A stretch of DNA of 64,000 nucleotides, from positions 186,001 through 250,000 of the forward strand of contig NZ_PJKB01000002.1 in NCBI RefSeq assembly GCF_002884975.1. Direction: 5' to 3'. This document shows, piece by piece, positions 1 to 64,000 of the stretch (its first letter is position 1; every line of letters starts with the position of its first letter). The notes below the pieces were generated by a model. That model did not search any database. It saw nothing but the letters and a program-made list of their open reading frames with translations, and was not told where the DNA came from. This stretch comes from Akkermansia muciniphila (GTDB lineage Bacteria > Verrucomicrobiota > Verrucomicrobiia > Verrucomicrobiales > Akkermansiaceae). The position numbers were made by a program, and so were the translations under genes.

Positions 1-26
1 ATAAGGGAGTAGAAGTGAAAGGAGGG

Positions 27-1706
27 TTATTTTTGCTTCTTGGCCCAGGAGTCCTTGAGGGCCACGGTGCGGTTGAAGACGGGGCGCTGGCCGGGTACGT
101 GGTCCCTGCGGTCCGCCACAAAGTAGCCGAGGCGTTCAAACTGGCAGCGGAATTCCGGTTCTGCGGCGCTCAGGGAGGGTTCCAGCTTGGCGTTTGTGAT
201 GACGGTCAGGGAGCCGGGATTCATGACGGAGAGGAAGCCTTCTTCCGCCGCATCCGGGTTTTCCTCCGTAAAGAGGCGGTCGTAAATGCGGATTTCACCG
301 TCCACGGCGTCCCTGGTGCTCACCCAGTGGATGGCCGCCCGGCACTGGATTCCTTCCGGAGGGTTGGAGCCGATGGTGCCGGGGATGTGTTCGCACAGGA
401 TTTCCGTGATGTTGCCGTCCGCATCCTGCCTGTAATCCGTGCAGGTAATGCAGTAGCCGCCGCGGAGGCGCACCGTGCGGCCCGGGGCCAGGCGGAAGTA
501 TTTCTTGGGCGGGTCCAGCATGAAGTCGTCCCGTTCAATCCAGACTTCCCTGGTGAGGGGAATCTGGCGGCTGCCTTCTTCCGGTTTTTCCGGGTTGTTC
601 AGCACTTCCGCCATTTCCTCCGCGTCTTCCGGCAGGGTGGTGATGGTGACCTTGAGGGGATTGAGCACGGCCATGCGGCGCGGCGCGTTGGCGTTCAGGT
701 CTTCCCTCACGCTGTATTCCAGCAGGGCCACGTCCGTGAAGCCGTTGAATTTGGTGATGCCTATAGTCTGGCAGAAGTTGCGGATGGCGGCGGGCGTGTA
801 GCCCCGGCGGCGCATGCCGGAGACGGTTGGCATCCGGGGATCGTCCCATCCGGTGACGTGGCCTTCCTGCACCAGCTGTAGCAGCTTGCGCTTGCTCATG
901 ACGGTGTAGGTGAGGTTGAGCCTGGCGAATTCCGTCTGGCGCGGGCGTGCCGGAACGGGGCAGTTTTCAATCACCCAGTCGTACAAGGGGCGGTGGTTTT
1001 CAAATTCCAGCGTGCAGAGGGAGTGGGTGATGTGCTCGTAGGCGTCTTCCAGCGGGTGCGCAAAGTCGTACATGGGGTAGATGCACCAGGTGTTGCCTGT
1101 GTTGTGGTGTTCCGCAAACATGATGCGGTACAGCACGGGATCACGCATGTTCATGTTGCTGGAGGCCATGTCTATTTTGGCGCGCAGAATGGCCTTTCCT
1201 TCCGGAATTTCCCCATTTTTCATGGCTTGGAAGCGTGCCAGGTTTTCCTCTACGGAACGGTTGCGGTATGGGGATTCCACTCCGGGCACGTTCACGTTGC
1301 CGCGCTGGGCGCGTATTTCCTCCACCGTCTGTTCATCCACGTAGGCCAGTCCCTTCTTGATGAGGGCTACGGCGCATTCATGGAAAAAGCCGAACATGTT
1401 GCTGGCAAAGAAGAGGTTCTTCCCCCAGTCAAAGCCCAGCCAGCGGATGTCTTCCTGGATGCTGTCCACATATTCCTGGTCTTCCTTGCTGGGGTTGGTA
1501 TCGTCAAAGCGCAGATGGCAGCGGGCGCCCGGGAATTCCTGGGCGATGCCGAAGTTGAGGCAGATGGATTTGGCATGTCCGATATGGAGGTAACCATTGG
1601 GTTCCGGGGGGAAGCGGGTTACCGGTGCCTGATGCTTGCCGGAGGCAAGGTCATCAGAAATCATATCGCGGATGAAATCTCGGCGTTCGGCAGGCTGCAA
1701 TGACAT
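27..1706 (-). CDS. glnS: Glutaminyl-tRNA synthetase
   Basis: Charges tRNA-Gln with glutamine in the cytoplasm (class I synthetase). The 559-residue product has the HIGH-type motif in PPEPNGYLHIGHAKS near residue 35 and the KMSKS-type motif as VMSKRKLL near residue 270, followed by the two beta-barrel anticodon-binding domains of the GlnRS family. Length is normal (E. coli about 554). The start MSLQPAERRDF at 1706 is chosen over an in-frame ATG at 1742. A promoter-like TTGCAG, 17 nt, TAGAAT ends 7 nt before 1706, and the 1742 start would place the -35 box inside the gene. The predicted mRNA is therefore almost leaderless. It stands alone, divergent from the gene to its right. Identity is secure; only the start is inferred. 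Confidence 0.96.
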   Translation of the reverse strand: MSLQPAERRDFIRDMISDDLASGKHQAPVTRFPPEPNGYLHIGHAKSICLNFGIAQEFPGARCHLRFDDTNPSKEDQEYVDSIQEDIRWLGFDWGKNLFFASNMFGFFHECAVALIKKGLAYVDEQTVEEIRAQRGNVNVPGVESPYRNRSVEENLARFQAMKNGEIPEGKAILRAKIDMASSNMNMRDPVLYRIMFAEHHNTGNTWCIYPMYDFAHPLEDAYEHITHSLCTLEFENHRPLYDWVIENCPVPARPRQTEFARLNLTYTVMSKRKLLQLVQEGHVTGWDDPRMPTVSGMRRRGYTPAAIRNFCQTIGITKFNGFTDVALLEYSVREDLNANAPRRMAVLNPLKVTITTLPEDAEEMAEVLNNPEKPEEGSRQIPLTREVWIERDDFMLDPPKKYFRLAPGRTVRLRGGYCITCTDYRQDADGNITEILCEHIPGTIGSNPPEGIQCRAAIHWVSTRDAVDGEIRIYDRLFTEENPDAAEEGFLSVMNPGSLTVITNAKLEPSLSAAEPEFRCQFERLGYFVADRRDHVPGQRPVFNRTVALKDSWAKKQK

Positions 1707-1713
1707 GGCGAAA

Positions 1714-1742
1714 ATTCTACTACCAAAATCCATCTTCTGCAA
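1714..1742 (-). promoter_or_regulatory. Promoter of glnS (leaderless type)
   Basis: On the minus strand TTGCAG, a 17-nt spacer and TAGAAT are followed by only 7 nt before the ATG at 1706. Transcription would start at or within a few bases of the start codon. Confidence 0.6.
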
Positions 1743-1960
1743 GTGTGTTCACTCGGAATGACATGAGGCGGAACGTGACGGATAAAAAGTGTTTTTTATC
1801 TTTTTCCGGAGGGCTGTGGTCATACAATTTAAATAATTTCCATACATGCATATTTGGGAATGTGCATTTTTCATGAAGATGGATAAAAAATCCCCAGTCT
1901 TTTACTAGGAAAAGACGCAAGCCCGCGCTGCGGGGTGTTTGCAGGATGCTGCGGAAAGGT

Positions 1961-1989
1961 TTGCTGGTTCGCAAAGTATTGTTTTTAAA
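1961..1989 (+). promoter_or_regulatory. Possible promoter of the zinc-ribbon/HEAT gene
   Basis: TTGCTG, 17 nt, TTTAAA. The predicted transcription start lies near 1996, leaving a leader of 20-60 nt before the candidate starts at 2017 and 2059. Confidence 0.4.
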
Positions 1990-2058
1990 AGGTATGGAAT
2001 AGGTTTAAAGTGGAGAATGGAACAGGTAAAAACCCTGCGGAGGGAGAAAGCTGTTGAA

Positions 2059-3750
2059 ATGGAGTTTAATGGATCAACCTTGAAAATTTATGCAGAATGC
2101 CCGGCAAAAGGAAAGTTTGGAAGAGAGGGATTGCAAAAGAATCAAAAACGTGCATATTTGGCTCACGTGAATCTGAATTGTCCACAGTGCAAACGACATA
2201 TCAATGTTCCTTCCTCCGCGGAGGGTTCTATGGTGAATTGTAGCAAATGCGGCCATGAGTTTCTTTGCGACAGGGAAAAGCTGATCTCCAAAAAACCTTT
2301 CGCCAGGGCGAAGAAGGCCATTTCCGTCAGTACCCCCAGGGACCGGAGGGAAGTTATTCAGAGCGCTTTGATGGAGACGGGGCTGATTCAGCTGATGTGC
2401 CTTTGCGCGTCCCTGGTCATTGCCGCCGGCTGCCTCTGGCTTTTTTACAATGCGTCTTTCGAGATGGACGGAACCTCCTTCCTTTCCATGCTGCAGCAGC
2501 CCCAGCAGAAGGCGTTCGCCCTGTTTTTCGCCTGTTTGGCCGGAGGCCTGATGGCATGTGCCGGGCGGAGGCATAAAATTGTCTTCATCCTGCTGGGCCT
2601 GCTGGTCGCCGGGGGCATTGCCTCCCTGCCTTTCGTCTATCCGGTGAAACTGAACCCCTCCCTGCTTGGCGGCAGGGAAAATGCCTCCCAGCCTGAGGAG
2701 GAAGACGTCTCCGGCTTTACCAGCATGGGCTGGGAACAGGTTGCCGGTCCTGCCGCTTCCGTCCAGAATTATGGGGAAGGGGACTTGAAACCCTTGTTTG
2801 CCGCTATTGACCGCAAGGAAGACCAGGGGGTGCTGGGCGTGTGGGTGGTCGGGGTGAACGGAGCCAACCGGGACATGGTAAAGGCGTATTTGAAGAGGAT
2901 GACCCAGTCCGAGGACGAGCCCATTTTTTATGACCGCAAGGGAACAGGCGGCGGGTTGTTCGTGATTACCCCCACTCCGATTACGTTCAAGGAGTTTGTG
3001 GATGTGGCGTCCAAGATGGGGAAAGTGACCTTGCAGGACAAGGAGCGCTTTTTTGTGGAAGTAGTCCTGAACCGGGACAAGTTTGAAGCCCGTCCCGCTT
3101 CCGCCGCATTGCAGGATGAACGTCACCAGTATTTTGTGCTGGCTAATCTAAAGGAATTGTCCTGCCTGGATATCCGGCGCGTCATTGCCGCGGCCAAGCG
3201 TCTGGCGTCCGTAAAGCCTGACCGGATGCGCCCTGAAGTTTCCGCCAAGCTGGTGGAGCTTCTCCGGGAGCCGTGGGGTCGTGATGCGGAGTATGTGACC
3301 GCGCTGGCGTCAGCCCTGGTGGTGTGGGGGCGTCCGGAGGATGCGGAGGCCCAGCGCGTGGTTTATTATGTAGCCACGGAGTTGAAGAAGGCGGATTGTG
3401 AGATTCCGGCTTCCCTGGTCAGGTTTTTGCTGCACGGTCCGGAAAAGAAGAATTTTGCGCTGCTTCTGGATGAGTGGAAAAAGGACCCGCAGAAGTGGGA
3501 GGAGGAGTGCGTGGCGGCAGGCCCCACGGGGGAAGCGGACATCATCCGCTTGATGAATGAGTCCGATGATTTTGTGCTGAAGCGCTCCGCCGCCCGAATT
3601 CTGGGAGAAATCGGTTCGGAAGCTTCCCTTTCTGCGCTCAAGGCCTTCACCAGGGATACGGACAATGAATTGCGCCTGTGCGCGGAGTTGTCCGTGAACC
3701 TGATTGAAAAGCGTCTGGGGATAGACTCTTCCGCCAGGTCCTCTCAATAA
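2059..3750 (+). CDS. Zinc-ribbon, membrane and HEAT-repeat protein of unknown function
   Basis: Function not recognised. From the chosen start (563 aa) there is a zinc-ribbon-like knuckle pair, CPQC at 41-44 and CSKC at 61-64. Three hydrophobic segments follow between about residues 110 and 200 (LMCLCASLVIAAGCLWLF; FALFFACLAGGLMACAG; VFILLGLLVAGGIASL). A soluble region follows, ending with a HEAT-like helical repeat (RSAARILGEIGSEASLSALKAFT) near residue 520. This suggests a membrane-anchored scaffold with a small cytoplasmic zinc module. The start is uncertain: ATG 2059 has GGAGGGAG 12 nt upstream, while ATG 2017 has GGAG immediately before it. It is monocistronic, with a candidate promoter at 1961-1989 and a weak terminator at 3801-3826. 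Confidence 0.75.
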   Translation: MEFNGSTLKIYAECPAKGKFGREGLQKNQKRAYLAHVNLNCPQCKRHINVPSSAEGSMVNCSKCGHEFLCDREKLISKKPFARAKKAISVSTPRDRREVIQSALMETGLIQLMCLCASLVIAAGCLWLFYNASFEMDGTSFLSMLQQPQQKAFALFFACLAGGLMACAGRRHKIVFILLGLLVAGGIASLPFVYPVKLNPSLLGGRENASQPEEEDVSGFTSMGWEQVAGPAASVQNYGEGDLKPLFAAIDRKEDQGVLGVWVVGVNGANRDMVKAYLKRMTQSEDEPIFYDRKGTGGGLFVITPTPITFKEFVDVASKMGKVTLQDKERFFVEVVLNRDKFEARPASAALQDERHQYFVLANLKELSCLDIRRVIAAAKRLASVKPDRMRPEVSAKLVELLREPWGRDAEYVTALASALVVWGRPEDAEAQRVVYYVATELKKADCEIPASLVRFLLHGPEKKNFALLLDEWKKDPQKWEEECVAAGPTGEADIIRLMNESDDFVLKRSAARILGEIGSEASLSALKAFTRDTDNELRLCAELSVNLIEKRLGIDSSARSSQ

Positions 3751-3800
3751 GGGGGGGCTCTGCTTCCTGAAGCCGGAGCTTTCCGGATGAACACGGAGCG

Positions 3801-3826
3801 GCGTATTTTTCCATACGCGGTTTTTT
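3801..3826 (+). terminator. Weak intrinsic terminator after the zinc-ribbon gene
   Basis: GCGTAT, 6-nt loop, ATACGC, then GG and six T residues. The stem is short (6 bp) but the T tract is good. The rest of the 327-nt gap (3751-4077) shows only a small CCGGA/TCCGG hairpin near 3771-3785 and the promoter at 4041-4068. Confidence 0.45.
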
Positions 3827-4040
3827 GTGTGGAAAACTTAAACGGCTTTTTTTAGCTGCGCCCCGGATGGAAGGGGAAGGAGGCTTTTTCCCATGAAGGG
3901 AAGAAGAAAATAATTGTATTTGTTTTAAAGCCCCGTTCTTTCTTTATAGCTCCCGGCTGTTTTCCTTGTGATATTTCCACTATTTGGATGCATTTCACGG
4001 AGGGAAAGTTGTTTTTGTCCCGGAAGCGTCTCTTTTTTGG

Positions 4041-4068
4041 TTGCGGAGAAAAGCCAATTTACTAGAAT
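4041..4068 (+). promoter_or_regulatory. Promoter of the MFS sugar transporter (leaderless type)
   Basis: TTGCGG, 16 nt, TAGAAT, ending 9 nt before the ATG at 4078. The -10 hexamer is identical to that proposed for glnS. Confidence 0.5.
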
Positions 4069-4077
4069 GCAACGACC

Positions 4078-6039
4078 ATGACAGACCAAGAAAACATGAA
4101 GGCCGCCGTTCCGGATGCGGCCAGGCGATACATGCGCTACCTCCTTATCATGGCCGGTTTGGGCGGCCTTCTTTATGGTGTGGACGTCGGCGTGATTGCT
4201 GCGGCGCTCCCCTACATTGAGCAGACGGCTGGCTTTAATCCCTCCCAGCTTTCCCAGGTGGTGGCGGCCGTGCTGTTCGGCAGCGTGCTTTCTTCCCTGT
4301 TTGCCGGGTATCTGGCCGACAAGTTGGGACGCAAGGCGCTGATTACCGTAGCCGCCGCCCTGTTCACGGTGAGTATTCCCGTGATCTGCCTGTCCCAGGA
4401 AGTGTTCGGCATCATGCTGCTGGGCCGTATTCTCCAGGGCGCCAGCGCCGGTATTGTAGGTGTGGTGGTTCCCCTGTACCTGGCTGAGTGTTTGAGCGCG
4501 GAATCCCGTGGCAAAGGGACGGGGATGTTCCAGTTCCTGCTGACGGTGGGCCTGGTGTTCGCCGCCGTAGTCGGCCTGCTTGCCGCCAGCTATGTGGGCG
4601 GTGTGGAAAATTCCGGCGCGAGCGAGGAAACGCTGACTTCCGCCAAGATTTTTGCGTGGCAGGCCATTTTCTGGGTTTGCGCCGTTCCCGGCCTTTTCCT
4701 GTTCTTCGGTTCCTTCCGTTTGAGCGAATCTCCCCGCTACCTGTTCCGCCGCGGTCGCAAGGATGAAGCCATGGCCGTGCTGGTGCGCAGTTACGGAGAT
4801 GTGCGCGCCAAGGAAGTGTTTGATGAAATGGTTCACATTGAAGAGGAAGAGAAGCAGAAGGCTGAGGAGCTCAAGAAGCAGAGCTCTTCCGGTGAATCCC
4901 TTCTTCAGCGCAAGTACGTATATCCCTTTGTTCTGGCGGTCCTTGTCCTGGCGTTTACGCAGGCTACGGGTATCAACTCCGTGCTGAATTACTCCGTGAA
5001 GGTATTCCAGCAGGCTGGCCTGGAAGGCACCACCGCCAACTGGGCGGACTTCACCATCAAGGTGGTGAACTGCTTGATGACCATCGTCGCCATGATCCTG
5101 GTGGACCGCAAGGGCCGCAAATTCCTCCTCAAGATCGGCACCGCCGGCATTGTGGTGGGTCTTCTCGGCACCGGCTTCCTGTTCAATAATGTGGAAAAAG
5201 CCCGCAAGGACGTGACCACGGACGTGGCCGCCCTGCTGGCCGCCCAGAGCCCCTCCGTCCAGAAGGAGTTTGAACAGGGCAAGGATGTGAGCTCCATCCG
5301 CACGCTTCAGCTGGAACGCACGCCTGATTCCCCCTTCGTCAAGGACCTGCTCGCCAAGAATGGCATGGGTGACAAGGATATCAACAGGATGCAGCTCATC
5401 ATTACCTATGACCAGCCGGAAGCCAATCCCGCCTGGTACCAGTTTCTGATGGGATCCTCCACCCAGCTTTCCGTAGTGGAGTTTGCCGAGCTGACCAAGG
5501 ATGCCAAGGACATCAAGAAGGAAGAGGACAAGGCTTCCCTGTCCCTGATCAAGGCCGTGCCTGATTCCACCAACAAGATGGTGGTGAACGGCAAGGACGG
5601 CTATGCCATGAAGCCTGTCTCCATCCTGAAGGCGGAACTGGGTGAAAAGCCGGATACCACCATGGGCTGGGGCGTGACCGCGTTCTTCATCATCTTCATT
5701 GCATTTTATGCTACCGGTCCCGGCGTGTGCGTCTGGCTGGCCCTGTCCGAACTGATGCCCGCCCGCATCCGCTCCAACGGCATGGCAATCGCGCTGCTGA
5801 TCAACCAGCTCGTTTCCACGGTGATTGCAGGTTCCTTCCTCCCGTGGGTGGGGAGCTGCGGCTACTCCGGCGTGTTCTTTACGCTGGGCGGCATTACGGT
5901 GCTGTACTTCATCACGGTGACCTTCTTCCTGCCTGAAACCAAGGGCCGCTCCCTGGAAGAGATTGAAGGCTACTTCACGACAGGCAAGATGCCGGAAGAT
6001 CTCAAGATGATCGGTGAAGGCATTGAAGCGGAGGAATAA
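4078..6039 (+). CDS. MFS sugar:proton symporter (sugar porter family) with large loop insertion
   Basis: Inner-membrane sugar uptake protein of the sugar porter family (XylE/GalP/GLUT relatives). Signature loops are visible: GYLADKLGRKA between helices 2 and 3, LSESPRYLFRRGR between 6 and 7, VDRKGRKFL between 8 and 9, and C-terminal PETKGRSLEEIE. The product is 653 aa where family members are usually 450-500. The excess is a hydrophilic segment at about residues 370-520, between the helix after VDRKGRK and the helices beginning TTMGWGVTAFFIIF. It is rich in Asp, Lys and Glu. Substrate cannot be read from sequence; hexose or xylose are the family norm. It has its own near-leaderless promoter and a strong terminator, so it is monocistronic. 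Confidence 0.9.
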   Translation: MTDQENMKAAVPDAARRYMRYLLIMAGLGGLLYGVDVGVIAAALPYIEQTAGFNPSQLSQVVAAVLFGSVLSSLFAGYLADKLGRKALITVAAALFTVSIPVICLSQEVFGIMLLGRILQGASAGIVGVVVPLYLAECLSAESRGKGTGMFQFLLTVGLVFAAVVGLLAASYVGGVENSGASEETLTSAKIFAWQAIFWVCAVPGLFLFFGSFRLSESPRYLFRRGRKDEAMAVLVRSYGDVRAKEVFDEMVHIEEEEKQKAEELKKQSSSGESLLQRKYVYPFVLAVLVLAFTQATGINSVLNYSVKVFQQAGLEGTTANWADFTIKVVNCLMTIVAMILVDRKGRKFLLKIGTAGIVVGLLGTGFLFNNVEKARKDVTTDVAALLAAQSPSVQKEFEQGKDVSSIRTLQLERTPDSPFVKDLLAKNGMGDKDINRMQLIITYDQPEANPAWYQFLMGSSTQLSVVEFAELTKDAKDIKKEEDKASLSLIKAVPDSTNKMVVNGKDGYAMKPVSILKAELGEKPDTTMGWGVTAFFIIFIAFYATGPGVCVWLALSELMPARIRSNGMAIALLINQLVSTVIAGSFLPWVGSCGYSGVFFTLGGITVLYFITVTFFLPETKGRSLEEIEGYFTTGKMPEDLKMIGEGIEAEE

Positions 6040-6060
6040 GAGCCTCCACCTGCGTTTTTC

Positions 6061-6094
6061 AAAGCCGCCTCCCATGCCGGGGGGCGGCTTTTTT
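6061..6094 (+). terminator. Intrinsic terminator after the MFS sugar transporter
   Basis: AAAGCCGCC pairs perfectly with GGCGGCTTT across a 13-nt loop and runs into a six-T tract. Confidence 0.9.
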
Positions 6095-6187
6095 CATGTC
6101 CCGGGGATAACGGCGGATGGGCTCCGGCGTTTTCCCTTTTCAGACGAGAAGTGGAAAGGCAGATGCCAGGAACATGAAGAGACGGGG

Positions 6188-7249
6188 TCAGCGGGCGCCG
6201 TCCGCCTTTTTCCGGTTGGCCTGCCAGTTTTTAATGGCTTCCGCAATGGGAGGATACCCGTTTTTCATGTGGAAGTCATAGGCAGTCTGCCCGTCATCAT
6301 TACGCAGGGAGGGATTGGCGCCGTTGTTCATGAGGCAAACGGCTATTTCCGGAGAATTGCAGGCCATCAGCGGCGTCAGGCCGTCCACGTCCGGCTGGTT
6401 GGGGTCCGCTCCAGCCTTGATGAGAAGTTCAATGAGGGGGATGAGGCGTTCCGCCGGTTTTTCCTTGGTGCAGACCAGATGCAGGGGAGACTGCTTGCTT
6501 TCAAAGAAGCGCTCGTTGACATCGAATCCTGCTTTGATGAGACGTTCATAAATGGCCGGGGAAAGACTGAGGAAGCCTACGCCGCGCGCCTGGGCGTTCA
6601 ACCTGCGCTTGAGGTCCGGAGAACCCGCGTCCAGCAGGGCCAGGGCTATTTTTTCCTGTCCGGGGTCGGAATCATTGAGGGCGGCGGAGTACATGAACGG
6701 GGTGACTCCCCACGGTCCCGGCTGGTCCGGGTTGGCTCCGTGCTTGAGCAGGGCCTGCACCAGCGGCAGCCTGTCTTCCGCCGTGGAGTTCATGTAAAGG
6801 CCTGACAGGCACGCCCAGGTGAGGGGGGTGTCCCCCGGTTCCTTAGTGCCGTCATGCATGAAGATGGATTGGGCGTTTACGGGAGCGCCCGCTTCTATCA
6901 TCCGGATGGCCAGTTGATTCAATCCCAGGGCAATGCAGAGATGCAGGGGCGTATTGCGGTCCGGAGCCTGAAGCTGGAGGTTGCCGGTCTGCCGGAATTG
7001 CTCCAGCATCCGGTAGCACTGGAGGATGGAGTGGAATTCCTGTTGAGCCTCTCCGGCGAACATGATTTCCAGGGGCCAGGAGTCGTGCAGGAAGCGGAGG
7101 GTAAGGCCCAGCAGCTTTTCATTTGCCGCCTGGATTTCCTGTTTTTCCGCTTCCGTGAGCTGAATCGTCCTTTCCTCCGCTTCCGCCAGGGGGGCGGCTG
7201 CGACGGCTGCTGCGGACAGAAGCAGCATGGACCCTGTCATTTGTCTCAT
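6188..7249 (-). CDS. Exported ankyrin-repeat protein
   Basis: The 353-residue product begins with a signal peptide (MRQMTGSMLLLSAAAVAAAPLAEAEE, probable cleavage after about residue 25). An acidic helical stretch follows, then several ankyrin repeats, recognisable by phrases such as NTPLHLCIALGLNQLAIRMIEAGAPVN, ALLKHGANPDQPG, ELLIKAGADPNQPDVDGLTPLMAC and MNNGANPSLRNDDGQTAYDFHMKNG. Ankyrin repeats bind proteins; no enzymatic domain is seen. Periplasmic or outer-surface location is inferred from the signal peptide. Upstream on the minus strand GTGACA, 17 nt, TATAAG ends 6 nt before the ATG, supporting this start and independent transcription from hemL. The partner is unknown. Confidence 0.85.
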   Translation of the reverse strand: MRQMTGSMLLLSAAAVAAAPLAEAEERTIQLTEAEKQEIQAANEKLLGLTLRFLHDSWPLEIMFAGEAQQEFHSILQCYRMLEQFRQTGNLQLQAPDRNTPLHLCIALGLNQLAIRMIEAGAPVNAQSIFMHDGTKEPGDTPLTWACLSGLYMNSTAEDRLPLVQALLKHGANPDQPGPWGVTPFMYSAALNDSDPGQEKIALALLDAGSPDLKRRLNAQARGVGFLSLSPAIYERLIKAGFDVNERFFESKQSPLHLVCTKEKPAERLIPLIELLIKAGADPNQPDVDGLTPLMACNSPEIAVCLMNNGANPSLRNDDGQTAYDFHMKNGYPPIAEAIKNWQANRKKADGAR

Positions 7250-7255
7250 GGCATC

Positions 7256-7284
7256 CTTATAGGGGAAGGAAAGTGGCCTGTCAC
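7256..7284 (-). promoter_or_regulatory. Promoter of the ankyrin gene (leaderless type)
   Basis: Minus strand GTGACA, 17 nt, TATAAG, 6 nt, ATG (7249). Confidence 0.55.
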
Positions 7285-7299
7285 TTCAAATAAGGGGCA

Positions 7300-8580
7300 T
7301 TATCCCAGTTTGGAGAGGCTGACATGGACTGCTTCCACCGTACGGTCAATGTCTTCTTCCGTATGGGCCGTGGAGATGAAGCCTGTTTCATACGGGGAGG
7401 GGGCAAAGTAGACGCCCTGTTCCAGCATGTTCCAGAAGAAGGGCTTGAAGAGTTCCTTGGAGGCCTTTTGCGCGGAGTCCAGGTCATAGACCTCCTCTTC
7501 CGTGAAGAAGAGGCAGAACATGGAGCCCGCGCGGTGGAAGGTGTAGTTCCTGCCGTGCTTCCGGATGGCCTCGCGGATGCCTTCCTCCAGGCGTGCGCCG
7601 AGCTGTTCCAGGCGGTCATACGCGTTCCCGTTCAGGAGTTCCCGGAGTTGGGCCAGGCCCGCCGCCATGGCGACCGGGTTGCCGGAGAGGGTGCCCGCCT
7701 GGTACACGGGGCCCAGCGGGGAGAGGCAGTCCATGATTTCCGCCCTGCCGCCGAAGGCTCCCACGGGGAGGCCGCCGCCGATGACTTTCCCCATGCAGGT
7801 GAGGTCCGGCGTGATGCCGTAAAGCTGCTGTACGCCGCCGGGCGCGACGCGAAAGCCCGTCATGACTTCGTCAAAGATGAGCAGGGAATCATGCCGGAGC
7901 GTGATTTCCCGCAGAAAATGGAGAAAATCGTTCTGCGGGAAGTAAAGCCCCGCGTTGGCCGGGAAGGGCTCCAGAATGACGGCCGCAATATCGTTCCCGT
8001 GGAGTTCAAAGGCTTTTTTCACCGCTTCCCGGTCGTTGTAGGGGACGGTGATGGTGAGCTGGGTCATTTCCCTGGGCACGCCTGCGCTGTCCGGCTCCCC
8101 GAAGGTGAGCGCCCCGGAGCCCGCCGCCACCAGCAGGGAGTCCACATGGCCGTGGTAGCAGCCGATGAATTTGATGATTTTACGGCGTCCCGTGTAGCCG
8201 CGCGCCAGCCTGATGGCGGACATGGTGGCTTCCGTGCCGGAGTTCACCATGCGCACTTTTTCCACGGAGGGAACCATGCCCGTGATCATTTCCGCCATGT
8301 CCACTTCCGCCGGAGCGGGAATGCCGTAGCCCAGCCCCCTGTCCACGGCTGCATGGACGGCGTTCATGACGGGCTGCGGGGCGTGCCCCAGAATGGCCGG
8401 GCCCCACGTGCCGATGTAGTCAATGAGCTGGCGTCCGTCCGCATCCGTGATGTAGGCGCCTTTGGCGGACTGGACAAAGAAGGGGTCGCCGTCCACATTG
8501 CGGAAGGCACGGACGGGGGAGTTGACGCCGCCGGGGATGACGGCGCGCGCGCGGGAGAAGAGCTGGGCGGACTGATTCAT
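7300..8580 (-). CDS. hemL: Glutamate-1-semialdehyde 2,1-aminomutase
   Basis: PLP enzyme converting glutamate-1-semialdehyde to 5-aminolevulinate in the C5 route of tetrapyrrole synthesis. The 426-residue length is typical. Diagnostic segments are GGVNSPVRAF at the N terminus, NSGTEATMSAIRLARGYTGR, IFDEVMTGFRVA, and the PLP-lysine motif LTCMGKVIGGGLPVGAFGGR near residue 265. It lies downstream of rpsU on the same strand, but a terminator-like hairpin (8595-8625) separates them, and no clear -10 box was found just before 8580. Expression may rely on readthrough or an unseen promoter. Haem demand would fit the octahaem cytochrome encoded near 59.4 kb. Confidence 0.96.
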   Translation of the reverse strand: MNQSAQLFSRARAVIPGGVNSPVRAFRNVDGDPFFVQSAKGAYITDADGRQLIDYIGTWGPAILGHAPQPVMNAVHAAVDRGLGYGIPAPAEVDMAEMITGMVPSVEKVRMVNSGTEATMSAIRLARGYTGRRKIIKFIGCYHGHVDSLLVAAGSGALTFGEPDSAGVPREMTQLTITVPYNDREAVKKAFELHGNDIAAVILEPFPANAGLYFPQNDFLHFLREITLRHDSLLIFDEVMTGFRVAPGGVQQLYGITPDLTCMGKVIGGGLPVGAFGGRAEIMDCLSPLGPVYQAGTLSGNPVAMAAGLAQLRELLNGNAYDRLEQLGARLEEGIREAIRKHGRNYTFHRAGSMFCLFFTEEEVYDLDSAQKASKELFKPFFWNMLEQGVYFAPSPYETGFISTAHTEEDIDRTVEAVHVSLSKLG

Positions 8581-8594
8581 GTGCTGAGGGAAGC

Positions 8595-8625
8595 AAAAAG
8601 GGCAAACCTTGAGAAAGGGTTGCCC
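8595..8625 (-). terminator. Intrinsic terminator after rpsU
   Basis: On the minus strand GGGCAACCCTT pairs with AAGGTTTGCCC (one mismatch) around a TCTC loop and is followed by five T residues. It sits between rpsU and hemL, 14 nt before the hemL start. Confidence 0.75.
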
Positions 8626-8662
8626 TCATTGAAATGGGTTCTATTCCCGAACCAATACTGAT

Positions 8663-8914
8663 TTAAGCTTCAGGAGCGGAAACGGGAGTTTCAGTGGTTT
8701 CGGAAGCGGTTTCTTCGCTCTTGTTGCTGTAACGCCACTTTACCTTGTTGCGCTTGCTGGCGGAACGGGCCTTGCGGCGGCGTTCGTCCATCGGGGTTTC
8801 AAAGGCGCGGCGGCGGCGCATTTCATCCAGGATGCCTTCAACATCCAGCTTGGTTTTAAGGCGCTTAAGAGCGCGGTCGATAGGTTCACCTTTTCTTACG
8901 GTAACTTCACGCAT
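8663..8914 (-). CDS. rpsU: 30S ribosomal protein bS21 with acidic Ser/Thr tail
   Basis: Small-subunit protein bS21, which sits near the anti-Shine-Dalgarno end of 16S rRNA and affects translation initiation. The 83-residue product has the family core (MREVTVRKGEPIDRALKRLK; RRRRAFETPMDERRRKARS) and then an unusual tail of about 20 residues rich in Ser, Thr and Glu. Typical bS21 is about 70 aa. The ATG at 8914 is preferred over an in-frame ATG at 8956 because it matches the family start and is preceded by an AAGGAA ribosome-binding site, one of the few in this window. The promoter is probably at 8957-8985. Confidence 0.95.
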   Translation of the reverse strand: MREVTVRKGEPIDRALKRLKTKLDVEGILDEMRRRRAFETPMDERRRKARSASKRNKVKWRYSNKSEETASETTETPVSAPEA

Positions 8915-8956
8915 GATTTGTTTTCCTTTTTCTATTCGTCCGGGAACGGGAGACAA

Positions 8957-8985
8957 TACGTAGTGCTTTCCTGCTTACAGGTCAA
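8957..8985 (-). promoter_or_regulatory. Promoter of rpsU
   Basis: Minus strand TTGACC, 17 nt, TACGTA. It leaves a leader of roughly 35 nt that contains AAGGAA before the ATG at 8914. Confidence 0.45.
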
Positions 8986-9102
8986 GATTTTTATCATGGC
9001 TGACCTATTTTTTGCCCCCGGAAGAAGGGTTCCGGCATCCGCAGCGGGTGTGAATGCCTGCATGATGCGGTTTTCCTGCTCCGGAACGGCCTTCAACTGT
9101 CC

Positions 9103-9131
9103 TTGCCTTACGTTATGGGGCATGGTAGAAA
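9103..9131 (+). promoter_or_regulatory. Promoter of the hldE-gmhA-gmhB operon
   Basis: TTGCCT, 17 nt, TAGAAA, ending 12 nt before the hldE ATG at 9144. The leader would be about 5 nt. Confidence 0.5.
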
Positions 9132-9143
9132 AGAACGTCTCCC

Positions 9144-10634
9144 ATGAACCGCCTGCATACATTGATTGACGGATTTCCCCGGGTGCGGATTCTCTGCATC
9201 GGGGACGTAATGCTGGACAAATTCCTGTACGGCAGCGTCAGCCGGATTTCCCCGGAGGCTCCGGTCCCCATCATGAAGATGGACCGGGAGACGCGCATGC
9301 TGGGCGGTGCGGGCAACGTGGTGCGCAACCTGTGCGCGCTGGGGTGCGGCACCACCTTTGTCAGCGTGGTGGGCAATGACGGCCATGGACGGCAGGTGAG
9401 GCGTTTTCTGGAAGAGACGTGCTGCGTTCCTGAGCTGGTGGAGTGCGAGGGGTATGAGACGACCGTGAAGATCCGTTTTGTGGCGGGCAAGCATCATTTG
9501 CTGCGGGCGGACCAGGAACAGCCGCTGCGGATGGTCCCTGAGCTTGCCGCCCGTTTTCTGGAACGGGTGGACGTCTGCCTGCCGGAGGCGGACCTGGTCC
9601 TTTTGTCTGATTACGGGAAGGGCCTGTTTGACGGGGAAACCACCCCCGCCGTGATCGCCCGGTGCCGGGCGGCGGGCAAGTCCGTGATCGTGGACCCGAA
9701 GGGGGCTGATTATTCCCGCTACAAGGGGGCCACGCTGGTGAAGCCGAATATGAAGGAGTTCCAGGAGGCGACGGGCGTGACGCTGGACCCCTCCGTGCCG
9801 GGCTGGGAACAGGCTGCCATGGAAGGGGCGCAGCGGCTGTTCACGGAGTTCGGCATTGAGAACCTGCTCGTCACCCTGAGCGAGCACGGCATGATTTTCA
9901 TTCCCTCTTCCCATCCCGCCGATTTTGTCTGCATTCCCACGGAGGCCCGCGAGGTTTTTGACGTGTCCGGCGCGGGTGATACCTCCCTGGCCAGCCTGGG
10001 CGCGGCGCTGGCCGCCGGGGCCACCGTGCCGGAAGCCCTGGTGGTGTCCAACGTGGCTGCCGGGATCGTGGTGGGCAAGTTCGGGACGGCCAGCGTGACC
10101 GGGACGGAGTTGAAAAAGGCCCTGGAGGAGAAAGCCAGGAAGGCATCCTCCTGGCATCACCGGAACAATATCCTGACGCCGGAGGCGGCAGCGGAGCTGG
10201 CGGACCGCTTCCGCCGGGAAAAGAAGGTGGTGGGTTTTACGAACGGCTGTTTTGACCTGCTGCACCTGGGGCACCTGCATTCCTTCATGAAGGCGCGGGA
10301 AGCGTGCGACGTGCTTTTTGTGGGGCTGAATACGGATGCCTCCATCAAGCGGCTGAAGGGGGAGGACAGGCCTATCAATAACGAGGAGATGCGTTCCCTG
10401 CTGCTGGCGTCCCTGGATTTCATCGATTACGTAGTGCCGTTTGACGAGGATACGGCCCTGCCGCTGATTGAAAGGCTGCGCCCGGACGTGATCGCCAAGG
10501 AAGGCTACCCGCTGGAACGCTGGCCGGAAGGGCAGTACGTGAAGTCTTACGGGGGGCAGGCTCTTGAGCTGCCGCGCCTGGAGGGATTTTCCTCCACCAA
10601 TATGATCAACCGCATGAAGAACAATCCGAAATGA
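9144..10634 (+). CDS. hldE: Bifunctional heptose-7-phosphate kinase / heptose-1-phosphate adenylyltransferase
   Basis: Supplies ADP-heptose for the LPS inner core. Residues 1 to about 320 form a PfkB/ribokinase domain (LGGAGNVVRNLCALG; catalytic DVSGAGDT near 273). Residues from about 355 form a nucleotidyltransferase domain beginning GFTNGCFDLLHLGHLHS, the HxGH signature, and ending GFSSTNMINRM. Length 496 aa is close to E. coli HldE (477). It is the first gene of a coupled operon; its TGA overlaps the gmhA ATG as ATGA. All four steps from sedoheptulose-7-phosphate to the ADP-sugar are covered by the three genes; the epimerase hldD is not in view. Confidence 0.96.
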   Translation: MNRLHTLIDGFPRVRILCIGDVMLDKFLYGSVSRISPEAPVPIMKMDRETRMLGGAGNVVRNLCALGCGTTFVSVVGNDGHGRQVRRFLEETCCVPELVECEGYETTVKIRFVAGKHHLLRADQEQPLRMVPELAARFLERVDVCLPEADLVLLSDYGKGLFDGETTPAVIARCRAAGKSVIVDPKGADYSRYKGATLVKPNMKEFQEATGVTLDPSVPGWEQAAMEGAQRLFTEFGIENLLVTLSEHGMIFIPSSHPADFVCIPTEAREVFDVSGAGDTSLASLGAALAAGATVPEALVVSNVAAGIVVGKFGTASVTGTELKKALEEKARKASSWHHRNNILTPEAAAELADRFRREKKVVGFTNGCFDLLHLGHLHSFMKAREACDVLFVGLNTDASIKRLKGEDRPINNEEMRSLLLASLDFIDYVVPFDEDTALPLIERLRPDVIAKEGYPLERWPEGQYVKSYGGQALELPRLEGFSSTNMINRMKNNPK

Positions 10635-11200
10635 GCGAGTACATCAGGAATCAGATTTTAGGGATAGCGGATAATTTCAAGGCCCTGGCCGCCATGGCCG
10701 GGGAAATTGAACAGGTCGCCCGCGTCTGGACGGATACCCTCAGGGCCGGGAACAAGATCATGTTCTGCGGCAACGGCGGGTCCGCGGCGGATTCCCAGCA
10801 CCTGGCCGCCGAGCTGGTGGGACGCTACAAGCTGAACCGTCCCGCCATGAATGCGCTGGCCCTGACGGTGGATACCTCCATCCTGACCGCCGTGGGGAAT
10901 GATTACGGGTATGAAACGGTCTTTTCCAGGCAATTGCAGGGATTAGGCCGTTCCGGTGACCTGCTGGTGGGGCTTTCCACGAGCGGCAACAGCCAGAACA
11001 TCGTCCGGGCGATGGAGCTGGCGCGCCGCATGGGCGTCAGGACCGTGGCCCTGACGGGCCAGGGCGGCGGGGAGATGAGGGACTGTGCGGATTTCTGCAT
11101 AGCCGTCCCCTCCCATGCCACGAACAACATTCAGGAGATGCACATTGCCGTGGGGCATCTGGTTTGCGAGCTGGTGGAGCAGGAAATGTATGGCGTCTAA
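10631..11200 (+). CDS. gmhA: Sedoheptulose-7-phosphate isomerase
   Basis: Converts sedoheptulose 7-phosphate to D-glycero-D-manno-heptose 7-phosphate, the first committed step to ADP-heptose. The 189-residue protein has the SIS-domain signature MFCGNGGSAADSQHLAAELVGRY, followed by GLSTSGNSQNIVRAMELARRMG and the C-terminal NNIQEMHIAVGHLVCELVE. Its ATG overlaps the hldE stop by 4 nt, and its end overlaps gmhB by 11 nt, so translation is likely coupled. There is no Shine-Dalgarno sequence before the ATG. Confidence 0.96.
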   Translation: MSEYIRNQILGIADNFKALAAMAGEIEQVARVWTDTLRAGNKIMFCGNGGSAADSQHLAAELVGRYKLNRPAMNALALTVDTSILTAVGNDYGYETVFSRQLQGLGRSGDLLVGLSTSGNSQNIVRAMELARRMGVRTVALTGQGGGEMRDCADFCIAVPSHATNNIQEMHIAVGHLVCELVEQEMYGV

Positions 11201-11696
11201 AGCTCTGTTTCTGGACCGGGACGGCGTGGTGAACGTGGACGGCGGGTACGTTCACCGCAGTGAGGATTTCCTGCTGGTTCCCGGCATTATGGACCTTTGC
11301 CGGAAGGCGCGGGAAAAGGGGTATCTGGTCATCGTGGTGACCAACCAGTCCGGCATAGGCCGCGGCATGTTTACGGAAGAGGATTTCACGCGGCTGACGG
11401 AGCATATGAAGGGCGCATTCAGCGCAGCCGGAGCGGAGGTAACGGACGTGTTTCATTGTCCCAGTGTGGATGACGGCCACCCTGACCGGAAGCCGAATCC
11501 CGGCCTGTTTTTGAAAGCCGCCGCGGCGTATGGGCTGGATATGGCGGCCTGCATATCCGTGGGCGACCGGGAGCGGGATATTCAGGCCGCTTTTGCCGCC
11601 GGAGTGGGACGGAATTTCCTGTTCTCCTGTGGGGATGCTCCGACTGGCGCCACGGCCCGCGTCAAGACCCTGGATGAAGTGGCTGCGTGGCTGTAG
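11190..11696 (+). CDS. gmhB: D-glycero-D-manno-heptose 1,7-bisphosphate 7-phosphatase
   Basis: HAD-superfamily phosphatase that removes the 7-phosphate before ADP transfer. From ATG 11190 the protein is 168 aa and opens with the HAD nucleophile motif ALFLDRDGVVN. VVTNQSGIGRG (motif II) and KPNPGLFLKAAAAYGLDMAACISVGDRERDIQAA (motifs III/IV) follow. The zinc-binding loop of E. coli GmhB, which carries several Cys and His residues, is reduced here to HCPSVDDGHPDRKP with a single Cys, so a zinc site is unlikely. This start keeps the family N terminus and overlaps gmhA by 11 nt. A longer in-frame start inside gmhA is rejected. Confidence 0.93.
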   Translation: MASKALFLDRDGVVNVDGGYVHRSEDFLLVPGIMDLCRKAREKGYLVIVVTNQSGIGRGMFTEEDFTRLTEHMKGAFSAAGAEVTDVFHCPSVDDGHPDRKPNPGLFLKAAAAYGLDMAACISVGDRERDIQAAFAAGVGRNFLFSCGDAPTGATARVKTLDEVAAWL

Positions 11697-11814
11697 GCGG
11701 GGATTGGCTGTTCCGCAAACGGCCTGTCAAGGATGGCCGGGATAGTTTTTTTCGTGGCTGCCCGCGTATTTATTCCCAAAGTGTTACGGTTATGCTGCAT
11801 TCTTGAAAGAAAGC

Positions 11815-11843
11815 TTTACACGGGAACGGATACCGTCTATAGG
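11815..11843 (+). promoter_or_regulatory. Promoter of the small exported protein gene (leaderless type)
   Basis: TTTACA, 17 nt, TATAGG, 9 nt, ATG (11853). Confidence 0.55.
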
Positions 11844-11852
11844 TCAAACAGT

Positions 11853-12218
11853 ATGAAAACCTTGCTACCCATTCTATCCATTGCATTGTGTTCCGGCGTA
11901 TGCGCCGTTGTCCAGGCCGCAGATGCGGAATTGCCCCAGGGGCTGGAGAAAAGAGAGGCCCGCGGGCGCATCACTTATGAGGGAGGCGACGGCTCCAGCT
12001 TTGAAAAGGCCGTCGTCATTGCCGGCGCAAAGAATTCCATGGATGGAGTTCCTGCCGAAAGTAAATGGCTTGAGAAAAAATACAGGAATTATGTGAAGCT
12101 CAAGCAGGCGCTGATGGAGCATGAAGGCAAATCCTTTGACGTGATCACGATTAAAACGAAAAAAGGCAAGGAAGTGGTTGTCTATTTCGATATTTCCGGC
12201 TTCTTCGGTAAAAATTAA
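11853..12218 (+). CDS. Small exported protein of unknown function
   Basis: A 121-residue product with a clear signal peptide (MKTLLPILSIALCSGVCAVVQAADAE, cleavage probably after AQA/ADA). The mature part of about 95 residues is charged. It includes YEGGDGSSFEKAVVIAGAKN and ends in a beta-rich FDVITIKTKKGKEVVVYFDISGFFG. No family is recognised; the GDGSSFEKAVVI phrase suggests a compact periplasmic fold. The start is fixed by the signal peptide and by a promoter whose -10 ends 9 nt upstream. A strong terminator follows at 12290-12327, so it is a single-gene unit. Confidence 0.8.
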   Translation: MKTLLPILSIALCSGVCAVVQAADAELPQGLEKREARGRITYEGGDGSSFEKAVVIAGAKNSMDGVPAESKWLEKKYRNYVKLKQALMEHEGKSFDVITIKTKKGKEVVVYFDISGFFGKN

Positions 12219-12289
12219 AGAGAGAACTATTTTCCCCGTTATTTCTTGGTCCGGCCTTTCCGTTCCGCGGAACGCCTCCGGTTCTTTTT

Positions 12290-12327
12290 CCCGCCTCAGG
12301 AATGGAGTTTTCCTGCGGCGGGTTTTG
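12290..12327 (+). terminator. Intrinsic terminator after the small exported protein
   Basis: CCCGCC-T-CAGGAA pairs with TTCCTG-C-GGCGGG around a 7-nt loop, one internal mismatch, followed by TTTTG. A 14-nt perfect palindrome CGTTCCGCGGAACG lies just before it at about 12260-12273. Confidence 0.85.
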
Positions 12328-12471
12328 TTGTCCGGAACAGGAGCCGCCTGTGCCACGGTTCATCAGCCGGGGGGAAGTAATTTGACATACGGGAGAGGCC
12401 CTGTTAGAAATAAAGCGATTAGTCCGTAGTTTCGTGGACTTGTCCTGTACAGGCTTTTTACTTTTGCACAT

Positions 12472-15465
12472 ATGAACCTGATTTCCTTCCGATCCATGGC
12501 GGCGGTCACAGCGCTGGGGGCCAGCCTTGCCCTCCCGGTGTTCGCCCAGTCTTCTTCCCCTTCCTCTTCCTCCTCTCCTGCGGCCTCCCGCGCCAAAAAG
12601 GCTGCCAGGATGCCGGTATATCCTATTCCGCAGAAGATGACTAGGAGCGGCGGTTCCGTGACGGTTCCGGCCCTGAAGCTGTCAGGAGCGCGGGACGAGC
12701 CTACCGTGAACGCGCTGAAGAGCATGTTTTCCATCACCCCCAACGGGTTGCCCGTGCAGATGTCCATCATCAAGGGGGGCAAGAAGCCGGCCGGAAATGT
12801 TCCACAAAAAGCCGGGGCCTATTCCCTGAGCGTGACGCCCCAGGGAATCCGGATGACGGGGTATGACGACGAAGGCCTGTTTTACGCGGCCCAGACGCTG
12901 CTTCAGCTGGCGGAGAAGACTCCTTCCGGCGTGACGCTGCCTGTGGTGGAGGTCCTGGATTGGCCGGACGTTCCCTTCCGCGGCACCATTGAAGGGTTTT
13001 ACGGCCTGCCCTGGGGGCAGGAAGGGCGCATCAGCCAGTTCAAGTTTTACGGGAAGTATAAGATGAATACGTACATCTACGGCCCGAAGGACGACGTGTT
13101 CCACGGTTTTTCCAAGCGCTGGCGCGAGCCCTATCCTGCGGATATGGCCAAGGACCTGAAAGAGCTGGTGAAGGTCGCCAAGCAGAATAAGGTGAATTTT
13201 GTCTGGGCCGTACACCCCGGCGCGGATATTCACTGGGGGGAGGCGGACCGGAAGGCCGCCGTAAAGAAGTTTGAGATGATGTATGACCTGGGCTTCCGTT
13301 CCTTTGCGGTGTTTTTTGACGACATCGGCGGGGAGGGCGCCAAGCCGGAGGGGCAGGTGGAGTTCCTGAATTACCTGAACAAGGAGTTTATCCACAAGAA
13401 GCCGGATGTGACTCCGCTGATTGTGTGCCCCACGGCGTATTCCGGCGGCGGGGGCCGCTACCACGAGGTGATGGGGGAACATCTGGACAAGGACATCGGC
13501 ATCATGTGGACGGGTTCCGGCATTGTGAGCGATATCAAGACCCCGGCACTGAAAGGAATCAACAAGTATTTGCAGAGGCCCGCGTTCATCTGGTGGAATT
13601 TCCCGGTGACGGATTACGTGCGCCACGCCCTGTTCCTGGGGCGCACTTATGGCGTGGATGCGGACGCGATGCCGTTCATGCAGGGGTTCGCCTCCAATCC
13701 GATGGACAAGCCGGAGGCCTCCAAGATTTCCCTGTTCAGCGTGGCTAACATGACCTGGAACGCCAAGGCGTATGATTCTGACAAGACGTGGAGGGACAGC
13801 ATCCGCATCCTGTTTCCCGGCTGCGCCTCCGCCATGCAGACGTTTGCCGATCATAACAGCGACGGGGGGCCGAGCGGGCACAATTACCGCAAGGAGGAGT
13901 CCGTGGAGATCGCTCCCGTGGTGGAAGAGGTGCTGGAGCTTTGCCGCCGCGGCGGCAAGGTGTCCGAAAGCAAGGCCTTTGACCGCCTGAAGACGGAGTT
14001 TGCCAGGATGGCCCAGGCGCCGGACATGATCCGGGCCAAGGCGAATAATGCCGCCTTCATCGCGGAAGTGGAGCCGTGGCTTGTCCAGTTTGAATCCCTG
14101 GGAAAAGCCGGGGTGAACAGCATGCAGATGATTGAGGCCACGGAGGCAGGCAATGCCTCCGGAGCGCTGAATTACGCCATGGAGGCCGCGTGCCTGCTTG
14201 CCGAGATGCAGCGTTACAGCAAGGAGATCAGCAAGGCCATCAACAAGCACGTGACGGAGGTGACCAAGAAGAGTTCCCAGTGGCAGACCGCCGTGAAGCC
14301 GTCCGAACTGGTGATGGCCCCCGCCGTGCGGGAACTGCTGGACATGGGTTCCACTCCCGTGCTTTCCCGCGTGAGCGGGCAGTCCGTGGGCCGTGTGAAG
14401 CCGTACGTTTCCACCAAGTCCAAGGGAGGGATTGAGAAGATGCTGGATGATGACCCCGAGTCCTATTATTACTGCAAGGAGGTTCAGAAGAAGGGTGACT
14501 TTTTTGGCGTAGACCTGGGCGCGCCGCGGGAAATCCGCAACGTTTCCATTGTGATGGGCCGCAATGATTCCGACAAGGACGCCGTGAACAAGGGCCAGCT
14601 GGAGGTGTCCATGGACGGGCAGTCCTGGTCGCCCCTGATGCCGGAGTCCTCCGGAGTGCGCGTGGAGTACGAGGGCCGCGGCAAGAAAGGCCGCTTTGTG
14701 CGCTACCGCGCTACGGTGCAGGGCGTTCCGGGAGGAAAGTCTGATGTGTGGACGGCCATCCGTGATTTCAAGGTGAATGCCCCTGCCGCTCCTTCCGTGC
14801 TGACGGACGCTCCGGCGTTCAAGACTGCTGTGGTTGAAGCCGGGGACAAGGATATTTCCCTGAAGCGCATCATGGAGGTGCACCCCCTGCCGCCGAAGAA
14901 GTCCCTGGGACTTCAGATTCCGGCGGGGGCGTCCGTGGAGTCCGCCTCCGTCAACCTGAAGACGCCGGACATGAAGTGGGCCAGGCTGTACATTTCCATG
15001 GACGGGAAGTCCTGGACGGAGGTTCCGCTGAAGGCTGACGGTTCCGCGGAGATTGGCGGCGTGATCAAGGGCATCAGGCTGGTGAACGCCGGTTCCTCCC
15101 CTCAGGAGGTGACCCTGGAAGAGTTCAGGCTGAATCTTGCCAATAAGGGCGGCAAGTCCGCGGACAGCGGCGCGGCCGGGGATTTCAACCTGGCTACGTT
15201 CCTTCCGGTGGAATTGTCTCCGGAGAAGGTGGAGATACCCTGTGATTCTCCGCGTGCGAATTCCGCCATTGTCCTGTCGGACGGGAAGGAAGCGTCCGTG
15301 CTGGCCTGCGGGGCTGACGGGCGGTGGGTTCCCGTGGGCAACCTGGCCAAGGGGAAGAAAGTGAGCACGTTCAGCCTGAAATCCGTCAAGAAGCCGGTGA
15401 AGGCCCTGGGCCTGACCGGGAAGAAGGGGAATTCCGTCAATATCTTTGAAGTGATCTGGAAGTAA
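12472..15465 (+). CDS. Secreted GH84 beta-N-acetylglucosaminidase
   Basis: Predicted to remove terminal beta-GlcNAc from host glycans or O-GlcNAc proteins outside the cytoplasm. The 997-residue protein has a signal peptide (ends LALPVFAQ), a Ser-rich linker and an N-terminal alpha/beta domain (YPIPQKMTRSG onward). The GH84 barrel begins near residue 165 (TIEGFYGLPWGQEGRISQFKF) and has the adjacent catalytic aspartates D283 and D284 in FAVFFDDIGGEG. Around residues 640-770 there is an F5/8 type C-like (CBM32-like) domain with SMDGQSWSPL, and a second beta-rich repeat with SMDGKSWTEV follows. The sequence matches my memory of Bacteroides BtGH84 over the barrel. A TACTTT box lies 7 nt before the ATG, but its -35 is unclear. 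Confidence 0.95.
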   Translation: MNLISFRSMAAVTALGASLALPVFAQSSSPSSSSSPAASRAKKAARMPVYPIPQKMTRSGGSVTVPALKLSGARDEPTVNALKSMFSITPNGLPVQMSIIKGGKKPAGNVPQKAGAYSLSVTPQGIRMTGYDDEGLFYAAQTLLQLAEKTPSGVTLPVVEVLDWPDVPFRGTIEGFYGLPWGQEGRISQFKFYGKYKMNTYIYGPKDDVFHGFSKRWREPYPADMAKDLKELVKVAKQNKVNFVWAVHPGADIHWGEADRKAAVKKFEMMYDLGFRSFAVFFDDIGGEGAKPEGQVEFLNYLNKEFIHKKPDVTPLIVCPTAYSGGGGRYHEVMGEHLDKDIGIMWTGSGIVSDIKTPALKGINKYLQRPAFIWWNFPVTDYVRHALFLGRTYGVDADAMPFMQGFASNPMDKPEASKISLFSVANMTWNAKAYDSDKTWRDSIRILFPGCASAMQTFADHNSDGGPSGHNYRKEESVEIAPVVEEVLELCRRGGKVSESKAFDRLKTEFARMAQAPDMIRAKANNAAFIAEVEPWLVQFESLGKAGVNSMQMIEATEAGNASGALNYAMEAACLLAEMQRYSKEISKAINKHVTEVTKKSSQWQTAVKPSELVMAPAVRELLDMGSTPVLSRVSGQSVGRVKPYVSTKSKGGIEKMLDDDPESYYYCKEVQKKGDFFGVDLGAPREIRNVSIVMGRNDSDKDAVNKGQLEVSMDGQSWSPLMPESSGVRVEYEGRGKKGRFVRYRATVQGVPGGKSDVWTAIRDFKVNAPAAPSVLTDAPAFKTAVVEAGDKDISLKRIMEVHPLPPKKSLGLQIPAGASVESASVNLKTPDMKWARLYISMDGKSWTEVPLKADGSAEIGGVIKGIRLVNAGSSPQEVTLEEFRLNLANKGGKSADSGAAGDFNLATFLPVELSPEKVEIPCDSPRANSAIVLSDGKEASVLACGADGRWVPVGNLAKGKKVSTFSLKSVKKPVKALGLTGKKGNSVNIFEVIWK

Positions 15466-15581
15466 CGGATTCCGGACGGGCTGCCGGCTGCGGCGGCCTT
15501 CTGCGGGTGACGCCCGCTGGCGCCGGGGCGGCTGTTTCCTCCGTGGAATGGCCGCCGCCGTCTTTTTCCGTGGCAGAGGCG

Positions 15582-16226
15582 TCAGGAGGCGCGTTTGGCC
15601 GCCAGGTGCATGCAGCCCAGGATAAGGGCAATGATCACGAGCGGCCCCAGGATGTCCCCATACCCCACCATGCCCGTGTTGACGGGGGCCAGGCACAGCA
15701 GGAACCACCATGCCAGGGCCAGCAGGCGCAGAAGGGGGGAAGAGCCGCTGCCGGAGAGGAAGACGTAAATGATGAGGGCCCATAGACGGGAGAAGCGCGG
15801 CAGCGTGACCAGCCATTCCCGGTGGTCCGCGCCGGGCCAGACAAGCGTGCCGTAAGAGCCGGAGGCGGGGAGGTCCCCCCACATGGTTTCTGCGGGAAGC
15901 GCCAGGTTCATCAGCAGGTTCAGGAGCAGCCCCGCGTAAACGGTGATCATCAGGGTCCTCCATTGGGCGGCCGTGCGCACGGCCAGGAACAGGAACGCGG
16001 GAACAAGCAGGAGGGGGGTCAGTTCCAGAACGCCCATCCAGGCGGGAAGGAGGGGTCCCGTTTCAGCGTGGCGCTCCGCGCCCTGGGGGATGGCGGAAAG
16101 GATGGCCCAGTACAGGAGAAGCAGGAGGATGCAGCGGTATCTGACGGCGCGGGGCACCGGACGTTCTTCATCCGGAGGAAGGCCCAGCCATGTTCCGGAG
16201 TGCGGCTGATTGGTAAGGTACGGCAT
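15582..16226 (-). CDS. Integral membrane protein of unknown function
   Basis: A 214-residue protein with five or six hydrophobic segments (YRCILLLLLYWAILSAI; LELTPLLLVPAFLFLAV; LMITVYAGLLLNLLMNLAL; LWALIIYVFLSG; LLALAWWFLLCLAPV; ILGPLVIIALILGCMHLAA). Between them is an Ala/Gly/Trp loop carrying HREW. No family is recognised and no charged catalytic motif stands out. A good promoter (TTGACA, 17 nt, TACAAA) lies 18 nt before the ATG, which supports expression. It is convergent with the GH84 gene and divergent from the ABC importer, so the context gives no functional clue. Confidence 0.75.
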   Translation of the reverse strand: MPYLTNQPHSGTWLGLPPDEERPVPRAVRYRCILLLLLYWAILSAIPQGAERHAETGPLLPAWMGVLELTPLLLVPAFLFLAVRTAAQWRTLMITVYAGLLLNLLMNLALPAETMWGDLPASGSYGTLVWPGADHREWLVTLPRFSRLWALIIYVFLSGSGSSPLLRLLALAWWFLLCLAPVNTGMVGYGDILGPLVIIALILGCMHLAAKRAS

Positions 16227-16244
16227 GGAGGGAGTCGGCGCCTT

Positions 16245-16273
16245 TTTGTAGCGGGAACGCGGTAGGGTGTCAA
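16245..16273 (-). promoter_or_regulatory. Promoter of the membrane protein gene
   Basis: Minus strand TTGACA, 17 nt, TACAAA, with a leader of about 11 nt to the ATG at 16226. Confidence 0.6.
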
Positions 16274-16450
16274 TAAAACCCGGTTCCGGTCCGTAAGGCG
16301 GGGTTGTTTTTCAACAAAATGGACATTCCTGCTGTCCATTGTGACAAAGTTGTTGCCATCGGCTTCTTGCCGCGGGCGGTTCATTTTGCTAGTCGGTGCC
16401 TGAAAGGGCGCGGAAAGACGGCTGTGCCCAGTAACCCATTCCTTCTGTTC

Positions 16451-17515
16451 ATGTCCCATTCCAGATTCCTGATGATTTTAACGGCCCTGTTTTTCTGCCT
16501 GCTGGCTGTTTCCTGCGGAGATAAGAGGAAGGAGGATCCAAATGTCATTGAATTGAACTTCGGCCATTTCCCGAACGTGACGCACGTTCAGGGGCTGGTG
16601 GCCCACCATTTTTCCCGGGAGGGGAAGGGATGGTTTGAGGCACGGCTGAGGGAGGCCACGGGCAAGGATGTCAGGATTAACTGGTATGTTTATAATGCTG
16701 GCCCCAGCGCCATGGAGGCCGTGTTCGCCCGGTCCATAGAACTGGCTTATGTAGGCCCCAGCCCGGCCATCAACGCGTTCGTGCGTTCCCGCGGGGAGGA
16801 CATCCGCATGATAGCCGGGGCCGTGGAGGGAGGCGCCGCCCTGGTGGTTCCCAAGGATTCCCCGCTGAAAGAGCCTGCGGATTTCCGCGGCAGAGTGATT
16901 GCCACTCCCCAGCTGGGGAATACGCAGGATGTTTCCGCCCGCGCCTGGTTTTCCCGCGGCGGCCTGCACGTGACGCAGCGCGGGGGGGACGTGACCATTC
17001 TGCCCACTCCCAACCCGGAGCAGCTCAGCCTGTTCCGGCAGGGCAAGCTGGACGGCGTGTGGACGGTGGAGCCATGGGTGAGCCGCCTGGTGATGACGGC
17101 GGGAGGAAAGGTGCTGGTGGATGAAAGGGAGTCCATTGCCACCGTGCTGGTGTGCGGGGCGGAGTTCCTTCAGGACAGGCCGGAGGTAGTGAAGGCCCTG
17201 GTGCAGGCGCATCAGGAGCTGAATGAATGGATACGCCTGCATCCGGAGGAGGCCCAGGCGATCGTGGTCAGGGAGCTGGAAGAGCTTACCCGTTCCAAAA
17301 TAGATCCGGCTCTGATTGCGCAGGCCTGGAAGAGCATTGTCATGAAGGATAAAATTTCTCTTCCCAAGCTCCAGCAGTTTGTGCAGGACGCCCATCACGC
17401 GGGATTCATGAAGGAGGTGCCGGACGTGGCCGGATTGGTGGTTCCGGAGGCGGTGGAGGGCCCTCTGGCTGAAGAGGAGCAGTTAACCATGATGAAGGAG
17501 GCTGCCGGAAAATGA
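16451..17515 (+). CDS. ABC transporter substrate-binding lipoprotein (nitrate/sulfonate/taurine class)
   Basis: Periplasmic binding protein of the NMT1/SsuA-like class. From ATG 16451 (354 aa) there is a lipoprotein signal with lipobox LLAVSC, so the mature protein starts at Cys near residue 20. The binding fold includes NFGHFPNVTHVQGLVAHHF, YNAGPSAMEAVFARSIELAYVGPSPAINAF, and DFRGRVIATPQLGNTQD followed by DGVWTVEPWVSRLV. These are family hallmarks for aliphatic sulfonates, taurine or related small anions; the actual ligand cannot be read. A later start at 16472 would also give a workable signal peptide. Its stop overlaps the ATPase start as ATGA, and a possible promoter (TTGCCG, 17 nt, TAGTCG) lies about 50 nt upstream. 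Confidence 0.92.
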   Translation: MSHSRFLMILTALFFCLLAVSCGDKRKEDPNVIELNFGHFPNVTHVQGLVAHHFSREGKGWFEARLREATGKDVRINWYVYNAGPSAMEAVFARSIELAYVGPSPAINAFVRSRGEDIRMIAGAVEGGAALVVPKDSPLKEPADFRGRVIATPQLGNTQDVSARAWFSRGGLHVTQRGGDVTILPTPNPEQLSLFRQGKLDGVWTVEPWVSRLVMTAGGKVLVDERESIATVLVCGAEFLQDRPEVVKALVQAHQELNEWIRLHPEEAQAIVVRELEELTRSKIDPALIAQAWKSIVMKDKISLPKLQQFVQDAHHAGFMKEVPDVAGLVVPEAVEGPLAEEEQLTMMKEAAGK

Positions 17516-18300
17516 TCATGGGTGAAGAACATTGCGGCCCCGGAGGGTGCAAGCTCCGCATTGTGGATGTGAGCAAGGTGTTTGAAGGGCGGCGCGGAAA
17601 GGTAGTGGCCCTGGAGGGAATCAATTTGAATATCAAGGGCGGCGAGTTCGTCTGCCTGGTAGGGGCCAGCGGGTGTGGAAAGACCTCCCTGCTGAATATC
17701 ATCGCCGGACTGGAATTCCCCTCTTCCGGGGTGGTGGAGCTGGACGGGGAGCCCGTGAAGGGGCCGGGTAGGGACCGCACCGTGATGTTTCAGGAGTCCG
17801 CCCTGTTCCCGTGGCTGGACGTGATGGGGAACGTAATGTTCGGCCTGAAGCTGACTCCCGGCCTGACGCGGGGGGACCGCCTGGCCATTGCGGAGAAGAA
17901 TCTGGAGCTGGTAGGGCTGAAGGAATGCGCGCATTCCCATATTCATGAGCTTTCCGGCGGGATGAAGCAGCGCGTGGCGCTTGCCCGCGCCCTGGCTACC
18001 AGCCCGCGCATCCTGCTGATGGACGAGCCTTTTGCCGCGCTGGACGCCATGACCCGCGAACAGCTTTACCAGGATCTTCAGGACATCCATTTCCGCTGCG
18101 GCATGACGATCATCTTCGTCACGCACAATATGCGCGAGGCCGTATGCCTGGGGGACCGCGTGGTGCTGTTCACTCCGCATCCCGGCCGCATCCGTGAGGA
18201 GTATTTTGTAGACCTCCCGCATCCCAGGGACATTAATAACCGTGACCTGGCGCAGTTGTCCGCCCGCATCACCCATGATTTGAAAGGAGCGATGGCATGA
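17512..18300 (+). CDS. ABC transporter ATP-binding protein (nitrate/sulfonate class)
   Basis: Cytoplasmic ATPase of the importer. The 262-residue sequence has Walker A GASGCGKTSLLN, the Q-loop MFQESALFPWLDV, signature LSGGMKQRVALARAL, Walker B RILLMDEPFAALD and the switch His in IFVTHNMREAV. The C terminus HPGRIREEYFVDLPHPRD is characteristic of SsuB/TauB/NrtD-type ATPases. It overlaps the binding-protein gene and the permease gene by 4 nt each (ATGA), so all three subunits are translationally coupled. Confidence 0.96.
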   Translation: MIMGEEHCGPGGCKLRIVDVSKVFEGRRGKVVALEGINLNIKGGEFVCLVGASGCGKTSLLNIIAGLEFPSSGVVELDGEPVKGPGRDRTVMFQESALFPWLDVMGNVMFGLKLTPGLTRGDRLAIAEKNLELVGLKECAHSHIHELSGGMKQRVALARALATSPRILLMDEPFAALDAMTREQLYQDLQDIHFRCGMTIIFVTHNMREAVCLGDRVVLFTPHPGRIREEYFVDLPHPRDINNRDLAQLSARITHDLKGAMA

Positions 18301-19088
18301 ACAGGCACAAATGGTCCAAGTGGGCGGCCCATGGGTGTTCGCTCGTATTTTTCATCCTCGTGATCTGGATATGGCAGTATTTAAGTGACCAGAAGGTGTG
18401 GAAGCCCTATTTGTTTCCTTCTCCGCTTGAGGTATGGGAGTATTTGCGCTCTTCCTTCATGGACGGGTCTCTGGAAGAGTCTTCCTGGATTACCGTGAAA
18501 AGGCTGGTCATGGGGTACGGAATAGGGCTTGTCATGGGGATTCCCCTGGGCATGCTGTGCTCCCGCTTCCAGTTGGTTCAAAATACCCTGGGACTGGTTT
18601 CCCTGGGGTTTCAGGCCCTTCCCAGCGTGTGCTGGGTTCCGCTGGCTACCCTTTGGTTCGGCCAGACGGAGGGGGCAATGCTGTTCGTGGTAATCATGGG
18701 GACGCTGTGGTCCGTGATTCTGGCGACGGCCAACGGCATGCGGAACGTGCCGCCCATTTATGCCCGGGCGGCGCGCACGATGGGCGCGGGGCCCTTTTAC
18801 TGCCTGATTCACGTGACTCTGCCCGCTTCCGCCCCGTTTGTGGTGAGCGGCATGAAGCAGGGCTGGGCCTTTGCATGGCGCTCCCTGATGGCTGCGGAAA
18901 TTTTCGTGCCCATTCTGACCGGGTTCGGCCTGGGGCAGCTCCTGCACTACGGACGCGAGCTGAACGCGATGAACCAGGTGGTGGGCATCATGTTCGTGAT
19001 CGTGGTGATCGGCCTTTTGTCTGACAAGATTCTGTTTTCCCCGCTGGAACGGTTCCTGCACCGCCGCTGGGGGACGGGGCAGGCGTAA
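18297..19088 (+). CDS. ABC transporter permease (nitrate/sulfonate class)
   Basis: Inner-membrane channel subunit of the importer, 263 aa, with about six membrane helices. The EAA loop that contacts the ATPase reads IYARAARTMGAGPFYCLIHVTLPASAPFVVSGMKQGWAFAWR. The AEIFVPILTGFGLGQLLHYGREL segment after it is typical of SsuC/TauC permeases. It closes a three-gene operon that ends at the hairpin 19093-19120. No neighbouring enzyme for sulfonate, taurine or nitrate use is present, so the substrate stays open. Confidence 0.95.
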   Translation: MNRHKWSKWAAHGCSLVFFILVIWIWQYLSDQKVWKPYLFPSPLEVWEYLRSSFMDGSLEESSWITVKRLVMGYGIGLVMGIPLGMLCSRFQLVQNTLGLVSLGFQALPSVCWVPLATLWFGQTEGAMLFVVIMGTLWSVILATANGMRNVPPIYARAARTMGAGPFYCLIHVTLPASAPFVVSGMKQGWAFAWRSLMAAEIFVPILTGFGLGQLLHYGRELNAMNQVVGIMFVIVVIGLLSDKILFSPLERFLHRRWGTGQA

Positions 19089-19120
19089 AAAGGCGCGCCT
19101 TCCGGAAACGGGAGGCACGC
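19087..19120 (-). terminator. Terminator between the ABC permease and lpxD
   Basis: Twelve-bp stem with one mismatch and one G-U pair around a four-base loop. On the minus strand it is followed by five T residues, so it mainly terminates skp-lpxD; it may also slow the converging ABC operon. Confidence 0.8.
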
Positions 19121-19145
19121 AGATTTTCCGGCGGTGGAAGGCCCG

Positions 19146-20183
19146 TTACTTGCCGGGGGATTCCAGGCTCTTCTTGAGGGCATGGAATTCCTTAAGCAGC
19201 GCCGGGAGTTTTCTGAGGCAGGCGTATTGCCGGCTGGCGTCCTTGAACGGAGAAGCCGGGAAGCCCCAGTAGGTGGCGTTTTCCGGAATGTCGGAGATGG
19301 CTCCCGTTTTAGCTCCCAGAATGGTTTTTGAACCGATTTTAAGGTGGCCGGAGATGCCGACCTGTGCGGCGATGGTGGCATAGTCCCCCACCTTGGTGCT
19401 GCCGGCGATTCCGGTTTGGGCCGCAATCACGCAATGCTTGCCCACGACGACGTTGTGGCCGAGCTGGATCAGGTTGTCAATCTTGGTGCCTTCCCCCACG
19501 ATGGTGCGGCCGAACCTGGCGCGGTCAATGGTGGTGTTGGCGCCTACGTCCACGTCATCCCCCAGTTCCACGATGCCCACCTGGTCAATGCCCACGTAGC
19601 GGCCATCGTCCCCCATCAGGAAGCCGAAGCCGTCGGAACCGATGACGGCTCCGGGCTGGATGGTCACACGGCTGCCGAGCTTGCAGCGTTCACGGATGGT
19701 AACGTGGGCGTGCAGGCGGCAGTTTTCCCCCATTGTCACGCCGTCTCCGATGTCGCAGCCGTTGCCGATGTCCGTGCCGTCCCCGATCACGCAGTGCGCG
19801 CCGATGCAGGTATAGGCCCCAATATGGATTTTATCCGGGTTGAAGCTGGCGGAGGGGTCAATGATGGCCGTGGGATGGATGCCGGGAGCAAACCGGTAGG
19901 CGGAAGCCATGAAGTATTTCACCAGGGCGTTGAACGCCATGGAAGGGTTGTCCACTTCCACAAAGGCGGTGTTTTCCGGGTATGCGGGCAGGCCCGGAGG
20001 CACCAGGACGATTCCCGCGGAGGTGTGCAGGAAGTCCTGGAAGTATTTCTCATTGCCGAGGAAGGAGGCTTCCTCACGGGTGGCGTCGAGAAGGGAAGCG
20101 ACCCCGAACACAGTCAGTTCGGGGTCGCCTGAAAGGATTTTTCCCCCGGTAAGGGCGGCCACGGCTTCAAGTGCAAGCTTCAT
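19146..20183 (-). CDS. lpxD: UDP-3-O-acylglucosamine N-acyltransferase
   Basis: Third step of lipid A synthesis: N-acylation of UDP-3-O-acyl-glucosamine. The 345-residue protein has the N-terminal uridine-binding domain ([29 protein letters not shown]). A left-handed beta-helix of hexapeptide repeats follows ([28 protein letters not shown]) with the catalytic His in [26 protein letters not shown]. The C-terminal helix is present. The start MKLALEAV at 20183 fits the family better than the in-frame ATG at 20219. It follows skp on the same strand with a 39-nt gap, the usual outer-membrane neighbourhood, though bamA is absent here. Confidence 0.96.
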
Positions 20184-20222
20184 GGGAGTATGATTCCGCC
20201 TTCCCGGGGGTAATGTCAAGGG

Positions 20223-20858
20223 TTAGTTGGCCGGGGCCGCGGGAGCGGCGGGAACGGCCGGGGCCTTTTTCTTGGTGGGGTCAAAGCCCTTGGGCGCGTC
20301 CTTGTTGAGTTCCTTCATCACGGAGGGGGTGATGTCCATGCTGGGCTTCGTGTAAACGAAGACCTGGTTGGAACGGAGGGCCTGGGCGCTCTTGTCCAGA
20401 ACGAGGTCATAGTTTCCCTTGGTGGCGATGCCTTCCGTGATCTTGGTGATTTCACCCATGATCTTGGTGGAGCGCACCTTCATCTGTTCCTGGAGGGACT
20501 TGAGCTGGCGTTCCACGAAGCCGCGGCGTTCCTGTTCCAGGGCAATGACTTCCTGACGCTTGATCTGGGCTTTCTGTTCCAGGTCCTTCTTATCCTTTTC
20601 ATTCAGCATGGGGTCCTGAAGCTTCTTGACCATGTCATTGAAGTCCGCTTCCATCTTTTTGATGGTTTCCGCGCGGGTATTGTTGGTTTCCTGCACGGTC
20701 TGGGCGGCCTTGTCCACTTCAGCCTGGGCTTCATGGGTTTTGTAATAGTCGGCGAAGAGTTTCTGCACGTCCACCGTTGCTACTTTCAGTTCGGCGTTGG
20801 CAGTGGCGCTCAATGCCATTGCAGCGGATACACATAATGCTGTTTTGAAGAATCTCAT
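20223..20858 (-). CDS. skp: OmpH/Skp-family periplasmic chaperone
   Basis: Periplasmic chaperone that holds unfolded outer-membrane proteins. It is 211 aa from ATG 20858, with a signal peptide (MRFFKTALCVSAAMALSATANA). The Skp core begins ELKVATVDVQKLFADYYKTHEAQAEVDKAAQ, and long charged helices forming the coiled-coil tentacles run through about residue 150. The C-terminal tail is Lys/Pro/Ala-rich (PTKKKAPAVPAAPAAPAN), longer than in E. coli Skp (161 aa). The promoter TTGACG, 16 nt, TAAACT gives a leader of about 26 nt. It is cotranscribed with lpxD. Confidence 0.92.
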   Translation of the reverse strand: MRFFKTALCVSAAMALSATANAELKVATVDVQKLFADYYKTHEAQAEVDKAAQTVQETNNTRAETIKKMEADFNDMVKKLQDPMLNEKDKKDLEQKAQIKRQEVIALEQERRGFVERQLKSLQEQMKVRSTKIMGEITKITEGIATKGNYDLVLDKSAQALRSNQVFVYTKPSMDITPSVMKELNKDAPKGFDPTKKKAPAVPAAPAAPAN

Positions 20859-20884
20859 AATTTTTAGCGTCTTCTGACTTTGCC

Positions 20885-20912
20885 AGTTTACATGCGGAAA
20901 AACATGCGTCAA
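20885..20912 (-). promoter_or_regulatory. Promoter of skp-lpxD
   Basis: Minus strand TTGACG, 16 nt, TAAACT, ending 26 nt before the ATG at 20858. This one leaves a conventional-length leader. Confidence 0.6.
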
Positions 20913-20968
20913 TCTTCTAGGTATATTTCAGGATTGAACTTTTGTCATCATGGGGCCACTTTAAGCGC

Positions 20969-21814
20969 ATGCAAACATTTTCCACCAAGGCCCAGTTGAA
21001 GGGCGCCCTGCTCAAGCACCACCGCAAGCATGACCATGTGGTTCTGGTCCCCACGATGGGGGCCCTCCACGACGGGCACCGCGCCCTGCTGGAACAGGCC
21101 CGCAAGCTGGCGGGAGAAGACGGCGTGGTGGTGGCCAGCATTTTCGTCAACCCCATCCAGTTCAATAATTCCTCCGACCTCCAGACCTATCCGCGCACTC
21201 CTGAAAAGGATTTGGAAGTGTGCGAGGGCGCGGGCGTGGATTACGTGTTTTCCCCCGCTCCGGAGGAGATGTATGCCGGGGAGCGCAGCATTACCGTGGA
21301 GGAGGGCTTTTTATCCGCCACCTTGTGCGGGGCGTCCCGTCCGGGACATTTTTCCGGCGTCTGCACGGTGCTTGCCAAGCTGTTCAACCTGGTGCAGCCC
21401 ACGGACGCCATTTTCGGCAAGAAGGATTACCAGCAGCTGGCGATTATCCGCCGCATGGTGCGTGACCTGGATTTTCCGGTGCATATCCACGGGGCGGAGA
21501 TCGTGAGGCACGGGAATGGCCTGGCCTATTCTTCCCGCAACGCCCGGCTGACGCCCGAGCAGAAGGAGCAGGCCGTGGTGATACGGAAAGCCATGCTTCA
21601 GGCGCGGGAGGAGTTCCGGGCCGGAACGGACGTGCGGACGGTGAAGCAGCATGCCGCCGCCATGATTGGTGCGGTTCCCGGCACGCGCGTCGATTATCTG
21701 GAGATTGTGGATGCGGAGACGATGCAGCCGCTGGCGGAGAACCGGAATCCGGCCCTGATGGCCGCAGCCGTCTATTTCGGCGACGTGCGTCTTATTGACA
21801 ACATAGAACTTTAA
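20969..21814 (+). CDS. panC: Pantothenate synthetase
   Basis: Joins pantoate and beta-alanine with ATP to form pantothenate, the coenzyme A precursor. The 281-residue product has VPTMGALHDGHRALLEQAR (the HxGH nucleotidyltransferase motif), FVNPIQFNNSSDLQTYPRT, GKKDYQQLAIIRRMV and SSRNARLTPEQ. Length matches E. coli PanC (283). ATG 20969 fits the family start better than an upstream TTG at 20942. It diverges from skp-lpxD; a TATATT near 20918 may be part of its promoter but no pair is convincing. No Shine-Dalgarno sequence is seen. Confidence 0.96.
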   Translation: MQTFSTKAQLKGALLKHHRKHDHVVLVPTMGALHDGHRALLEQARKLAGEDGVVVASIFVNPIQFNNSSDLQTYPRTPEKDLEVCEGAGVDYVFSPAPEEMYAGERSITVEEGFLSATLCGASRPGHFSGVCTVLAKLFNLVQPTDAIFGKKDYQQLAIIRRMVRDLDFPVHIHGAEIVRHGNGLAYSSRNARLTPEQKEQAVVIRKAMLQAREEFRAGTDVRTVKQHAAAMIGAVPGTRVDYLEIVDAETMQPLAENRNPALMAAAVYFGDVRLIDNIEL

Positions 21815-21831
21815 TCCCGTACGGATTCCCT

Positions 21832-21837
21832 TATACT
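21832..21837 (+). promoter_or_regulatory. -10 box before the lolD-like gene (leaderless type)
   Basis: TATACT lies 6 nt before the GTG at 21844 and 17 nt after the panC stop. No good -35 is visible. Confidence 0.4.
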
Positions 21838-21843
21838 GCGCCC

Positions 21844-22497
21844 GTGATTACCGCCGCCAACCTCCACCGCAGCTATTCCATCGGCAAGAAGTCCATTGAG
21901 ATTCTGCACGGGGTGGACCTGCACATCGCCGCCGGGGAAAAGGTGTTCCTGTGCGGCCCCAGCGGAGCCGGAAAGACCACGCTGATGTACACGCTGGCCG
22001 GGCTGGAAACGCCCCAGCAGGGGACCGTGACGATTGACGGCACGGATATTTACGCCTTGTCCGCCACGGCGCGGTCCGTGTTCCGGAACCGGAACATGGG
22101 GTTCATTTTCCAGAATTACCTGCTGATGCCGGAGCTGACGGCGCTGGAAAACGCCTGCCTGGCCTCCTCCATCGGCAGGAGGCCGCGCGTGGAATACGTG
22201 ACGGAGCTGATGGAGCGCGTGGGCCTGTCCCACCGCCTGAACCATCTGCCCAGCGAGCTGAGCGGCGGGGAGCAGCAGCGCGTGGCGATCGCCCGTGCGC
22301 TGGCGAATGACGCCCCCATCATTTTTGCGGATGAACCCACCGGGAACCTGGACCGGAAGAATGGCGCGGAGGTGCTGGACCTTTTGTTCGGCCTGGCGGA
22401 CGAGTCCCGCAAGACGCTGGTGATCGTGACGCATGACGAGCACCTGGCCCGCCGGGGAGACCGCATCATCACGATCATGGACGGAAACGCCGTTTGA
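21844..22497 (+). CDS. LolD-like ABC transporter ATP-binding protein
   Basis: A 217-residue ATPase of the MacB/LolD class. It has Walker A CGPSGAGKTTLMYTLAG, Q-loop FIFQNYLLMPELTALENA, signature ELSGGEQQRVAIARAL, Walker B IIFADEPTGNLDRKNG and switch His VIVTHDEHLARRGDR. LolD drives release of lipoproteins from the inner membrane; the window encodes several lipoproteins, but no LolC/E-type permease lies beside it, so the pairing is inferred. The start codon is GTG, with TATACT 6 nt upstream. It follows panC by 29 nt. Confidence 0.9.
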   Translation: MITAANLHRSYSIGKKSIEILHGVDLHIAAGEKVFLCGPSGAGKTTLMYTLAGLETPQQGTVTIDGTDIYALSATARSVFRNRNMGFIFQNYLLMPELTALENACLASSIGRRPRVEYVTELMERVGLSHRLNHLPSELSGGEQQRVAIARALANDAPIIFADEPTGNLDRKNGAEVLDLLFGLADESRKTLVIVTHDEHLARRGDRIITIMDGNAV

Positions 22498-22533
22498 GGC
22501 TGTCCGTTCCGGGAAGTTTTTTATCTCTCCGTT

Positions 22534-23520
22534 TTATTTGCCGTCTTGCGCCAGATGCAGCACGGCCTGGTGCACGCCCCGGACCACCTGCGCCATGCGG
22601 GCGTAGTCCAGCGTTTCCGGCAGGTCTCCGGGCTGGTGGTAGTTCGGGTTCCGGAAGAAGGAGGTGTCCGTGATCATGACGGCGGGCAGGTCTTTCGCCC
22701 AGAAGTTGCGGTGGTCGGAGAAGTCCATGCACATGCCCTTGATTTCCGGCAGGTTCAGGCGGACGGTGGGAAGGAAGGCCTGCATGTTTTTCTGAATGGT
22801 ACGCGCCAGCCTGACGCTGTCCCAGTTGCCGACGATGGCGATGAAGTCCCCCTTGTCCGGGTACAGGGCGCCCATGCCCGCGGCGGGATAGGACTGGCTG
22901 TTTTCCGTGTCCGAGAAGTAGCCGATCATTTCCAGGCAGATCATGGCTTTCACGCCTATCTGTTCCGTATAAAGTTTTTGGGCGTGCTGCGCGCTGCCCA
23001 TCTGTTCCGTACCGAAGTAGGGCGGTTCCTCATTGGCATACGCGATGAGTTCAATGGTGCAGTGGGGGGAGACGCCCTTGAGCATGCGTCCCAAAGCAAG
23101 CAATCCGGCCACGCCGCTGGCATTGTCGTCCGCTCCGGGGGTGTCCCCGCAGGTGTCGTAATGCGCGCCGACGATGATTCTTTTGGCGGATTTACCGGGG
23201 AAAACGGCGCTGACGTTGACGAAGGTGCGCTTGTCCGCCGTGAAAGGCTGGTACGTGACCGTGGCTCCCGAGTCCGCCAGGGACCGGGCGATGTATTGGA
23301 CCGCCCTGGCCTGGTTCTTTTCATAACCCGCCGGGCGCGGGTGGCAGTCTTTGGCCAGGTAGCGGACGTCCTTTTCCAGCTCCTGCTCCAGCCCGGGACG
23401 GACGGCAGCGACGGAAGCGCCGCCGTCCGCGGGGGTGGTGCAGTGGGAAATGATGCAGCCCGTGGATACGGTGAGGATAGCCAGGGCGGAAAACAGAGAG
23501 AGATAAACCCCGAGTTTCAT
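22534..23520 (-). CDS. M28-family zinc aminopeptidase lipoprotein
   Basis: Exported metallo-aminopeptidase of peptidase family M28. The 328-residue product has a signal peptide ending in a plausible lipobox (ILTVSTGC near residue 22). Metal-site motifs follow the family order: IVGAHYDT, then PGADDNASGVAGLLALGRML, YANEEPPYFGTEQMGS, and a late DHRNFWAKDLPAVMITDTSF. This order fits a two-zinc centre, probably trimming peptides outside the inner membrane. The promoter reads TTGTCA, 17 nt, TATAAA, 6 nt, ATG, one of the clearest leaderless-type arrangements here. It is convergent with the lolD-like gene. Confidence 0.93.
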   Translation of the reverse strand: MKLGVYLSLFSALAILTVSTGCIISHCTTPADGGASVAAVRPGLEQELEKDVRYLAKDCHPRPAGYEKNQARAVQYIARSLADSGATVTYQPFTADKRTFVNVSAVFPGKSAKRIIVGAHYDTCGDTPGADDNASGVAGLLALGRMLKGVSPHCTIELIAYANEEPPYFGTEQMGSAQHAQKLYTEQIGVKAMICLEMIGYFSDTENSQSYPAAGMGALYPDKGDFIAIVGNWDSVRLARTIQKNMQAFLPTVRLNLPEIKGMCMDFSDHRNFWAKDLPAVMITDTSFFRNPNYHQPGDLPETLDYARMAQVVRGVHQAVLHLAQDGK

Positions 23521-23526
23521 GCTACC

Positions 23527-23555
23527 TTTATAGCAATACGCATCAGGCGTGACAA
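23527..23555 (-). promoter_or_regulatory. Promoter of the M28 peptidase (leaderless type)
   Basis: Minus strand TTGTCA, 17 nt, TATAAA, 6 nt, ATG (23520). Both hexamers are near consensus. Confidence 0.7.
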
Positions 23556-23625
23556 CTACAAGGTGGTGAACCGTTTTTATGGGTTAAATGAAAATAATTA
23601 TTGTAAAAGTAATGATAACGTTTTT

Positions 23626-24405
23626 TCAGACAGAAATAATCTCGTCCTCGCCAAGTTCTTTTTTGAAATCAGCGGGGGCATGGAAAGTTTGTTTCGGGCT
23701 TTTACTGGATTCATCGATGAACATATAATTATTGGAACTTTCGTCTTTAGCTAGTTTCCAATATTTATTCGGGAGGTTGATGTGATTTGATTTTTTTAAT
23801 TCTTGAAAATATTTATATATTTCATTGTTTGATTCATTTATTTTTAATATTTTATAAAAATCTATAGGATCGATTTTTGATAGAGTGTTAAGTCCTATTT
23901 TAATACATTCAATAATTTTATTTTGAATGATGGGATCATCAAAACTGATGATAGGATCATAATAATTTATTAATGGCTCATGGACAACTCTGCCTCTGGA
24001 TATATGAGAACCTAATTTAGATGATAGTTCAAAAAGAACGCAGTTCTCTTTTGAGTCATGGCAAATGTCTGAATATCCCTTTTCCCCTGATATTTTTTCC
24101 TTAATACTTTCAAACATGTCTTCAGGCTGAGTATCAGATTTATAATCTAAATTATATCTCTTGTTAAGAAAACTTATTTTCTCATTGAGTTGTTTGGAAT
24201 GTAAACCACCGTCTAATTCTTTCGCTATATTTTGTGGTAATGTACATCTGAATATATTCGTGTCGCATGCTCCGATGCCAGGACCTCCCCTATGTACAAG
24301 TCTAATTCTTCCATTTTTATAATAGATACTGCCGATTTTATTATATTCATCCATAGTGACAAATTGGAATGGCCCATAATTTTTATAATCAAATGTATAG
24401 CTCAT
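23626..24405 (-). CDS. AT-rich gene of unknown function, probably acquired
   Basis: A 259-residue soluble protein with no signal peptide, membrane segment or recognised family. It opens SYTFDYKNYGPFQFVTMDEYNKIGSIYYKNGRIRLVHRGG, has a central Lys/Asp/Ser-rich part (KEKISGEKGYSDICHD), an Ile/Asn-rich helical stretch (IIQNKIIECIKIGLNTLSKIDPIDFYKIL) and an acidic C terminus. The many AAA, AAT, ATT and TTA codons contrast sharply with the GC-rich codons of every neighbour, which implies recent transfer. It lies alone between the M28 peptidase and cdaA, with no visible transposase, integrase or repeats. It could be a defence, toxin or mobile-element cargo gene, but the sequence gives no direct sign. 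Confidence 0.7.
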   Translation of the reverse strand: MSYTFDYKNYGPFQFVTMDEYNKIGSIYYKNGRIRLVHRGGPGIGACDTNIFRCTLPQNIAKELDGGLHSKQLNEKISFLNKRYNLDYKSDTQPEDMFESIKEKISGEKGYSDICHDSKENCVLFELSSKLGSHISRGRVVHEPLINYYDPIISFDDPIIQNKIIECIKIGLNTLSKIDPIDFYKILKINESNNEIYKYFQELKKSNHINLPNKYWKLAKDESSNNYMFIDESSKSPKQTFHAPADFKKELGEDEIISV

Positions 24406-24429
24406 AATTCAAATATTATTTTTATATGT

Positions 24430-24825
24430 TTTGAAACCCTGTATTATTGCGGGTTGCATCCTTAACATAAGTCCAGTATTTGATAATTGCTATTTTGCCC
24501 TTTTCAAGAGATGATTATACTTTTTGAACATACCTGTAAGTCGTCAAAGCTTGCGAAATTTCTCGCGACTATGCTAGCCTATAGTTTTGTTGCACAAGCC
24601 CTGCATTAGAATGAGAGTTTATGATTGTTGCTGCCTTCGAAGGAAGGTCGTGTCCTTGAGCGGTATAGGAAAGTGAAAACAATGGTTTTCTGATGCCAGC
24701 TTTATTTCAGAATTCTTTCTTACCATTGATGAAGGAATACCAAGGTTTATGGAAAAAGAAGCTTTGTAATAGATTTTTGGATTCATTTTTTCGGCTGGCG
24801 GCGATATGGAGGGAAAGGATCGGTA
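24430..24825. other. AT-rich intergenic stretch without a convincing gene
   Basis: About 400 nt upstream of both the AT-rich gene and cdaA. Composition stays low in GC until about 24790. A 70-codon minus-strand frame at 24619-24831 has no family match, no start signal and unlikely composition. A small palindrome CCTTCGAAGG lies near 24634-24643. No tRNA or terminator was recognised. Confidence 0.5.
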
Positions 24826-24854
24826 TTGCAATCATGCGGGTTGTTGTGTAGCTT
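24826..24854 (+). promoter_or_regulatory. Promoter of cdaA (leaderless type)
   Basis: TTGCAA, 17 nt, TAGCTT, 7 nt, ATG (24862). It helps choose 24862 over ATG 24877 and an upstream TTG. Confidence 0.55.
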
Positions 24855-24861
24855 GTTGCGC

Positions 24862-25653
24862 ATGTGGGACTGGATTATGATCAAGGATGCGCTCCGGGCG
24901 ATCGTTGAAATTTTCATCCTGTGGGTATTCCTGTACCAGATTTACCGCGCTTTCCACGCGACGCGCGGCGCGCGCATCATGGTGGGGCTGTTCGCCTGTT
25001 TCCTGGCCCTGGTGGTGCTGGCTTTTTTCTTCCAGTTAAACGTGATTTCATGGATACTGACGCGCATTTTCGCCCCCGGCCTGGCGCTGGCGCTGGTGGT
25101 GATTTTCCAGCCGGAGCTGCGCGTGGGGCTGGCGAAGCTGGGCAGTCATCCGTTTTTCTCCTCCTTCGCCAAACTCCAGCGGGTGGACTTCCTGGACAAT
25201 TTCTGCAAGGCGGTGAGCAAGCTTTCCAACCAGCGGTTCGGCGCCCTGTTCGCCTTTGAGCGGAGCATCAGCATGAAGCCCATTGAGGATTCCGGCGTGA
25301 AGCTGGACGCCATTTTTTCTCCTGAACTGGCCCTGACGATTTTCCATACCAAGACTGCCCTGCATGACGGGGGCGTGGTGATTTCCGGCGACCGCATTTC
25401 CGCCGCCGCCTGCGTGTTCCCGGTCTCCCAGAAGGAGATGAGCGACCGCACCCTGGGGCTGCGCCACCGGGCGGGCGTGGGCATGTCGGAGGAGAGCGAC
25501 TGCGTGGTAGTGGTGGTGTCCGAGGAAACGGGGGCGATCGCCCTGGCCGTGGGCGGCAAGCTGGAACGCAACCTCACGCCGGAACAGTTGAAGGGCCGTC
25601 TTGAAGAACTGCTGAATATTTCTTCTTCCAATGAAAAAACTGCTATTGCTTAA
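24862..25653 (+). CDS. cdaA: Membrane diadenylate cyclase (c-di-AMP synthase), CdaA type
   Basis: Makes cyclic di-AMP from two ATP. The 263-residue product has three N-terminal membrane helices (IVEIFILWVFLYQIY; IMVGLFACFLALVVLAFFFQL; FAPGLALALVVIFQ). The linker ELRVGLAKLGSHPFF and the DAC domain follow (NQRFGALFAFERSISMKPI onward). The two catalytic motifs are present: LHDGGVVI at about 166-173 and LGLRHRAGVGMSEESD, with RHR at 201-203. The usual DGA is DGG here (169-171). The promoter pattern and the CdaA-like N-terminal spacing favour ATG 24862. The next gene overlaps by 23 nt and encodes a CdaR-like membrane stub. Confidence 0.94.
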   Translation: MWDWIMIKDALRAIVEIFILWVFLYQIYRAFHATRGARIMVGLFACFLALVVLAFFFQLNVISWILTRIFAPGLALALVVIFQPELRVGLAKLGSHPFFSSFAKLQRVDFLDNFCKAVSKLSNQRFGALFAFERSISMKPIEDSGVKLDAIFSPELALTIFHTKTALHDGGVVISGDRISAAACVFPVSQKEMSDRTLGLRHRAGVGMSEESDCVVVVVSEETGAIALAVGGKLERNLTPEQLKGRLEELLNISSSNEKTAIA

Positions 25654-25783
25654 TTGGCCGGCCAAGCTGTTCTGCCTGGTGCTGGCCGTGATCATCTGGT
25701 CTTTTATCAATCACTGGGTGACGACTCCCGACGGCGTGTCCACACGGGGGCAGCTTGAGGAGATTAGAAGGTCCCATCCCTGA
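25631..25783 (+). CDS. 50-residue CdaR-like membrane protein lacking YbbR domains
   Basis: This short frame overlaps the last 23 nt of cdaA (ATG inside SSNEKTAIA) and ends at TGA 25781-25783. It encodes a Lys-rich start, the phrase NWPAKLFCLVLAVIIWSFIN (one transmembrane helix, residues 8-27) and a polar tail rich in Arg and Glu. The pattern NW-x-x-K followed by a Leu/Ala-rich helix ending in W is typical of the N terminus of CdaR/YbbR proteins, the regulators encoded after cdaA in Firmicutes. Those continue with several extracytoplasmic YbbR domains, which are absent here. It is either a minimal CdaA partner or a decayed cdaR. bioD starts 15 nt downstream. The assignment rests on position and the short motif. 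Confidence 0.65.
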   Translation: MKKLLLLNWPAKLFCLVLAVIIWSFINHWVTTPDGVSTRGQLEEIRRSHP

Positions 25784-25797
25784 AATTGAATATTGAT

Positions 25798-26439
25798 ATG
25801 AGGAATTTCATTGTTACCGGAACGGATACGGAAGTCGGCAAGACTTACGTGAGCTGCCTGATTGTCAAGGCGCTGAGAGAGAAGGGCATTAATGCCGCGG
25901 GGTTCAAGCCCGTGGCCTGCGGAGACAGGCAGGACGCGCGCCATTTGCGTGAAGCCGGACCGGATGGACTGACGCTGGACCAGCTGAATCCCGTTTTCCT
26001 GAAGAATGCCACGTGTCCTTATGTGGCCGCACGGCTGGAGAATACGCAGGTGGATGAAGAGGCCATCCGCCGCGGTTATGACGCCCTGGCCGCCGTTCAT
26101 GAATGCGTGCTGGTGGAAGGGGTAGGCGGCTGGGAAGTACCCATCGGGCCCGGACGGAATTTCAGCGACCTGGCGGCGGATTACAGGCTGCCCGTCCTGC
26201 TGGTGATCGGCAACAAGCTGGGCGCCATTAATCATGCCCTGCTGACGCTGAATGCGATCAAGGCGCGCGGCCTGGAGTGCCTGGGCATTGTGTTTAATAA
26301 CGTGAAGGATGAGTGGGATACCGCCTGCGTGACGAACAGAAGCATGGTGGAGGAGTTTTCCGACGCGCCCATTCTTGGGGAACTGATCCATGGGCAGGAT
26401 TTCATGGATATTGACGCCCTTCTGGAACGCCTGCGCTGA
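25798..26439 (+). CDS. bioD: Dethiobiotin synthetase
   Basis: ATP-dependent closure of the ureido ring of dethiobiotin, the penultimate step of biotin synthesis. The 213-residue product has the P-loop FIVTGTDTEVGKTYVSC, AGFKPVACGDRQDA, EGVGGWEVPI and NKLGAINHALLTLNAI, all typical of BioD. ATG 25798 is used; an in-frame TTG at 25786 is possible. It lies 14 nt after the CdaR-like stub and probably belongs to the cdaA transcript. Other bio genes are not in view, so this is a detached biotin gene. Confidence 0.95.
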   Translation: MRNFIVTGTDTEVGKTYVSCLIVKALREKGINAAGFKPVACGDRQDARHLREAGPDGLTLDQLNPVFLKNATCPYVAARLENTQVDEEAIRRGYDALAAVHECVLVEGVGGWEVPIGPGRNFSDLAADYRLPVLLVIGNKLGAINHALLTLNAIKARGLECLGIVFNNVKDEWDTACVTNRSMVEEFSDAPILGELIHGQDFMDIDALLERLR

Positions 26440-26621
26440 GGCATGGATGCGGTGTTACGGGATGGAGGGAATGCTCTTTCCTTCCCGTCCGTTTCAAGGA
26501 GTGGACTGGCGGTGTGGAGAAGCCGGCATGCCGTGTTAAAAAGACCAGAAGAAAGGGGTGGATTTTGACTCCGGCAGGCCTGTTTTGACAAGAGTTGAAA
26601 CGGAATGCCGTATCTTGGAAG

Positions 26622-28790
26622 ATGTTTTTGTCTCGAGTTTTCAGCATTCCTGTACGGTTGTTTGCCGCCCTGCTGGTTTGTTCCCCGTGGGGGCTGGCTG
26701 GCGGAGAGGTGGTAACTGCGCCTGTGCCGGAGTTTTCCTCCCCTGCGCTGATTCCTTATCCTTCCAAAGTCGTCAGGGGTAAGGGCGGGGCGCGTTTTAA
26801 AAGCGTTCATGTGCATTTAGGCCGGGATGTTCCCCGCAGGGATGACCTGGTGAAGGAAATGAAGGATGTATTCAGGATGTCCGGCATTCCGGCTTCCGTG
26901 AGCAAGGATGTCTTTGAGGAAGGTTCCCTGGCGTGGGAGTTGAGCCTGGACGCCGGAATTGAGGGGGAAGCGTATGTCCTGTCCGTCGCGCCGGAGAAGG
27001 CAACTGTCAGGGCAGGGAGCTTTGGCGGTTTTTTCAATGCCCTGCAAACGCTGCGGCAGCTGGTTTCCAAGGAGAAGGAAGGTTTTTTCATGCCCTCCGT
27101 GCAGATCAGTGACGAACCCGCCTTCGCCCTGCGGGGCATGATGCTGGACGTGGGGCGTTATTACATGTCTCCCGCGTTTATCAAGGAGCTGGTGCGCCGG
27201 GTTTCACGCTATAAGATTAATACGCTTCATCTGCATTTGACGGATGATCCCGCGTGGAGGCTGGAAGTGAAGAAGTACCCGGCCTTGACGGACCGCGCCT
27301 TTCACTGGAAGTCACGGCTGCCGGGCAAGTTTTATACGCAGGAGCAGTTGAAGGAACTGGTGGATTATTGCGCCGGGCTGAATATCCAGGTGATTCCGGA
27401 GATTGACATGCCGGGGCACAGCCAGCCGTTCTCCAAGGCCATGAAGACCGGGATGCAGACGGAGAAGGGCGTTTCCATATTGAAGGAGGTGCTGGACGAG
27501 GTTGTCCCCCTTTTTCCCGGGAGGTATTTCCATATGGGGTCCGACGAGGTGCATATTACCATGAAGGATTTTATTCCGCGCATGGCGGAGTATCTCCGGG
27601 GGAAGGGGAAGGAGGTGATTGTATGGTCGCCGGGCGGTCCCCACGACAAGGATTCCGTGCTGATGTGCTGGGGGGAGAGCGAAGCCGGAGCCCGGATGGA
27701 CAAGGGAAAGAAGCGCATAGACAGCAATGGCTTTTACATTGACTGGGCGGATTCCCAGTCCGGCGTGTACCAGGTGTTTTTCCAGCAGCCGTGCGAAGTT
27801 CCCCGGGGGGATGAAAAGGCGTTGGGCGCCATCCTGCCCGTGTGGTGCGACGGGAATCTGAGCAGTGAGAAGAGAGTGCTGGAGCAGTATCCCCTTTACC
27901 CCTGCGTGCTGACGTTTGCGGAACGCGTCTGGCGCGGAGGCGCCACCAAGAGGAAGGATTACATGGCGCAGCTTCCCCCCAAGGGAACGGCCGGATGGGC
28001 GGAGTTCCGGGAGTTTGAACAGCGCCTGGCCTCCCACCGTGACAGGTTTTTCCAGGGCGTTCCCTTTGCGTACGTGAAACAGGCGGATATGGCCTGGAGC
28101 CTGGTGGGCCCGTTTGACCACCGGGGGAAGAATGACACGCCCTTTGAACCGGAACGGAAGATTGCTCCCTCCTACCGGGACGGGGATAGGACGCTGGAAT
28201 GGAAGAGCACGCCCGTTTACGGCGGTGCCGTGCATATCAGGCACCTTTTTGCGATGTTCAATATGCACCGGAACCAGTACCGGCTGGACCACTGGCCCAC
28301 GCTGATGTCCGGGGATGTGGGGAAGGGCGGCGGGACTTGTTACGCGCTGACTTCCATCCGCAGCCCGAAGGATCAGGAGGTGTGGCTGATGGTTGGCCTG
28401 AACGGCATGTGGGGGCATTCCGGGGGGTACCGCAGCGCGCGCGCTCCGGAGCAGGGGAGCTGGGATTTTTCCGGCGGGGACGTGTGGCTGAACGGAAAGC
28501 GCGTGAATCCGCCCAAGTGGCCGTTCAAGAGCCTGCCCTGGACGGATTGGGGCAAGGGGCGCATTGAGGAGGCTCCCCTGACCTGGGAGGGGTATTTTTT
28601 CCGCCCTCCCGTGAAGGTCAAGCTCCGCAAGGGGTTGAACCGTGTGCTGGTTCGCAGCGTGTTCGGCCACTGGAAGGGGGACAACGGGCAGAGAAGCTGG
28701 TTTTTCTGCTGCATGCCCGTCCTGTGGGACGGCATCCATTACCGGGAGGTTCCGGGGCTGGAGTACGATCCCCGGCCGGACGCCCGCTGA
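26622..28790 (+). CDS. Secreted GH20 beta-N-acetylhexosaminidase
   Basis: Predicted to release terminal beta-GlcNAc or GalNAc from mucin-type glycans. From ATG 26622 (722 aa) there is a signal peptide (MFLSRVFSIPVRLFAALLVCSPWGLAGG) and the N-terminal GH20b domain (ALIPYPSKVVRGKGG onward). The GH20 barrel has GMMLDVGRYYMSPAFIKEL, LHLHLTDDPAWRLEVKKYP, IPEIDMPGHSQPF and the catalytic pair D308-E309 in HMGSDEVH. The C-terminal 240 residues form a beta-rich domain (MAWSLVGPFDHRGKND; GDVWLNGKRVNPP) of unknown function that may bind carbohydrate. A TTG start at 26595 is less likely because it precedes the signal peptide. TTGACA lies upstream, but its spacing to TATCTT is 20 nt. Confidence 0.95.
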   Translation: MFLSRVFSIPVRLFAALLVCSPWGLAGGEVVTAPVPEFSSPALIPYPSKVVRGKGGARFKSVHVHLGRDVPRRDDLVKEMKDVFRMSGIPASVSKDVFEEGSLAWELSLDAGIEGEAYVLSVAPEKATVRAGSFGGFFNALQTLRQLVSKEKEGFFMPSVQISDEPAFALRGMMLDVGRYYMSPAFIKELVRRVSRYKINTLHLHLTDDPAWRLEVKKYPALTDRAFHWKSRLPGKFYTQEQLKELVDYCAGLNIQVIPEIDMPGHSQPFSKAMKTGMQTEKGVSILKEVLDEVVPLFPGRYFHMGSDEVHITMKDFIPRMAEYLRGKGKEVIVWSPGGPHDKDSVLMCWGESEAGARMDKGKKRIDSNGFYIDWADSQSGVYQVFFQQPCEVPRGDEKALGAILPVWCDGNLSSEKRVLEQYPLYPCVLTFAERVWRGGATKRKDYMAQLPPKGTAGWAEFREFEQRLASHRDRFFQGVPFAYVKQADMAWSLVGPFDHRGKNDTPFEPERKIAPSYRDGDRTLEWKSTPVYGGAVHIRHLFAMFNMHRNQYRLDHWPTLMSGDVGKGGGTCYALTSIRSPKDQEVWLMVGLNGMWGHSGGYRSARAPEQGSWDFSGGDVWLNGKRVNPPKWPFKSLPWTDWGKGRIEEAPLTWEGYFFRPPVKVKLRKGLNRVLVRSVFGHWKGDNGQRSWFFCCMPVLWDGIHYREVPGLEYDPRPDAR

Positions 28791-28807
28791 CGGGCTCGCG
28801 CCCGGGT

Positions 28808-30187
28808 TCAGTCTTCCGCAAAGGCGGAGAGGATGGCTTCATGCACGTCCTGCGCGGAACGGATTTCCGGCAGGGATGCCGGACCGATGAATACGGGCTG
28901 CTGGTTTGCGGGCACCCGGTCCCTGCCGTGGGAGCCTTTCACCTGGTCTCCGTTGAGGGGGATGACTTTCATCAGGGCGCGGAAGCCCAGCTTTTTTTTC
29001 AGCAGGAAGGCGGCGGCATGGAGCATGGGGAAGGAGAGGGCCGGGTCAAAGAACATCTCCGCAGGGTCATAGCCCGGTTTGCGGTGGATGTCCACGCAGC
29101 GGGCGAAGTCCGGGGCTTTGGCGTCATCCATCCAGTAGTAGTAGGTGAACCATGCGTCCGGCGCCGCGATGGCGGTGAAGTCCGGCAGGCGTTCCTGCGC
29201 CGCGGGATTGAGGCCGGAGAAGTCCGTTTCCCTGATTTCCTCCACGCCCGGGACGGCGGCGAGCAGGGCTCTTACTTCCTCTTTCACGGAGGGATCGTTG
29301 ATGTAGACCAGGGCCGTCTGGTGGTCCGCCACGGCGAAGGCGCGGGAAGCTCCGCAGTCCAGCATTTCCATCCCCATTTCCGGCTTCACGGTGATCCAGC
29401 CCCGCTCCCGGAAGAGGCGGTTGAGGGCAATGCTGCGGGAGACGTCGGAAATTCCGTATTCACTGAGGATGACGGGGGTGACGCCCTCTTGTTCCAGAAA
29501 GCCGATCAGGTCGCACAGGAGGCCGTCCATGGCCTCCGCCGCCTGTGCCGCCTGCATGGAGGAAGGGCCGAATTTCTGAAGGTCATAGTCCAGGTAGGGC
29601 AGGTAGATGAGGCTGAGGCTGGGACGGTGCTTCCGTTCCACCCACCGGGCGGAGTCCGCTATCCAGCGGGAGGACTGGATGCCCGCCATGGGGCCCCAGA
29701 AGGTGGGGAAGGGGAATTCCCCCAGGTCTTTTTTAATGGTTTCCCGGAGTTCCATGGGCTGGGTGTAAATATCGAAGACCTTGCGGCCGTCCGCCGGGTA
29801 CATGGGGCGCGGCGTGATGGTCCAGTCCGCCGTGGAGTACATGTTGTACCACCAGAAGAGCTTGGCGCAGGTGAAGCCGGGGCCGTACCGTTCCCGCAGT
29901 TTTTCCCACAGGCGCGGTCCCTGCACCAGCTTGTTGGACTGTTTCCAGAACTGGATTTCACTCATGTTCCGGTTATACCATCCGTTGGCGGGAATGGCGT
30001 GCTCCCGCGGGGAAATCCCCGTGACGTAGGTGCTCTGCGCGGAGCAGGTGAGGGCCGGGAAGGAGGGGGGGAAGGAGGAAACGCGCCGTCCCTCCGCCCA
30101 TGCGGTGAGCCTGGGCATGTGTTCCATCATCTGGCGGGAAAGGGCCACCACGTCAATGACGGCTACGCGGGTGCTGGGGAGTTTCAT
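28808..30187 (-). CDS. Alkaline phosphatase superfamily nucleotide pyrophosphatase/phosphodiesterase
   Basis: A 459-residue cytoplasmic-looking member of the NPP/type I phosphodiesterase branch. The first metal ligand is the Asp in TRVAVIDVVALS, and the nucleophile is probably the Thr in FPALTCSAQSTYVTG. Later ligands are in LIYLPYLDYDLQKFGP and ILSEYGISDV, with a final His in KVIPLNGDQVKGSHGRD. The substrate is not evident. No signal peptide is seen. The start at 30187 is chosen because the family N terminus begins there, and TAATAT lies 7 nt upstream (its -35, ATGGAA, is poor). It diverges from rph and converges with the GH20 gene. Confidence 0.85.
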   Translation of the reverse strand: MKLPSTRVAVIDVVALSRQMMEHMPRLTAWAEGRRVSSFPPSFPALTCSAQSTYVTGISPREHAIPANGWYNRNMSEIQFWKQSNKLVQGPRLWEKLRERYGPGFTCAKLFWWYNMYSTADWTITPRPMYPADGRKVFDIYTQPMELRETIKKDLGEFPFPTFWGPMAGIQSSRWIADSARWVERKHRPSLSLIYLPYLDYDLQKFGPSSMQAAQAAEAMDGLLCDLIGFLEQEGVTPVILSEYGISDVSRSIALNRLFRERGWITVKPEMGMEMLDCGASRAFAVADHQTALVYINDPSVKEEVRALLAAVPGVEEIRETDFSGLNPAAQERLPDFTAIAAPDAWFTYYYWMDDAKAPDFARCVDIHRKPGYDPAEMFFDPALSFPMLHAAAFLLKKKLGFRALMKVIPLNGDQVKGSHGRDRVPANQQPVFIGPASLPEIRSAQDVHEAILSAFAED

Positions 30188-30231
30188 GGAGGGGATATTA
30201 GCGGTTTGGCGCGGGAATTCCATCTTTCCAT

Positions 30232-30260
30232 TTGAAAAAAGCGCCCGCATCCGTCATGAT
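30232..30260 (+). promoter_or_regulatory. Promoter of rph (leaderless type)
   Basis: TTGAAA, 17 nt, CATGAT, 7 nt, ATG (30268). The same interval holds TAATAT (minus strand, 30195-30200), 7 nt before the divergent phosphodiesterase start. Confidence 0.5.
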
Positions 30261-30267
30261 TCCGCGC

Positions 30268-31059
30268 ATGGAACGTCAGGATAAACGACTTGTGGACCAG
30301 TTGCGCCCGATCAGCTTTGAAACGGGCATTGCGCCGAATGCCACGGCCTCCGTGCTGGTGACTTTCGGCCGCACCAAGGTGATTTGCGCCGTTACGATTG
30401 AAGAGGATGTACCCCGCTGGATGAAGATTCAGCGCGTGGAGGGCGGGTGGCTGACGGCGGAGTATTCCATGCTTCCGTATTCCACGCTTGACCGCAAGCG
30501 CCGCGATATTACGGCAGGGAAGCTGGACGGACGTTCCAGCGAGATCCAGCGCCTGATCGGCCGTTCCCTGAGGGCAGCCGTGGACCTGGGCAAAATCGGC
30601 CAGCGCACGATCTGGGTGGACTGCGACGTTCTGCAGGCTGACGGAGGCACCCGCACCGCTTCCATCACCGGGGCTTCCGTGGCCCTGGCGATTGCCGTAA
30701 ACAAGCTGCTGGCCGCCGGGAAGCTGACGGAATCCCCTCTGAAGAGGCTGGTTTCCGCCGTTTCCGTGGGCATGCTGGACGGGGAGGCCCTGCTGGACCT
30801 GTGCTATGTGGAGGACAAGGACGCGGAGGTGGACATGAACCTGGTAATGACGGATCGCGGAGAGTTTGTGGAAGTTCAGGGGTCCGGGGAGGAGGCCGTA
30901 TTTACGGCGGACCAGATGAACCGGATGCTGGAACTGGGCCGCAAGGGCCTGGACGAGATTGCTGAACTGCAGCGCCAGGTCATTGCCGAGGCGGACAAGC
31001 CGGAAGCCGGCGCACTGGAAGGCTTGAGCGCCTTTTTCGGCAGCGGCAGGCAGGCATGA
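30268..31059 (+). CDS. rph: Ribonuclease PH
   Basis: Phosphate-dependent 3'-5' exoribonuclease that trims tRNA 3' ends. The 263-residue product has RPISFETGIAPNATASVLVTFGRTKVICAV, the PRWM-QRVEGGWLTAEYSMLPYST segment, RSSEIQRLIGRSLRAAVDL and QADGGTRTASITGASVAL, all RNase PH hallmarks. ATG 30268 gives the family N terminus (MERQDKRLVDQLRPI) and sits 7 nt after the -10 box; ATG 30256 is in frame but less likely. The tail of about 20 residues after the core is slightly longer than in E. coli. It is monocistronic. Confidence 0.96.
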   Translation: MERQDKRLVDQLRPISFETGIAPNATASVLVTFGRTKVICAVTIEEDVPRWMKIQRVEGGWLTAEYSMLPYSTLDRKRRDITAGKLDGRSSEIQRLIGRSLRAAVDLGKIGQRTIWVDCDVLQADGGTRTASITGASVALAIAVNKLLAAGKLTESPLKRLVSAVSVGMLDGEALLDLCYVEDKDAEVDMNLVMTDRGEFVEVQGSGEEAVFTADQMNRMLELGRKGLDEIAELQRQVIAEADKPEAGALEGLSAFFGSGRQA

Positions 31060-31155
31060 TTTTCCATGGCGCGGGATTTTTCCGGCTCCCGGCAAACGGG
31101 GGCTGCGGAGGAATCCCGGCGCCCTTCCAGGCCCAACATTTTTATGAGAATATGC

Positions 31156-31184
31156 TTGTCCTGACTGGGAAATCACGTTAATAG
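31156..31184 (+). promoter_or_regulatory. Promoter of the pseudopilin gene
   Basis: TTGTCC, 17 nt, TAATAG. The leader to the ATG at 31250 is about 60 nt. Confidence 0.5.
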
Positions 31185-31249
31185 TAGAGACGAACATAGA
31201 TAACCACGTACGGTTTTCTTAAACTGTAAACATTCCATCATATCCAACA

Positions 31250-32008
31250 ATGAAAGTATCTTTTGCAACACGCCAGTTACGCAGGGGGTTCACCCTGATC
31301 GAACTTTTGGTTGTTATCGCCATTATCGCCCTGCTGGCTTCCGTGGCGTACGGTCCTATTCTGAACCAGATCAACAAGGGCGACCAGATGCAGGCCCTGA
31401 CCAACATGAAGAACGTGGGCGTGGCGATGAACGAGTTCAAGTCCAACAGCAAGCTGGGCAATTTCCCGGATGACATCACCGCCGACCGCGTGGTGGCGCA
31501 GCACAACTACATGACGGGCCTGGGCGCCCTCCAGGGTGACACCTCCAATGACTATTTCCGCCAGCTTCTGGGCAACGAATCCGTTTCCGAAAGCAACTTC
31601 TACGCCAAGGTGCAGACTCCTTCCGGCGGTTCCACCGTCACCCCCGACGGTGAAATCTATGACGGCAAGGCCCTGACCCCCGGTGAAGTGGGCATCTCCT
31701 ATGTCATGCGCAAGGGTGACAACAACAAGAAGGTGGGCATCGGCAGCTCCGTGGGTGAATATCCCCTGATGGTCACTTCCGTGCTTCCCGGTGAAGACGG
31801 CAGCACCGTCGTGGCCGGCAACGCCGTCCGCTTTGACCCGGAAAGCTTCCGCGGCAAAGTTCTGATTTTCACCACCGCCCAGAGCGCCAAGACCCTGGAG
31901 CTGGACGACAACGACAACCTCCAGGACACCTTCATTCCCAAGAGAAGGGGCAAGGACATCAGCGACACGTTCCTGATCCTTACGCCTGATTTCAGCGGCC
32001 AGGAATAA
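31250..32008 (+). CDS. Type IV pilin-like (pseudopilin) exported protein
   Basis: The 252-residue product starts with a short basic leader and a class III signal, RRGFTLIELLVVIAIIALLASVAYGPI, with the prepilin peptidase site G/F and the E5 residue in place. The mature part has MQALTNMKNVGVAMNEFKSNSKLGNFPDD and a long, mostly beta-rich C-terminal region ending LILTPDFSGQE. It resembles the many single prepilin-like proteins of Verrucomicrobiota and Planctomycetes. It lacks a recognisable C-terminal H-X9-DG motif of the DUF1559 group. No pilus assembly genes are adjacent, so the secretion machinery must be elsewhere. A strong terminator follows. Confidence 0.9.
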   Translation: MKVSFATRQLRRGFTLIELLVVIAIIALLASVAYGPILNQINKGDQMQALTNMKNVGVAMNEFKSNSKLGNFPDDITADRVVAQHNYMTGLGALQGDTSNDYFRQLLGNESVSESNFYAKVQTPSGGSTVTPDGEIYDGKALTPGEVGISYVMRKGDNNKKVGIGSSVGEYPLMVTSVLPGEDGSTVVAGNAVRFDPESFRGKVLIFTTAQSAKTLELDDNDNLQDTFIPKRRGKDISDTFLILTPDFSGQE

Positions 32009-32035
32009 GTTTTTCCACCAGCAAAGATTTGCACA

Positions 32036-32064
32036 GGGCGCATCCTCCGGGATGCGCCCTTTTT
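32036..32064 (+). terminator. Intrinsic terminator after the pseudopilin gene
   Basis: GGGCGCATCC pairs perfectly with GGATGCGCCC around a 4-nt loop and is followed by five T residues. Confidence 0.95.
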
Positions 32065-32358
32065 AATGGAATTTTATTTGGGAATTGGCCCGCTCCGTAC
32101 AGCCGGAAATGGCGGTATGACAAAGATGGCCGGACGGGGAAAAGGGAAGAAAAAAGCGTGTAAGGAGCGGTTTTCCGGTGGGGAAATATTGTTGGAGTTC
32201 TTCCTTGTGATTTAACGGAGGCTTGATTGGCGCGTTTTTTGTTGTTCTGGGCGCGCCTTTCCGGCGCGGCCGGGTTCCGGAGTTCCTTCCGGGGTTAGTG
32301 TCATTTATGGGTCATCTGTTGTGCAATACGGAGCCGCGGCGGTTTCAATACACTTATC

Positions 32359-33219
32359 ATGACCAAGATTGCCATTGCCCTGTTATCATTGACCGCGCCG
32401 CTGGTGTACGCCGCCGTGTCTCCCGGTTCAAGTCCCGGAGCTCCGGTTTCCGGTGATGAGGCGGTTATTAAAATGGATGCCGTACTCCCCTTGTCGCGCG
32501 AGATGGTGAAGGAGGTTAATGACGGAGGCGCCCTGACTGTTTCCTCCCCCGCCTTTCCCTCCGGTTATTACATTGTTTACCGGTTTGTGTCTTCCCGCGG
32601 GGATGTGGTGCAAGCCTTTTCCGTGGTAGGCGGAAAACCGCTCCAGGGCGTGGGAATGGCCCTGCCCGTGCAGGTGAAGGCCAGGGGAATCCTGAATGAT
32701 GATGTCTCCTGGAAGCTGGAACGGGAAATAGCGGCCATGTTTTCCTATGGCAAGTCCTATATGCCCCATAGTGAAGAGGTCATGGCCCGTGAGGCTGTGT
32801 ACGGGCCCCTGGCCGGATCACTGGTGTCCCGTGGCGGCGGGGGCGGTTTTTACGGCGGCGCCCCTAGAATAGCGGGCGGATTTGCCGCAGATAATGTCAA
32901 GCCCGCTGTTCCGGACAGCGGGGGCAGCTCCAAGCCGTCAGATGACAAGGATAAGCCTTCTGCTCCGGATAAAAATCCGGGGACCGATCCTTCTGCCGAT
33001 CCGGAACAGGATGAGAATGACGCCATCGTTGATTCCGGTGAGAAAGAGCTTTCCCTGGAATCCCTGATCACGGGGGACGTTCCGGAGGCTCCTCCCCTTG
33101 AAGCCAAAAAACTTCGCCTGGAAAACAATCTGAAGGCGGAGCCCGTACCGGAACCTTCTTCAGCCATGCTGGGGGCGTTTGGCATTGCCTGCCTGCTGAT
33201 GCGGCGCAAGAGGAATTAA
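32359..33219 (+). CDS. PEP-CTERM sorted exported protein
   Basis: A 286-residue exported protein with a signal peptide (MTKIAIALLSLTAPLVYAAVS) and a C-terminal PEP-CTERM signal, VPEPSSAMLGAFGIACLLMRRKRN: the VPEP motif, a hydrophobic helix and a basic tail. That signal is recognised by exosortase, which removes the tail during surface sorting. The middle has YYIVYRFVSSRGDVVQAFSVVGGKP and a Gly-rich patch. A long Pro/Ser/Asp-rich linker (SGGSSKPSDDKDKPSAPD) follows, which looks like an extended stalk. No enzymatic motif is seen. The window has no exosortase gene. The start is fixed by the signal peptide; TACACT lies 4 nt upstream. Confidence 0.88.
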   Translation: MTKIAIALLSLTAPLVYAAVSPGSSPGAPVSGDEAVIKMDAVLPLSREMVKEVNDGGALTVSSPAFPSGYYIVYRFVSSRGDVVQAFSVVGGKPLQGVGMALPVQVKARGILNDDVSWKLEREIAAMFSYGKSYMPHSEEVMAREAVYGPLAGSLVSRGGGGGFYGGAPRIAGGFAADNVKPAVPDSGGSSKPSDDKDKPSAPDKNPGTDPSADPEQDENDAIVDSGEKELSLESLITGDVPEAPPLEAKKLRLENNLKAEPVPEPSSAMLGAFGIACLLMRRKRN

Positions 33220-33348
33220 GCCATGCCGCTCCGGCTTGGCCGGCCGCGTTTTCGCCATGCCGTTTATCCGGACGGAAAGAGAGGCATGGTTTCCCTTCAG
33301 CCATGCATGGGCCATGCAGTGTTACAGTCCGTAACAGGCAGTATCATG

Positions 33349-33385
33349 AAAAAGGCGTTCCGGCCTTGAAAAACCGGAACGCCTT
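33349..33385 (-). terminator. Intrinsic terminator after the GH29 fucosidase gene
   Basis: Perfect 12-bp stem (AAGGCGTTCCGG with CCGGAACGCCTT) around a 10-nt loop, followed on the minus strand by five T residues. A small GTTAC/GTAAC hairpin lies nearby at 33331-33345. Confidence 0.9.
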
Positions 33386-33406
33386 AATGCGGAAAGGAAG
33401 CGGATT

Positions 33407-35485
33407 TTATTTGCCTGCCGGAGCGCCGAAGACGTTGATTTCCGCGGCGGAAGCGCTGTTGCCGTCCAGTGAGCCGGTGCCGGTGAAGCGGAAGTAGCGC
33501 ACGGGTTCGTTGACGTTCCTGAGGTTGACGGATTGTTCTATGGGATTGGCGCGGAGATTGGAGAATTCCCCTTCCGCCGCCTTCGTCCAGGTTTTTCCGT
33601 CCGGGCTTACTTCAAACTGATACTTGTCCGTCATTCCGGACGTTTTCCCGTCCTGCCTGGGCAGGTAGGAGAAGCTGGAGACCTGGTAGGGCCTGCCCAT
33701 GTCCACTGTAAAGGATTGAGGCGTTTCAGCCTTGGCGAACCAGGAGGTCTCCGGGTTGTCATCAATGGCCGCCGCCGCGTTGCCGGAGGTGGCGTTTTTC
33801 ACCTTCCACCCGGTTTTGCTGATGCCGAACCTGGCCTGGCTCACGGGCCCCAGCTTGCCGTTGGAGAATTGGCAGCGTGCCTTGACGGTGCCGCTTTCCG
33901 CGAATTTGGCGCCCTGGCTGTATACGGAAGAGCCTTCCTTGGGTTCGCTGCCGTCCGTCGTGTACAGGATTTTGTTCTTCCCGTCCGCAATGATGATGAG
34001 GTTGTCTCCACGGCGGAAGATGGAGGGCCGCACCGCGCCCGCCGGCTGGCGGAAGAGGGAGAATTCGGAGATGCAGGGCGTCGCCTGGCTCCCCGTGATG
34101 CGCAGGCGCAGCTTCTGGGTGGTGATGGGGCGGTTCAGGCGGCGCATGACCTGGTTGCCGATGGTCTTCCCTTCATTGTCGATGCAGACCCATTTGCCGT
34201 TGATCAGGGCATCAATGTTGAAGGAGTCCACACGCTGGCCCAGGCGGATTTGTTCGCGGAGGCGGATGACGTCAAAGGTGGCGGGTTTGGGAAGGGTGAT
34301 GAAGGCGGAGGGCGTCAGGTTGTCGTCCTCCACGGCCCAGTAGGTCTCCATGTTGCCGTCCGTCATGTTGGAGGGGGCGAATTTCTTGTCATTGCCGCGC
34401 GTCTGGCTGGCCGTGACGGTTGCGCCCAGGGCATAGTCCCTAGCATACAGTTTATCGCGCAGTTCCTTGAATTCCAGCAGGGATTTGACGTCCGCGGGGT
34501 CCAGCTTGCCCGTTTTGTCCGCCGCTACGTTCAGGATGAGGTTCGCTCCGCGGCCTACGGAGTCAAACCATACCTGCATGAGTTCTTCCGGAGATTTGAC
34601 GCGGGACGCCTGCCCCTGGTGCCAGAACCAGCCGGAATGGTTGATGGTGGTGTCCCCTTCCGCCGGAACCCAGCGTTCTCCGCCGCGCTTGCCGGTGCCT
34701 CCGCCTCCGCCGTTCAGCGCCACCGTGCTCCAGTGGGGATAGTTGACGTGGCCTTTTTCAGAACCGCCCCAGCGGGCGTCTCCGTAGTGGCCCGCGCCCC
34801 AGATGATGCAGTTGGGCTGGATTTTGCGGATCATTTCCACGATTTTTTCAAAGTTGTAGTACTTTTCCGCATCGCCGATGTTGCGCTTTTCCCTGGCTCC
34901 GCCGTAGTAGCCGTCCCCCCCGTTGGCTCCGTCAAACCAGATTTCAAAGACGGGGCCGTAGTTGGTCAGCAGTTCGCGGATCTGCTTGTAGTAAACGTCC
35001 AGGTAGCCTTCCTTGCCGTAGTCCGCATTATTGCGGTCCCACGGGCTGAGGTAGGTGCCGAATTTAATGCCGTGCTTCTTGCAGGCCTGGGCGAATTCCT
35101 TTACCACATCTCCCTTGCCGTTTTTCCACGGGCTTTTGGTGATGTTGTGGTCCGTGGACTTGGTGGGCCACGCGCAGAAGCCGTCGTGGTGCTTGGCCGT
35201 ATAAATCATCCCCTTCATGCCGCCTTTCTTAAAGGTGGAGACGATGTCGGAGGCATTGAAGTCCGTCGGGTTGAAGATTTTAGGGTTTTCGTCTCCATAC
35301 CCCCATTCCCTGCCCGTGAAAGTGTTCAGGCCAAAGTGGATGAACCCGTAGAATTCCATGCGCTGCCAGTTGACCTGTGCGGGGGTGGGCACCGCTCCGT
35401 AGGGCTTGGGAGGGTCTGCGGCCCATCCGGGCAGCATGGAAGAGGAAAGAACCGTTCCGAGAAAGAGGGAGGTAAGCTTGTTCAT
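33407..35485 (-). CDS. Secreted GH29 alpha-L-fucosidase with carbohydrate-binding domains
   Basis: Predicted to remove alpha-L-fucose from mucin and other host glycans. The 692-residue product has a signal peptide (MNKLTSLFLGTVLSSSMLPGWA). The GH29 barrel covers about residues 35-340: HFGLNTFTGREWG, YTAKHHDGFCAWPT, and the nucleophile D185 in FEIWFDGANGG. An F5/8 type C-like domain follows at about 350-480 (GNMETYWAVEDD; FDVIRLREQI). Then comes a short hexosaminidase C-terminal-like repeat near 490-550 (ILYTTDGSEP) and a second F5/8 C-like domain at about 560-690 (NPETSWFAK; VSPDGKTWTKA). The layout resembles subfamily B enzymes, which prefer branched alpha-1,3/1,4 fucose; that is inference. 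It is a monocistronic gene with a strong terminator. Confidence 0.95.
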   Translation of the reverse strand: MNKLTSLFLGTVLSSSMLPGWAADPPKPYGAVPTPAQVNWQRMEFYGFIHFGLNTFTGREWGYGDENPKIFNPTDFNASDIVSTFKKGGMKGMIYTAKHHDGFCAWPTKSTDHNITKSPWKNGKGDVVKEFAQACKKHGIKFGTYLSPWDRNNADYGKEGYLDVYYKQIRELLTNYGPVFEIWFDGANGGDGYYGGAREKRNIGDAEKYYNFEKIVEMIRKIQPNCIIWGAGHYGDARWGGSEKGHVNYPHWSTVALNGGGGGTGKRGGERWVPAEGDTTINHSGWFWHQGQASRVKSPEELMQVWFDSVGRGANLILNVAADKTGKLDPADVKSLLEFKELRDKLYARDYALGATVTASQTRGNDKKFAPSNMTDGNMETYWAVEDDNLTPSAFITLPKPATFDVIRLREQIRLGQRVDSFNIDALINGKWVCIDNEGKTIGNQVMRRLNRPITTQKLRLRITGSQATPCISEFSLFRQPAGAVRPSIFRRGDNLIIIADGKNKILYTTDGSEPKEGSSVYSQGAKFAESGTVKARCQFSNGKLGPVSQARFGISKTGWKVKNATSGNAAAAIDDNPETSWFAKAETPQSFTVDMGRPYQVSSFSYLPRQDGKTSGMTDKYQFEVSPDGKTWTKAAEGEFSNLRANPIEQSVNLRNVNEPVRYFRFTGTGSLDGNSASAAEINVFGAPAGK

Positions 35486-35627
35486 GCAGAGAAAACGTGT
35501 GTTGCCAAATACGGGGAAAACTCATTCTTTCTTTCATACGGAGGGAGGGCTGTCAAGTTGAAAGGGTTTCGCACAAAGTGCCGGAGGAGGTTAGTAGCTT
35601 CTAACTTCGACATGCGGGGAATTCGGC

Positions 35628-35656
35628 TTGATACGGGCCTGGCGTCCGTTTAGCAT
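35628..35656 (+). promoter_or_regulatory. Promoter of the M23 peptidase and nadD
   Basis: TTGATA, 17 nt, TAGCAT. It is followed by AGAGGA and then candidate starts TTG 35668 and ATG 35677. Confidence 0.5.
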
Positions 35657-35676
35657 ACAGAGGACTTTTGTTCCCC

Positions 35677-36354
35677 ATGTCCTATTTCCGTTTTTTACTG
35701 CTGGCGCTGGTTCTTCTGACCGGGTCCGCATTTATCAGCGAGAGCGCTCCCGTCTACATGGCCCGGCGGGACAGCAAGTTCGCGCTCGTCCCCCTTTGCG
35801 ACGGCTTTGATTTTCCGGTAGGCAAGCCTGACGGCAACGGCTATTACCGGTCCCGCGGCCTGCGCGTGAAGAGTCCCCGCCACATGGGCGAAGACTGGAA
35901 CGGCAACGGCGGCGGCAATTCCGATCTGGGGGATCCCGTTTATTCCGTAGGGCACGGGGTGGTGACTTACGCGGCGGACGCCCGCGGCGCGTGGGGGAAG
36001 GTGGTGATTGTCCGCCATGCCTTCCGGGAGCCCAAGTCCGGAAAGGTGCTTTGCTGCCAGACGCTTTACGCCCACTTGAACGATATTAATGTGGTGCTGG
36101 GCCAGCTGGTGCTGCGTGGCACGCAGGTGGGCACCATCGGCACGAACCGCGGCATGTATCCTGCCCACCTTCATATTGAATTGCATTATAATCCTGACGT
36201 GAATTGCGGCCAGCAGGGGATTCCCAAGACGGAGCGCAATTACGGGCGCCTGACGGATTTTATCACCCGTTTCCGCCGCCTGCCTCTGGAAAAGAGAATG
36301 GTGCGCGTGCCAATCGGCGGGTTCCTGCCTTACAAGGGCACGGAAGGGCTTTGA
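35677..36354 (+). CDS. M23-family peptidoglycan peptidase (LytM type)
   Basis: Predicted zinc endopeptidase acting on peptidoglycan cross-links in the periplasm. The 225-residue product has a signal peptide (FRFLLLALVLLTGSAFISES). LytM motifs are present: the first zinc ligands in SPRHMGEDWN (H-x-x-x-D), DPVYSVGHGVVTYA, TLYAHLNDINV, and the HxH motif in YPAHLHIELHY. All zinc ligands appear present, so it is likely active and not an EnvC-like activator. The start ATG 35677 is preferred over TTG 35668. nadD starts 21 nt downstream, probably on the same transcript. Confidence 0.92.
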   Translation: MSYFRFLLLALVLLTGSAFISESAPVYMARRDSKFALVPLCDGFDFPVGKPDGNGYYRSRGLRVKSPRHMGEDWNGNGGGNSDLGDPVYSVGHGVVTYAADARGAWGKVVIVRHAFREPKSGKVLCCQTLYAHLNDINVVLGQLVLRGTQVGTIGTNRGMYPAHLHIELHYNPDVNCGQQGIPKTERNYGRLTDFITRFRRLPLEKRMVRVPIGGFLPYKGTEGL

Positions 36355-36375
36355 TTTTTTGATGAATGACGGACG

Positions 36376-36951
36376 GTGAAACTGTGCATTTTCGGCGGTT
36401 CGTTTGATCCCGTGCATGAAGGGCATGTTCGCGTGGCCGCCCATGCCCGTGACTATTGCGGGCTGGATTGCGTTCTGTTCATGCCGTGCTCCCTGTCTCC
36501 GCTGAAGGAGCAGGCCCCCGCCGTAACGGATGACCAGCGCTGCCGGATGATTGAGCTGGCGCTCCAGGGATTGGACTGGGCGGTGCTGGACCGTACGGAT
36601 TTGAATCTTCCCCCTCCCTCATGGTCGTGGAGGGTGGCTGAGTGCGTGGCGGAGCGGCATCCCGGAGCGGAGCTTTTCTGGCTCATGGGCAAGGACCAGT
36701 GGGATTCCCTGGAACAGTGGGGCCGCTGGGAGCATCTGGCCGGGCTGGTGACGTTCATTGTATATCACCGGGGCGGCGAGCCGCTCCCCAGGGCACGGGT
36801 GCGCGCCGTTTTCATTGAGGGGGATGAACCTTCTTCCTCCACCCGCGTGCGGCATGACCTGCGCACGGGCGTATGTCCGGTGCCTCATCTGAATCCGGAG
36901 GTGGAGGAGCTGATCCGGCGGGAAGACTTGTACGGCGTGGACCGGAGATAG
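36376..36951 (+). CDS. nadD: Nicotinate-nucleotide adenylyltransferase
   Basis: Adenylates nicotinate mononucleotide in NAD synthesis. The 191-residue product has the nucleotidyltransferase start KLCIFGGSFDPVHEGHVRVAAHA (HxGH-type motif), LFWLMGKDQWDSLEQW and the late SSSTRVRHDL motif of NadD. The start codon is GTG at 36376; the nearby ATGs at 36362 and 36366 are out of frame. It follows the M23 gene by 21 nt and converges with truA. Length matches the family (about 190-215). Confidence 0.93.
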   Translation: MKLCIFGGSFDPVHEGHVRVAAHARDYCGLDCVLFMPCSLSPLKEQAPAVTDDQRCRMIELALQGLDWAVLDRTDLNLPPPSWSWRVAECVAERHPGAELFWLMGKDQWDSLEQWGRWEHLAGLVTFIVYHRGGEPLPRARVRAVFIEGDEPSSSTRVRHDLRTGVCPVPHLNPEVEELIRREDLYGVDRR

Positions 36952-36971
36952 GGCTGCGCGCTGTTTTTGGC

Positions 36972-37763
36972 TTATTCAGGCCGGTTTTCCGGGGTTTCCG
37001 CCGGGTAGTGGACCTGCATCAGCGTGAGGCCGTCCGGCGGGGCGCAGAACGGGCTTTTATCCTGCGGGCGCGGAGAATTGATGAGGCGCGCCAGCTCGTC
37101 CAGCGTGATTTTACCCCTGGCCGCTTCATGGGCCGCGCCTGCCATGAGGCGCACCATCTTGTAGAGGAAGCCCGTTCCGGTGAAGGTAATGAAGACGTGG
37201 TCTCCCTTTTGCTCCACTTCCGCCTGCGTGATCGTGCGGCGGAAGTGGTCTTCCGGGATGGGGCGCGGTTCATTGCCGCGCAGGGCCGCAAAAGCCCTGA
37301 AGTCATGCGTTCCCGTGAAAAGGCGCACGGCTCGCTCCAGAGTTTCCACGCTCCAAGCCAGCGGACGGTGCCAGGCCAGCCCTGCGTCAAACGGACTGAG
37401 GATGCGCGCGCGGGAGATGCAGTAGCGGTAGGTTTTTCCGGCGGCGCTGAACCGGGCATGGAAGCCGGGGGCCGCGTATTCCGCATGCATGATCCGGACG
37501 GTATGGGGCAGGCGCGTGTTGAGGGCGGTGGGCCATTTGTCCGCCGGAATGCGGTGGGTGTCCGGAGCGTCCACATGGAAAACCTGGCCCAGGGCATGCA
37601 CGCCGGCATCCGTCCTGCCGGAACCGTGGATGCGGACTGTAGAGCCGAAGAGGGCGGAAAAGGCGCGTTCCAGGACATCCTGCACAGTACGGCCCCCCGG
37701 CTGGCTTTGCCAGCCCAGGTACGGGCGTCCATCGTACGCGGCGGTGAAGCGGATGCGGGGCAT
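36972..37763 (-). CDS. truA: tRNA pseudouridine(38-40) synthase
   Basis: Isomerises uridines 38-40 in the tRNA anticodon arm. The 263-residue product has RIRFTAAYDGRPYLGWQSQPGGRTVQDVLE and the catalytic Asp in the signature RIHGSGRTDAGVHALGQ. ALNTRLPHTVRI and FTGTGFLYKMVRLMAG follow, all TruA features. ATG 37763 is chosen over the in-frame ATG at 37799 because the family starts at RIRFTAAYDG and because TTGCCA, 17 nt, CACAAT ends 7 nt upstream. The phage-derived cassette starts divergently 115 nt away. Confidence 0.95.
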   Translation of the reverse strand: MPRIRFTAAYDGRPYLGWQSQPGGRTVQDVLERAFSALFGSTVRIHGSGRTDAGVHALGQVFHVDAPDTHRIPADKWPTALNTRLPHTVRIMHAEYAAPGFHARFSAAGKTYRYCISRARILSPFDAGLAWHRPLAWSVETLERAVRLFTGTHDFRAFAALRGNEPRPIPEDHFRRTITQAEVEQKGDHVFITFTGTGFLYKMVRLMAGAAHEAARGKITLDELARLINSPRPQDKSPFCAPPDGLTLMQVHYPAETPENRPE

Positions 37764-37770
37764 GCGGCTG

Positions 37771-37799
37771 ATTGTGTTGGAACGGTCCGGTTTTGGCAA
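37771..37799 (-). promoter_or_regulatory. Promoter of truA (leaderless type)
   Basis: Minus strand TTGCCA, 17 nt, CACAAT, 7 nt, ATG (37763). Confidence 0.5.
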
Positions 37800-37877
37800 G
37801 AGGCAAGTGCCGGACGGTGACGGTTTGGAATGGATGCCGTGCCTTCCGTCCCCTTCCTAGCTTGGAGGCCATTAAAG

Positions 37878-39176
37878 ATGGCTATGCGAATACAGGATTT
37901 TGGAATGCTGCATGTGGCGCCGGATTTGTCCGGCGTGGTTCCGTTGAATGCGTTTGAAGCGCAGGCCGCCGGAGTGCGGAACCTGGCTGCGGGCGTAATG
38001 GAACTGGCCGGAACGGCGGGAACCGCCGTGAAGGAGATGCAGGAGGTGAGGGACGCCGGCCAGTGGGCGGAGGCCCGCGACGGCCTGTACCGTTTTGAAC
38101 AGGACGTGATGCGGGAATTGGAGGCCGGGGGGGAGCCGGAGCACGTTCAGGAAAGGTGGAAAAAGGCGCTCGCGGAGCGGCTTCCCTCCTATCTGCCCGG
38201 CAGGATGTCCGCTCCGGTACGGGAGCGGGTGGAGCTGGCGAGGGAGAGCCTGGAGTCTGCCGGAAGCATTTATTTGCAGAAGATGTCCCGCCTGGGGCAG
38301 TTGGAAGAGGCGCGCCGGGCCTGGACCGGAGGCGTGGAATATGCCGTGGCGCAGGGGGAGGCCGGACTGGCTGAACGCAGGATTGAGGAGGGCCGCGGCG
38401 TTTTTGTGACCGGGGAGGAAGCCGCCCGCATGGTGGAGGATGCCCGCAGCCGCGTGGCCCTGAACCAGGCGGTGCAGGAGGTGCGGCGTGATCCGGTCCG
38501 GGCGGTGAGTCTTGTTTCCGGTGGCGTGGAGCCGCCGCAGTCCCCGGAGGAAAGGAAAGTGGCGCAGGAGGCCGTTACGGCGTATGGAGAGCTGAAGCGG
38601 CGTTATGCGGATTCCGTGGCGCGCACGGTGTCCGGGGGCGGCCTGCTCCGGGATGACGGTCTGGCTAATGCGGAAAAGTACGGCTTGATCAGTTCCGGGC
38701 AGTTGAGGCGTTATACGGAGTCACGGGACCGGAGGCGGGAGGCGGAGTTTTCCGGCGTCAGCGTACCGGAGGACGATATGCTGTTGTGCCGCATGACCTG
38801 CCTGGTTGATGAGGACTGCGGGGGGGAGGGGGATGCGGACGCCATGATTGAAGTGGCTACTTCCGGGCTGCCTGCGCCGCAGGTGGAAAGGCTCCTCCGG
38901 AGGCGGGAGGTGATGATGCAGGTTCCGCAGGAGACGCGCCGAGCGGCTTCCCGCCGCTTGTCCTCCCTGTTCCGCAGCGGAGCCTGGGGGCCATCGGAGG
39001 ACGCGCGCGCCGTGGAGGAATGGAAGCGCGTCCAGATGGAATTGATGGAAGCTGTCAGGAGGGCCCCGCAGCAGCCTGAGGCGGAGCTTGAGAAAGTTTT
39101 TGAAAAGGAAAACCGGCTTCAGGATGAGGGCTGGGTGGGATTCAGGGATATGAACAAGGGAAAGGAAGGCAAGTAA
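37878..39176 (+). CDS. Phage-derived helical protein, possible internal virion protein
   Basis: A 432-residue, almost wholly alpha-helical and highly charged protein with no signal peptide or membrane helix. It opens RIQDFGMLHVAPDLSGVVPLNAFEAQAAGVRNLAAGVMELAG, a style common in phage structural and ejection proteins. Heptad-like Glu/Arg helices follow (WAEARDGLYRFEQDVMRELE; LGQLEEARRAWTGGVEYAV). No precise family can be named. ATG 37878 has GGAGG 9 nt upstream, a strong ribosome-binding site unlike most neighbours. Its stop TAA shares one base with the next ATG. Its role is inferred from the terminase gene in the same operon. Confidence 0.75.
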   Translation: MAMRIQDFGMLHVAPDLSGVVPLNAFEAQAAGVRNLAAGVMELAGTAGTAVKEMQEVRDAGQWAEARDGLYRFEQDVMRELEAGGEPEHVQERWKKALAERLPSYLPGRMSAPVRERVELARESLESAGSIYLQKMSRLGQLEEARRAWTGGVEYAVAQGEAGLAERRIEEGRGVFVTGEEAARMVEDARSRVALNQAVQEVRRDPVRAVSLVSGGVEPPQSPEERKVAQEAVTAYGELKRRYADSVARTVSGGGLLRDDGLANAEKYGLISSGQLRRYTESRDRRREAEFSGVSVPEDDMLLCRMTCLVDEDCGGEGDADAMIEVATSGLPAPQVERLLRRREVMMQVPQETRRAASRRLSSLFRSGAWGPSEDARAVEEWKRVQMELMEAVRRAPQQPEAELEKVFEKENRLQDEGWVGFRDMNKGKEGK

Positions 39177-42100
39177 TGATGGAAAATGAGATGAATCGGG
39201 AAAAGGCAGGGACTCTGTCAGTGGAAGATGGAACGCCGGAAACGGCTCCCGTACACAGGGAGGAAAGTTCCGTTCCGGCAGTGGCCGGTTCCTCCGGAGA
39301 AGCGCCCGGCATGTGGGAAAGCCCGGAGCGGGAAGCGGTGGCGCGTGAAGAGTACTGGAACAGTGTGCTGACGGGGGACGTGATGACGATTCCCCTGGAA
39401 GTGAGGCGCAAGGCGGAAGCCGTGTATCCGGCTGGAACGGCTGACCGGGAGCGGGTGGCCGCGTGCGTGATGCAGTCCTGGGTGGCGGATTCAGGGGAGA
39501 TTCCCCGTGAACGCATCCGGCGGGACTGGAAGGAGATCCGGGAGCAGGTGGCGCGCCAGTACGGCGCGTCCGGCAAGTCTGATGACGAGCTGTTTGTGGC
39601 CGTCTCCATGCACAACCAGGTGCGTCTTTCCCAGAAGGAAACGTTGTTTGAACTGTATCAGGAGGAGTACGACCGGACGCTGGCCGGAAACGGGGAGGCT
39701 CCGGATGAACGGTTCCGGGAGGCCGTTTCCGCCTGGCCGCAGGATTTGCGGGCCGTAGCGGAACAGTTGAAGAACCGGGCCGTGTCTGACGCCCTGGATG
39801 ACAGGAACCGCCTGGAAGAGGCCGCCGGAGTGATCCGGAAGGGGCTGGAAGGGCTGGTAGCAGGCGAAGCCCCGGCCCCCGGAGGTTTTCCCGCCGTGCA
39901 AGTGAACCGGAAGGCCGCCGCCGGAGTTCCGGATGTGGTGCGTGCCGTGGATTGCCTGGCGTCCCTGGAGGAGGGGGACCGGCAGAAGGTGTACCGTATG
40001 ATGGCTCCCTGCCTGCGCTCCCGCCCCGCTTTCCGGGATGCCCTGGGAGGTGCGCTGAAACGCGGAGCGGCGGAGATGGCGGAGAATGTGGCCCAGCTGG
40101 CTGTGAACGGTGCGGCCTGGACCCTCCCGGAAGGGAGTGAAAAGGAGACGCTGGACAGGTATTCCAGAAGCTTTGAGGAGCTGCGGAATTTTGCCAGGAT
40201 GGAGTTCGCCCCCCTGCGCGGGGGAAAGGATGCCCCCTGGTTCCGGGAGCTGCTGGTGGACATGGCCCAGCAGGGCGCGTCCACGGCGCTGGCGTTTGGC
40301 GGTCCGGCGGGACTGGGCGTTCTGATGGCCGGGGAAACGGGGCGCCATATGGCGGATGCGCGCCGCATGAATCCGGACGGCGTGTTTGACGCCCAGATGG
40401 GCGGGGCCGTGGCGTCCGGAGGGGTAAATACCCTGCTTTCCTTCGGAATGACGAAGCTGGGCCAGCGGATGCTGGGGCAGGGGATGCGCGCCTTCCGCGC
40501 CGTGAGGTCAGCTTCAGGGGGGATGGGCGCGGTTCTTTCAGGAACGGGCGCCATGGCGGCTGACGCCGTGAAGATGGCGGCGGAGAATAAGCTGATGGAG
40601 CTGACGCCCATGGTGGTTCAGGAGGGCGTGGGAGCGGCTACGGGCAAGGAGTCCGGCGTGGACTGGGAAGGCTGGAGGGAGAGGCAGGTATCCATGGACG
40701 ACCAGTTGAGGGAGGCCGCCATGATGATGCCTTTCCTGCTGATCGGAGCCGGGAAGGCATCCCTGCACCATTTCCGCCATGCCGGAGCGTTGCTGGGTGA
40801 TGGCGCGCCGCTGAAGGCGTTCGGCATTCCGGATGAAACGGCGGCCCGCATCCTGCGGGAGAAGGACGTTCGCCGCGCCGGGGAGCTGCTCCAAAAGTCC
40901 CTGCGTGGCTCCCCCCTGTGGGGGTCCCTGTACATTTCCCGGAAGGCCATGGAATGGTCCCGCGTGCTGGATGAGGCCGGAGAACCCTTTTTAAGGACGG
41001 AGCAGGATGTGCGGGATTTTCTGGAAATGCCTTCCCCCGTCCGGACGAAGCCTTGGAAGATGAGGGATTTTCCGGAGTCGGAAGCGGTGTTGAAGAAGCT
41101 TTTCCCGCACCCGGACCATGCGGAGGCCAGGACCAAATGGCTGCTGCGGGCCGGATTGCCCCGCGTGGGAGAGTCCGCCGGGGCGGACGGACGGCGCGTT
41201 TATGAGGCGGAACCCGCACCCGGCGTGGAAATGAAGAGGACGCAGGGCCGCAATTCCGTGGAGGAGGCCCTTTCTTCCTGGTATGAAGCCCTGTGCCGGA
41301 TGGAGGAGGAAGACCTGGGGCTGGCGCGGAACAGGAACGGCCGGGAAATTCCGTGGCGCTTGAGGAATGCGGCGGAGTATGACGTGCAAGCGGATGACCT
41401 GCGCCGGGCGTTTGTGGAAGACAGGCTTAAAAGGCGCGCCTACCGCCCGTACAGGATGCTGCTGCTGGCTTATCCTGAGGAAACGGGCCGCGGCGCCGGT
41501 CTTTCCGGCACGGACTGGGACGCCCTCACGGTGGATATGGACCGCCGGACGCGCGCCAATGTTTACGAGGGGGTGATGGAACGGGTGCATGGCGCCTCCC
41601 ATGAGGAGGTGTCCGCCCATGTGGCGCGCCGTTTGTGGGAATCGTTCTGCCGTGACGGGGGCGCCTGCTCCCGGGCGCGCCGCTGGCTGGAGGAAGGCAG
41701 CGCCCTGCTGCGCGCTCCGGAGCTGCTGGCGCAGGCTTCCGGACCGGACGGGCTTCCGTCCGCCCTGTCCCGGATGAGCTCCATGATGGCCGCCCTGGGG
41801 GACCGGGAGCGCCACGGGGTGAGTCCGGAACTGCGGGAAATGAACCGTTTTGTGTGGGGAACCCAGGCGGACGTGAACAGTTTGTTCCAGGTGCTTCCCA
41901 ACATGAAGGAGTTTGACGTTCATGTGGGGCGCGGCTATACGCCGGTGGAAAGCTACGGACGGCTGCTGTCCCGCTTTCTGGAGGTGGAGCCGGAGCATGT
42001 GGCCCGGTATGCCTCCGTGCTGGATGCCGGGCGGCTGGATGCCGGTCCGGCGCAGGCCGCGCCGCGCGCCTATCCGGGTACGGAGAAGGCGGTGGAGAAC

Positions 42101-44362
42101 CTGTCGCGCCTGACGCCGCGCCTGTTCCAGTCATCGCGCGGAAACAGGGAAGGGGAAAGGCTGTGGAGGGTGAAGTACCCCAATGGAAGGTGGTCGGACT
42201 GGCACCCTTCGCGGGAGGCCGCGGGGGCGGACCTGATGGCCCATGTCTCCATGATGTTTTCCCCGGCCTGCACGGCCAAAAGGGATTTGATCCGGAGCTG
42301 GGAGTGGCATGCCCGCAGCGGGCATCCGGAATGGGATACCAACTACCTGAGGCTGACTTCAGGGCTGGAAAACGCGCAGGGAGCGCGCCTCTCCTGCCTG
42401 TATGACAGCCTGGCGTCCATGGCGGTGGCGGATATGCTGAAGGCCGGTTACGGCGTGCGCGGGGCCGTGGGCTCCGGTGACCGCCTGGAGGTGACGGGCA
42501 GGGGGCGCGTGGCCGCTGAAACGCTGATGAGCCCCGACGCCCTGAAGGAGCGCATGGATATCCACGGCAAGTATGTAGGAGAGGTGCAGCGGCTGGGGGT
42601 GGATGCGGACAATATGCCCGTTCCCACGGCCAAGGGGCTGGTGATGCACCGGCTGCGCCTTCATAACACGGACAATCCCCTGGCCCTGATTGAGGACAAG
42701 GCGGAGGTCGTCTGGGACCGGCTGATGCGCACGGACCAGCTTTCTCCGGAGGGCGCATGGGAGATGCTGAAGCATCTGGGCCGCGTGCCGCGCCGCCGGA
42801 AGCTGCCGGGAGAGACGGAACTGATTGAGGAACTGTCCCAGCTTTCCAAGGAATACTTTTTTGCCCATCTGGATCATGACGCCGTTCCGGAAACGGTGGC
42901 TTCATGGGCGCGTTACGGAGCCGTAAGTCCGGACAAGGCGCCTGAACCCCTTGAGGAGCTGGTGCTTCGTGCCGCGGAGCTGAAGGAAACGCTGAAGGAG
43001 GGGCCGGAGACCGCAGAGTTCCTGGGCATGCTTCGTGAAACTGTGGGGATGAACGACCGGATACGGGCGGAACGCGCCTGGAATGCAGGCGGCGCGGAGG
43101 TGCGCCTCCCCATGATGGAGAGGTATGCCCACAGTCTGATGACCGGGAGGCTTTTATCCACGGCCCCGGACCACGTAAGGGCTGACCTGGTGCGCTCCCT
43201 GGCTGCGCTGGATGGATATGGCGGCGGCTCAACGCGCCGGATGGAACGGCTGGCGGAACACCGCATGATGGAACTGGCCCGGGCCCTGCGGGAGTTTCCA
43301 CAGTTGAATTCATGGCGTGCGGATCCGGAGCATCCCGGCCTGTACCTGCGTCTGGTGAAGCGTCCATTCAGGGCAGGGCACGGGACCCTGCGGGCGAAGG
43401 ACGTTTCCCTGTCCGCCATGGGCGACCCCCTTCCGGAGCCCGTTCTGGATACTCCCGCCTATGTGGAGGATGAGTTTTCCGTCAGGCGCGGCGTAGCCGC
43501 TCCTGCCGCCTGGCGCAGCCGCCCGGACGTGGTCCGTGCGGTGGAGACGCTGGACGAGGTGAGGCGGAATTTGGCGGACCGTCCGGAAGCGGCGGAGTCC
43601 GGCATCATCTGGCGGGGAAGAACCTACCGCGTTGATTCCGGAGCGGTTCCCGAGGGCGTGCCTGCGTGGTGGGGCCGGGAAGTTCCCCTGGATGAAGCCG
43701 CCACCCTGATTGATGTTCTGGACCACCGGCAGGATGAAGTGAGGGGCGGCATGCTCCCCTTCCTGCCTGATCCGGAAGAGGCGCGCGCGATGTATGCCAA
43801 TTGCGTGATTTACCGTGACCCGGGCGACCCGGGGCATACCGTGCGCCTGATGCCGGGCATTCCGGAAAGCCCCGTGCGGCAGGCGCGCGCGCCATACGTG
43901 GTGCATGCGTGGAACGGCGTATATCTGGACAGGCACGGGCTGCCTGCGGGAGACGGGCGGGATTCCTATATTCCTCTGGAGTGCTTCACGGGAGCCGGGG
44001 AGGAGCCTTCCCCGGAGACCGCGAAGGAAAACCGGGCGCGGTCCCTGGGCAGGATTCTGGAAACGCTGGGAGATGCGGATGCGCAGGAACGCTTCTGGTG
44101 GAACAGGGAACAGGCCATGGGGTGTTTTATGGAGGACGTCATCCGGCTGTATGAGGAACTGGGCGTGCGGGAAGGTTATCTGCGCGGCAGGATGGACCTG
44201 CTTGACCCTGTCATGGTGCAGGCTCTGCGCTTTGTCTCCCACGTGCTGAACGATCCTCTGGCGTACCGCCTGCCCCTGGACAAGGGGACGGAGGCCCTGA
44301 GGGGAATGACGAGCGAGGGAGCCCTGCTGAAGGAACTGGTGGACGAACATGGAAACTTCTGA
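39176..44362 (+). CDS. Giant phage-derived protein (1728 aa), function unknown
   Basis: The largest gene in the window. The protein is mostly charged helices rich in Glu, Arg and Ala. A Gly/Ala/Met-rich hydrophobic segment at about residues 360-540 (STALAFGGPAGLGVLMAGE; SGGVNTLLSFGMTKLG; MMMPFLLIGAGKASLHHF) could insert into membranes. After that come Arg/Trp/Pro-rich regions (YPNGRWSDWHPSREAAG near 1000) and a beta-containing C-terminal part (HTVRLMPGIPESP; YVVHAWNGVYLD near 1560-1590). No protease, lysozyme, nuclease or toxin motif was recognised. Size and the membrane-like segment recall internal ejection proteins of podoviruses, such as T7 gp16, but this is by analogy only. It is coupled at both ends: 1-nt overlap upstream, 14-nt overlap with terL. 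Confidence 0.8.
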   Translation: MMENEMNREKAGTLSVEDGTPETAPVHREESSVPAVAGSSGEAPGMWESPEREAVAREEYWNSVLTGDVMTIPLEVRRKAEAVYPAGTADRERVAACVMQSWVADSGEIPRERIRRDWKEIREQVARQYGASGKSDDELFVAVSMHNQVRLSQKETLFELYQEEYDRTLAGNGEAPDERFREAVSAWPQDLRAVAEQLKNRAVSDALDDRNRLEEAAGVIRKGLEGLVAGEAPAPGGFPAVQVNRKAAAGVPDVVRAVDCLASLEEGDRQKVYRMMAPCLRSRPAFRDALGGALKRGAAEMAENVAQLAVNGAAWTLPEGSEKETLDRYSRSFEELRNFARMEFAPLRGGKDAPWFRELLVDMAQQGASTALAFGGPAGLGVLMAGETGRHMADARRMNPDGVFDAQMGGAVASGGVNTLLSFGMTKLGQRMLGQGMRAFRAVRSASGGMGAVLSGTGAMAADAVKMAAENKLMELTPMVVQEGVGAATGKESGVDWEGWRERQVSMDDQLREAAMMMPFLLIGAGKASLHHFRHAGALLGDGAPLKAFGIPDETAARILREKDVRRAGELLQKSLRGSPLWGSLYISRKAMEWSRVLDEAGEPFLRTEQDVRDFLEMPSPVRTKPWKMRDFPESEAVLKKLFPHPDHAEARTKWLLRAGLPRVGESAGADGRRVYEAEPAPGVEMKRTQGRNSVEEALSSWYEALCRMEEEDLGLARNRNGREIPWRLRNAAEYDVQADDLRRAFVEDRLKRRAYRPYRMLLLAYPEETGRGAGLSGTDWDALTVDMDRRTRANVYEGVMERVHGASHEEVSAHVARRLWESFCRDGGACSRARRWLEEGSALLRAPELLAQASGPDGLPSALSRMSSMMAALGDRERHGVSPELREMNRFVWGTQADVNSLFQVLPNMKEFDVHVGRGYTPVESYGRLLSRFLEVEPEHVARYASVLDAGRLDAGPAQAAPRAYPGTEKAVENLSRLTPRLFQSSRGNREGERLWRVKYPNGRWSDWHPSREAAGADLMAHVSMMFSPACTAKRDLIRSWEWHARSGHPEWDTNYLRLTSGLENAQGARLSCLYDSLASMAVADMLKAGYGVRGAVGSGDRLEVTGRGRVAAETLMSPDALKERMDIHGKYVGEVQRLGVDADNMPVPTAKGLVMHRLRLHNTDNPLALIEDKAEVVWDRLMRTDQLSPEGAWEMLKHLGRVPRRRKLPGETELIEELSQLSKEYFFAHLDHDAVPETVASWARYGAVSPDKAPEPLEELVLRAAELKETLKEGPETAEFLGMLRETVGMNDRIRAERAWNAGGAEVRLPMMERYAHSLMTGRLLSTAPDHVRADLVRSLAALDGYGGGSTRRMERLAEHRMMELARALREFPQLNSWRADPEHPGLYLRLVKRPFRAGHGTLRAKDVSLSAMGDPLPEPVLDTPAYVEDEFSVRRGVAAPAAWRSRPDVVRAVETLDEVRRNLADRPEAAESGIIWRGRTYRVDSGAVPEGVPAWWGREVPLDEAATLIDVLDHRQDEVRGGMLPFLPDPEEARAMYANCVIYRDPGDPGHTVRLMPGIPESPVRQARAPYVVHAWNGVYLDRHGLPAGDGRDSYIPLECFTGAGEEPSPETAKENRARSLGRILETLGDADAQERFWWNREQAMGCFMEDVIRLYEELGVREGYLRGRMDLLDPVMVQALRFVSHVLNDPLAYRLPLDKGTEALRGMTSEGALLKELVDEHGNF

Positions 44363-45980
44363 TCATCTGACGGAGTCCTGGAGCCTGCCGTGGCGGTCCG
44401 TGCTGTCCAGCCAGCTTTGGCGGCTGGAACACCTGTACTGGATTGAGAACAAGGCGGGGCAGCTCCAGCGTTTTTCCCTGAACAGGGCCCAGCGGCGGCT
44501 TCATGAGCGGCTGTGGTACAGGAATGATATCCTGAAGGCCCGCCAGCTGGGCATTTCCACGTATGTGGCCATGCTGATGCTGGACATGAGCCTGTTCCGG
44601 TCCAATTTCCATTGCGGCATTATTGACAAGAGCCTGCCGGACGCCCAGCAGAAGCTTGCCAAGCTGCACTTCGCCTGGGACCATCTGGATTACGTTCCGC
44701 CCAATCCTTCCGCGATGGATGTGGCCCTGGCCCGGCTGGGAGAGAGAATAAAAAGCCTGTCCGGCGTGGAGAAAAAGGGGGTATGGCGTCCCTGTACGGC
44801 GGCGCGCACCCGCCTGGCTTTTGCCAACGGAAGCGATGTGCGCGTGGGAACGAACCTGCGCGGGGGCACCATGCAGTTCCTGCATGTTTCCGAGCTGGCG
44901 CACGTTTCCGTGCATGCCCCGTGGCGCGCCAGGGAGATACGTACGGGGGCGATCAACACGGTGCCCCCAGGCGGCTTCATCCTGAAGGAGAGCACCCATG
45001 AAGGAGGGCGGTACGGCGTGAATTACGAGCTGACCCGCCAGGCCATGGAGAACATGGGCAAGAGCGAATTGTCTCCGCTGGATTTCCGGTTCTTCTTTTT
45101 CAGCTGGTTTGACCAGGAGGAATACACGTTGCCCGGGCGCGGCAGGTGGAGCCGGGAGCTGGACGAGTATTTCCTTTCCCTGGAGCGGGACACCGGAGTG
45201 ACGCTGGACGCTGGGCAGAAAAGATGGTACGCGCGGATGGCCCGCGTGATGGGAGCCGCCATGAAGCAGGAGTACCCCGGAACGCCGCAGGAGGCGTTCG
45301 CCACCGGGGAGGAAGGCAGCATTTACGGCAGCCGCATCATGGCCCTCCGGGAACAGGGGCGCGTGGGAATGGAGTTTCAGGCGGACCCGGAAGCCCCCTC
45401 CTTCACGGCGTGGGACCTGGGCCTGAGCGACCATACGGCCATCTGGCTGGTGCAGGTGCTGGGGGACAGCTTCCACTGGCTGGACCATTATGCCGCCAAC
45501 CAGCAGCCGCTGGCCCATTACGTGGAAAAAATGCGGGAATGGGAGAAGCGGTACGGCGTGACGGTGACGGCCCACCTGCTGCCGCACGATGCCGCGCGGC
45601 GGGATGCCCACGGCGTTTCCTACGTGGAGGGCATGGGACGGCTGGGATTGGCGAACGTGCGCGTCGTTCCCAGGACCACGGACGTCTGGCGCGGCATTAA
45701 TACGCTGCGGGAACTGCTGGAGCGCAGTTTCTTCCATGCACGTACCCAGGAGAGGGTGCGCAATAGCCGCGGGGCGGAGGAACCGGGCGGGGTGGAGCAT
45801 CTGGAACTGTACCGGTCCAGGCCTCCCGGCGCGGGAGGCGCCGTGGCGGAGAGTCCCGTGCATGACGGACATTCCCATACGGCGGATGCCGCGCGCACCT
45901 TTGCGGAAGCGTGGTCCCATGGACTGCTCCACGGGCCCGGGAATGACGGAGGACGCAGCAGGCGCGCCCGGATGTGGTAG
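44349..45980 (+). CDS. terL: Phage terminase large subunit, apparently intact
   Basis: Motor and nuclease that packages phage DNA into procapsids. The 543-residue protein has the ATPase entry FSLNRAQRRLHERL, a Walker A-like KARQLGIST (63-71), Walker B with catalytic Glu in FLHVSELAH (E182), and the coupling motif KEST (213-216). FRFFFFSWFDQEEY and EYPGTPQEAFATGEEGSIY follow. The RNase H-fold nuclease has the expected acidic positions in TAWDLGLSDHTAIW (D356), LLPHDAARRD (D414) and HSHTADAARTF (D512). There is no frameshift or stop. It overlaps the 1728-aa gene by 14 nt and is the last gene; no small terminase, portal, capsid, tail, lysis or integrase gene is adjacent. Confidence 0.93.
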   Translation: METSDHLTESWSLPWRSVLSSQLWRLEHLYWIENKAGQLQRFSLNRAQRRLHERLWYRNDILKARQLGISTYVAMLMLDMSLFRSNFHCGIIDKSLPDAQQKLAKLHFAWDHLDYVPPNPSAMDVALARLGERIKSLSGVEKKGVWRPCTAARTRLAFANGSDVRVGTNLRGGTMQFLHVSELAHVSVHAPWRAREIRTGAINTVPPGGFILKESTHEGGRYGVNYELTRQAMENMGKSELSPLDFRFFFFSWFDQEEYTLPGRGRWSRELDEYFLSLERDTGVTLDAGQKRWYARMARVMGAAMKQEYPGTPQEAFATGEEGSIYGSRIMALREQGRVGMEFQADPEAPSFTAWDLGLSDHTAIWLVQVLGDSFHWLDHYAANQQPLAHYVEKMREWEKRYGVTVTAHLLPHDAARRDAHGVSYVEGMGRLGLANVRVVPRTTDVWRGINTLRELLERSFFHARTQERVRNSRGAEEPGGVEHLELYRSRPPGAGGAVAESPVHDGHSHTADAARTFAEAWSHGLLHGPGNDGGRSRRARMW

Positions 45981-46076
45981 GGCTGCGGACGGGAAAAAGG
46001 ATTTTTTTTGATTGATGGTTGACAGTTTTGTCAAAAAGCGGTTCTTTTTTCCGGCCTTCCGTTGTCTAACGCAGTG

Positions 46077-46955
46077 ATGCGACTCCCCGAAATGAAGTTA
46101 TCCCTTTTCCATTTGCTGGTTTCCTGCCTGTGCGTTCCGTTCCTGTTTTCCTCCTGCGGCACGACGGGCGGGGATGCCTCCCTGTCTTCCTCGTCCAGCG
46201 TTCCGGTGGAGGAACTGACCGGGTATTTTGAGGAAACGGGAACCATTCCGGGGCATCTGCTCAAGTGGGAGGATGAGCCGTCCCTGCCCGGAAAACTGCT
46301 GGTTGTGGTGGATAAGAAAAAGCAGATGATGTACGTGTACCGTGGAACGCACCGCATTGGGTACGGCCCCATCAGTTCCGGCAGGAGCCCGGGCATGACG
46401 CCTGCGGGCTACTTCCGGATTTCCTCCAAGGATGCGGACCACCATTCCTATTACGGCTCCTTCATCAATGCCGCCGGAGAGCAGCGGGACGGGGATATAC
46501 GGAAGGACGCCGCGCGTCCCGGAGAACGGTTTGAAGCGGCCCAAATGCCCTATTTCATGAGAGTGAACGGGGCCGTGGGCATCCATGAAGGATACCTGCC
46601 CGGGCGCCCGTCCTCCCATGGCTGCATCCGCATTCCACATTTGATTGCAAGAAACCTGTTTGAGGTGGCTCCCGTGGGAACCCGGGTGATTGTCCGGGAT
46701 GGAAGCTGGAGCATTCATGAGCTTCAGAAGAAGCCGTCCGGTATTTTCAGAACGGTGCACAGGCCGTCCCCTGCGCGGGCTGGCGCAAATTCCTCTTCCT
46801 CCGGGAAGAAGGAGCTTGTAAAGTCGGAGGCATCCGTGGAGAAGGATGCCGTGGCCGTGCCGTCTGGTGAAGAACGGGAGAACACGCCGCTGCCTTCTTC
46901 CGGCGCGGATGCCGTGAACCCCTCTTCATCCAATGGCCTCGAAGGACTGGAATAA
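46077..46955 (+). CDS. L,D-transpeptidase lipoprotein (YkuD domain)
   Basis: Predicted to form 3-3 peptidoglycan cross-links or attach proteins to peptidoglycan. A signal peptide with lipobox FLFSSC is followed by a Ser-rich linker. The YkuD domain starts KLLVVVDKKKQMMYVYRG and has the active-site motif HEGYLPGRPSSHGCIRIPHLIA with the catalytic Cys in SHGCIR. A Ser/Pro/Glu-rich C-terminal tail of about 70 residues follows. ATG 46077 and ATG 46092 are both possible; the second gives a cleaner signal peptide. Neither has a Shine-Dalgarno sequence. Its end overlaps the acetyltransferase gene by 23 nt. Confidence 0.92.
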   Translation: MRLPEMKLSLFHLLVSCLCVPFLFSSCGTTGGDASLSSSSSVPVEELTGYFEETGTIPGHLLKWEDEPSLPGKLLVVVDKKKQMMYVYRGTHRIGYGPISSGRSPGMTPAGYFRISSKDADHHSYYGSFINAAGEQRDGDIRKDAARPGERFEAAQMPYFMRVNGAVGIHEGYLPGRPSSHGCIRIPHLIARNLFEVAPVGTRVIVRDGSWSIHELQKKPSGIFRTVHRPSPARAGANSSSSGKKELVKSEASVEKDAVAVPSGEERENTPLPSSGADAVNPSSSNGLEGLE

Positions 46956-47574
46956 CATGCTGGCCGGGCGTTTGTACAATGCCCAGGATTCCGAATTGAC
47001 CGCCGGGCGCCTTCGGGCGCGCAAGCTCGTCTTCCGTTACAATCAATCCGCCCCGGAGGAGGAAGAACTGCGCCGGGAATTGGCGCGGGAACTCTTCGGC
47101 GGCATGGGGGAGAACTGCTATCTGGAACCTCCGCTGCGGTGTGACTATGGAACGAATATCCGGCTGGGGGACCGCGTGTATGCCAACTTCAACCTGGTGG
47201 TGCTGGACTGCGCCGCCGTCACGATCGGCAATGACGTGCTGATAGGGCCCAATGTGGGGATTTACACCGCCACGCACCCCGTGGACCCGGGATTGAGGCG
47301 TTGCGGCCTGGAATTTGCGCTTCCCGTCACCATTGAGGACGGGGTATGGATAGGCGGCCATACGGTGATTGGCCCGGGCGTGCGCATCGGGCGCAATTCC
47401 GTGATAGGCGCGGGGAGCGTGGTGACGAAGGACATTCCCGCCAACGTGGTGGCCGTGGGAAACCCCTGCCGCGTGATGCGGCCCATTACGGAAAAGGACC
47501 GCGAGGCCTGGGGTGCGGTGGAAAATGGTGGGGAGACCGCTACTGCAGGAACGGAGGCAAATTCTCCTGCATGA
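46933..47574 (+). CDS. Maltose/galactoside O-acetyltransferase family enzyme
   Basis: Acetyl-CoA-dependent sugar O-acetyltransferase (Maa/LacA/NodL type). The 213-residue product has the family N terminus (WNNMLAGRLYNAQDSEL), then LEPPLRCDYGTNIRLGDRVYANFNLVVLDCAAVTIG. A left-handed beta-helix of hexapeptide repeats follows, with the catalytic His in YTATHPVDPGLR, WIGGHTVIGPGVRIG and the closing VVAVGNPCRVMRPI. The C terminus carries about 25 extra polar residues. It overlaps the L,D-transpeptidase gene by 23 nt, so the two are cotranscribed; a joint role in cell-envelope modification is possible but unproven. Confidence 0.9.
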   Translation: MASKDWNNMLAGRLYNAQDSELTAGRLRARKLVFRYNQSAPEEEELRRELARELFGGMGENCYLEPPLRCDYGTNIRLGDRVYANFNLVVLDCAAVTIGNDVLIGPNVGIYTATHPVDPGLRRCGLEFALPVTIEDGVWIGGHTVIGPGVRIGRNSVIGAGSVVTKDIPANVVAVGNPCRVMRPITEKDREAWGAVENGGETATAGTEANSPA

Positions 47575-47612
47575 TGAAATTTGAATTGCTTTTGGGGACG
47601 GATGGTGCATAG

Positions 47613-47640
47613 TTGACGCCCTCACAGTGTCGATTAGCCG
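47613..47640 (+). promoter_or_regulatory. Candidate promoter of rpsO
   Basis: TTGACG, 16 nt, TAGCCG, giving a leader of about 30 nt. An alternative pair, TTGCTT and TAGTTG, lies just upstream. Confidence 0.4.
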
Positions 47641-47675
47641 CTGCCACGAGCTAAATACATTCAAAGAAAACACTT

Positions 47676-47930
47676 ATGAGTAACGAAATCAATTTGCAGG
47701 AATTCAAGATGCATGAAAAGGATTCCGGTAGCTCCAGCTACCAGATCGCCCACCTGACCCAGCGCATCGCCCACCTGACCGACCACCTGAGCACGAACAA
47801 GCATGATGTTTCTTCCCGCCGCGGGTTGTTGAAAATGGTGGCTCTGCGCCGCAAGCTTCTTGATTACGTCAAGCGTGAAGATCTGGCCCAGTATCAGAGC
47901 CTGATCCAGCGTCTTGGCCTTCGCCGCTAA
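47676..47930 (+). CDS. rpsO: 30S ribosomal protein uS15
   Basis: Small-subunit protein that binds 16S rRNA early in assembly. The 84-residue product is slightly short of E. coli S15 (89) and carries the signature [49 protein letters not shown]. No Shine-Dalgarno sequence precedes the ATG (AAAGAAAACACTT). A strong terminator follows at 47957-47990. In many bacteria pnp follows directly; here it lies 5.1 kb downstream, beyond an efflux operon. Confidence 0.97.
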
Positions 47931-47956
47931 ACGGCGGAGCATATTCCCGTTTGATT

Positions 47957-47990
47957 CGGCCGTTGCGGTTTTCCGCAGCGGTCGTTTTTT
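47957..47990 (+). terminator. Intrinsic terminator after rpsO
   Basis: CGGCCGTTGCGG pairs with CCGCAGCGGTCG (two G-U pairs) around a TTTT loop and is followed by six T residues. Confidence 0.95.
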
Positions 47991-48039
47991 GTGCCGTGGG
48001 GTGATGGCGTCTTCCTGTATTTTTGTTCCGGAAGAGGCC

Positions 48040-48068
48040 TTGACCTTTAAAAAAATGTCTGTTAGCCT
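48040..48068 (+). promoter_or_regulatory. Promoter of the TetR-efflux operon
   Basis: TTGACC, 17 nt, TAGCCT. The -10 lies inside the inverted repeat 48055-48077 and 11 nt before the regulator's ATG, so repressor binding would block RNA polymerase. Confidence 0.5.
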
Positions 48069-48077
48069 GACAGACAT
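48055..48077. promoter_or_regulatory. Inverted-repeat operator, probably for the adjacent TetR regulator
   Basis: Arms ATGTCTGTTAG and CTGACAGACAT are complementary with one mismatch around a central C; the outer 8 bp match perfectly. The element ends 2 nt before the ATG at 48080, the classic place for autoregulation by a TetR protein. Confidence 0.75.
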
Positions 48078-48079
48078 CT

Positions 48080-48697
48080 ATGGAACAAATGACACGGGTC
48101 CAGCAGAACACGCTGAGAAAAATCGTGGAGGCGGCCATTGAACTGATGAGTGAAAAAGGGTTCCACCGCGTCAGCGTTCAGGAAGTGGGGAAAAAGGCGG
48201 GGATTTGTGAAAAGACCGTCTTCCGCTACTTTGCCACCAAAAAGTCCCTGCTGGATGAAATCATCCGGTACCGGGAATATGCCAGCGAACTGAAAAGGGA
48301 ATTCGAGCACAGGAAAACGTGGGACCTGGCGCATGACCTGAAACTGGCCGCACGCCTGTACTTCCAGGCGACGAAGGCCAAAAGGGACGCCTTCCGGGCC
48401 TACTTGAGCGCGCTGGATTCCGTGGATACGAACGGAGACGATTTTTTGCGCGACCCGCGGGAGCTTCATTCCTTCCTGTGCGATTACATGAGCGCCATGC
48501 AGGAAAAAGGAAAGGTCAGGGAGGGGGATGTGCGGCTCATGGTGCGCGCCTTTGTCAATACGCTGCACGGCTACATGCTGATGTACTGCCTGAATGACGA
48601 CAGCAAGGCGTGGCAGGACAAGGTGGCTTCCATGAAGCTGACCATTGGCCTGTTTATTCAGGGATTTTCCCGGCAATGCACTTCCTGCGGCGCATGA
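48080..48697 (+). CDS. TetR-family regulator of the efflux operon
   Basis: A 205-residue repressor-like protein. The N-terminal helix-turn-helix reads TLRKIVEAAIELMSEKGFHRVSVQEVGKKAGICEKTVFRYFATKKSLLDEII, a standard TetR DNA-binding domain. The C-terminal ligand domain (about residues 70-205) is helical and contains several Cys and Met near its end (MLMYCLNDDSK; RQCTSCGA). It is the first gene of the operon; its stop overlaps the next ATG (ATGA). The palindrome just before its start suggests it represses itself and the pump. ATG 48089 is an alternative start. The inducer is unknown. Confidence 0.93.
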   Translation: MEQMTRVQQNTLRKIVEAAIELMSEKGFHRVSVQEVGKKAGICEKTVFRYFATKKSLLDEIIRYREYASELKREFEHRKTWDLAHDLKLAARLYFQATKAKRDAFRAYLSALDSVDTNGDDFLRDPRELHSFLCDYMSAMQEKGKVREGDVRLMVRAFVNTLHGYMLMYCLNDDSKAWQDKVASMKLTIGLFIQGFSRQCTSCGA

Positions 48698-49704
48698 GCA
48701 AGCATTTGAAGGCCATTTCACTGGGCAGCATGGCGTTGGCGGCTGTAGGTGCCATCGGCTGGGGCGTCTGGCATTTCCGGGAGAGCCGCACCATGAACAC
48801 GGATGACTGCCGCGTGGAGGCGAGCATCATTTCCGTGGGGTCAAAGCTGGCGGAGCGCGTCACCAGCGTGGATGTGGAGGAAGGGGAAACCATCCGCCGC
48901 GGGCAGACGCTTGCCCACCTGGACGGCCGCACCATGCAGGCGCGCCTGATGGCTGCGCGTTCCCGCGTCAAACTGATGCAGGCCAGGTATGATGAGATGC
49001 TGGCCGGCTTCCGCCCGCAGGAAATCGAATCCCAGCGGGCCAGGGCTGCCCAGGCATCCGCCAGCCTGGAACATGCGCGGCGTGATTATGAGCGCATTGA
49101 AAAACTGGTGATGGAGCAGGCGGGCATCAGCTCCGCGGACCGGGACGCCGTGCGGGCCACCTACCTGGCGGCGCTGGCGGTGGAAAAGGCGGAGCAGGAG
49201 AATCTGGCCCTCAAGCTGGAAGGTTACCGTGAGGAGGAAAAAAGGTCCGCCCAGGCCCAGTTGGAAGCCGCCCGGGCGGAACTGGAGGAATTGGAAGTGC
49301 TGTGCGGAGAATGCGTAGTCAAATCCCCCGTGGACGGCGTGTTGGCCCGCAAGCTGGTGAACGGGGGGGAAATGGTCAGTTCCGGGCAGAAGCTGTTTTC
49401 CATTGTGGATGGCGGGGACATCTGGCTCAACGTCCGCGTGGAGGAAACCAAGATAGGACGCATCCGGCAGGGGCAGGACGTGCAATTCACGCTGGACGGC
49501 TATGACGGCAAAGTCTTCCACGGCACGGTTTATGAAATAGGGGCGGCCACCTATGCGACGTTTTCCCTGATTTCCACGGAGAACGTCAGCGGTTATTTCA
49601 CCAAGGTCATGCAGCGCTTTCCCGTCAAGGTGAGCCTGCCGAAGGCGGAGGACGGCGTGGTATTCCGCCCGGGAATGCAGGGAAAGGTTTCCATTGATTT
49701 TTAA
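48694..49704 (+). CDS. EmrA-like membrane fusion protein of an efflux pump
   Basis: Periplasmic adaptor linking the MFS pump to an outer-membrane channel. The 336-residue product has one N-terminal membrane anchor (AISLGSMALAAVGAIGWGVWHF) and the first lipoyl half (VTSVDVEEGETIRRGQTLAHLDG). A long coiled-coil hairpin of Arg/Glu/Ala-rich helices follows (about residues 75-200), then the second lipoyl half (VVKSPVDGVLARKLVNGGEMVSSGQKLFSIVD) and a beta-barrel region ending RPGMQGKVSIDF. This is HlyD/EmrA architecture. The ATG at 48694 overlaps the tetR stop; longer in-frame starts inside tetR are rejected. Confidence 0.93.
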   Translation: MSKHLKAISLGSMALAAVGAIGWGVWHFRESRTMNTDDCRVEASIISVGSKLAERVTSVDVEEGETIRRGQTLAHLDGRTMQARLMAARSRVKLMQARYDEMLAGFRPQEIESQRARAAQASASLEHARRDYERIEKLVMEQAGISSADRDAVRATYLAALAVEKAEQENLALKLEGYREEEKRSAQAQLEAARAELEELEVLCGECVVKSPVDGVLARKLVNGGEMVSSGQKLFSIVDGGDIWLNVRVEETKIGRIRQGQDVQFTLDGYDGKVFHGTVYEIGAATYATFSLISTENVSGYFTKVMQRFPVKVSLPKAEDGVVFRPGMQGKVSIDF

Positions 49705-49713
49705 GAAAGAGGT

Positions 49714-51273
49714 ATGAGTGGCCCGGTTGTGCAAACAATGGTTCCGGCGTGGAAGCGGCGCCTGCTGACGGGGATGGCCTGCGCGTGCACGATGCTGACG
49801 TTTCTGAATATGGGCTGCATCACGGCGGCCACGCCGGATTTGTCAGGCACGTTTGTGGTGGGCACCCTGGATGTTTCCTGGTCGGGTGCGGCGTGCCCGC
49901 TGGGAACTGCCCTCTCCTTCACCGTGGCGGCGTACCTGTGGGCGCGCATCGGGCTGAGAAGATCCCTGCGCACGGCCTTGCTGATCATGCTGGCCGGGAC
50001 CTTGCTGGGACTGGCGGCGGACCATTTCTTTATCATGATTGCGGCCCGCTTCCTTCAGGGGGCCGGAGGCGGCCTGGCGCTGGTTTACGGAACGGGGTTG
50101 GTGAATGCCGCCCTGCCTCCGGAGCGGCGTGGCCTGGCGATGGGCGTGAAGCTTTGTTCCATTGGCCTGGCATCCTGTGCCAGCCCGGTAGTGGGGTGCC
50201 TGCTGGTGCAGTACTGGCACTGGCGGGGTCTGTTCGTCATCGTGGGTGCGGCGGCGGCCGTGCTGGCCGTGCTGACGACGCTTTACGTTCCCGACCAGAA
50301 GATTCCCAAGGGAGGAAAATTTGACTGGTTTTCCTTTCTGGCGGTGGGGATGGGATGCGTGTGCATGCTGATGGTGCTTATTTACGGGGAGACGGACGGC
50401 TGGACGGCGCCCGGCGTGCTGGGATGGATGTACGGTGGATTTTGTTCCTTTGCCCTGGCCTTCATTTCCTGCATGACCCACCGCACCCCTCTGCTGGACG
50501 TCCGCGTACTGGGCAACTGGCGGTTCCTGTGCGGTCTGCTGGCCTCCCTGTGCAACATCTTCTGCATTTGCTGGGTGCGGGTGGGAACGGTGCAGTTCAT
50601 GCGCAATGTCATGAATTATGAACCGGTGGGCATTGCCTATGTGTTCATGGTTCTGGTGGCCGGATTTTGCGGCGGCGCGGCGCTGGTGCTCCCCCTGATG
50701 CAGAAGGGCAGGCTGGCCCTGCGGGTGGGCATGATGGCGGGGCTGCTGGCGCTGGGCGCCTCCGCCTTCTTCCTGTCCCGGCTGGATGCGGGCTGCTCCT
50801 GGCTGGACGTGGCGTGGCCCCTGGGACTGTTCGGAATCGGTTATGCCTTCTGTTTGAATACGGCCACGCCGCTTGCCCTGAGAGGGGTGGAGGGGCGTTC
50901 CGCCGCCGCTTCCTCCCGGACGCTGAACACCGTGCGCTATATCTTCATTTCCTTGTACGTCAGCAGTGTGAGCACGGTATTGGCCCATATGAAAACGGGG
51001 TTCCGCTTCAGCATGGCGGAGCAGGTAAGGGACGATTCCCCGGGAACGGCTCATACGCTTGACATGTGGCAGCGGCACTTTGCGGAAACCGGCGGCACGG
51101 CGCAGGAAATCCATGCATCCGTGGATGCGGTGCTGCAAAAGGCCGTGGCGCTCCAGAGCCAGGTTTTTTCTGTGGATACTTTTTATCTTTGTACCGTAAT
51201 CGTAGGTGCGGCAGGTGTGCTGTTTGCCCTGTTCTGCCTGAAATCCGGACAGGAAAGGAAGGCCGCTTCATGA
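49714..51273 (+). CDS. EmrB/QacA-type MFS drug efflux protein
   Basis: Inner-membrane proton antiporter of the DHA2 (14-helix) family. The 519-residue product has about 14 hydrophobic segments. The first helix region reads ACTMLTFLNMGCITAATPDLSGTF where EmrB has a similar LDxTIVNVALP segment. ARIGLRRSLRTALLIMLAGTLLG gives loop 2-3, and FLQGAGGGLALVYGTGLVNAALPPERRGLAMG corresponds to the motif C region. The substrate is unknown. It sits between the adaptor and the outer-membrane factor, 9 nt after the former and overlapping the latter by 4 nt, so a complete tripartite pump is encoded. Confidence 0.92.
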   Translation: MSGPVVQTMVPAWKRRLLTGMACACTMLTFLNMGCITAATPDLSGTFVVGTLDVSWSGAACPLGTALSFTVAAYLWARIGLRRSLRTALLIMLAGTLLGLAADHFFIMIAARFLQGAGGGLALVYGTGLVNAALPPERRGLAMGVKLCSIGLASCASPVVGCLLVQYWHWRGLFVIVGAAAAVLAVLTTLYVPDQKIPKGGKFDWFSFLAVGMGCVCMLMVLIYGETDGWTAPGVLGWMYGGFCSFALAFISCMTHRTPLLDVRVLGNWRFLCGLLASLCNIFCICWVRVGTVQFMRNVMNYEPVGIAYVFMVLVAGFCGGAALVLPLMQKGRLALRVGMMAGLLALGASAFFLSRLDAGCSWLDVAWPLGLFGIGYAFCLNTATPLALRGVEGRSAAASSRTLNTVRYIFISLYVSSVSTVLAHMKTGFRFSMAEQVRDDSPGTAHTLDMWQRHFAETGGTAQEIHASVDAVLQKAVALQSQVFSVDTFYLCTVIVGAAGVLFALFCLKSGQERKAAS

Positions 51274-52670
51274 AACGTCTGATGCTTCTTCCCATGGCCG
51301 CGCTGCTGGCCTCCTGCGGCAGTCCCGCCGTATTTGAAAGGCCCGTTATGGAAATACCGGAGGGAACAGCCCGGACTTCTCCCGTAGGGGCCGGGTGGTG
51401 GCGCATTTTCAATGACCGTGCGCTGGACCGTTTGGAAGAAAAGGCCGTGGCTCATAACCACGATCTTGTCCGCGCGTCCGCCCTGGTGGACCAGGCCTCC
51501 GCCCTGGCGGCGCAGACGGGCGCCGCCATGCTGCCCCGGGCGGAACTGGAAGCCGGAGCCAGCAGCGAGGAACTGTCCGAAGGTGAACGTTATATGAACA
51601 ACCTGCCGGACCGGGCGAGGGATTTGTGGTCCATGTCCGGCGTGCTCTCCTATGAAGTGGACCTGTGGGGAAAGCTGCGGGCGCGCACGGAAGCCGCCCG
51701 GGCGGAGCTGCTGGCTTCTTCCGCCGCCCGGGATGCGGTTTATCTGCGGCTGACGGCGGAGGTGGCCTCCGCCTACATTAATGTGCGAACGTGGGAGGAG
51801 AAGTGTCTCATCATCCGCCGTGTCCACGCTTCTTATGAACAGACCTGCGCCATGTATGAAAAAAGGTTTGTGCAGGGGCAGTACCCGGAGCTTGCCCTGC
51901 GCCGTGTCCAGGCGGAGCGCTCCAAAACGCTGGCCCAGCTCAGGCTGTCGGAAAACGAACTGTCCCGTGCTGAGAGCGTGCTGTCCGTGCTGGTGGGGGA
52001 CAGCCCCAGACAAGTGATGAAGGGCGGGCGCCCCGGCGGGGGGAATGCCGCCCTGCTCGCCTCCCCTCCGGTCATTCCTGCCCGGATTCCCGGTGACATG
52101 ATTGAACGCCGTCCGGATATATGGGAGCTGGAATCCCGCCTGAAAGCCGCCTTTTATGGAAGGGAGGCGGCGCGGAAGGACAGGTTGCCGTCCCTGGTGC
52201 TGACGGGACAGCTGGGGCAGGTCAGCACCCAGTTGAACGAGTTGCTGAACCAGTCTTCCAGAAGTTATGATTTGGGTGCGGGAATCCTCCAAACCCTGTT
52301 TGACGGAGGACGGAAGCGCGCCGCCGTACGCGCCGCGGATGCCGAATGTGCCGCCGTCCAGGCCGCGTATGAGCAGGCTGTGCTGAACGCCTTCCGGGAA
52401 ATCAGGGATGCCCTGGTGGAACGCCGCAAAAGCGCGGAGGTTTACGAAGCTACGCTTGATGAAGTGAACTGCCTGCGCCGCAGCTGGGACATTGCGTCCA
52501 GGCAGTATGAGGCCGGGTATGTGGGGCTGATGGATGCCCTGGATACGCACAGGAGTCTGCTGAGCGGGGAGCTGGACATGGCGGATGCTGCGCAGATGCG
52601 GCTGAATGCCGTCGTCAAATTCTGCAAGGCGCTGGGCGGCGGATGGCAGCGCCGCCCCGGTTCCTCATGA
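51270..52670 (+). CDS. Outer-membrane efflux factor (NodT/OprM-type lipoprotein)
   Basis: TolC-like outer-membrane channel for the pump. The 466-residue product from ATG 51270 has a lipoprotein signal (MKRLMLLPMAALLASCGSP, lipobox ending at Cys 16). Two repeats of the outer-membrane factor fold follow: WWRIFNDRALDRLEEKAVAHNHDL and YEVDLWGKLRARTEAARAELLASSAARDAVYLRLTAEVASAYINV in the first, RIPGDMIERRPDIWELESRLKAA and YDLGAGILQTLFDGGRKRAAV in the second. The ATG overlaps the MFS stop (ATGA). It ends the efflux operon. No strong terminator is seen in the 407 nt before pnp. Confidence 0.94.
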   Translation: MKRLMLLPMAALLASCGSPAVFERPVMEIPEGTARTSPVGAGWWRIFNDRALDRLEEKAVAHNHDLVRASALVDQASALAAQTGAAMLPRAELEAGASSEELSEGERYMNNLPDRARDLWSMSGVLSYEVDLWGKLRARTEAARAELLASSAARDAVYLRLTAEVASAYINVRTWEEKCLIIRRVHASYEQTCAMYEKRFVQGQYPELALRRVQAERSKTLAQLRLSENELSRAESVLSVLVGDSPRQVMKGGRPGGGNAALLASPPVIPARIPGDMIERRPDIWELESRLKAAFYGREAARKDRLPSLVLTGQLGQVSTQLNELLNQSSRSYDLGAGILQTLFDGGRKRAAVRAADAECAAVQAAYEQAVLNAFREIRDALVERRKSAEVYEATLDEVNCLRRSWDIASRQYEAGYVGLMDALDTHRSLLSGELDMADAAQMRLNAVVKFCKALGGGWQRRPGSS

Positions 52671-52757
52671 GGGGCCGTGTTTCCCGGAAGGGAAGGGGCG
52701 AGCCTCCCGGCAGGCGGTGGAGAAAAGCGCGGAACAGCGGGCTATCAAACTATTTAC

Positions 52758-52785
52758 TTGCATTCTCCTTGACAGGGGTTATGCT
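52758..52785 (+). promoter_or_regulatory. Candidate promoter of pnp
   Basis: TTGCAT, 16 nt, TATGCT. The predicted leader before the pnp ATG at 53078 would be about 285 nt. Confidence 0.35.
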
Positions 52786-53077
52786 GGCATCCGACGTTCG
52801 GGGATTCTTTCCCGGTGCGTTTCTGTCGGGCATGCCTTGAGAAATTTTCGGATTTTCACAGGCTGTCAAGCCGGTAAGACTGGGCCGGAGCGTTTGATCC
52901 ATCTGGGATGTGCGCCCTGCCGCGCGGACAGTGTTCCCCTTTATTTTTGGGAAAAGGCTGTTGCGGATAACACTCTTCCTGAGGCACTGCCCGTACCTGA
53001 CGCCATTCAGGCTTCCCGCCCGGAGCCGGCCTGAATGGGCTGATGAGGCTGCGGGTGACTGAAAGACAAGAAATATA
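52786..53077 (+). other. Long untranslated leader of pnp
   Basis: No plausible gene lies between the outer-membrane factor and pnp. The region is less GC-rich than its neighbours and contains short inverted segments but no clear terminator or known riboswitch. In E. coli the pnp leader is the target of autoregulation by RNase III and PNPase; a similar role here is only a possibility. Confidence 0.4.
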
Positions 53078-55222
53078 ATGAGCATACATTCAGTTGAATG
53101 CAACGTTGGTACGAATCCCATCACGATTGAAACCGGAAAAATGGCCCGTCTTGCTGACGGCGCGGTTGTCGTCCGCAGCGGCGACACCGTGGTTCTCGTG
53201 ACCGTGGTGAGCGCCACCAAAGTCAAGGAAGGCCAGACCTTCTTCCCCCTGTCTGTGGAATATAAGGAAAAGGCTGCTGCCGCGGGCATGTTCCCCGGCG
53301 GCTACTTCAAGCGTGAAGGCCGTCCCACGGAAAAGGAAATCCTGACGTGCCGCATGACGGACCGCCCCCTGCGCCCGATGTTCCCCAAGGGTTACTTCTA
53401 TGACACGCAGGTGATCACCCTTCTGCTTTCCGCCGATGGTGAAAATGAGCCGGACATCCTGAGCATCAACGGCGCTTCCGCCGCCTGCGTTGTTTCCGAC
53501 CTCCCCTTTGCCGAACCCGTGGGCGCCGTCCGCGTGGGCCGTGTTGACGGCCAGTTCATCATCAACCCGACCAACTCCCAGCGTGAAAACAGCCAGCTTG
53601 ACCTGGTGTTTGCCGGGACGAAGGACCAGGTGATCATGATTGAAGGTTCCGCCAACGAACTGCCGGAAGAAGACTTCATCGCCGCTCTGCGCCTGGCTCA
53701 GGAAAACGTGAAGGTCCTTTGCGAAAAGCAGGAAGAGCTCCGCGCTGTCTGCGGCAAGGAAAAGCGTTCCTACGAACTCTGCCTCGCCAAGCCGGAACTG
53801 CTGGAAATCGGCTATGAAATCGCCGGTGACCGCATTGAAGACGCCATCTATGCCGCCTCCAAGGTTGAACGCCAGAAGAAGGTGGGCGCCCTGCGCGACG
53901 AAGTGGAAGCCGCCATTAAGGAACGCCATCCGGAAGCTACCGATTTTGACGTGGAGCAGGTCTTTGAATACATTCAGAAGAAGGCCTTCCGTATTTCCAT
54001 CATGGACAAGGACAAGCGTGCCGACGGCCGCGCCCTCAAGGAACTGCGCCCCCTGACCGCGGAAATCAACGTGCTGCCTTCCGTGGTGCACGGTTCCGCG
54101 ATGTTTGCCCGCGGTGAAACGATGTCCCTCTGCTTGGCGACGCTCGCTCCGATGGAGGAACGCCAGTACATGGACAATTACACGGGCAGCGTGAATGAAA
54201 AGCGCTTCATTCTGCACTACAACTTCCCTCCCTTCTCCGTAGGTGACACCGGCCGTTTCGGCGGTCAGAACCGTCGTGAAATCGGCCATGGCGCCCTGGC
54301 GGAACGTTCCATCGCTCCCGTAGTGCCGGACGAACAGGAATTCCCGTACGCCATCCGCATTTCTTCTGAAATCATGGAATCCAACGGTTCCACCTCCATG
54401 GCTTCCGTCTGTGCGGGCACGATGTCCCTGCTGGCGGCCGGCGTGCCCCTCAAGCGCCCCGTGGCGGGTATTTCCGTGGGCCTGGTGACGGAACAGAATG
54501 ACCAGCATGAAATCACTACGTACAAGACCCTTCTGGACATCATCGGTTCCGAAGACTTCTACGGTGACATGGACTTCAAGCTTTGCGGCACGTCTGAAGG
54601 CGTGACGGGCTACCAGCTGGACCTCAAGCTGCCCGGCATTCCCCTCTCCATTCTGGAAGAAGCCATCCAGGTGGCCAAGACTGGCCGCACGGACGTGCTG
54701 AAGGTCATGAATGACGCCATTGCGGCTCCGGCCCAGATGAGCCCGAATGCTCCCCGCATTGAGACGACCAAGATTCCCGCCGACCGCATTGGCGAGCTGA
54801 TTGGCCCCGGCGGCAAGAACATCAAGGCCATCCAGGCTGAATCCGGCGCCGACATCAACATTGAGGAAGACGGCACCGTGCACATCTACGCCGCCAAGCA
54901 GGAAGGCCTGGACCGTGCGCTGGAGCTCGTTACCCGCATGTTCAAGACCATTGAAATCGGTGAACTGTACACCGGCAAGATCGTTTCCACGACTACCTTC
55001 GGCGCGTTCATGGAAGTGCTTCCCGGCAAGGACGGCCTGATTCACATCTCCGAACTGGCCGAAGGCCGCACCGCCAAGACGGAAGACGTCGTGAGCGTGG
55101 GAGACGTGGTGACCGCCAAGTGCATCGGCATTGACGACAAGGGCCGCGTGAAGATGTCCGTCCGCGCCGCTCTGCGCGACGCCAAGGCAGCTGAAGCGGA
55201 AGCCGCCGGCATCACGGAATAA
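53078..55222 (+). CDS. pnp: Polyribonucleotide nucleotidyltransferase (PNPase)
   Basis: Phosphorolytic 3'-5' exoribonuclease of the degradosome. The 714-residue length matches E. coli (711). Two RNase PH-like domains are visible: residues 1 to about 230 (GKMARLADGAVVVRSGDTVVLVTVV; DRPLRPMFPKGYFYDTQVI) and about 310-550 (RADGRALKELRPLTAEINVLPSVVHGSAMFARGET; SEDFYGDMDFKLCGTSEGVTGYQLDLKL). A KH domain follows near 575-640 (IGELIGPGGKNIKAIQAESGADI), then an S1 domain at about 642-705 (IGELYTGKIVSTTTFGAFMEVLPGKDGLIHISEL). Here it is separated from rpsO by the efflux operon. A two-way terminator follows. Confidence 0.98.
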   Translation: MSIHSVECNVGTNPITIETGKMARLADGAVVVRSGDTVVLVTVVSATKVKEGQTFFPLSVEYKEKAAAAGMFPGGYFKREGRPTEKEILTCRMTDRPLRPMFPKGYFYDTQVITLLLSADGENEPDILSINGASAACVVSDLPFAEPVGAVRVGRVDGQFIINPTNSQRENSQLDLVFAGTKDQVIMIEGSANELPEEDFIAALRLAQENVKVLCEKQEELRAVCGKEKRSYELCLAKPELLEIGYEIAGDRIEDAIYAASKVERQKKVGALRDEVEAAIKERHPEATDFDVEQVFEYIQKKAFRISIMDKDKRADGRALKELRPLTAEINVLPSVVHGSAMFARGETMSLCLATLAPMEERQYMDNYTGSVNEKRFILHYNFPPFSVGDTGRFGGQNRREIGHGALAERSIAPVVPDEQEFPYAIRISSEIMESNGSTSMASVCAGTMSLLAAGVPLKRPVAGISVGLVTEQNDQHEITTYKTLLDIIGSEDFYGDMDFKLCGTSEGVTGYQLDLKLPGIPLSILEEAIQVAKTGRTDVLKVMNDAIAAPAQMSPNAPRIETTKIPADRIGELIGPGGKNIKAIQAESGADINIEEDGTVHIYAAKQEGLDRALELVTRMFKTIEIGELYTGKIVSTTTFGAFMEVLPGKDGLIHISELAEGRTAKTEDVVSVGDVVTAKCIGIDDKGRVKMSVRAALRDAKAAEAEAAGITE

Positions 55223-55249
55223 CGGTTTCTCGTTGATCCATTAAACTTC

Positions 55250-55284
55250 CAGCCCCGTTCCCGGTTGTTCCGGGAACGGGGCTG
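55250..55284. terminator. Bidirectional hairpin between pnp and the M42 peptidase
   Basis: Perfect 15-bp stem (CAGCCCCGTTCCCGG with CCGGGAACGGGGCTG) and a 5-nt loop between convergent genes. T tracts are short on both strands, but the stem is very stable. Confidence 0.75.
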
Positions 55285-55305
55285 TTTGAATTTGGACGGG
55301 AGCTT

Positions 55306-56517
55306 TTACCTTGCGGTCACGGGTTCCGGTGGTGACGGCTGTTTCTTCTCCTGCGCGGATGCAGCTTTCACTTCCGGGGAGGGCGGAGTACACAGAAAAC
55401 GGCCCAGCAGGTCCAGCGTGGCTTTCACATCCTTCAGGTCCGCCAGTTCCCGCGGGGAGTGCATGTAGCGGATGGGCGGTCCCAGAAAGGCTGCCTGGCC
55501 GCCGTAAAGCTTGACGGGGACAAAATTGGCCATGCCGGGAGGGAAGGTAGCGTCCTTCTGCAACGGAATACCGTGCTCTTCCGCCAGTTGGAGGAGTTGC
55601 GCGGTGATGGGCTGGTAAAAGATCTTGTCATGGGTGAAGAGGACGGGGCCTTTTCCCATGGCCTGGCGGGTCAGCCTTCCGTTTTCTTCACGGGACGGAA
55701 GGTCATCGAGCTGGACGGTATCCAGCGTACAGTCAATGACAATGGCCAGCTTTGGGCGGTTCTTTTCACAATACGCCGTGGCGCCGATGAGGCCTATTTC
55801 CTCCTGGGAGGAGGAAAGCAGCGTCACGTGGTATTTCAGGTCCTTTTGATGTTGGGACAGGAAAAAGGCCAGTTCCGTCAGCATGAAGGAATTCAGGCGG
55901 CAGTCCAGGCCGTGGGCCATCAGGCGCGAACCGTGCAGCAATTCCGGCCTGGTGGCGGGAACGCCGCGCTGGCCTGTGCTCAGGCCCATGTTCCGGGCCT
56001 CCTCCGCACTGGACGCTCCCACGTCAAACAGGACGTATTCCGTCCCTGCCGGGAGCGGGGTGCGGTTCAACCACCAGCCGGGCACTGCGCCCGCAAAGGC
56101 GGTGACGGGACCATGCGCCCCGTCAAAGCGGTAGGGGCAGGAAAGCATGGACTGGAAATCCGGGAACCCGATGGGCTTCACCTTCAGGAAACCGTTGGGT
56201 GTGATGTCTGCAATGACCACGCCCACTTCATCCGCGTGGGCGTCTATCAACAGTTCCGGGGCGTCCGGGTCCGGGCTGCGGAATGTTGCCCAGGCATTTT
56301 GATGCGCGTCCGTGCCGGAACTGTCCGCCAGGGGCGCTATGTGCTTCAGCCAGAATTGCTGGAAAGGGACTTCCGCTCCGGAGGAGGACGGAATGCCGAG
56401 CAGGGACGTCAGCCGGTCCATGGACTGGTCGCTGAAAGGCGGCGCATCTTCCGGCACGGAGGCCATGCAAAGGTTCAAAAAAATCAGGGGGAGCAGTAGG
56501 ACGCGGATAGCGGGCAT
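55306..56517 (-). CDS. Exported M42-family metallo-aminopeptidase
   Basis: Glutamyl/deblocking aminopeptidase family M42 (tetrahedral peptidases). The 403-residue product has the metal motifs LLIDAHADEVGVVIADIT, the Asp in HGLDCRLNSF, catalytic EE in SSSQEEIGLIGA, and the final RYMHSPRELADL. Unlike the usual cytoplasmic enzymes it starts with a hydrophobic signal peptide (MPAIRVLLLPLIFLNLCMA), implying export. ATG 56517 is preferred over ATG 56553 because it begins the signal peptide and because TTGCTT, 18 nt, TATGGT ends 6 nt upstream. The C terminus has a Pro/Lys/Glu-rich tail. It is monocistronic. Confidence 0.92.
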   Translation of the reverse strand: MPAIRVLLLPLIFLNLCMASVPEDAPPFSDQSMDRLTSLLGIPSSSGAEVPFQQFWLKHIAPLADSSGTDAHQNAWATFRSPDPDAPELLIDAHADEVGVVIADITPNGFLKVKPIGFPDFQSMLSCPYRFDGAHGPVTAFAGAVPGWWLNRTPLPAGTEYVLFDVGASSAEEARNMGLSTGQRGVPATRPELLHGSRLMAHGLDCRLNSFMLTELAFFLSQHQKDLKYHVTLLSSSQEEIGLIGATAYCEKNRPKLAIVIDCTLDTVQLDDLPSREENGRLTRQAMGKGPVLFTHDKIFYQPITAQLLQLAEEHGIPLQKDATFPPGMANFVPVKLYGGQAAFLGPPIRYMHSPRELADLKDVKATLDLLGRFLCTPPSPEVKAASAQEKKQPSPPEPVTAR

Positions 56518-56523
56518 GGCCTC

Positions 56524-56553
56524 ACCATAGCATGAGGAAGGAAGGGGAAGCAA
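56524..56553 (-). promoter_or_regulatory. Promoter of the M42 peptidase (leaderless type)
   Basis: Minus strand TTGCTT, 18 nt, TATGGT, 6 nt, ATG (56517). Confidence 0.5.
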
Positions 56554-56616
56554 CGGTGGAAGGGCCGCATGGAAAAATGCGGTTTTCCGGATGGCAGGAT
56601 TTTTTGTTTCCCGTTC

Positions 56617-56644
56617 TTGACAGGATTTTCTTGGTTCCTATGAT
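56617..56644 (+). promoter_or_regulatory. Promoter of the CNNM/CBS gene pair
   Basis: TTGACA, 16 nt, TATGAT, near consensus, with a leader of about 33 nt to the ATG at 56684. Confidence 0.7.
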
Positions 56645-56683
56645 GCGGATGCCCGTTGCGTTCTACGGACACCCCCTTCATAC

Positions 56684-58018
56684 ATGATTCTTTTTATCAT
56701 TTTCGTTATTCTTTTCCTGATTCTGATCAACGCCTTTTACGTTGCCGCAGAATTCGCCGCCGTGAGCGTGCGCCGCAACATGATTCGGGAAATGGCGGAG
56801 GGCGGCAGCAAGGTGGCCGCGCATTTGCTCAAAATTCTGGAGAATACCAGGGAGCTGGACCGCTACATTGCGGCCTGCCAGTTCGGCATTACCATCTCCA
56901 GCCTGATTCTGGGCGCCTATGGGCAGGTGGAACTGTCCGCTTACCTGCTCCCTCTGTTTGAACGGTTTGGCGGCATGGATTCCGTGATGGCCAATTCCGT
57001 AGCTGCCATCGTTGTGCTGGTCGGGCTGACGGTATTGCAGGTGATTTTGGGTGAACTGATGCCCAAATCCCTGGCGCTGCAGTTTCCGCGGCAAGCGGCC
57101 CTGTACACGTATTACCCCATGCGCTGGACGTTGACCTTCTTCGCGTGGTTCATTGACTTCCTGAACGGAAGCGGCCTGCTGCTTCTCAAACTGTTCCGCC
57201 TGCCTCCGGGAGGCCACCAGCACATTCACACCCAGCAGGAGATCAACATGCTGCTGGATGAGAGCCATCAGGGGGGCTTGCTGGAGGAGGATGAGCATGA
57301 GCGGTTGCACAGCGCGCTTTCCTTTGCGGAACGCACGGTGGAGCAGATCATGATTCCCCGCTTCCGGCTGGTTTGCCTGGATGTGAACGCTACGGAGGAG
57401 GATATTCTGAACATGATTGCGGACAGGCCCCATACCCATATTCCGGTGTATGAAGGAAATCGGGAGGCCGTCATCGGCATGCTGCACATCAAGGACATGG
57501 TGGCCGCGTATGCGGAAAAGGGTGTTCTGCCCCCCCTGCGCTCCATGCTGCGGGAGGTGCCGTGCGTGATGGAGATGCAGACGGTGGAAATGCTGGTGTC
57601 CCGGCTCCGGGAAGACAAGGCCAAGGAAGCTTTTGTGCTGGATGAATACGGCAAGTTTGTGGGGCTGGTGACGCTGGAACGCCTGCTGGGTGAAATGGTG
57701 GGGGACATAGATGAGGAATTCATCCGCTCCGGGGAAAAAGTGGAAACCCTGCCGGACGGTACCGTGCGCATTCCCGGCATGATGCGCGCCCATAAGGCGG
57801 AGTGCCTGGTGCCCTTCCTGATGAACGGCGCCGCTACTGTGGGGGGCTCCGTGATCAAGCACATGTCCTGCATTCCCAAGGAAGGGGACCGCCTGATTAT
57901 TGCCGGGCGCGTGCTGGTGGTGGAGAAGATGGACCACAACCGCGTCTCCTCCATTCTTCTGTTGCCTCCGGAAAAAAAGGAGAATGAACCTGCCATGGAA
58001 AGCGGGGTGGACTCATGA
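56684..58018 (+). CDS. CNNM/CBS-domain membrane protein (CorC/HlyC family), first copy
   Basis: Putative magnesium or other divalent cation transporter-regulator of the CNNM (DUF21) family. The 444-residue product has an N-terminal CNNM domain of three to four helices (ILFIIFVILFLILINAFYVAAEFAAVSVRR; FGITISSLILGAYGQ; LTVLQVILGELMPKSLALQ). A pair of CBS domains follows at about 205-335 (VEQIMIPRFRLVCLDVNATEEDIL; AFVLDEYGKFVGLVTLERLLGEMVGDIDEE). The C-terminal CorC_HlyC domain spans about 350-430. Its TGA overlaps the next ATG (ATGA), so two paralogues are made together, perhaps as a heterodimer. Confidence 0.93.
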   Translation: MILFIIFVILFLILINAFYVAAEFAAVSVRRNMIREMAEGGSKVAAHLLKILENTRELDRYIAACQFGITISSLILGAYGQVELSAYLLPLFERFGGMDSVMANSVAAIVVLVGLTVLQVILGELMPKSLALQFPRQAALYTYYPMRWTLTFFAWFIDFLNGSGLLLLKLFRLPPGGHQHIHTQQEINMLLDESHQGGLLEEDEHERLHSALSFAERTVEQIMIPRFRLVCLDVNATEEDILNMIADRPHTHIPVYEGNREAVIGMLHIKDMVAAYAEKGVLPPLRSMLREVPCVMEMQTVEMLVSRLREDKAKEAFVLDEYGKFVGLVTLERLLGEMVGDIDEEFIRSGEKVETLPDGTVRIPGMMRAHKAECLVPFLMNGAATVGGSVIKHMSCIPKEGDRLIIAGRVLVVEKMDHNRVSSILLLPPEKKENEPAMESGVDS

Positions 58019-59340
58019 TGACGGTTTTTATTATTCTGCTGCTGATTGTGCTGAACGGCCTGTTCGTGGCCGCGGAATTTGCGCTGCTTGGCGCGCCCCG
58101 CGCGGCGCTGGAGCAAATGGGGGCGTCCGGTAATATGGTGGCGCGCCGCGTCTCCCATATCTTGAAAACGCCCCGGTTGCAGGACCGCTACATTGCCACG
58201 GCTCAGCTTGGCATTACGTTCGCCAGCCTGGGGCTGGGCATGTACGGGGAGCATGCCGTGGCCGGATGGCTTCACGAATGGCTCGCCCAGTATGGGTGGG
58301 CCTCCTGGCTCGTGGCGCACGGCGCGGCCAGTGTCCTGTCCGTGGCGGTGCTGACGTACCTGCACATCGTGCTCGGGGAAATGGTGCCCAAGGCGCTTTC
58401 CCTCCAGTATGCCACGAAGCTTTGCCTCATCATCACGATGCCCATGTACGTGGTCCAGCTCTGCCTGTATCCGCTGGTGGTGGGCATGAACACCCTGGGC
58501 AACTTTTTCCTGGGGCTGCTGGGCGTGGACAGGAATGAGTCCAAGTCTCACTACCATTCTGCGGAAGAACTGCAGTACATCATTGAGGAGAGCCATGAAA
58601 ACGGCGCCCTGCCGCAGGAATCCGGACGCATCATGGATGGCCTGTTTGACCTGGAGGACCTGTACGTTCACCAGGTCATGACTCCCCGCGTCCGGATAGA
58701 CGCCATTCCGGAAGGGGCGGGGCATGAGAAGATACGGGAAATCGTCCGCCGCACCCGCCGCACCCGCTATCCCGTTTACCGCGGTGATTTGGACCACGTG
58801 GTCGGCATGGTGCATGCCCGCGACCTGTTCCGCATCATGTTCCGCGGGAAGGCCCTGACGCCTGAATACATCCACGCCATTCCCAAGGTGCCCAAGACGG
58901 TTAAATTTGACAATGTGGTGGAGATCATGAGGAAGGACAACGTGCGCCTTGCCATCATTCTGGACGAGCACGGCGGAACGTCCGGCCTGCTGACCCTGAC
59001 GGACGTGTTTTCCGAGGTGATGGAGTGGGACCGCGGCCGCATCAGAGTATTGACGGATTTGCCCCGGGATGCGGTAGGCTTCTCCTGCGACGTGTCCGGT
59101 CTGGCCCGTATTGAGGAGCTGGGCGAAGCCATGGACATGGATTTGCAGAGCGAGGAGATCGACACCGTGGGAGGCTTGATTCTCAATCTGCTGGAAGCTC
59201 CGGCGGATGAGGGGGACACCGTGGGTTACCGGGGCCTGGAATTCAGGGTGACCCGGACGGAGAACGGCGGCGTGGAACGCTGCATCGTGACCCGGATTAC
59301 TCCCCTGATGCGTGAGGAAGCTTTGGAAGAGGAGGATTAA
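58015..59340 (+). CDS. CNNM/CBS-domain membrane protein (CorC/HlyC family), second copy
   Basis: Paralogue of the preceding gene with the same layout. The CNNM domain reads VFIILLLIVLNGLFVAAEFALLGAPR, LGITFASLGLGMYGEHAVAG and YLHIVLGEMVPKALSLQYA. The CBS pair has LEDLYVHQVMTPRVRIDAIPEG and LAIILDEHGGTSGLLTLTDVFSEVMEW. The C-terminal CorC_HlyC domain has IDTVGGLILNLLEAPADEGDTVGYRGLEFRV. The final acidic stretch EEALEEED is unusual. It is coupled to the upstream copy by ATGA. A perfect 8-bp hairpin with AAAA loop (59351-59370) follows, without a T tract. Confidence 0.93.
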   Translation: MMTVFIILLLIVLNGLFVAAEFALLGAPRAALEQMGASGNMVARRVSHILKTPRLQDRYIATAQLGITFASLGLGMYGEHAVAGWLHEWLAQYGWASWLVAHGAASVLSVAVLTYLHIVLGEMVPKALSLQYATKLCLIITMPMYVVQLCLYPLVVGMNTLGNFFLGLLGVDRNESKSHYHSAEELQYIIEESHENGALPQESGRIMDGLFDLEDLYVHQVMTPRVRIDAIPEGAGHEKIREIVRRTRRTRYPVYRGDLDHVVGMVHARDLFRIMFRGKALTPEYIHAIPKVPKTVKFDNVVEIMRKDNVRLAIILDEHGGTSGLLTLTDVFSEVMEWDRGRIRVLTDLPRDAVGFSCDVSGLARIEELGEAMDMDLQSEEIDTVGGLILNLLEAPADEGDTVGYRGLEFRVTRTENGGVERCIVTRITPLMREEALEEED

Positions 59341-59396
59341 GCTGCGGGAGTCCGGAGGAAAACCTCCGGATCTGAACCGCTTTGTGTAAAAGTTCC

Positions 59397-59425
59397 TTGG
59401 TGGAGCGCGTAGGATATGGCAGAAT
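59397..59425 (+). promoter_or_regulatory. Promoter of the octahaem-TPR cytochrome (leaderless type)
   Basis: TTGGTG, 17 nt, CAGAAT, 9 nt, ATG (59435). Confidence 0.45.
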
Positions 59426-59434
59426 ATTTCCGCC

Positions 59435-61714
59435 ATGTCCAAGCCCGAGTCCACTGATGTTTCCGTGAACAAATCCTCCATGAAAAAATGGGTGGTTCTC
59501 CTTATTGTTCTTGGTGCGCTGATTGGGCTGGGTACGGTGATGAAGGCATGGATGGACCGGCGCTCCGGCGCGGAAGCCCAGCCGGCCGTTTTCTCCGGCG
59601 GCAGTGAGCACTGGGACCAGAATGAAGTTCCCATCTCCATGCAGTGCGGCGCCTGCCATGAAAAGGAATTTCGGCAGTGGGCCGGTTCGGACCACGCCTG
59701 GGCGTTCCGCAAGCTTGGGGACCAGTGGGAGTCTGAGGCGTTCCATAACATGAAGCTGGACGCCCACGGAAGCATTCTCCAATTTTCCACGGATGCCCAA
59801 GGCCGCATGGTGCATGACGGGCAGTCCAATACTGCCTGGCGAGCGGAATGGGCTACGGGAAGGATTCCGCTGGTGCAGTACCTGGTGCCCGCAAAGGACG
59901 GAGGCTACCATACCCTGAGCGCTGCGTGGGATGTAAACCGCAAGGAGTGGTTTGACATTTTCGGCAAGGATGCCCGGCAGCCCGGAGACTGGGGGCACTG
60001 GACGGGCCGCGGCATGAACTGGAACACGCAGTGCGCATGGTGCCACATGTCCCTGTTCCATAAGAACTATGATCCGGTCAAGGACCGTTACGCTTCCACA
60101 TGGACGGAACCCGGAGTGACCTGCATCCAGTGCCATGGTCCCCTGCTGGACAAGCCGGAGGCGGGAACGGGATGCATGATTTCCACCAAAAACAAGCTGA
60201 CGCCGGAGCAAATTCACGACAACTGCGCATCCTGCCATGCCCGGCGGGATGAATTCGATCACGATTTTGCCATAGGTGACCGTTTTGACAATCATTTCCA
60301 GCTCGTGCTTCCTGTGCAGCCCGGCGTCTTCTGGCCCAACGGCATGCAGAGGGATGAGGATTATTGTGAAACGGGCCTGCGCCTGAGCCGCATGGGTAAG
60401 GCGGGCGTCACCTGCCTGGACTGCCATGATCCGCATACGGGAACGCTGAAGCTTCCGCAGGAGGATAATACGCTCTGTCTGAGGTGCCATGGGACTGGGG
60501 AGGCTGTGAACGGGGTGAAAGCCCCTATTATTGACATATCCAAACATACGCCGTGCCCCCAGTCCAGCATGGGCGCCCGCTGTGTGGAATGCCACATGCC
60601 GGAAAGCCTGTACATGGCCCGCGACCCACGCCGGGACCACTCCTTCAATTCTCCTGATCCTCTCCTGAGCGTGGAGCTGGGCATTCCCAATGCCTGCACC
60701 ATGTGCCACAGGGAAAAGAGCAATGAATGGGCCGCGGAAGCGGTGGAAAAATATTATGGGTCCAATCCCAAGATGGCGCAGTACAGGGACCGTACCAGGG
60801 CCGTGCAGCGCGCCTATGAAGGGCGGGAGGATGTGCTGCCGCTGCTGATGGAGTGCTTCAAGCGGGAGGAAGTGGGCGCCTGGCGCGCCACTCTGCTGGA
60901 TTTGATGGATGCCTGGGCGCATGAACCGGCTGTCCAGGAACTGGCCGCTGCGGCGGTCAAGGATCCGGATGCCCTGACGCGCGCCGCTGCCGCCAAGGTA
61001 ATGGGCCGTGCGGGCAATCCCGCCGCGGGCAAATTACTTAATGACCCGTTCAAGGTTGTCCGCCTGCAAGCGGAATGGGCCCTCCGGGATTCCCTGCCGC
61101 CGGATAGCCCGGCCATGAAGGAGCTGACCGCCGCCGCGCTTCATCAGGCGGACCAGCCTTCCGGAGCGATGAAGCTGGCCCAGATAGCCATCAGCCGCAA
61201 GGATGCGAAGGCCGCGGAACAATGGTTTGCCAAGGCTCTGAAATGGGATGCCACGTCCTCCGTAGTGCACCGGGATTACGCCGTTTTCCTGGCCTCCCAG
61301 GGGCGCAGCCCGGAAGCGGTGGAGCAGATGAAGGAGGCCGTCCGCCTGGCTCCGAAGGATGCCAACCTGTGGTACCTGCTGGGGCTGGGGCAGATTGAGA
61401 ATAATGATGAGCCGGGAGCTCTGGAATCCTTTAATGCGGCCCTGAAAATAGAGCCCTCTTTCATCCGCGCCCTGTTTAACCGCGCCCTGCTTAATGAAAA
61501 GGTGGGACGGCTGGAGCAAGCGCTCCAGGACCTGGAGAATTGTTCCTCCCTGGACAAGGAAAATGCGGACATTCCGTTCACGCTGGCCGTGATGCTTTAC
61601 CGCAACGGCCGTTACCGTGACGCAGCGGCAGCGGCAGCAGAAGCCCTGCGCCGTGATCCGGGGCATGCCCAGGCCCGTCAAATTCTGGAATCGGCTTCTC
61701 GACATGGGAGATAG
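59435..61714 (+). CDS. Octahaem c-type cytochrome with C-terminal TPR repeats
   Basis: Membrane-anchored periplasmic multihaem cytochrome. The 759-residue product has one N-terminal helix (WVVLLIVLGALIGLGTVM) that probably stays as an anchor. Eight CXXCH haem motifs follow, with first cysteines at residues 71, 200, 230, 264, 327, 348, 383 and 421. The first, CGACHEKEFRQWAGSDHA, matches the cytochrome c554-type pattern, as does the uneven spacing. After residue about 430 come HEAT-like helices (VKDPDALTRAAAAKVMGRAG) and TPRs at about 600-755 (LWYLLGLGQIENNDEPGALESFNAALKIEP; AALRRDP-type ends). The redox role is unknown; electron transfer, or reduction of nitrogen or sulfur oxyanions, are possibilities. 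No CXXCK motif was seen. Confidence 0.93.
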   Translation: MSKPESTDVSVNKSSMKKWVVLLIVLGALIGLGTVMKAWMDRRSGAEAQPAVFSGGSEHWDQNEVPISMQCGACHEKEFRQWAGSDHAWAFRKLGDQWESEAFHNMKLDAHGSILQFSTDAQGRMVHDGQSNTAWRAEWATGRIPLVQYLVPAKDGGYHTLSAAWDVNRKEWFDIFGKDARQPGDWGHWTGRGMNWNTQCAWCHMSLFHKNYDPVKDRYASTWTEPGVTCIQCHGPLLDKPEAGTGCMISTKNKLTPEQIHDNCASCHARRDEFDHDFAIGDRFDNHFQLVLPVQPGVFWPNGMQRDEDYCETGLRLSRMGKAGVTCLDCHDPHTGTLKLPQEDNTLCLRCHGTGEAVNGVKAPIIDISKHTPCPQSSMGARCVECHMPESLYMARDPRRDHSFNSPDPLLSVELGIPNACTMCHREKSNEWAAEAVEKYYGSNPKMAQYRDRTRAVQRAYEGREDVLPLLMECFKREEVGAWRATLLDLMDAWAHEPAVQELAAAAVKDPDALTRAAAAKVMGRAGNPAAGKLLNDPFKVVRLQAEWALRDSLPPDSPAMKELTAAALHQADQPSGAMKLAQIAISRKDAKAAEQWFAKALKWDATSSVVHRDYAVFLASQGRSPEAVEQMKEAVRLAPKDANLWYLLGLGQIENNDEPGALESFNAALKIEPSFIRALFNRALLNEKVGRLEQALQDLENCSSLDKENADIPFTLAVMLYRNGRYRDAAAAAAEALRRDPGHAQARQILESASRHGR

Positions 61715-61727
61715 GAAAGAGTATATC
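61699..61727 (+). promoter_or_regulatory. Possible promoter of the thioredoxin-like gene
   Basis: TCGACA, 17 nt, TATATC, 12 nt before the ATG at 61740. It overlaps the end of the cytochrome gene. Confidence 0.35.
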
Positions 61728-61739
61728 AGCGTTGTGTAC

Positions 61740-62474
61740 ATGAATTTTCCCCCTTTGCGTATTCTGCTGGCGTCTGCGTTCTTGCTGGGAGCCTCCTTCT
61801 GTTTTGCCGGTTCTCCTGATGCGGCGGAGGACCCTTCCCTCCGTACCTGGACGAATAAAGGCACGGGAACCACGGTGGAGGCGCGCCCCATCGCCATCAA
61901 TATGAAGACGGTCAAACTGGTGACCACGGCCAAAAAGCCCATCACGATACCGTTGGAAAAGCTTTCAGAGGAAGACCGGGCATGGCTGGAGGAACACAAG
62001 GAGGTGATAGGGAAGCCTCTCTCGGAATGGTCCTCCGTGCCGTCCGGGCCCGTGGCTGAGGAAATGAAGGGGAAGACCTACATGCTGGACAACGGCAAGC
62101 TCAGGAAGAAGGACGGCAAATTGAATCCCCGGCATTTTATCCTGTATTTCAGCGCGAGCTGGTGCGGCCCCTGCTGCCGGAATGCCCCCCACAGCGTGGA
62201 AGCTTACAACAAGGCGGTGAAAGACAATCCGGATGTGGAAGTAATCATGTGCAATCTGGACCAGAACCTGGAAGCCGCCCAAAAATGGGCCGCCGCCAAC
62301 AATATGCCGTGGCCCATCCTGCTGAAGAAGGATTTGACGGAGCTGGCCAGGAAAGTGGCTCCCCGCGGCATTCCCACGATGATTCTGGTGGACAAGGACG
62401 GCAAGGCCATCCAGTCTTCCCAGGACATGGAGCAACTGGTAAAGGCTATCGGTTCAAGCCGGTCCTCCCGCTAG
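61740..62474 (+). CDS. Exported thioredoxin-like protein with SHD1-like domain
   Basis: The 244-residue product has a signal peptide (FPPLRILLASAFLLGASFCFAG). A short beta-rich domain follows at about residues 30-85 (RTWTNKGTGTTVEARPIAINMKTVKLVTTAKKPITIPLEKLSEEDRAWLEE) and resembles the SLA1 homology domain 1 found in Planctomycetes and Verrucomicrobiota. A TlpA/thioredoxin domain then has the active site FSASWCGPCCRNAP and the cis-Pro loop APRGIPTMILVDKDG. The WCGPC pair suggests a periplasmic thiol-disulfide reductase. It follows the octahaem cytochrome by 25 nt, so a role in keeping CXXCH cysteines reduced is plausible but unproven. Start 61740 fits the signal peptide. Confidence 0.9.
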   Translation: MNFPPLRILLASAFLLGASFCFAGSPDAAEDPSLRTWTNKGTGTTVEARPIAINMKTVKLVTTAKKPITIPLEKLSEEDRAWLEEHKEVIGKPLSEWSSVPSGPVAEEMKGKTYMLDNGKLRKKDGKLNPRHFILYFSASWCGPCCRNAPHSVEAYNKAVKDNPDVEVIMCNLDQNLEAAQKWAAANNMPWPILLKKDLTELARKVAPRGIPTMILVDKDGKAIQSSQDMEQLVKAIGSSRSSR

Positions 62475-62502
62475 TCTGCAATACCTTTAATGTTCTGGAA
62501 CG

Positions 62503-63183
62503 ATGTCTTCCACCCGCAAATCCCAGTCCGACCGTTCTGCTGAAACCAGCGGCAAGATTCTTCGCGCGGCGCAGAAACTTTTTGCTCTCAGAGGATTTGA
62601 CGGAGTGACCATGAGGGCCATTGCTTCTGAAGCGGGGGTGAACCTGGCCTCCATTGTTTACTACTTTGAAAATAAGGAAGGGTTGTACCTTGCCGTGTTC
62701 AGGCAGTATGCGGAACCCCTGATGGAGGAGCGCATGAAGATGCTGAAGGAGGCGGACCTTCATCCGTCCCTGCGTGCGTACGCCCGTGCATTCATTGAAC
62801 CGGCTTTCCGGCTGCTTCTGGATAAAAACCTGGGTGGCCCGGACCATGCCCGGCTGCTGTGGCGGCTGCCTCAGGAACCGGAATATCTGGGGAGAAAGAT
62901 TTACGATGAATTCTATGCTCCGCTCATCCGGGAAATGACGCAGAGGGTGCGCCAGTTCTGCCCGTGGGATGACGAGCTCTCCATCTCCTGGCACATCCAC
63001 ATCATGAGTTCCATTTTCCACGCCACGCTGGGGAAGTACGTCACCCGGCTGGAACTTCATGACAAGGAGCCGTGGATGAAGGATCAGGACCGCGTTCTGC
63101 AAATGATCGTGAATACGGCGGTTCTGCTGATTTCACGTCCCGCCCTTTCTCCGGAAGGAGAGGAAGAGCAGGGGAAGCGGTGA
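62503..63183 (+). CDS. TetR-family transcriptional regulator
   Basis: A 226-residue regulator with a TetR helix-turn-helix (ETSGKILRAAQKLFALRGFDGVTMRAIASEAGVNLASIVYYFENKEGLYLAVF). The helical C-terminal ligand domain (ARAFIEPAFRLLLDKNLGGPDHARLLWRLPQEPEYL) resembles the CerR/DUF1956-like group. A TAATGT box ends 9 nt before the ATG, with no convincing -35. The target is not evident; no palindrome is seen at its own start, unlike the other TetR gene. It may control the thioredoxin and cytochrome unit just upstream or genes elsewhere. Confidence 0.92.
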   Translation: MSSTRKSQSDRSAETSGKILRAAQKLFALRGFDGVTMRAIASEAGVNLASIVYYFENKEGLYLAVFRQYAEPLMEERMKMLKEADLHPSLRAYARAFIEPAFRLLLDKNLGGPDHARLLWRLPQEPEYLGRKIYDEFYAPLIREMTQRVRQFCPWDDELSISWHIHIMSSIFHATLGKYVTRLELHDKEPWMKDQDRVLQMIVNTAVLLISRPALSPEGEEEQGKR

Positions 63184-63194
63184 AAATGGAACGG

Positions 63195-63219
63195 CGTGCC
63201 TGTAAGGCACGGTGTTTTT
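63195..63219 (+). terminator. Intrinsic terminator after the second TetR gene
   Basis: CGTGCCT pairs with AGGCACG around a 3-nt loop, followed by GTG and five T residues. It lies between tetR and the convergent thiE. Confidence 0.8.
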
Positions 63220-63220
63220 C

Positions 63221-63865
63221 CTATATTTCTCCCAGCGTCCTTCTTAGCGCCGTTACTGCCCCCGTGATGTCCGGGTGCGTGAGCAGCCAAGAGACGATAA
63301 CGACCCGTGCCGCGCCTGCTTTCAGAACGTTGGGAAGGGTGTCCCCGTTGATGCCGCCAATGCAGAAGACCGGGAACTCTTCCGAAAGCTGCCGCCGCAC
63401 GTTTGCAATGTCTTTCAGTCCGATGGCCGGTCTCCCCGGTTTGGTGCCGGTGGGGAACAAGGGGCCGAATCCGATGTAGTCCGCCTGCTCCCGGAACGCT
63501 TCCAGAGCCTGTTCCGGGCTGTGCGTGGAACGCCCGATGATGCAGTCCGGTCCCAGCATGGCCCGGACAGGCGCCAGGGGACCGTCGTCCTGTCCCAGAT
63601 GAACGCCGTCCGCTCCGGTGCTCAGGGCTATTTCAGGATAGTCGTTGATGATGAAAAGGCAGCCGTGTTTGCGGCACAGGGGGGCAAGCTGGCTCCCCAG
63701 CTGTTCAATACGTTCCGGAGCACAGTTTTTCGCCCGGAGCTGGAGGATGCCCAAACCGCCAGCCAGCAATTTTTCCGTAACGGAAAGCATTTGGTTTTCA
63801 GCAGTGTATCCCATATCCACAATGCCGTACAGGCGGCAGGGCGAGAGGCGTTCCTTCCTGTTCAT
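63221..63865 (-). CDS. thiE: Thiamine-phosphate synthase
   Basis: Couples the pyrimidine and thiazole halves of thiamine. The 214-residue product has LYGIVDMGYT, GLGILQLRAKNCAPE, LFIINDYPEIALSTGADGVHLGQDDGPL, IIGRSTHSPEQALEAFREQADYIGFGPLFPTGTKPG and VFCIGGINGDTLPNVLKAGAARVVIVSWL, the full ThiE pattern. ATG 63865 sits 8 nt after TACAAT in the promoter TTGCCG, 16 nt, TACAAT. No thiamine riboswitch lies in the short space before it. No other thi genes are adjacent. Confidence 0.96.
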   Translation of the reverse strand: MNRKERLSPCRLYGIVDMGYTAENQMLSVTEKLLAGGLGILQLRAKNCAPERIEQLGSQLAPLCRKHGCLFIINDYPEIALSTGADGVHLGQDDGPLAPVRAMLGPDCIIGRSTHSPEQALEAFREQADYIGFGPLFPTGTKPGRPAIGLKDIANVRRQLSEEFPVFCIGGINGDTLPNVLKAGAARVVIVSWLLTHPDITGAVTALRRTLGEI

Positions 63866-63873
63866 GGAAGGGA

Positions 63874-63901
63874 ATTGTACCGGATAAAATCATCCCGGCA
63901 A
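63874..63901 (-). promoter_or_regulatory. Promoter of thiE (leaderless type)
   Basis: Minus strand TTGCCG, 16 nt, TACAAT, 8 nt, ATG (63865). It lies back to back with the pyrD promoter. Confidence 0.6.
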
Positions 63902-63915
63902 GACGCTTCCCATTC

Positions 63916-63943
63916 TTGACCCTAATGGAAGGTGTAGTATACT
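63916..63943 (+). promoter_or_regulatory. Promoter of the gene entering the right edge (leaderless type)
   Basis: TTGACC, 16 nt, TATACT, 9 nt, GTG (63953). Both hexamers are near consensus. Confidence 0.65.
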
Positions 63944-63952
63944 CTCCGCATC

Positions 63953-64000
63953 GTGTCACCCGCCTTATATTCCGCCGCCAAAAGTGTATTGTTCCAAATG
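63953..64000 (+). CDS. pyrD: Start of a probable class 2 dihydroorotate dehydrogenase (partial)
   Basis: Only 16 codons are in the window, opening from GTG with SPALYSAAKSVLFQM. That resembles the N-terminal membrane-associated helix of class 2 PyrD proteins, where a similar LFQLDPE phrase follows. The enzyme oxidises dihydroorotate with quinone in pyrimidine synthesis. The frame is supported by the near-consensus promoter ending 9 nt upstream. With so little sequence the assignment is tentative. Confidence 0.45.
   Translation, partial: MSPALYSAAKSVLFQM

Follow-up and report, generated by a model that had tools for sequence, protein, structure and literature searches.

Does the ribosome of Akkermansia muciniphila routinely meet mRNAs that begin at the start codon itself? 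The question is raised by a 64-kb stretch of its DNA (referred to, at its full length, as the window), in which an earlier note had listed twelve genes whose -35/-10 pairs end only 6-9 nt before the start codon and had concluded that leaderless initiation is a routine mode. RNA synthesis begins some 7 nt downstream of a -10 box, so that gaps of 6-7 nt place position +1 on or beside the A of the ATG, and a gap of 9 nt leaves 2-3 nt. The proposed mechanism is a sigma-70-type promoter with its -10 box fixed 6-9 nt upstream of the start codon, at which RNA polymerase would start at the A of the ATG or 1-3 nt before it and make a leaderless mRNA; initiation would then dispense with Shine-Dalgarno (SD) pairing, the 5'-terminal AUG being read directly. 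Our answer, to which we attach a probability of about 0.9, is that a sizeable minority of first genes, here and in the congeners sampled, use a leaderless mode of this kind. The promoter architecture is observed; where the mRNAs really begin, and how the ribosome initiates on them, we infer from it.

Promoters at twelve start codons of the window

All twelve -35/-10 pairs are present at the genes named for them, with the gaps and spacers that had been claimed (spacers of 17 nt in eight, 16 nt in three and 18 nt in one). The start codon is ATG for eleven of these genes and GTG for pyrD. Scored with a fixed sigma-70-type matrix, every site outscores almost every single-base shuffle of the 75 nt that precede its gene: the fraction reaching its score runs from 0 to 0.0205 (2000 shuffles each), the weakest against their own shuffles being those at 11853 (0.0205) and at the cytochrome gene (0.0115). 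Pfam families match the earlier gene names for all ten named genes checked. The gene at 11853 (121 aa) has no Pfam family, and pyrD is truncated by the end of the window. Neither a tRNA nor an Rfam family reaching its gathering score was found in the window.

The sites were compared with those of two congeners, G017 and G004, the former the closer relative. The glnS promoter (TTGCAG-17-TAGAAT, 1714-1742, minus strand) ends 7 nt from the ATG at 1706 and occupies the same position in both. Conserved in both as well are the promoters of the MFS transporter gene (TTGCGG-16-TAGAAT, 4041-4068, plus strand, 9 nt to the ATG at 4078), the M28 peptidase gene (TTGTCA-17-TATAAA, 23527-23555, minus strand, 6 nt to the ATG at 23520), rph (TTGAAA-17-CATGAT, 30232-30260, plus strand, 7 nt to the ATG at 30268) and truA (TTGCCA-17-CACAAT, 37771-37799, minus strand, 7 nt to the ATG at 37763; the G004 spacer is identical at 11 of 17 positions). 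At cdaA (TTGCAA-17-TAGCTT, 24826-24854, plus strand, 7 nt to the ATG at 24862) the site is conserved in G017 and has a gap of 6 nt in G004. The ankyrin-repeat gene promoter (GTGACA-17-TATAAG, 7256-7284, minus strand, 6 nt to the ATG at 7249) has both boxes identical (6/6) in G004, where only 8 of 17 spacer positions are. The promoter at 11815-11843 (TTTACA-17-TATAGG, plus strand, 9 nt to the ATG at 11853) keeps its gap and its complete -35 box (6/6) in both congeners, with a -10 box matching at 3/6 in G017 (score 5.6) and 4/6 in G004 (score 7.2). That of the multihaem cytochrome/TPR gene (TTGGTG-17-CAGAAT, 59397-59425, plus strand, 9 nt to the ATG at 59435) shifts to a gap of 10 nt in G017 (score 6.8) and G004 (score 5.2). 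The M42 peptidase gene has the weakest promoter of the twelve (TTGCTT-18-TATGGT, 56524-56553, minus strand, 6 nt to the ATG at 56517); it is absent from the G017 ortholog, the sole one scored, the G004 stretch having yielded no M42 ortholog.

The remaining two promoters belong to a divergent pair. That of thiE (TTGCCG-16-TACAAT, 63874-63901, minus strand) ends 8 nt from the ATG at 63865 and is conserved in both congeners; that of pyrD (TTGACC-16-TATACT, 63916-63943, plus strand) ends 9 nt from the GTG at 63953 and, read by eye, has the counterpart TTGACC-16-TACACT, again with a gap of 9 nt and a GTG, in G017 and G004. The two leaderless-type promoters stand back-to-back (63866-63952) with their -35 boxes 14 bp apart; both, with their short gaps, fit in the 87 bp between the start codons, and G017 and G004 have this layout in common.

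Of 47 genes called in the window, 35 have ATG candidates and are first in their transcription unit, meaning that the preceding gene is divergent or, if on the same strand, more than 60 nt away. Eleven of the 35 have a promoter scoring at least 6 at gaps 6-9, where 2.0 are expected from control gaps of 16-39. Ten of the eleven come from the earlier list (thiE and pyrD, at the window's end, are not among them) and the eleventh is a phosphodiesterase-family gene with a candidate promoter (30195-30228, minus strand) whose -10 box, TAATAT, lies 7 nt from an ATG at 30187; no -35 box was assigned to it and the coding model favoured an ATG 36 nt upstream. Gaps of 11-12 nt had also been claimed for hldE, the efflux tetR and the thioredoxin gene. 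At gaps 10-13 two sites score at least 5, one at gap 12 before the start at 9144 and one at gap 11 before that at 48080; they may belong to genes of this trio, and a third was not found.

Start-proximal promoters in the genome and the genus

The wider sample comprises 944 kb, about a third of this 2.9-Mb, seven-contig assembly, with 666 genes and 1115 ATG candidates in their 5' parts. Genes were called with our own hexamer script, and the figure of 666 in 944 kb implies that some genes are missed and that some 'first' genes are perhaps not first. The -10 and -35 boxes were scored with fixed matrices, their probabilities set from the sigma-70 consensus; these replaced unsupervised learning of the -10 motif by EM, which, run on the full set of ATG candidates, settled on a pattern unlike a promoter and was rejected. 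Simple counting of TANNNT gives a modest peak at gap 7 (33/1041), which becomes sharper once the -35 box is added.

Gaps 6-9 hold 90 matches, from 85 genes, against 29.0 expected from gaps 15-39 (3.1-fold, p about 1e-19 with matches treated as independent), and gaps 10-12 hold 42 against 21.7. Among first-gene ATG candidates, 77 of 752 match at gaps 6-9, compared with 17.0 after shuffling (sd 4.5, maximum 29; 60 single-base shuffles). The 678 ATG candidates outside the window contribute 16, 28, 10 and 16 matches at gaps 6, 7, 8 and 9 and then 9, 11 and 12 at gaps 10-12; over gaps 13-39 the mean is 5.6 per gap, with a lone spike of 14/678 at gap 26. The peak is reproduced at thresholds 4, 6 and 8 (864 kb, 1038 candidates), and nothing comparable appears at 4043 internal in-frame ATGs or at 1433 out-of-frame upstream ATGs: at threshold 8 the in-frame candidates reach 7.7-25 matches per thousand at each of gaps 6-9, the out-of-frame upstream ATGs 0.7-2.8. 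The test that the earlier note had set for itself, whether -10 boxes at 6-9 nt outnumber controls across the genome, is thus passed outside the window and in the pooled sample, over about a third of the genome. The distribution of gaps has an apparent dip at 8 (21, 35, 13 and 21 matches at gaps 6-9 in the window's genome, G000; 9, 5, 3 and 11 in the congener G051), as it has in other congeners.

Many genes, then, have a promoter near enough to the start codon that, judged from its position, the mRNA should begin at that codon or within a few bases of it. The architecture goes with being first: in the 944 kb it is found at 76 of 375 first genes, at 4 of 204 genes that follow a same-strand neighbour by 60 nt or less, and at 5 of 31 genes at the edge of a stretch; five congeners, pooled, have it at 67 of 318 first genes and 7 of 102 closely spaced ones. 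It also goes with ATG. The ratio of first-gene matches over control gaps is 3.2 for ATG, 1.65 for GTG and 0.75 for TTG (3.9, 1.4 and 1.1 in the congeners). When the intergenic DNA before 370 first genes is searched for strong promoters (score at least 8), 34 matches lie at gaps 6-9, against 2.2 in shuffles; 34% of the whole excess over shuffles falls at gaps 6-9 and 48% at gaps 6-13. For G051 the share at gaps 6-9 is 45%; the total excess in G015 is too small for a share to be given. The same excess at gaps 6-9 is absent from E. coli and from G034, a more distant member of the phylum, where most of the excess lies at 30-159. After background subtraction about 17% of first genes have the architecture (the largest excess over the thresholds tried); such fractions are noisy in small sets, running from 0.10 to 0.37 for congener operon genes (n 5 to 45). 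The excess and its conservation support the claim that leaderless initiation is routine, provided that 'routine' is taken to mean a sizeable minority, which amounts to some 17% of first genes and to roughly one third of the recognisable promoter excess upstream of such genes.

Twenty-nine relatives were searched, of which 18 are assigned to the same genus. Among named records, which may omit those nearest to this genome, glnS is most similar (70% identity) to that of Akkermansia sp. MAGs, and the glnS locus of the congener G018 has 7.8% of its 31-mers in common with L005, a named Akkermansia sp. locus. In the five congeners sampled, the excess at gaps 6-9 is 5.8-fold (G017), 3.5-fold (G004), 2.8-fold (G015), 6.3-fold (G013) and 4.7-fold (G051), each with p below 1e-3, matches being treated as independent. 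Relatives at the level of the order give 5.5-fold (G020, 14 matches from 8 genes), 2.4-fold (G023, p 0.02) and 1.7-fold (G025, p 0.07), and those at the level of the class 4.0-fold (G046) and 1.7-fold (G066, p 0.22); 200 kb of E. coli K-12 has 2 matches against 7.2 expected (0.28) and G034 has 1 against 7.0 (0.14). The pattern at gaps 6-9 is thus firm in the congeners sampled and uneven beyond them. In G046 (loci L235-L244), contrary to the first-gene pattern of the window's genome, 6 of the 11 genes concerned follow a gene on the same strand by 60 nt or less.

Orthologs of eleven of the twelve genes (pyrD excepted) were aligned relative to the ATG. In the ten from G004, identity is 82% in the -10 box and 85% in the -35 box, as compared with 58% in the spacer, 63% in the 12 nt upstream and 73% between the -10 box and the ATG, so that with spacers of 16-18 nt and boxes conserved above them these behave as sigma-70-type promoters; nine of the ten score at least 6 at gaps 6-9, the exception being the cytochrome gene. 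The eleven from the closer G017 have boxes hardly more conserved than the spacer (-10 82%, -35 89%, spacer 78%), and eight keep a score of at least 6 at gaps 6-9, 11853 falling to 5.6, the cytochrome promoter lying at gap 10 and that of M42 being lost. Both sets (80 kb from G017 and 80 kb from G004) come entirely from the region syntenic with the window and are therefore not independent of it. The G015 and G013 stretches begin at glnS, and most of the twelve genes have no ortholog there.

The glnS gene was surveyed more widely, the highest-scoring promoter at each locus being chosen among all in-frame starts with gaps of 4-12. At 17 congeneric loci (the 18th congener, G016, has no proper glnS match) that promoter lies at gap 7 in 14, gap 8 in 2 and gap 5 in 1 (a weak one, 5.6), always before an ATG; the 16 at gaps 7-8 score at least 8.4, and their spacers differ freely. 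The glnS loci of two named Akkermansia sp. agree with this. Taken together, these alignments indicate that selection maintains the promoter sites in relatives. Beyond the genus no clear pattern emerges for the glnS promoter; four distant relatives (L147, L148, L034 and L039) have a TTGAC-like -35 box followed by a poor -10 box at gaps 8-11, perhaps reflecting a diverged -10 consensus. Plasmid records were also searched with glnS: only 2 of 209 reach 60% identity, and no named Akkermansia is among the best 15 of the 209.

Shine-Dalgarno scarcity and other readings of the promoters

That SD sequences are mostly absent had also been claimed, and it holds in this genome, where SD-like 4-mers at 4-10 nt remain near background: they precede 4% of leaderless-type genes (control 5%, n=85), 10% of other first genes (control 7%) and 12% of operon genes (control 7%). 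The corresponding figures in E. coli are 40% of other first genes (control 5%) and 63% of operon genes (control 2%). One congener, G017, has the motif at 5 of 10 operon genes (control 15%), unlike the others, in a small set. The 16S region nevertheless ends GGATCACCTCCTTTCT and retains CCTCC, and an S1 protein with six S1 domains and IF3 are present. Operon-internal starts are G-poor upstream and weakly folded (mean -3.1 kcal/mol at -18..+21 against -10.0 at +120..+159). The base at -1 before ATG is C in 66% of them, 67% of leaderless-type genes and 52% of other first genes (called starts, 944 kb). A pyrimidine at -1 was considered as a mark of transcription starting at the A, since it is found in 67 of 71 cases at gaps 6-9 and in 111 of 167 at gaps 10-39; it was dropped as poor evidence because operon-internal starts share it (C or T in 86%).

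A broader proposal for the genus, which we hold tentatively and think somewhat likelier to fail than to stand, is that Akkermansia retains a canonical anti-SD, S1 and IF3 but has largely abandoned SD selection: about one in three first-gene promoters would produce leaderless mRNAs and most of the others short SD-less leaders, and downstream operon genes would start on unstructured, G-poor sequence with C before the ATG. If that were so, the retained anti-SD would serve something besides start selection.

Could real promoters serve true starts that lie farther downstream, the transcripts having ordinary short leaders and the ATG beside the -10 box being a chance or upstream codon? Start codons here are predicted and the calls are uncertain: the coding model prefers a start downstream of the earlier call in five of the twelve genes (MFS by 18, ankyrin by 21, 11853 by 33, glnS by 42 and M42 by 51 nt) and one 12 nt upstream for rph, and it differs from the ATG in 30 of the 71 first-gene cases whose best promoter lies at gap 6-9. 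In the other 41, however, that ATG is the coding model's own start. The peak, moreover, is tied to in-frame ATG more than to GTG or TTG and not to out-of-frame upstream ATGs, G004 preserves the distance to the ATG, as do glnS loci whose spacers have diverged, and SD motifs are barely above background at the starts called for other genes, all of which makes downstream starts highly unlikely. Chance, acting through a degenerate consensus fitted to AT-richer intergenic sequence, deserves next to no weight as an account of the set: boxes such as CATGAT, CACAAT and GTGACA are indeed degenerate, there are several gaps and starts to choose from at each first gene, and gap 26 has its spike, but the shuffled, internal-ATG, other-gap and E. 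coli controls contradict it, as does the conservation of boxes over spacer in G004. Individual sites, such as that of M42, could still be chance matches.

It might also be that leaderless transcripts are made but that most of the protein comes from leadered mRNA, transcribed from a second promoter farther upstream. Bacterial genes often have secondary promoters, and the promoter excess reaches over gaps 10-79 too; set against this, SD frequency is near background in the start classes and it is the start-proximal promoter that is conserved, and we regard this arrangement as unlikely. Leaderless initiation at a sizeable minority of first genes is the reading that we retain. If correct, it has practical consequences: start codons in this much-studied gut genus can be assigned with the help of a conserved promoter mark, and the pattern suggests that Akkermansia expression constructs need not rely on SD sites. 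A single genus would also allow tests of how starts are selected in the absence of an SD by ribosomes whose anti-SD is intact.

Comparison with known systems

Cappable-seq of mouse cecum placed 10% of A. muciniphila transcription starts at annotated gene starts (886 high-confidence positions, replicate 1), as against 0.4% for E. coli, and likewise identified -35 and -10 elements (PMC4782308). That study measured 5' ends, and the available part of its text holds no analysis of promoter distance, gene context or other members of the genus. Titles and abstract openings in the open-licence literature (Akkermansia or Verrucomicrobia with leaderless; Akkermansia with Shine-Dalgarno) contain no description of the promoter pattern across the genus.

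The promoter sign itself was used by Zheng et al. (2011), who took TANNNT around 12 bp upstream (counted from its first T) as indicating leaderless, TA-led genes in 953 bacterial genomes, with shuffled controls (PMC3160421). Here, too, a -10-like signal at about that distance from the start exceeds shuffles (single-base ones, as distinct from the dinucleotide shuffles of that paper), and the leaderless-type genes, in keeping with that way of defining them, have no SD signal above control. The -35 box, on which our scoring also draws, is unused in the available text of that paper, and its main text contains neither 'Verrucomicrobia' nor 'Akkermansia'. In Deinococcus-Thermus, a different phylum, a -10 box adjoining the ORF and leaderless mRNA are common, as here, and were bench-tested (PMC12340547). 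A. muciniphila has been named as an SD-scarce species with CCUCC, and A. glycaniphila as having 4% SD (PMC10783764). The 16S region here has CCTCC, and SD motifs are near background by our 4-mer count; the class of that paper is defined by a different measure, stable pairing in under 5.5% of mRNAs. A link between Akkermansia and leaderless promoters is absent from its available text. Leaderless expression is thus known in kind, and what is added here is a quantified promoter pattern in the congeners sampled.

Follow-up and report, generated by a model that had tools for sequence, protein, structure and literature searches.

What is the frame of only 50 codons that overlaps the end of the diadenylate cyclase gene cdaA in Akkermansia muciniphila? 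In the stretch of 64,000 nucleotides analysed here (the window), cdaA (24877-25653, forward strand; 258 amino acids from the ATG at 24877) runs into a short frame at 25631-25783 on the same strand, which starts with ATG, ends with TGA and encodes the protein MKKLLLLNWPAKLFCLVLAVIIWSFINHWVTTPDGVSTRGQLEEIRRSHP. The cdaA stop codon occupies positions 25651-25653, so that the two frames share 23 bases (25631-25653), and 127 of the 150 coding bases of the short frame lie outside cdaA. CdaR (YbbR) is the regulator of CdaA/DacA in Firmicutes and has also been named in Borrelia, Leptospira and Porphyromonas. A preliminary description of the locus had claimed that the short frame encodes only the CdaR/YbbR anchor motif and a short tail, all YbbR domains being absent, and had offered two readings: a minimal regulator made of one helix, or a decayed cdaR. 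The frame is present with the start, stop and overlap described, and its product, here called mini-CdaR, does consist of a CdaR-type N-terminal anchor helix and a short tail, with zero Pfam matches.

The product of cdaA matches PF02457 (DAC; E 1.6e-36) and PF19293 (the CdaA_N membrane domain; E 7.3e-9) and resembles solved CdaA/DacA structures, including the 292-amino-acid chain of 9g69; a TTG at 24826, upstream of the ATG, is a possible alternative start. The usual cyclase motif has DGA at the position where the cdaA product of the window has DGG (25366-25377; LHDGGVVISG), a variant common to the aligned relatives, and the RHR motif is intact. Upstream of cdaA, close relatives carry unrelated genes, such as the frame of 259 amino acids at 23626-24405 (reverse strand) in the window and that of 327 amino acids at 2744-3727 (reverse strand) in the relative locus L031, and no confident Pfam match was obtained for either product; this place is a variable cargo site. 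Downstream, mini-CdaR is followed by bioD (25798-26439, forward strand), which encodes a dethiobiotin synthetase-type AAA_26 protein (PF13500, E 7.5e-40) and stands in place of glmM.

The short frame is a real gene. A profile built from 33 relatives of mini-CdaR gave a single match in the window's genome, exactly at mini-CdaR (E 9e-17), and matches in 172 of the 285 genomes of the class, one per genome. A short frame with the same helix motif was found at the same place in all of the first 39 relative loci, once reversed loci and one fusion had been sorted out. When nine closely related Akkermansia loci were compared in pairs, dN was 0 every time for codons 9-32, outside the overlap with cdaA, at dS values of about 0.13 to 0.95, and it was at most 0.08 over the whole non-overlapping part of the gene; dS was comparable to that of cdaA or higher. 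The amino acid changes in the Akkermansia proteins gather in the spacer that joins the helix to the C-terminal end. Because the helix is free of amino acid change at dS values of up to 0.95 and the frame is conserved across the class, we regard the gene as real and not decayed. The preliminary description had named conservation of the frame with few nonsynonymous changes as support for a functional gene, and had held that loss of the frame in close relatives, or full-length YbbR proteins in relatives beside a recent truncation here, would speak against it. The frame is kept in both close and distant relatives, and full-length YbbR proteins were seen only in other families and classes. Judged by these comparisons, the one-helix state in Akkermansia is not a recent truncation.

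The nature of the gene product can be approached from its helix. AlphaFold2 predicted a helix at residues 9-30 (pLDDT 85-90 per block), and this prediction, residue conservation and the dN of zero in codons 9-32 together delimit a putative transmembrane helix at codons 9-30 (25655-25720, forward strand). This single membrane helix carries the CdaR anchor motif N-W-x-x-K-x(6)-A-x(3)-W, and its conserved stripe is formed by N8, K12, S/C15, A19, W23 and I/V26. On the helix, the conserved residues cluster on a single face (permutation p about 0.005, in a register chosen partly by the same residues), and the conserved columns obtained by register-based scoring agree with an independent, plain MAFFT alignment of 96 mini proteins and 66 YbbR-bearing proteins. 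The columns common to the two groups in this alignment are K (99% of the minis and 100% of the YbbR-bearing proteins), A (97 and 94%), W (94 and 98%) and N (82 and 67%), with leucines at two further common positions. The N-terminus of Bacillus subtilis CdaR scored 20.6 bits against the mini profile, which is a lead and not a test. The short tail ends in the motif IRRSHP (codons 45-50; 25763-25780, forward strand), which is kept within the genus as IRRSHP or IRxSxPE and is probably located in the periplasm. The tail EW-IRxS of the minis in family f19 (L114 and L115) resembles the EW..IRxSxPE of the genus Akkermansia, and the two families are distant.

The anchor thus stands alone in this genome. 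No match to PF07949 (YbbR) was obtained in the whole Akkermansia assembly of 2.9 Mb, which rules out a YbbR gene elsewhere in the genome, and mini-CdaR itself matched no Pfam or NCBIfam family. Searches with the mini proteins returned scattered family names at E values of 0.02 to 0.7, with one to three members per name, and these were dismissed as chance. A search of the PDB yielded no solved CdaR anchor. Lacking PF07949, mini-CdaR is not to be classed as a YbbR-domain protein. It is better described as a putative variant that keeps only the anchor in the place of CdaR, and its mode of action is plausibly that of the CdaR anchor.

The order of genes also points to CdaR. The arrangement cdaA-cdaR-glmM is known from Firmicutes (PMC8573169, PMC8316131, PMC10243994), and the next gene begins with a GlmM signature in 46 of the 96 mini loci and in 38 YbbR-bearing loci. 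This signature is short; adjacent glmM genes were confirmed with TIGR01455 in several of these genomes. Since glmM comes next in these 46 loci, the mini gene is taken to occupy the cdaR slot of the cdaA-cdaR-glmM operon. Taken together, glmM synteny and the anchor residues held in common with real YbbR proteins support the identification of mini-CdaR, which is a CdaR by the descent of its anchor. A bioD signature follows 29 of the 96 mini loci, and in the window the order is cdaA, mini-CdaR and bioD, with glmM not next. No GlmM scored above the NCBIfam cut-off in the window's genome or in 35 of the 36 other genomes of the genus that were searched. As bioD is next and GlmM is absent above the cut-off in Akkermansia, the mini gene appears to have outlived its glmM neighbour. 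The Akkermansia genomes contained only a distant phosphohexomutase-like match, in a frame of 650-690 amino acids.

Across the phylum, we assigned states to 168 loci around cdaA, the categories (mini, one, two or about three YbbR domains) resting on the length that follows the anchor; among eight sampled long forms, seven matched PF07949 and one did not. An anchor lies at or behind the end of cdaA in nearly all sampled relatives, and a one-helix protein directly behind or overlapping cdaA was found in 96 of the 168 loci, which belong to 24 families within the class Verrucomicrobiia and to one that lies outside. Within the class there were 89 separate mini genes, two minis fused to CdaA, 37 proteins with the length of one YbbR domain, four with that of two and two longer fusions, in addition to three loci with no recognised anchor and one that runs off its contig. 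Outside the class we counted 22 frames with the length of about three YbbR domains, five minis (all from one family), one fusion and one cut locus. The states thus form a graded series, from about three YbbR domains outside the class to two or one in some of its families and none in others, with little mixing of mini and YbbR states inside sampled families. In YbbR-bearing relatives, the frame of mini-CdaR continues into the YbbR domains.

Full-length CdaR exists outside the class, in other phyla as well, and from this we infer that the direction of change was loss of YbbR domains. A quick tree of the cyclase, which carries long-branch warnings and gives no direction, implies at least four changes between the mini and the YbbR state and places 76 minis, Akkermansia included, in one large group; the long branches allow no more than a rough count of the independent losses.

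The start of mini-CdaR overlaps the end of cdaA, which suggests translational coupling, and the anchor starts before the cdaA stop codon in 74 of the 94 separate mini genes at the sampled loci. In families f14, f23, f31 and f45 (L106-L109, L121-L124, L134 and L151-L155), the mini gene overlaps the 3' end of cdaA by more than 100 bases, and a C-terminal extension of CdaA and the mini helix share the same DNA in two frames. The helix is joined to CdaA in two other loci, one from another family of the order (L012, CdaA frame 1498-2475) and one from the same genus (L071), where it forms the C-terminus of CdaA, after a linker; the L071 fusion ends with the same IRRSHP as mini-CdaR of the window. 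As each of the two fusions was seen in one assembly only, either might be the product of a frameshift error. Longer single-chain fusions of the cyclase with a YbbR-type segment, apart from these helix-only ones, occur in family f17 (L187 and L208) and family f65 (L175).

Conservation and codon-level selection show mini-CdaR to be a protein-coding gene linked to cdaA throughout a class, one that selection has maintained over a very long period. The explanation that we consider likely is that it represents a minimal CdaR, that is, an orthologue, by its position and the sequence of its anchor, of the N-terminal membrane anchor of CdaR/YbbR proteins, which has lost all extracytoplasmic YbbR domains, docks on the membrane domain of CdaA and sets its activity or assembly. 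The protein would be co-translated with CdaA through the overlapping start and inserted in the membrane with its N-terminus inside, where the conserved face of the helix (N8, K12, S/C15, A19, W23, I/V26) may pack against the membrane helices of CdaA, a contact for which the natural fusions are indirect evidence. It could then serve as a small built-in subunit that governs how stable or active the cyclase is or how it oligomerises, and the short outside tail might bind a partner or only fix the topology. Full-length CdaR contacts CdaA via the transmembrane domains (PMC10243994, PMC8573169, PMC8316131), and it alters cyclase output in a direction that differs between species and conditions (PMC9259658, PMC8573169); how it acts on CdaA has been described as unclear (PMC8573169). 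By analogy with this work, we infer that mini-CdaR would bind and regulate CdaA. Mini-CdaR lacks the YbbR domains, to which sensing is usually ascribed, and so need not be a regulator in the ordinary sense.

Several other explanations can be thought of. According to the second reading of the preliminary description, the gene would be a truncated remnant of cdaR under no selection, as the loss of YbbR domains that relatives outside the order still carry might suggest. However, a dN of zero for the helix where dS reaches 0.95, the near-uniformity of the mini state in those sampled families where it occurs, the conservation of K, A and W across 96 minis and the natural fusions to CdaA all argue against decay, which we consider highly improbable; a pseudogene was rejected, as neither relaxed selection nor a disrupted frame was seen in a gene with a dN of zero in its helix that is conserved over 25 families. 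The reading as a minimal one-helix regulator therefore stands, backed by conservation, glmM synteny and anchor residues and with regulation carried over from full-length CdaR, and the reading as a decayed gene is abandoned. It is harder still to credit that the open frame is conserved only as a side effect of cdaA or of signals serving the next gene. The 23 bases inside cdaA would speak for this, but the 127 coding bases outside are under codon-level constraint, and YbbR-bearing relatives extend the same frame into YbbR domains.

More deserving of thought is a purely structural role, in which mini-CdaR would be a detached fourth helix of CdaA needed for folding, stability or oligomers and would sense no signal. 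This account overlaps with that of a minimal CdaR, from which it departs only by allowing no tuning; it draws on the overlapping genes, the two fusions to the end of CdaA, the one-sided conservation of the helix and the want of an extracytoplasmic domain. It is less easily reconciled with the tail motif conserved in the genus, which suggests that the outside part does something, or with the effect of full-length CdaR on cyclase output, varying in sign with species and conditions (PMC9259658, PMC8573169), and we hold it to be possible and rather doubtful. Mini-CdaR might instead bind another membrane or envelope partner, for example via the IRRSHP tail, and share only an operon with cdaA. The tail is indeed conserved within the genus while the spacer varies, but it is the helix and not the tail that is conserved across the class, and fusions and synteny point to CdaA, which makes such a partner unlikely.

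Nature seems to have carried out a domain-deletion experiment on CdaR repeatedly. To judge from the sampled loci, the helix, rather than the YbbR part, is what evolution kept, and its retention through repeated loss of YbbR domains suggests that it forms the minimal working unit of CdaR. A broader idea, to which we give somewhat less than even credence, is that CdaR works through its helix alone in all lineages and that the YbbR domains are an accessory lost several times; in Akkermansia, mini-CdaR would then also work without the inhibitor GlmM. A system of 50 residues, natural single-chain fusions included, is offered for solving the membrane contact between CdaA and CdaR, and the c-di-AMP signalling genes of Akkermansia, a much-studied gut genus, gain a member that annotation can easily miss because of its small size. 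We found no earlier report of a one-helix CdaR in the freely accessible literature searched, and a paper examined for a link between Akkermansia c-di-AMP and CdaR had no more than a mention in its reference list.

Like CdaR in Firmicutes, mini-CdaR is encoded directly behind cdaA, has one N-terminal helix with the same motif and is followed by glmM in many relatives, whereas known CdaR proteins have three or four YbbR domains outside the membrane (PMC10243994) and mini-CdaR has none. Some streptococci fuse the two proteins into what have been described as large CdaA-CdaR proteins (PMC10243994); the L012 and L071 fusions likewise join the membrane part of CdaR and CdaA in one chain, but add only the helix and a short tail. 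The one- and two-domain YbbR proteins of other Verrucomicrobiia families share the locus and the anchor residues with mini-CdaR and differ in the one or two YbbR domains that follow the anchor. Small single-helix subunits of membrane enzymes exist in general, and mini-CdaR resembles them in having about 50 residues, in being essentially one helix and in being encoded with its likely partner. Unlike these subunits, it would derive by domain loss from a larger regulator that survives at full length in relatives.
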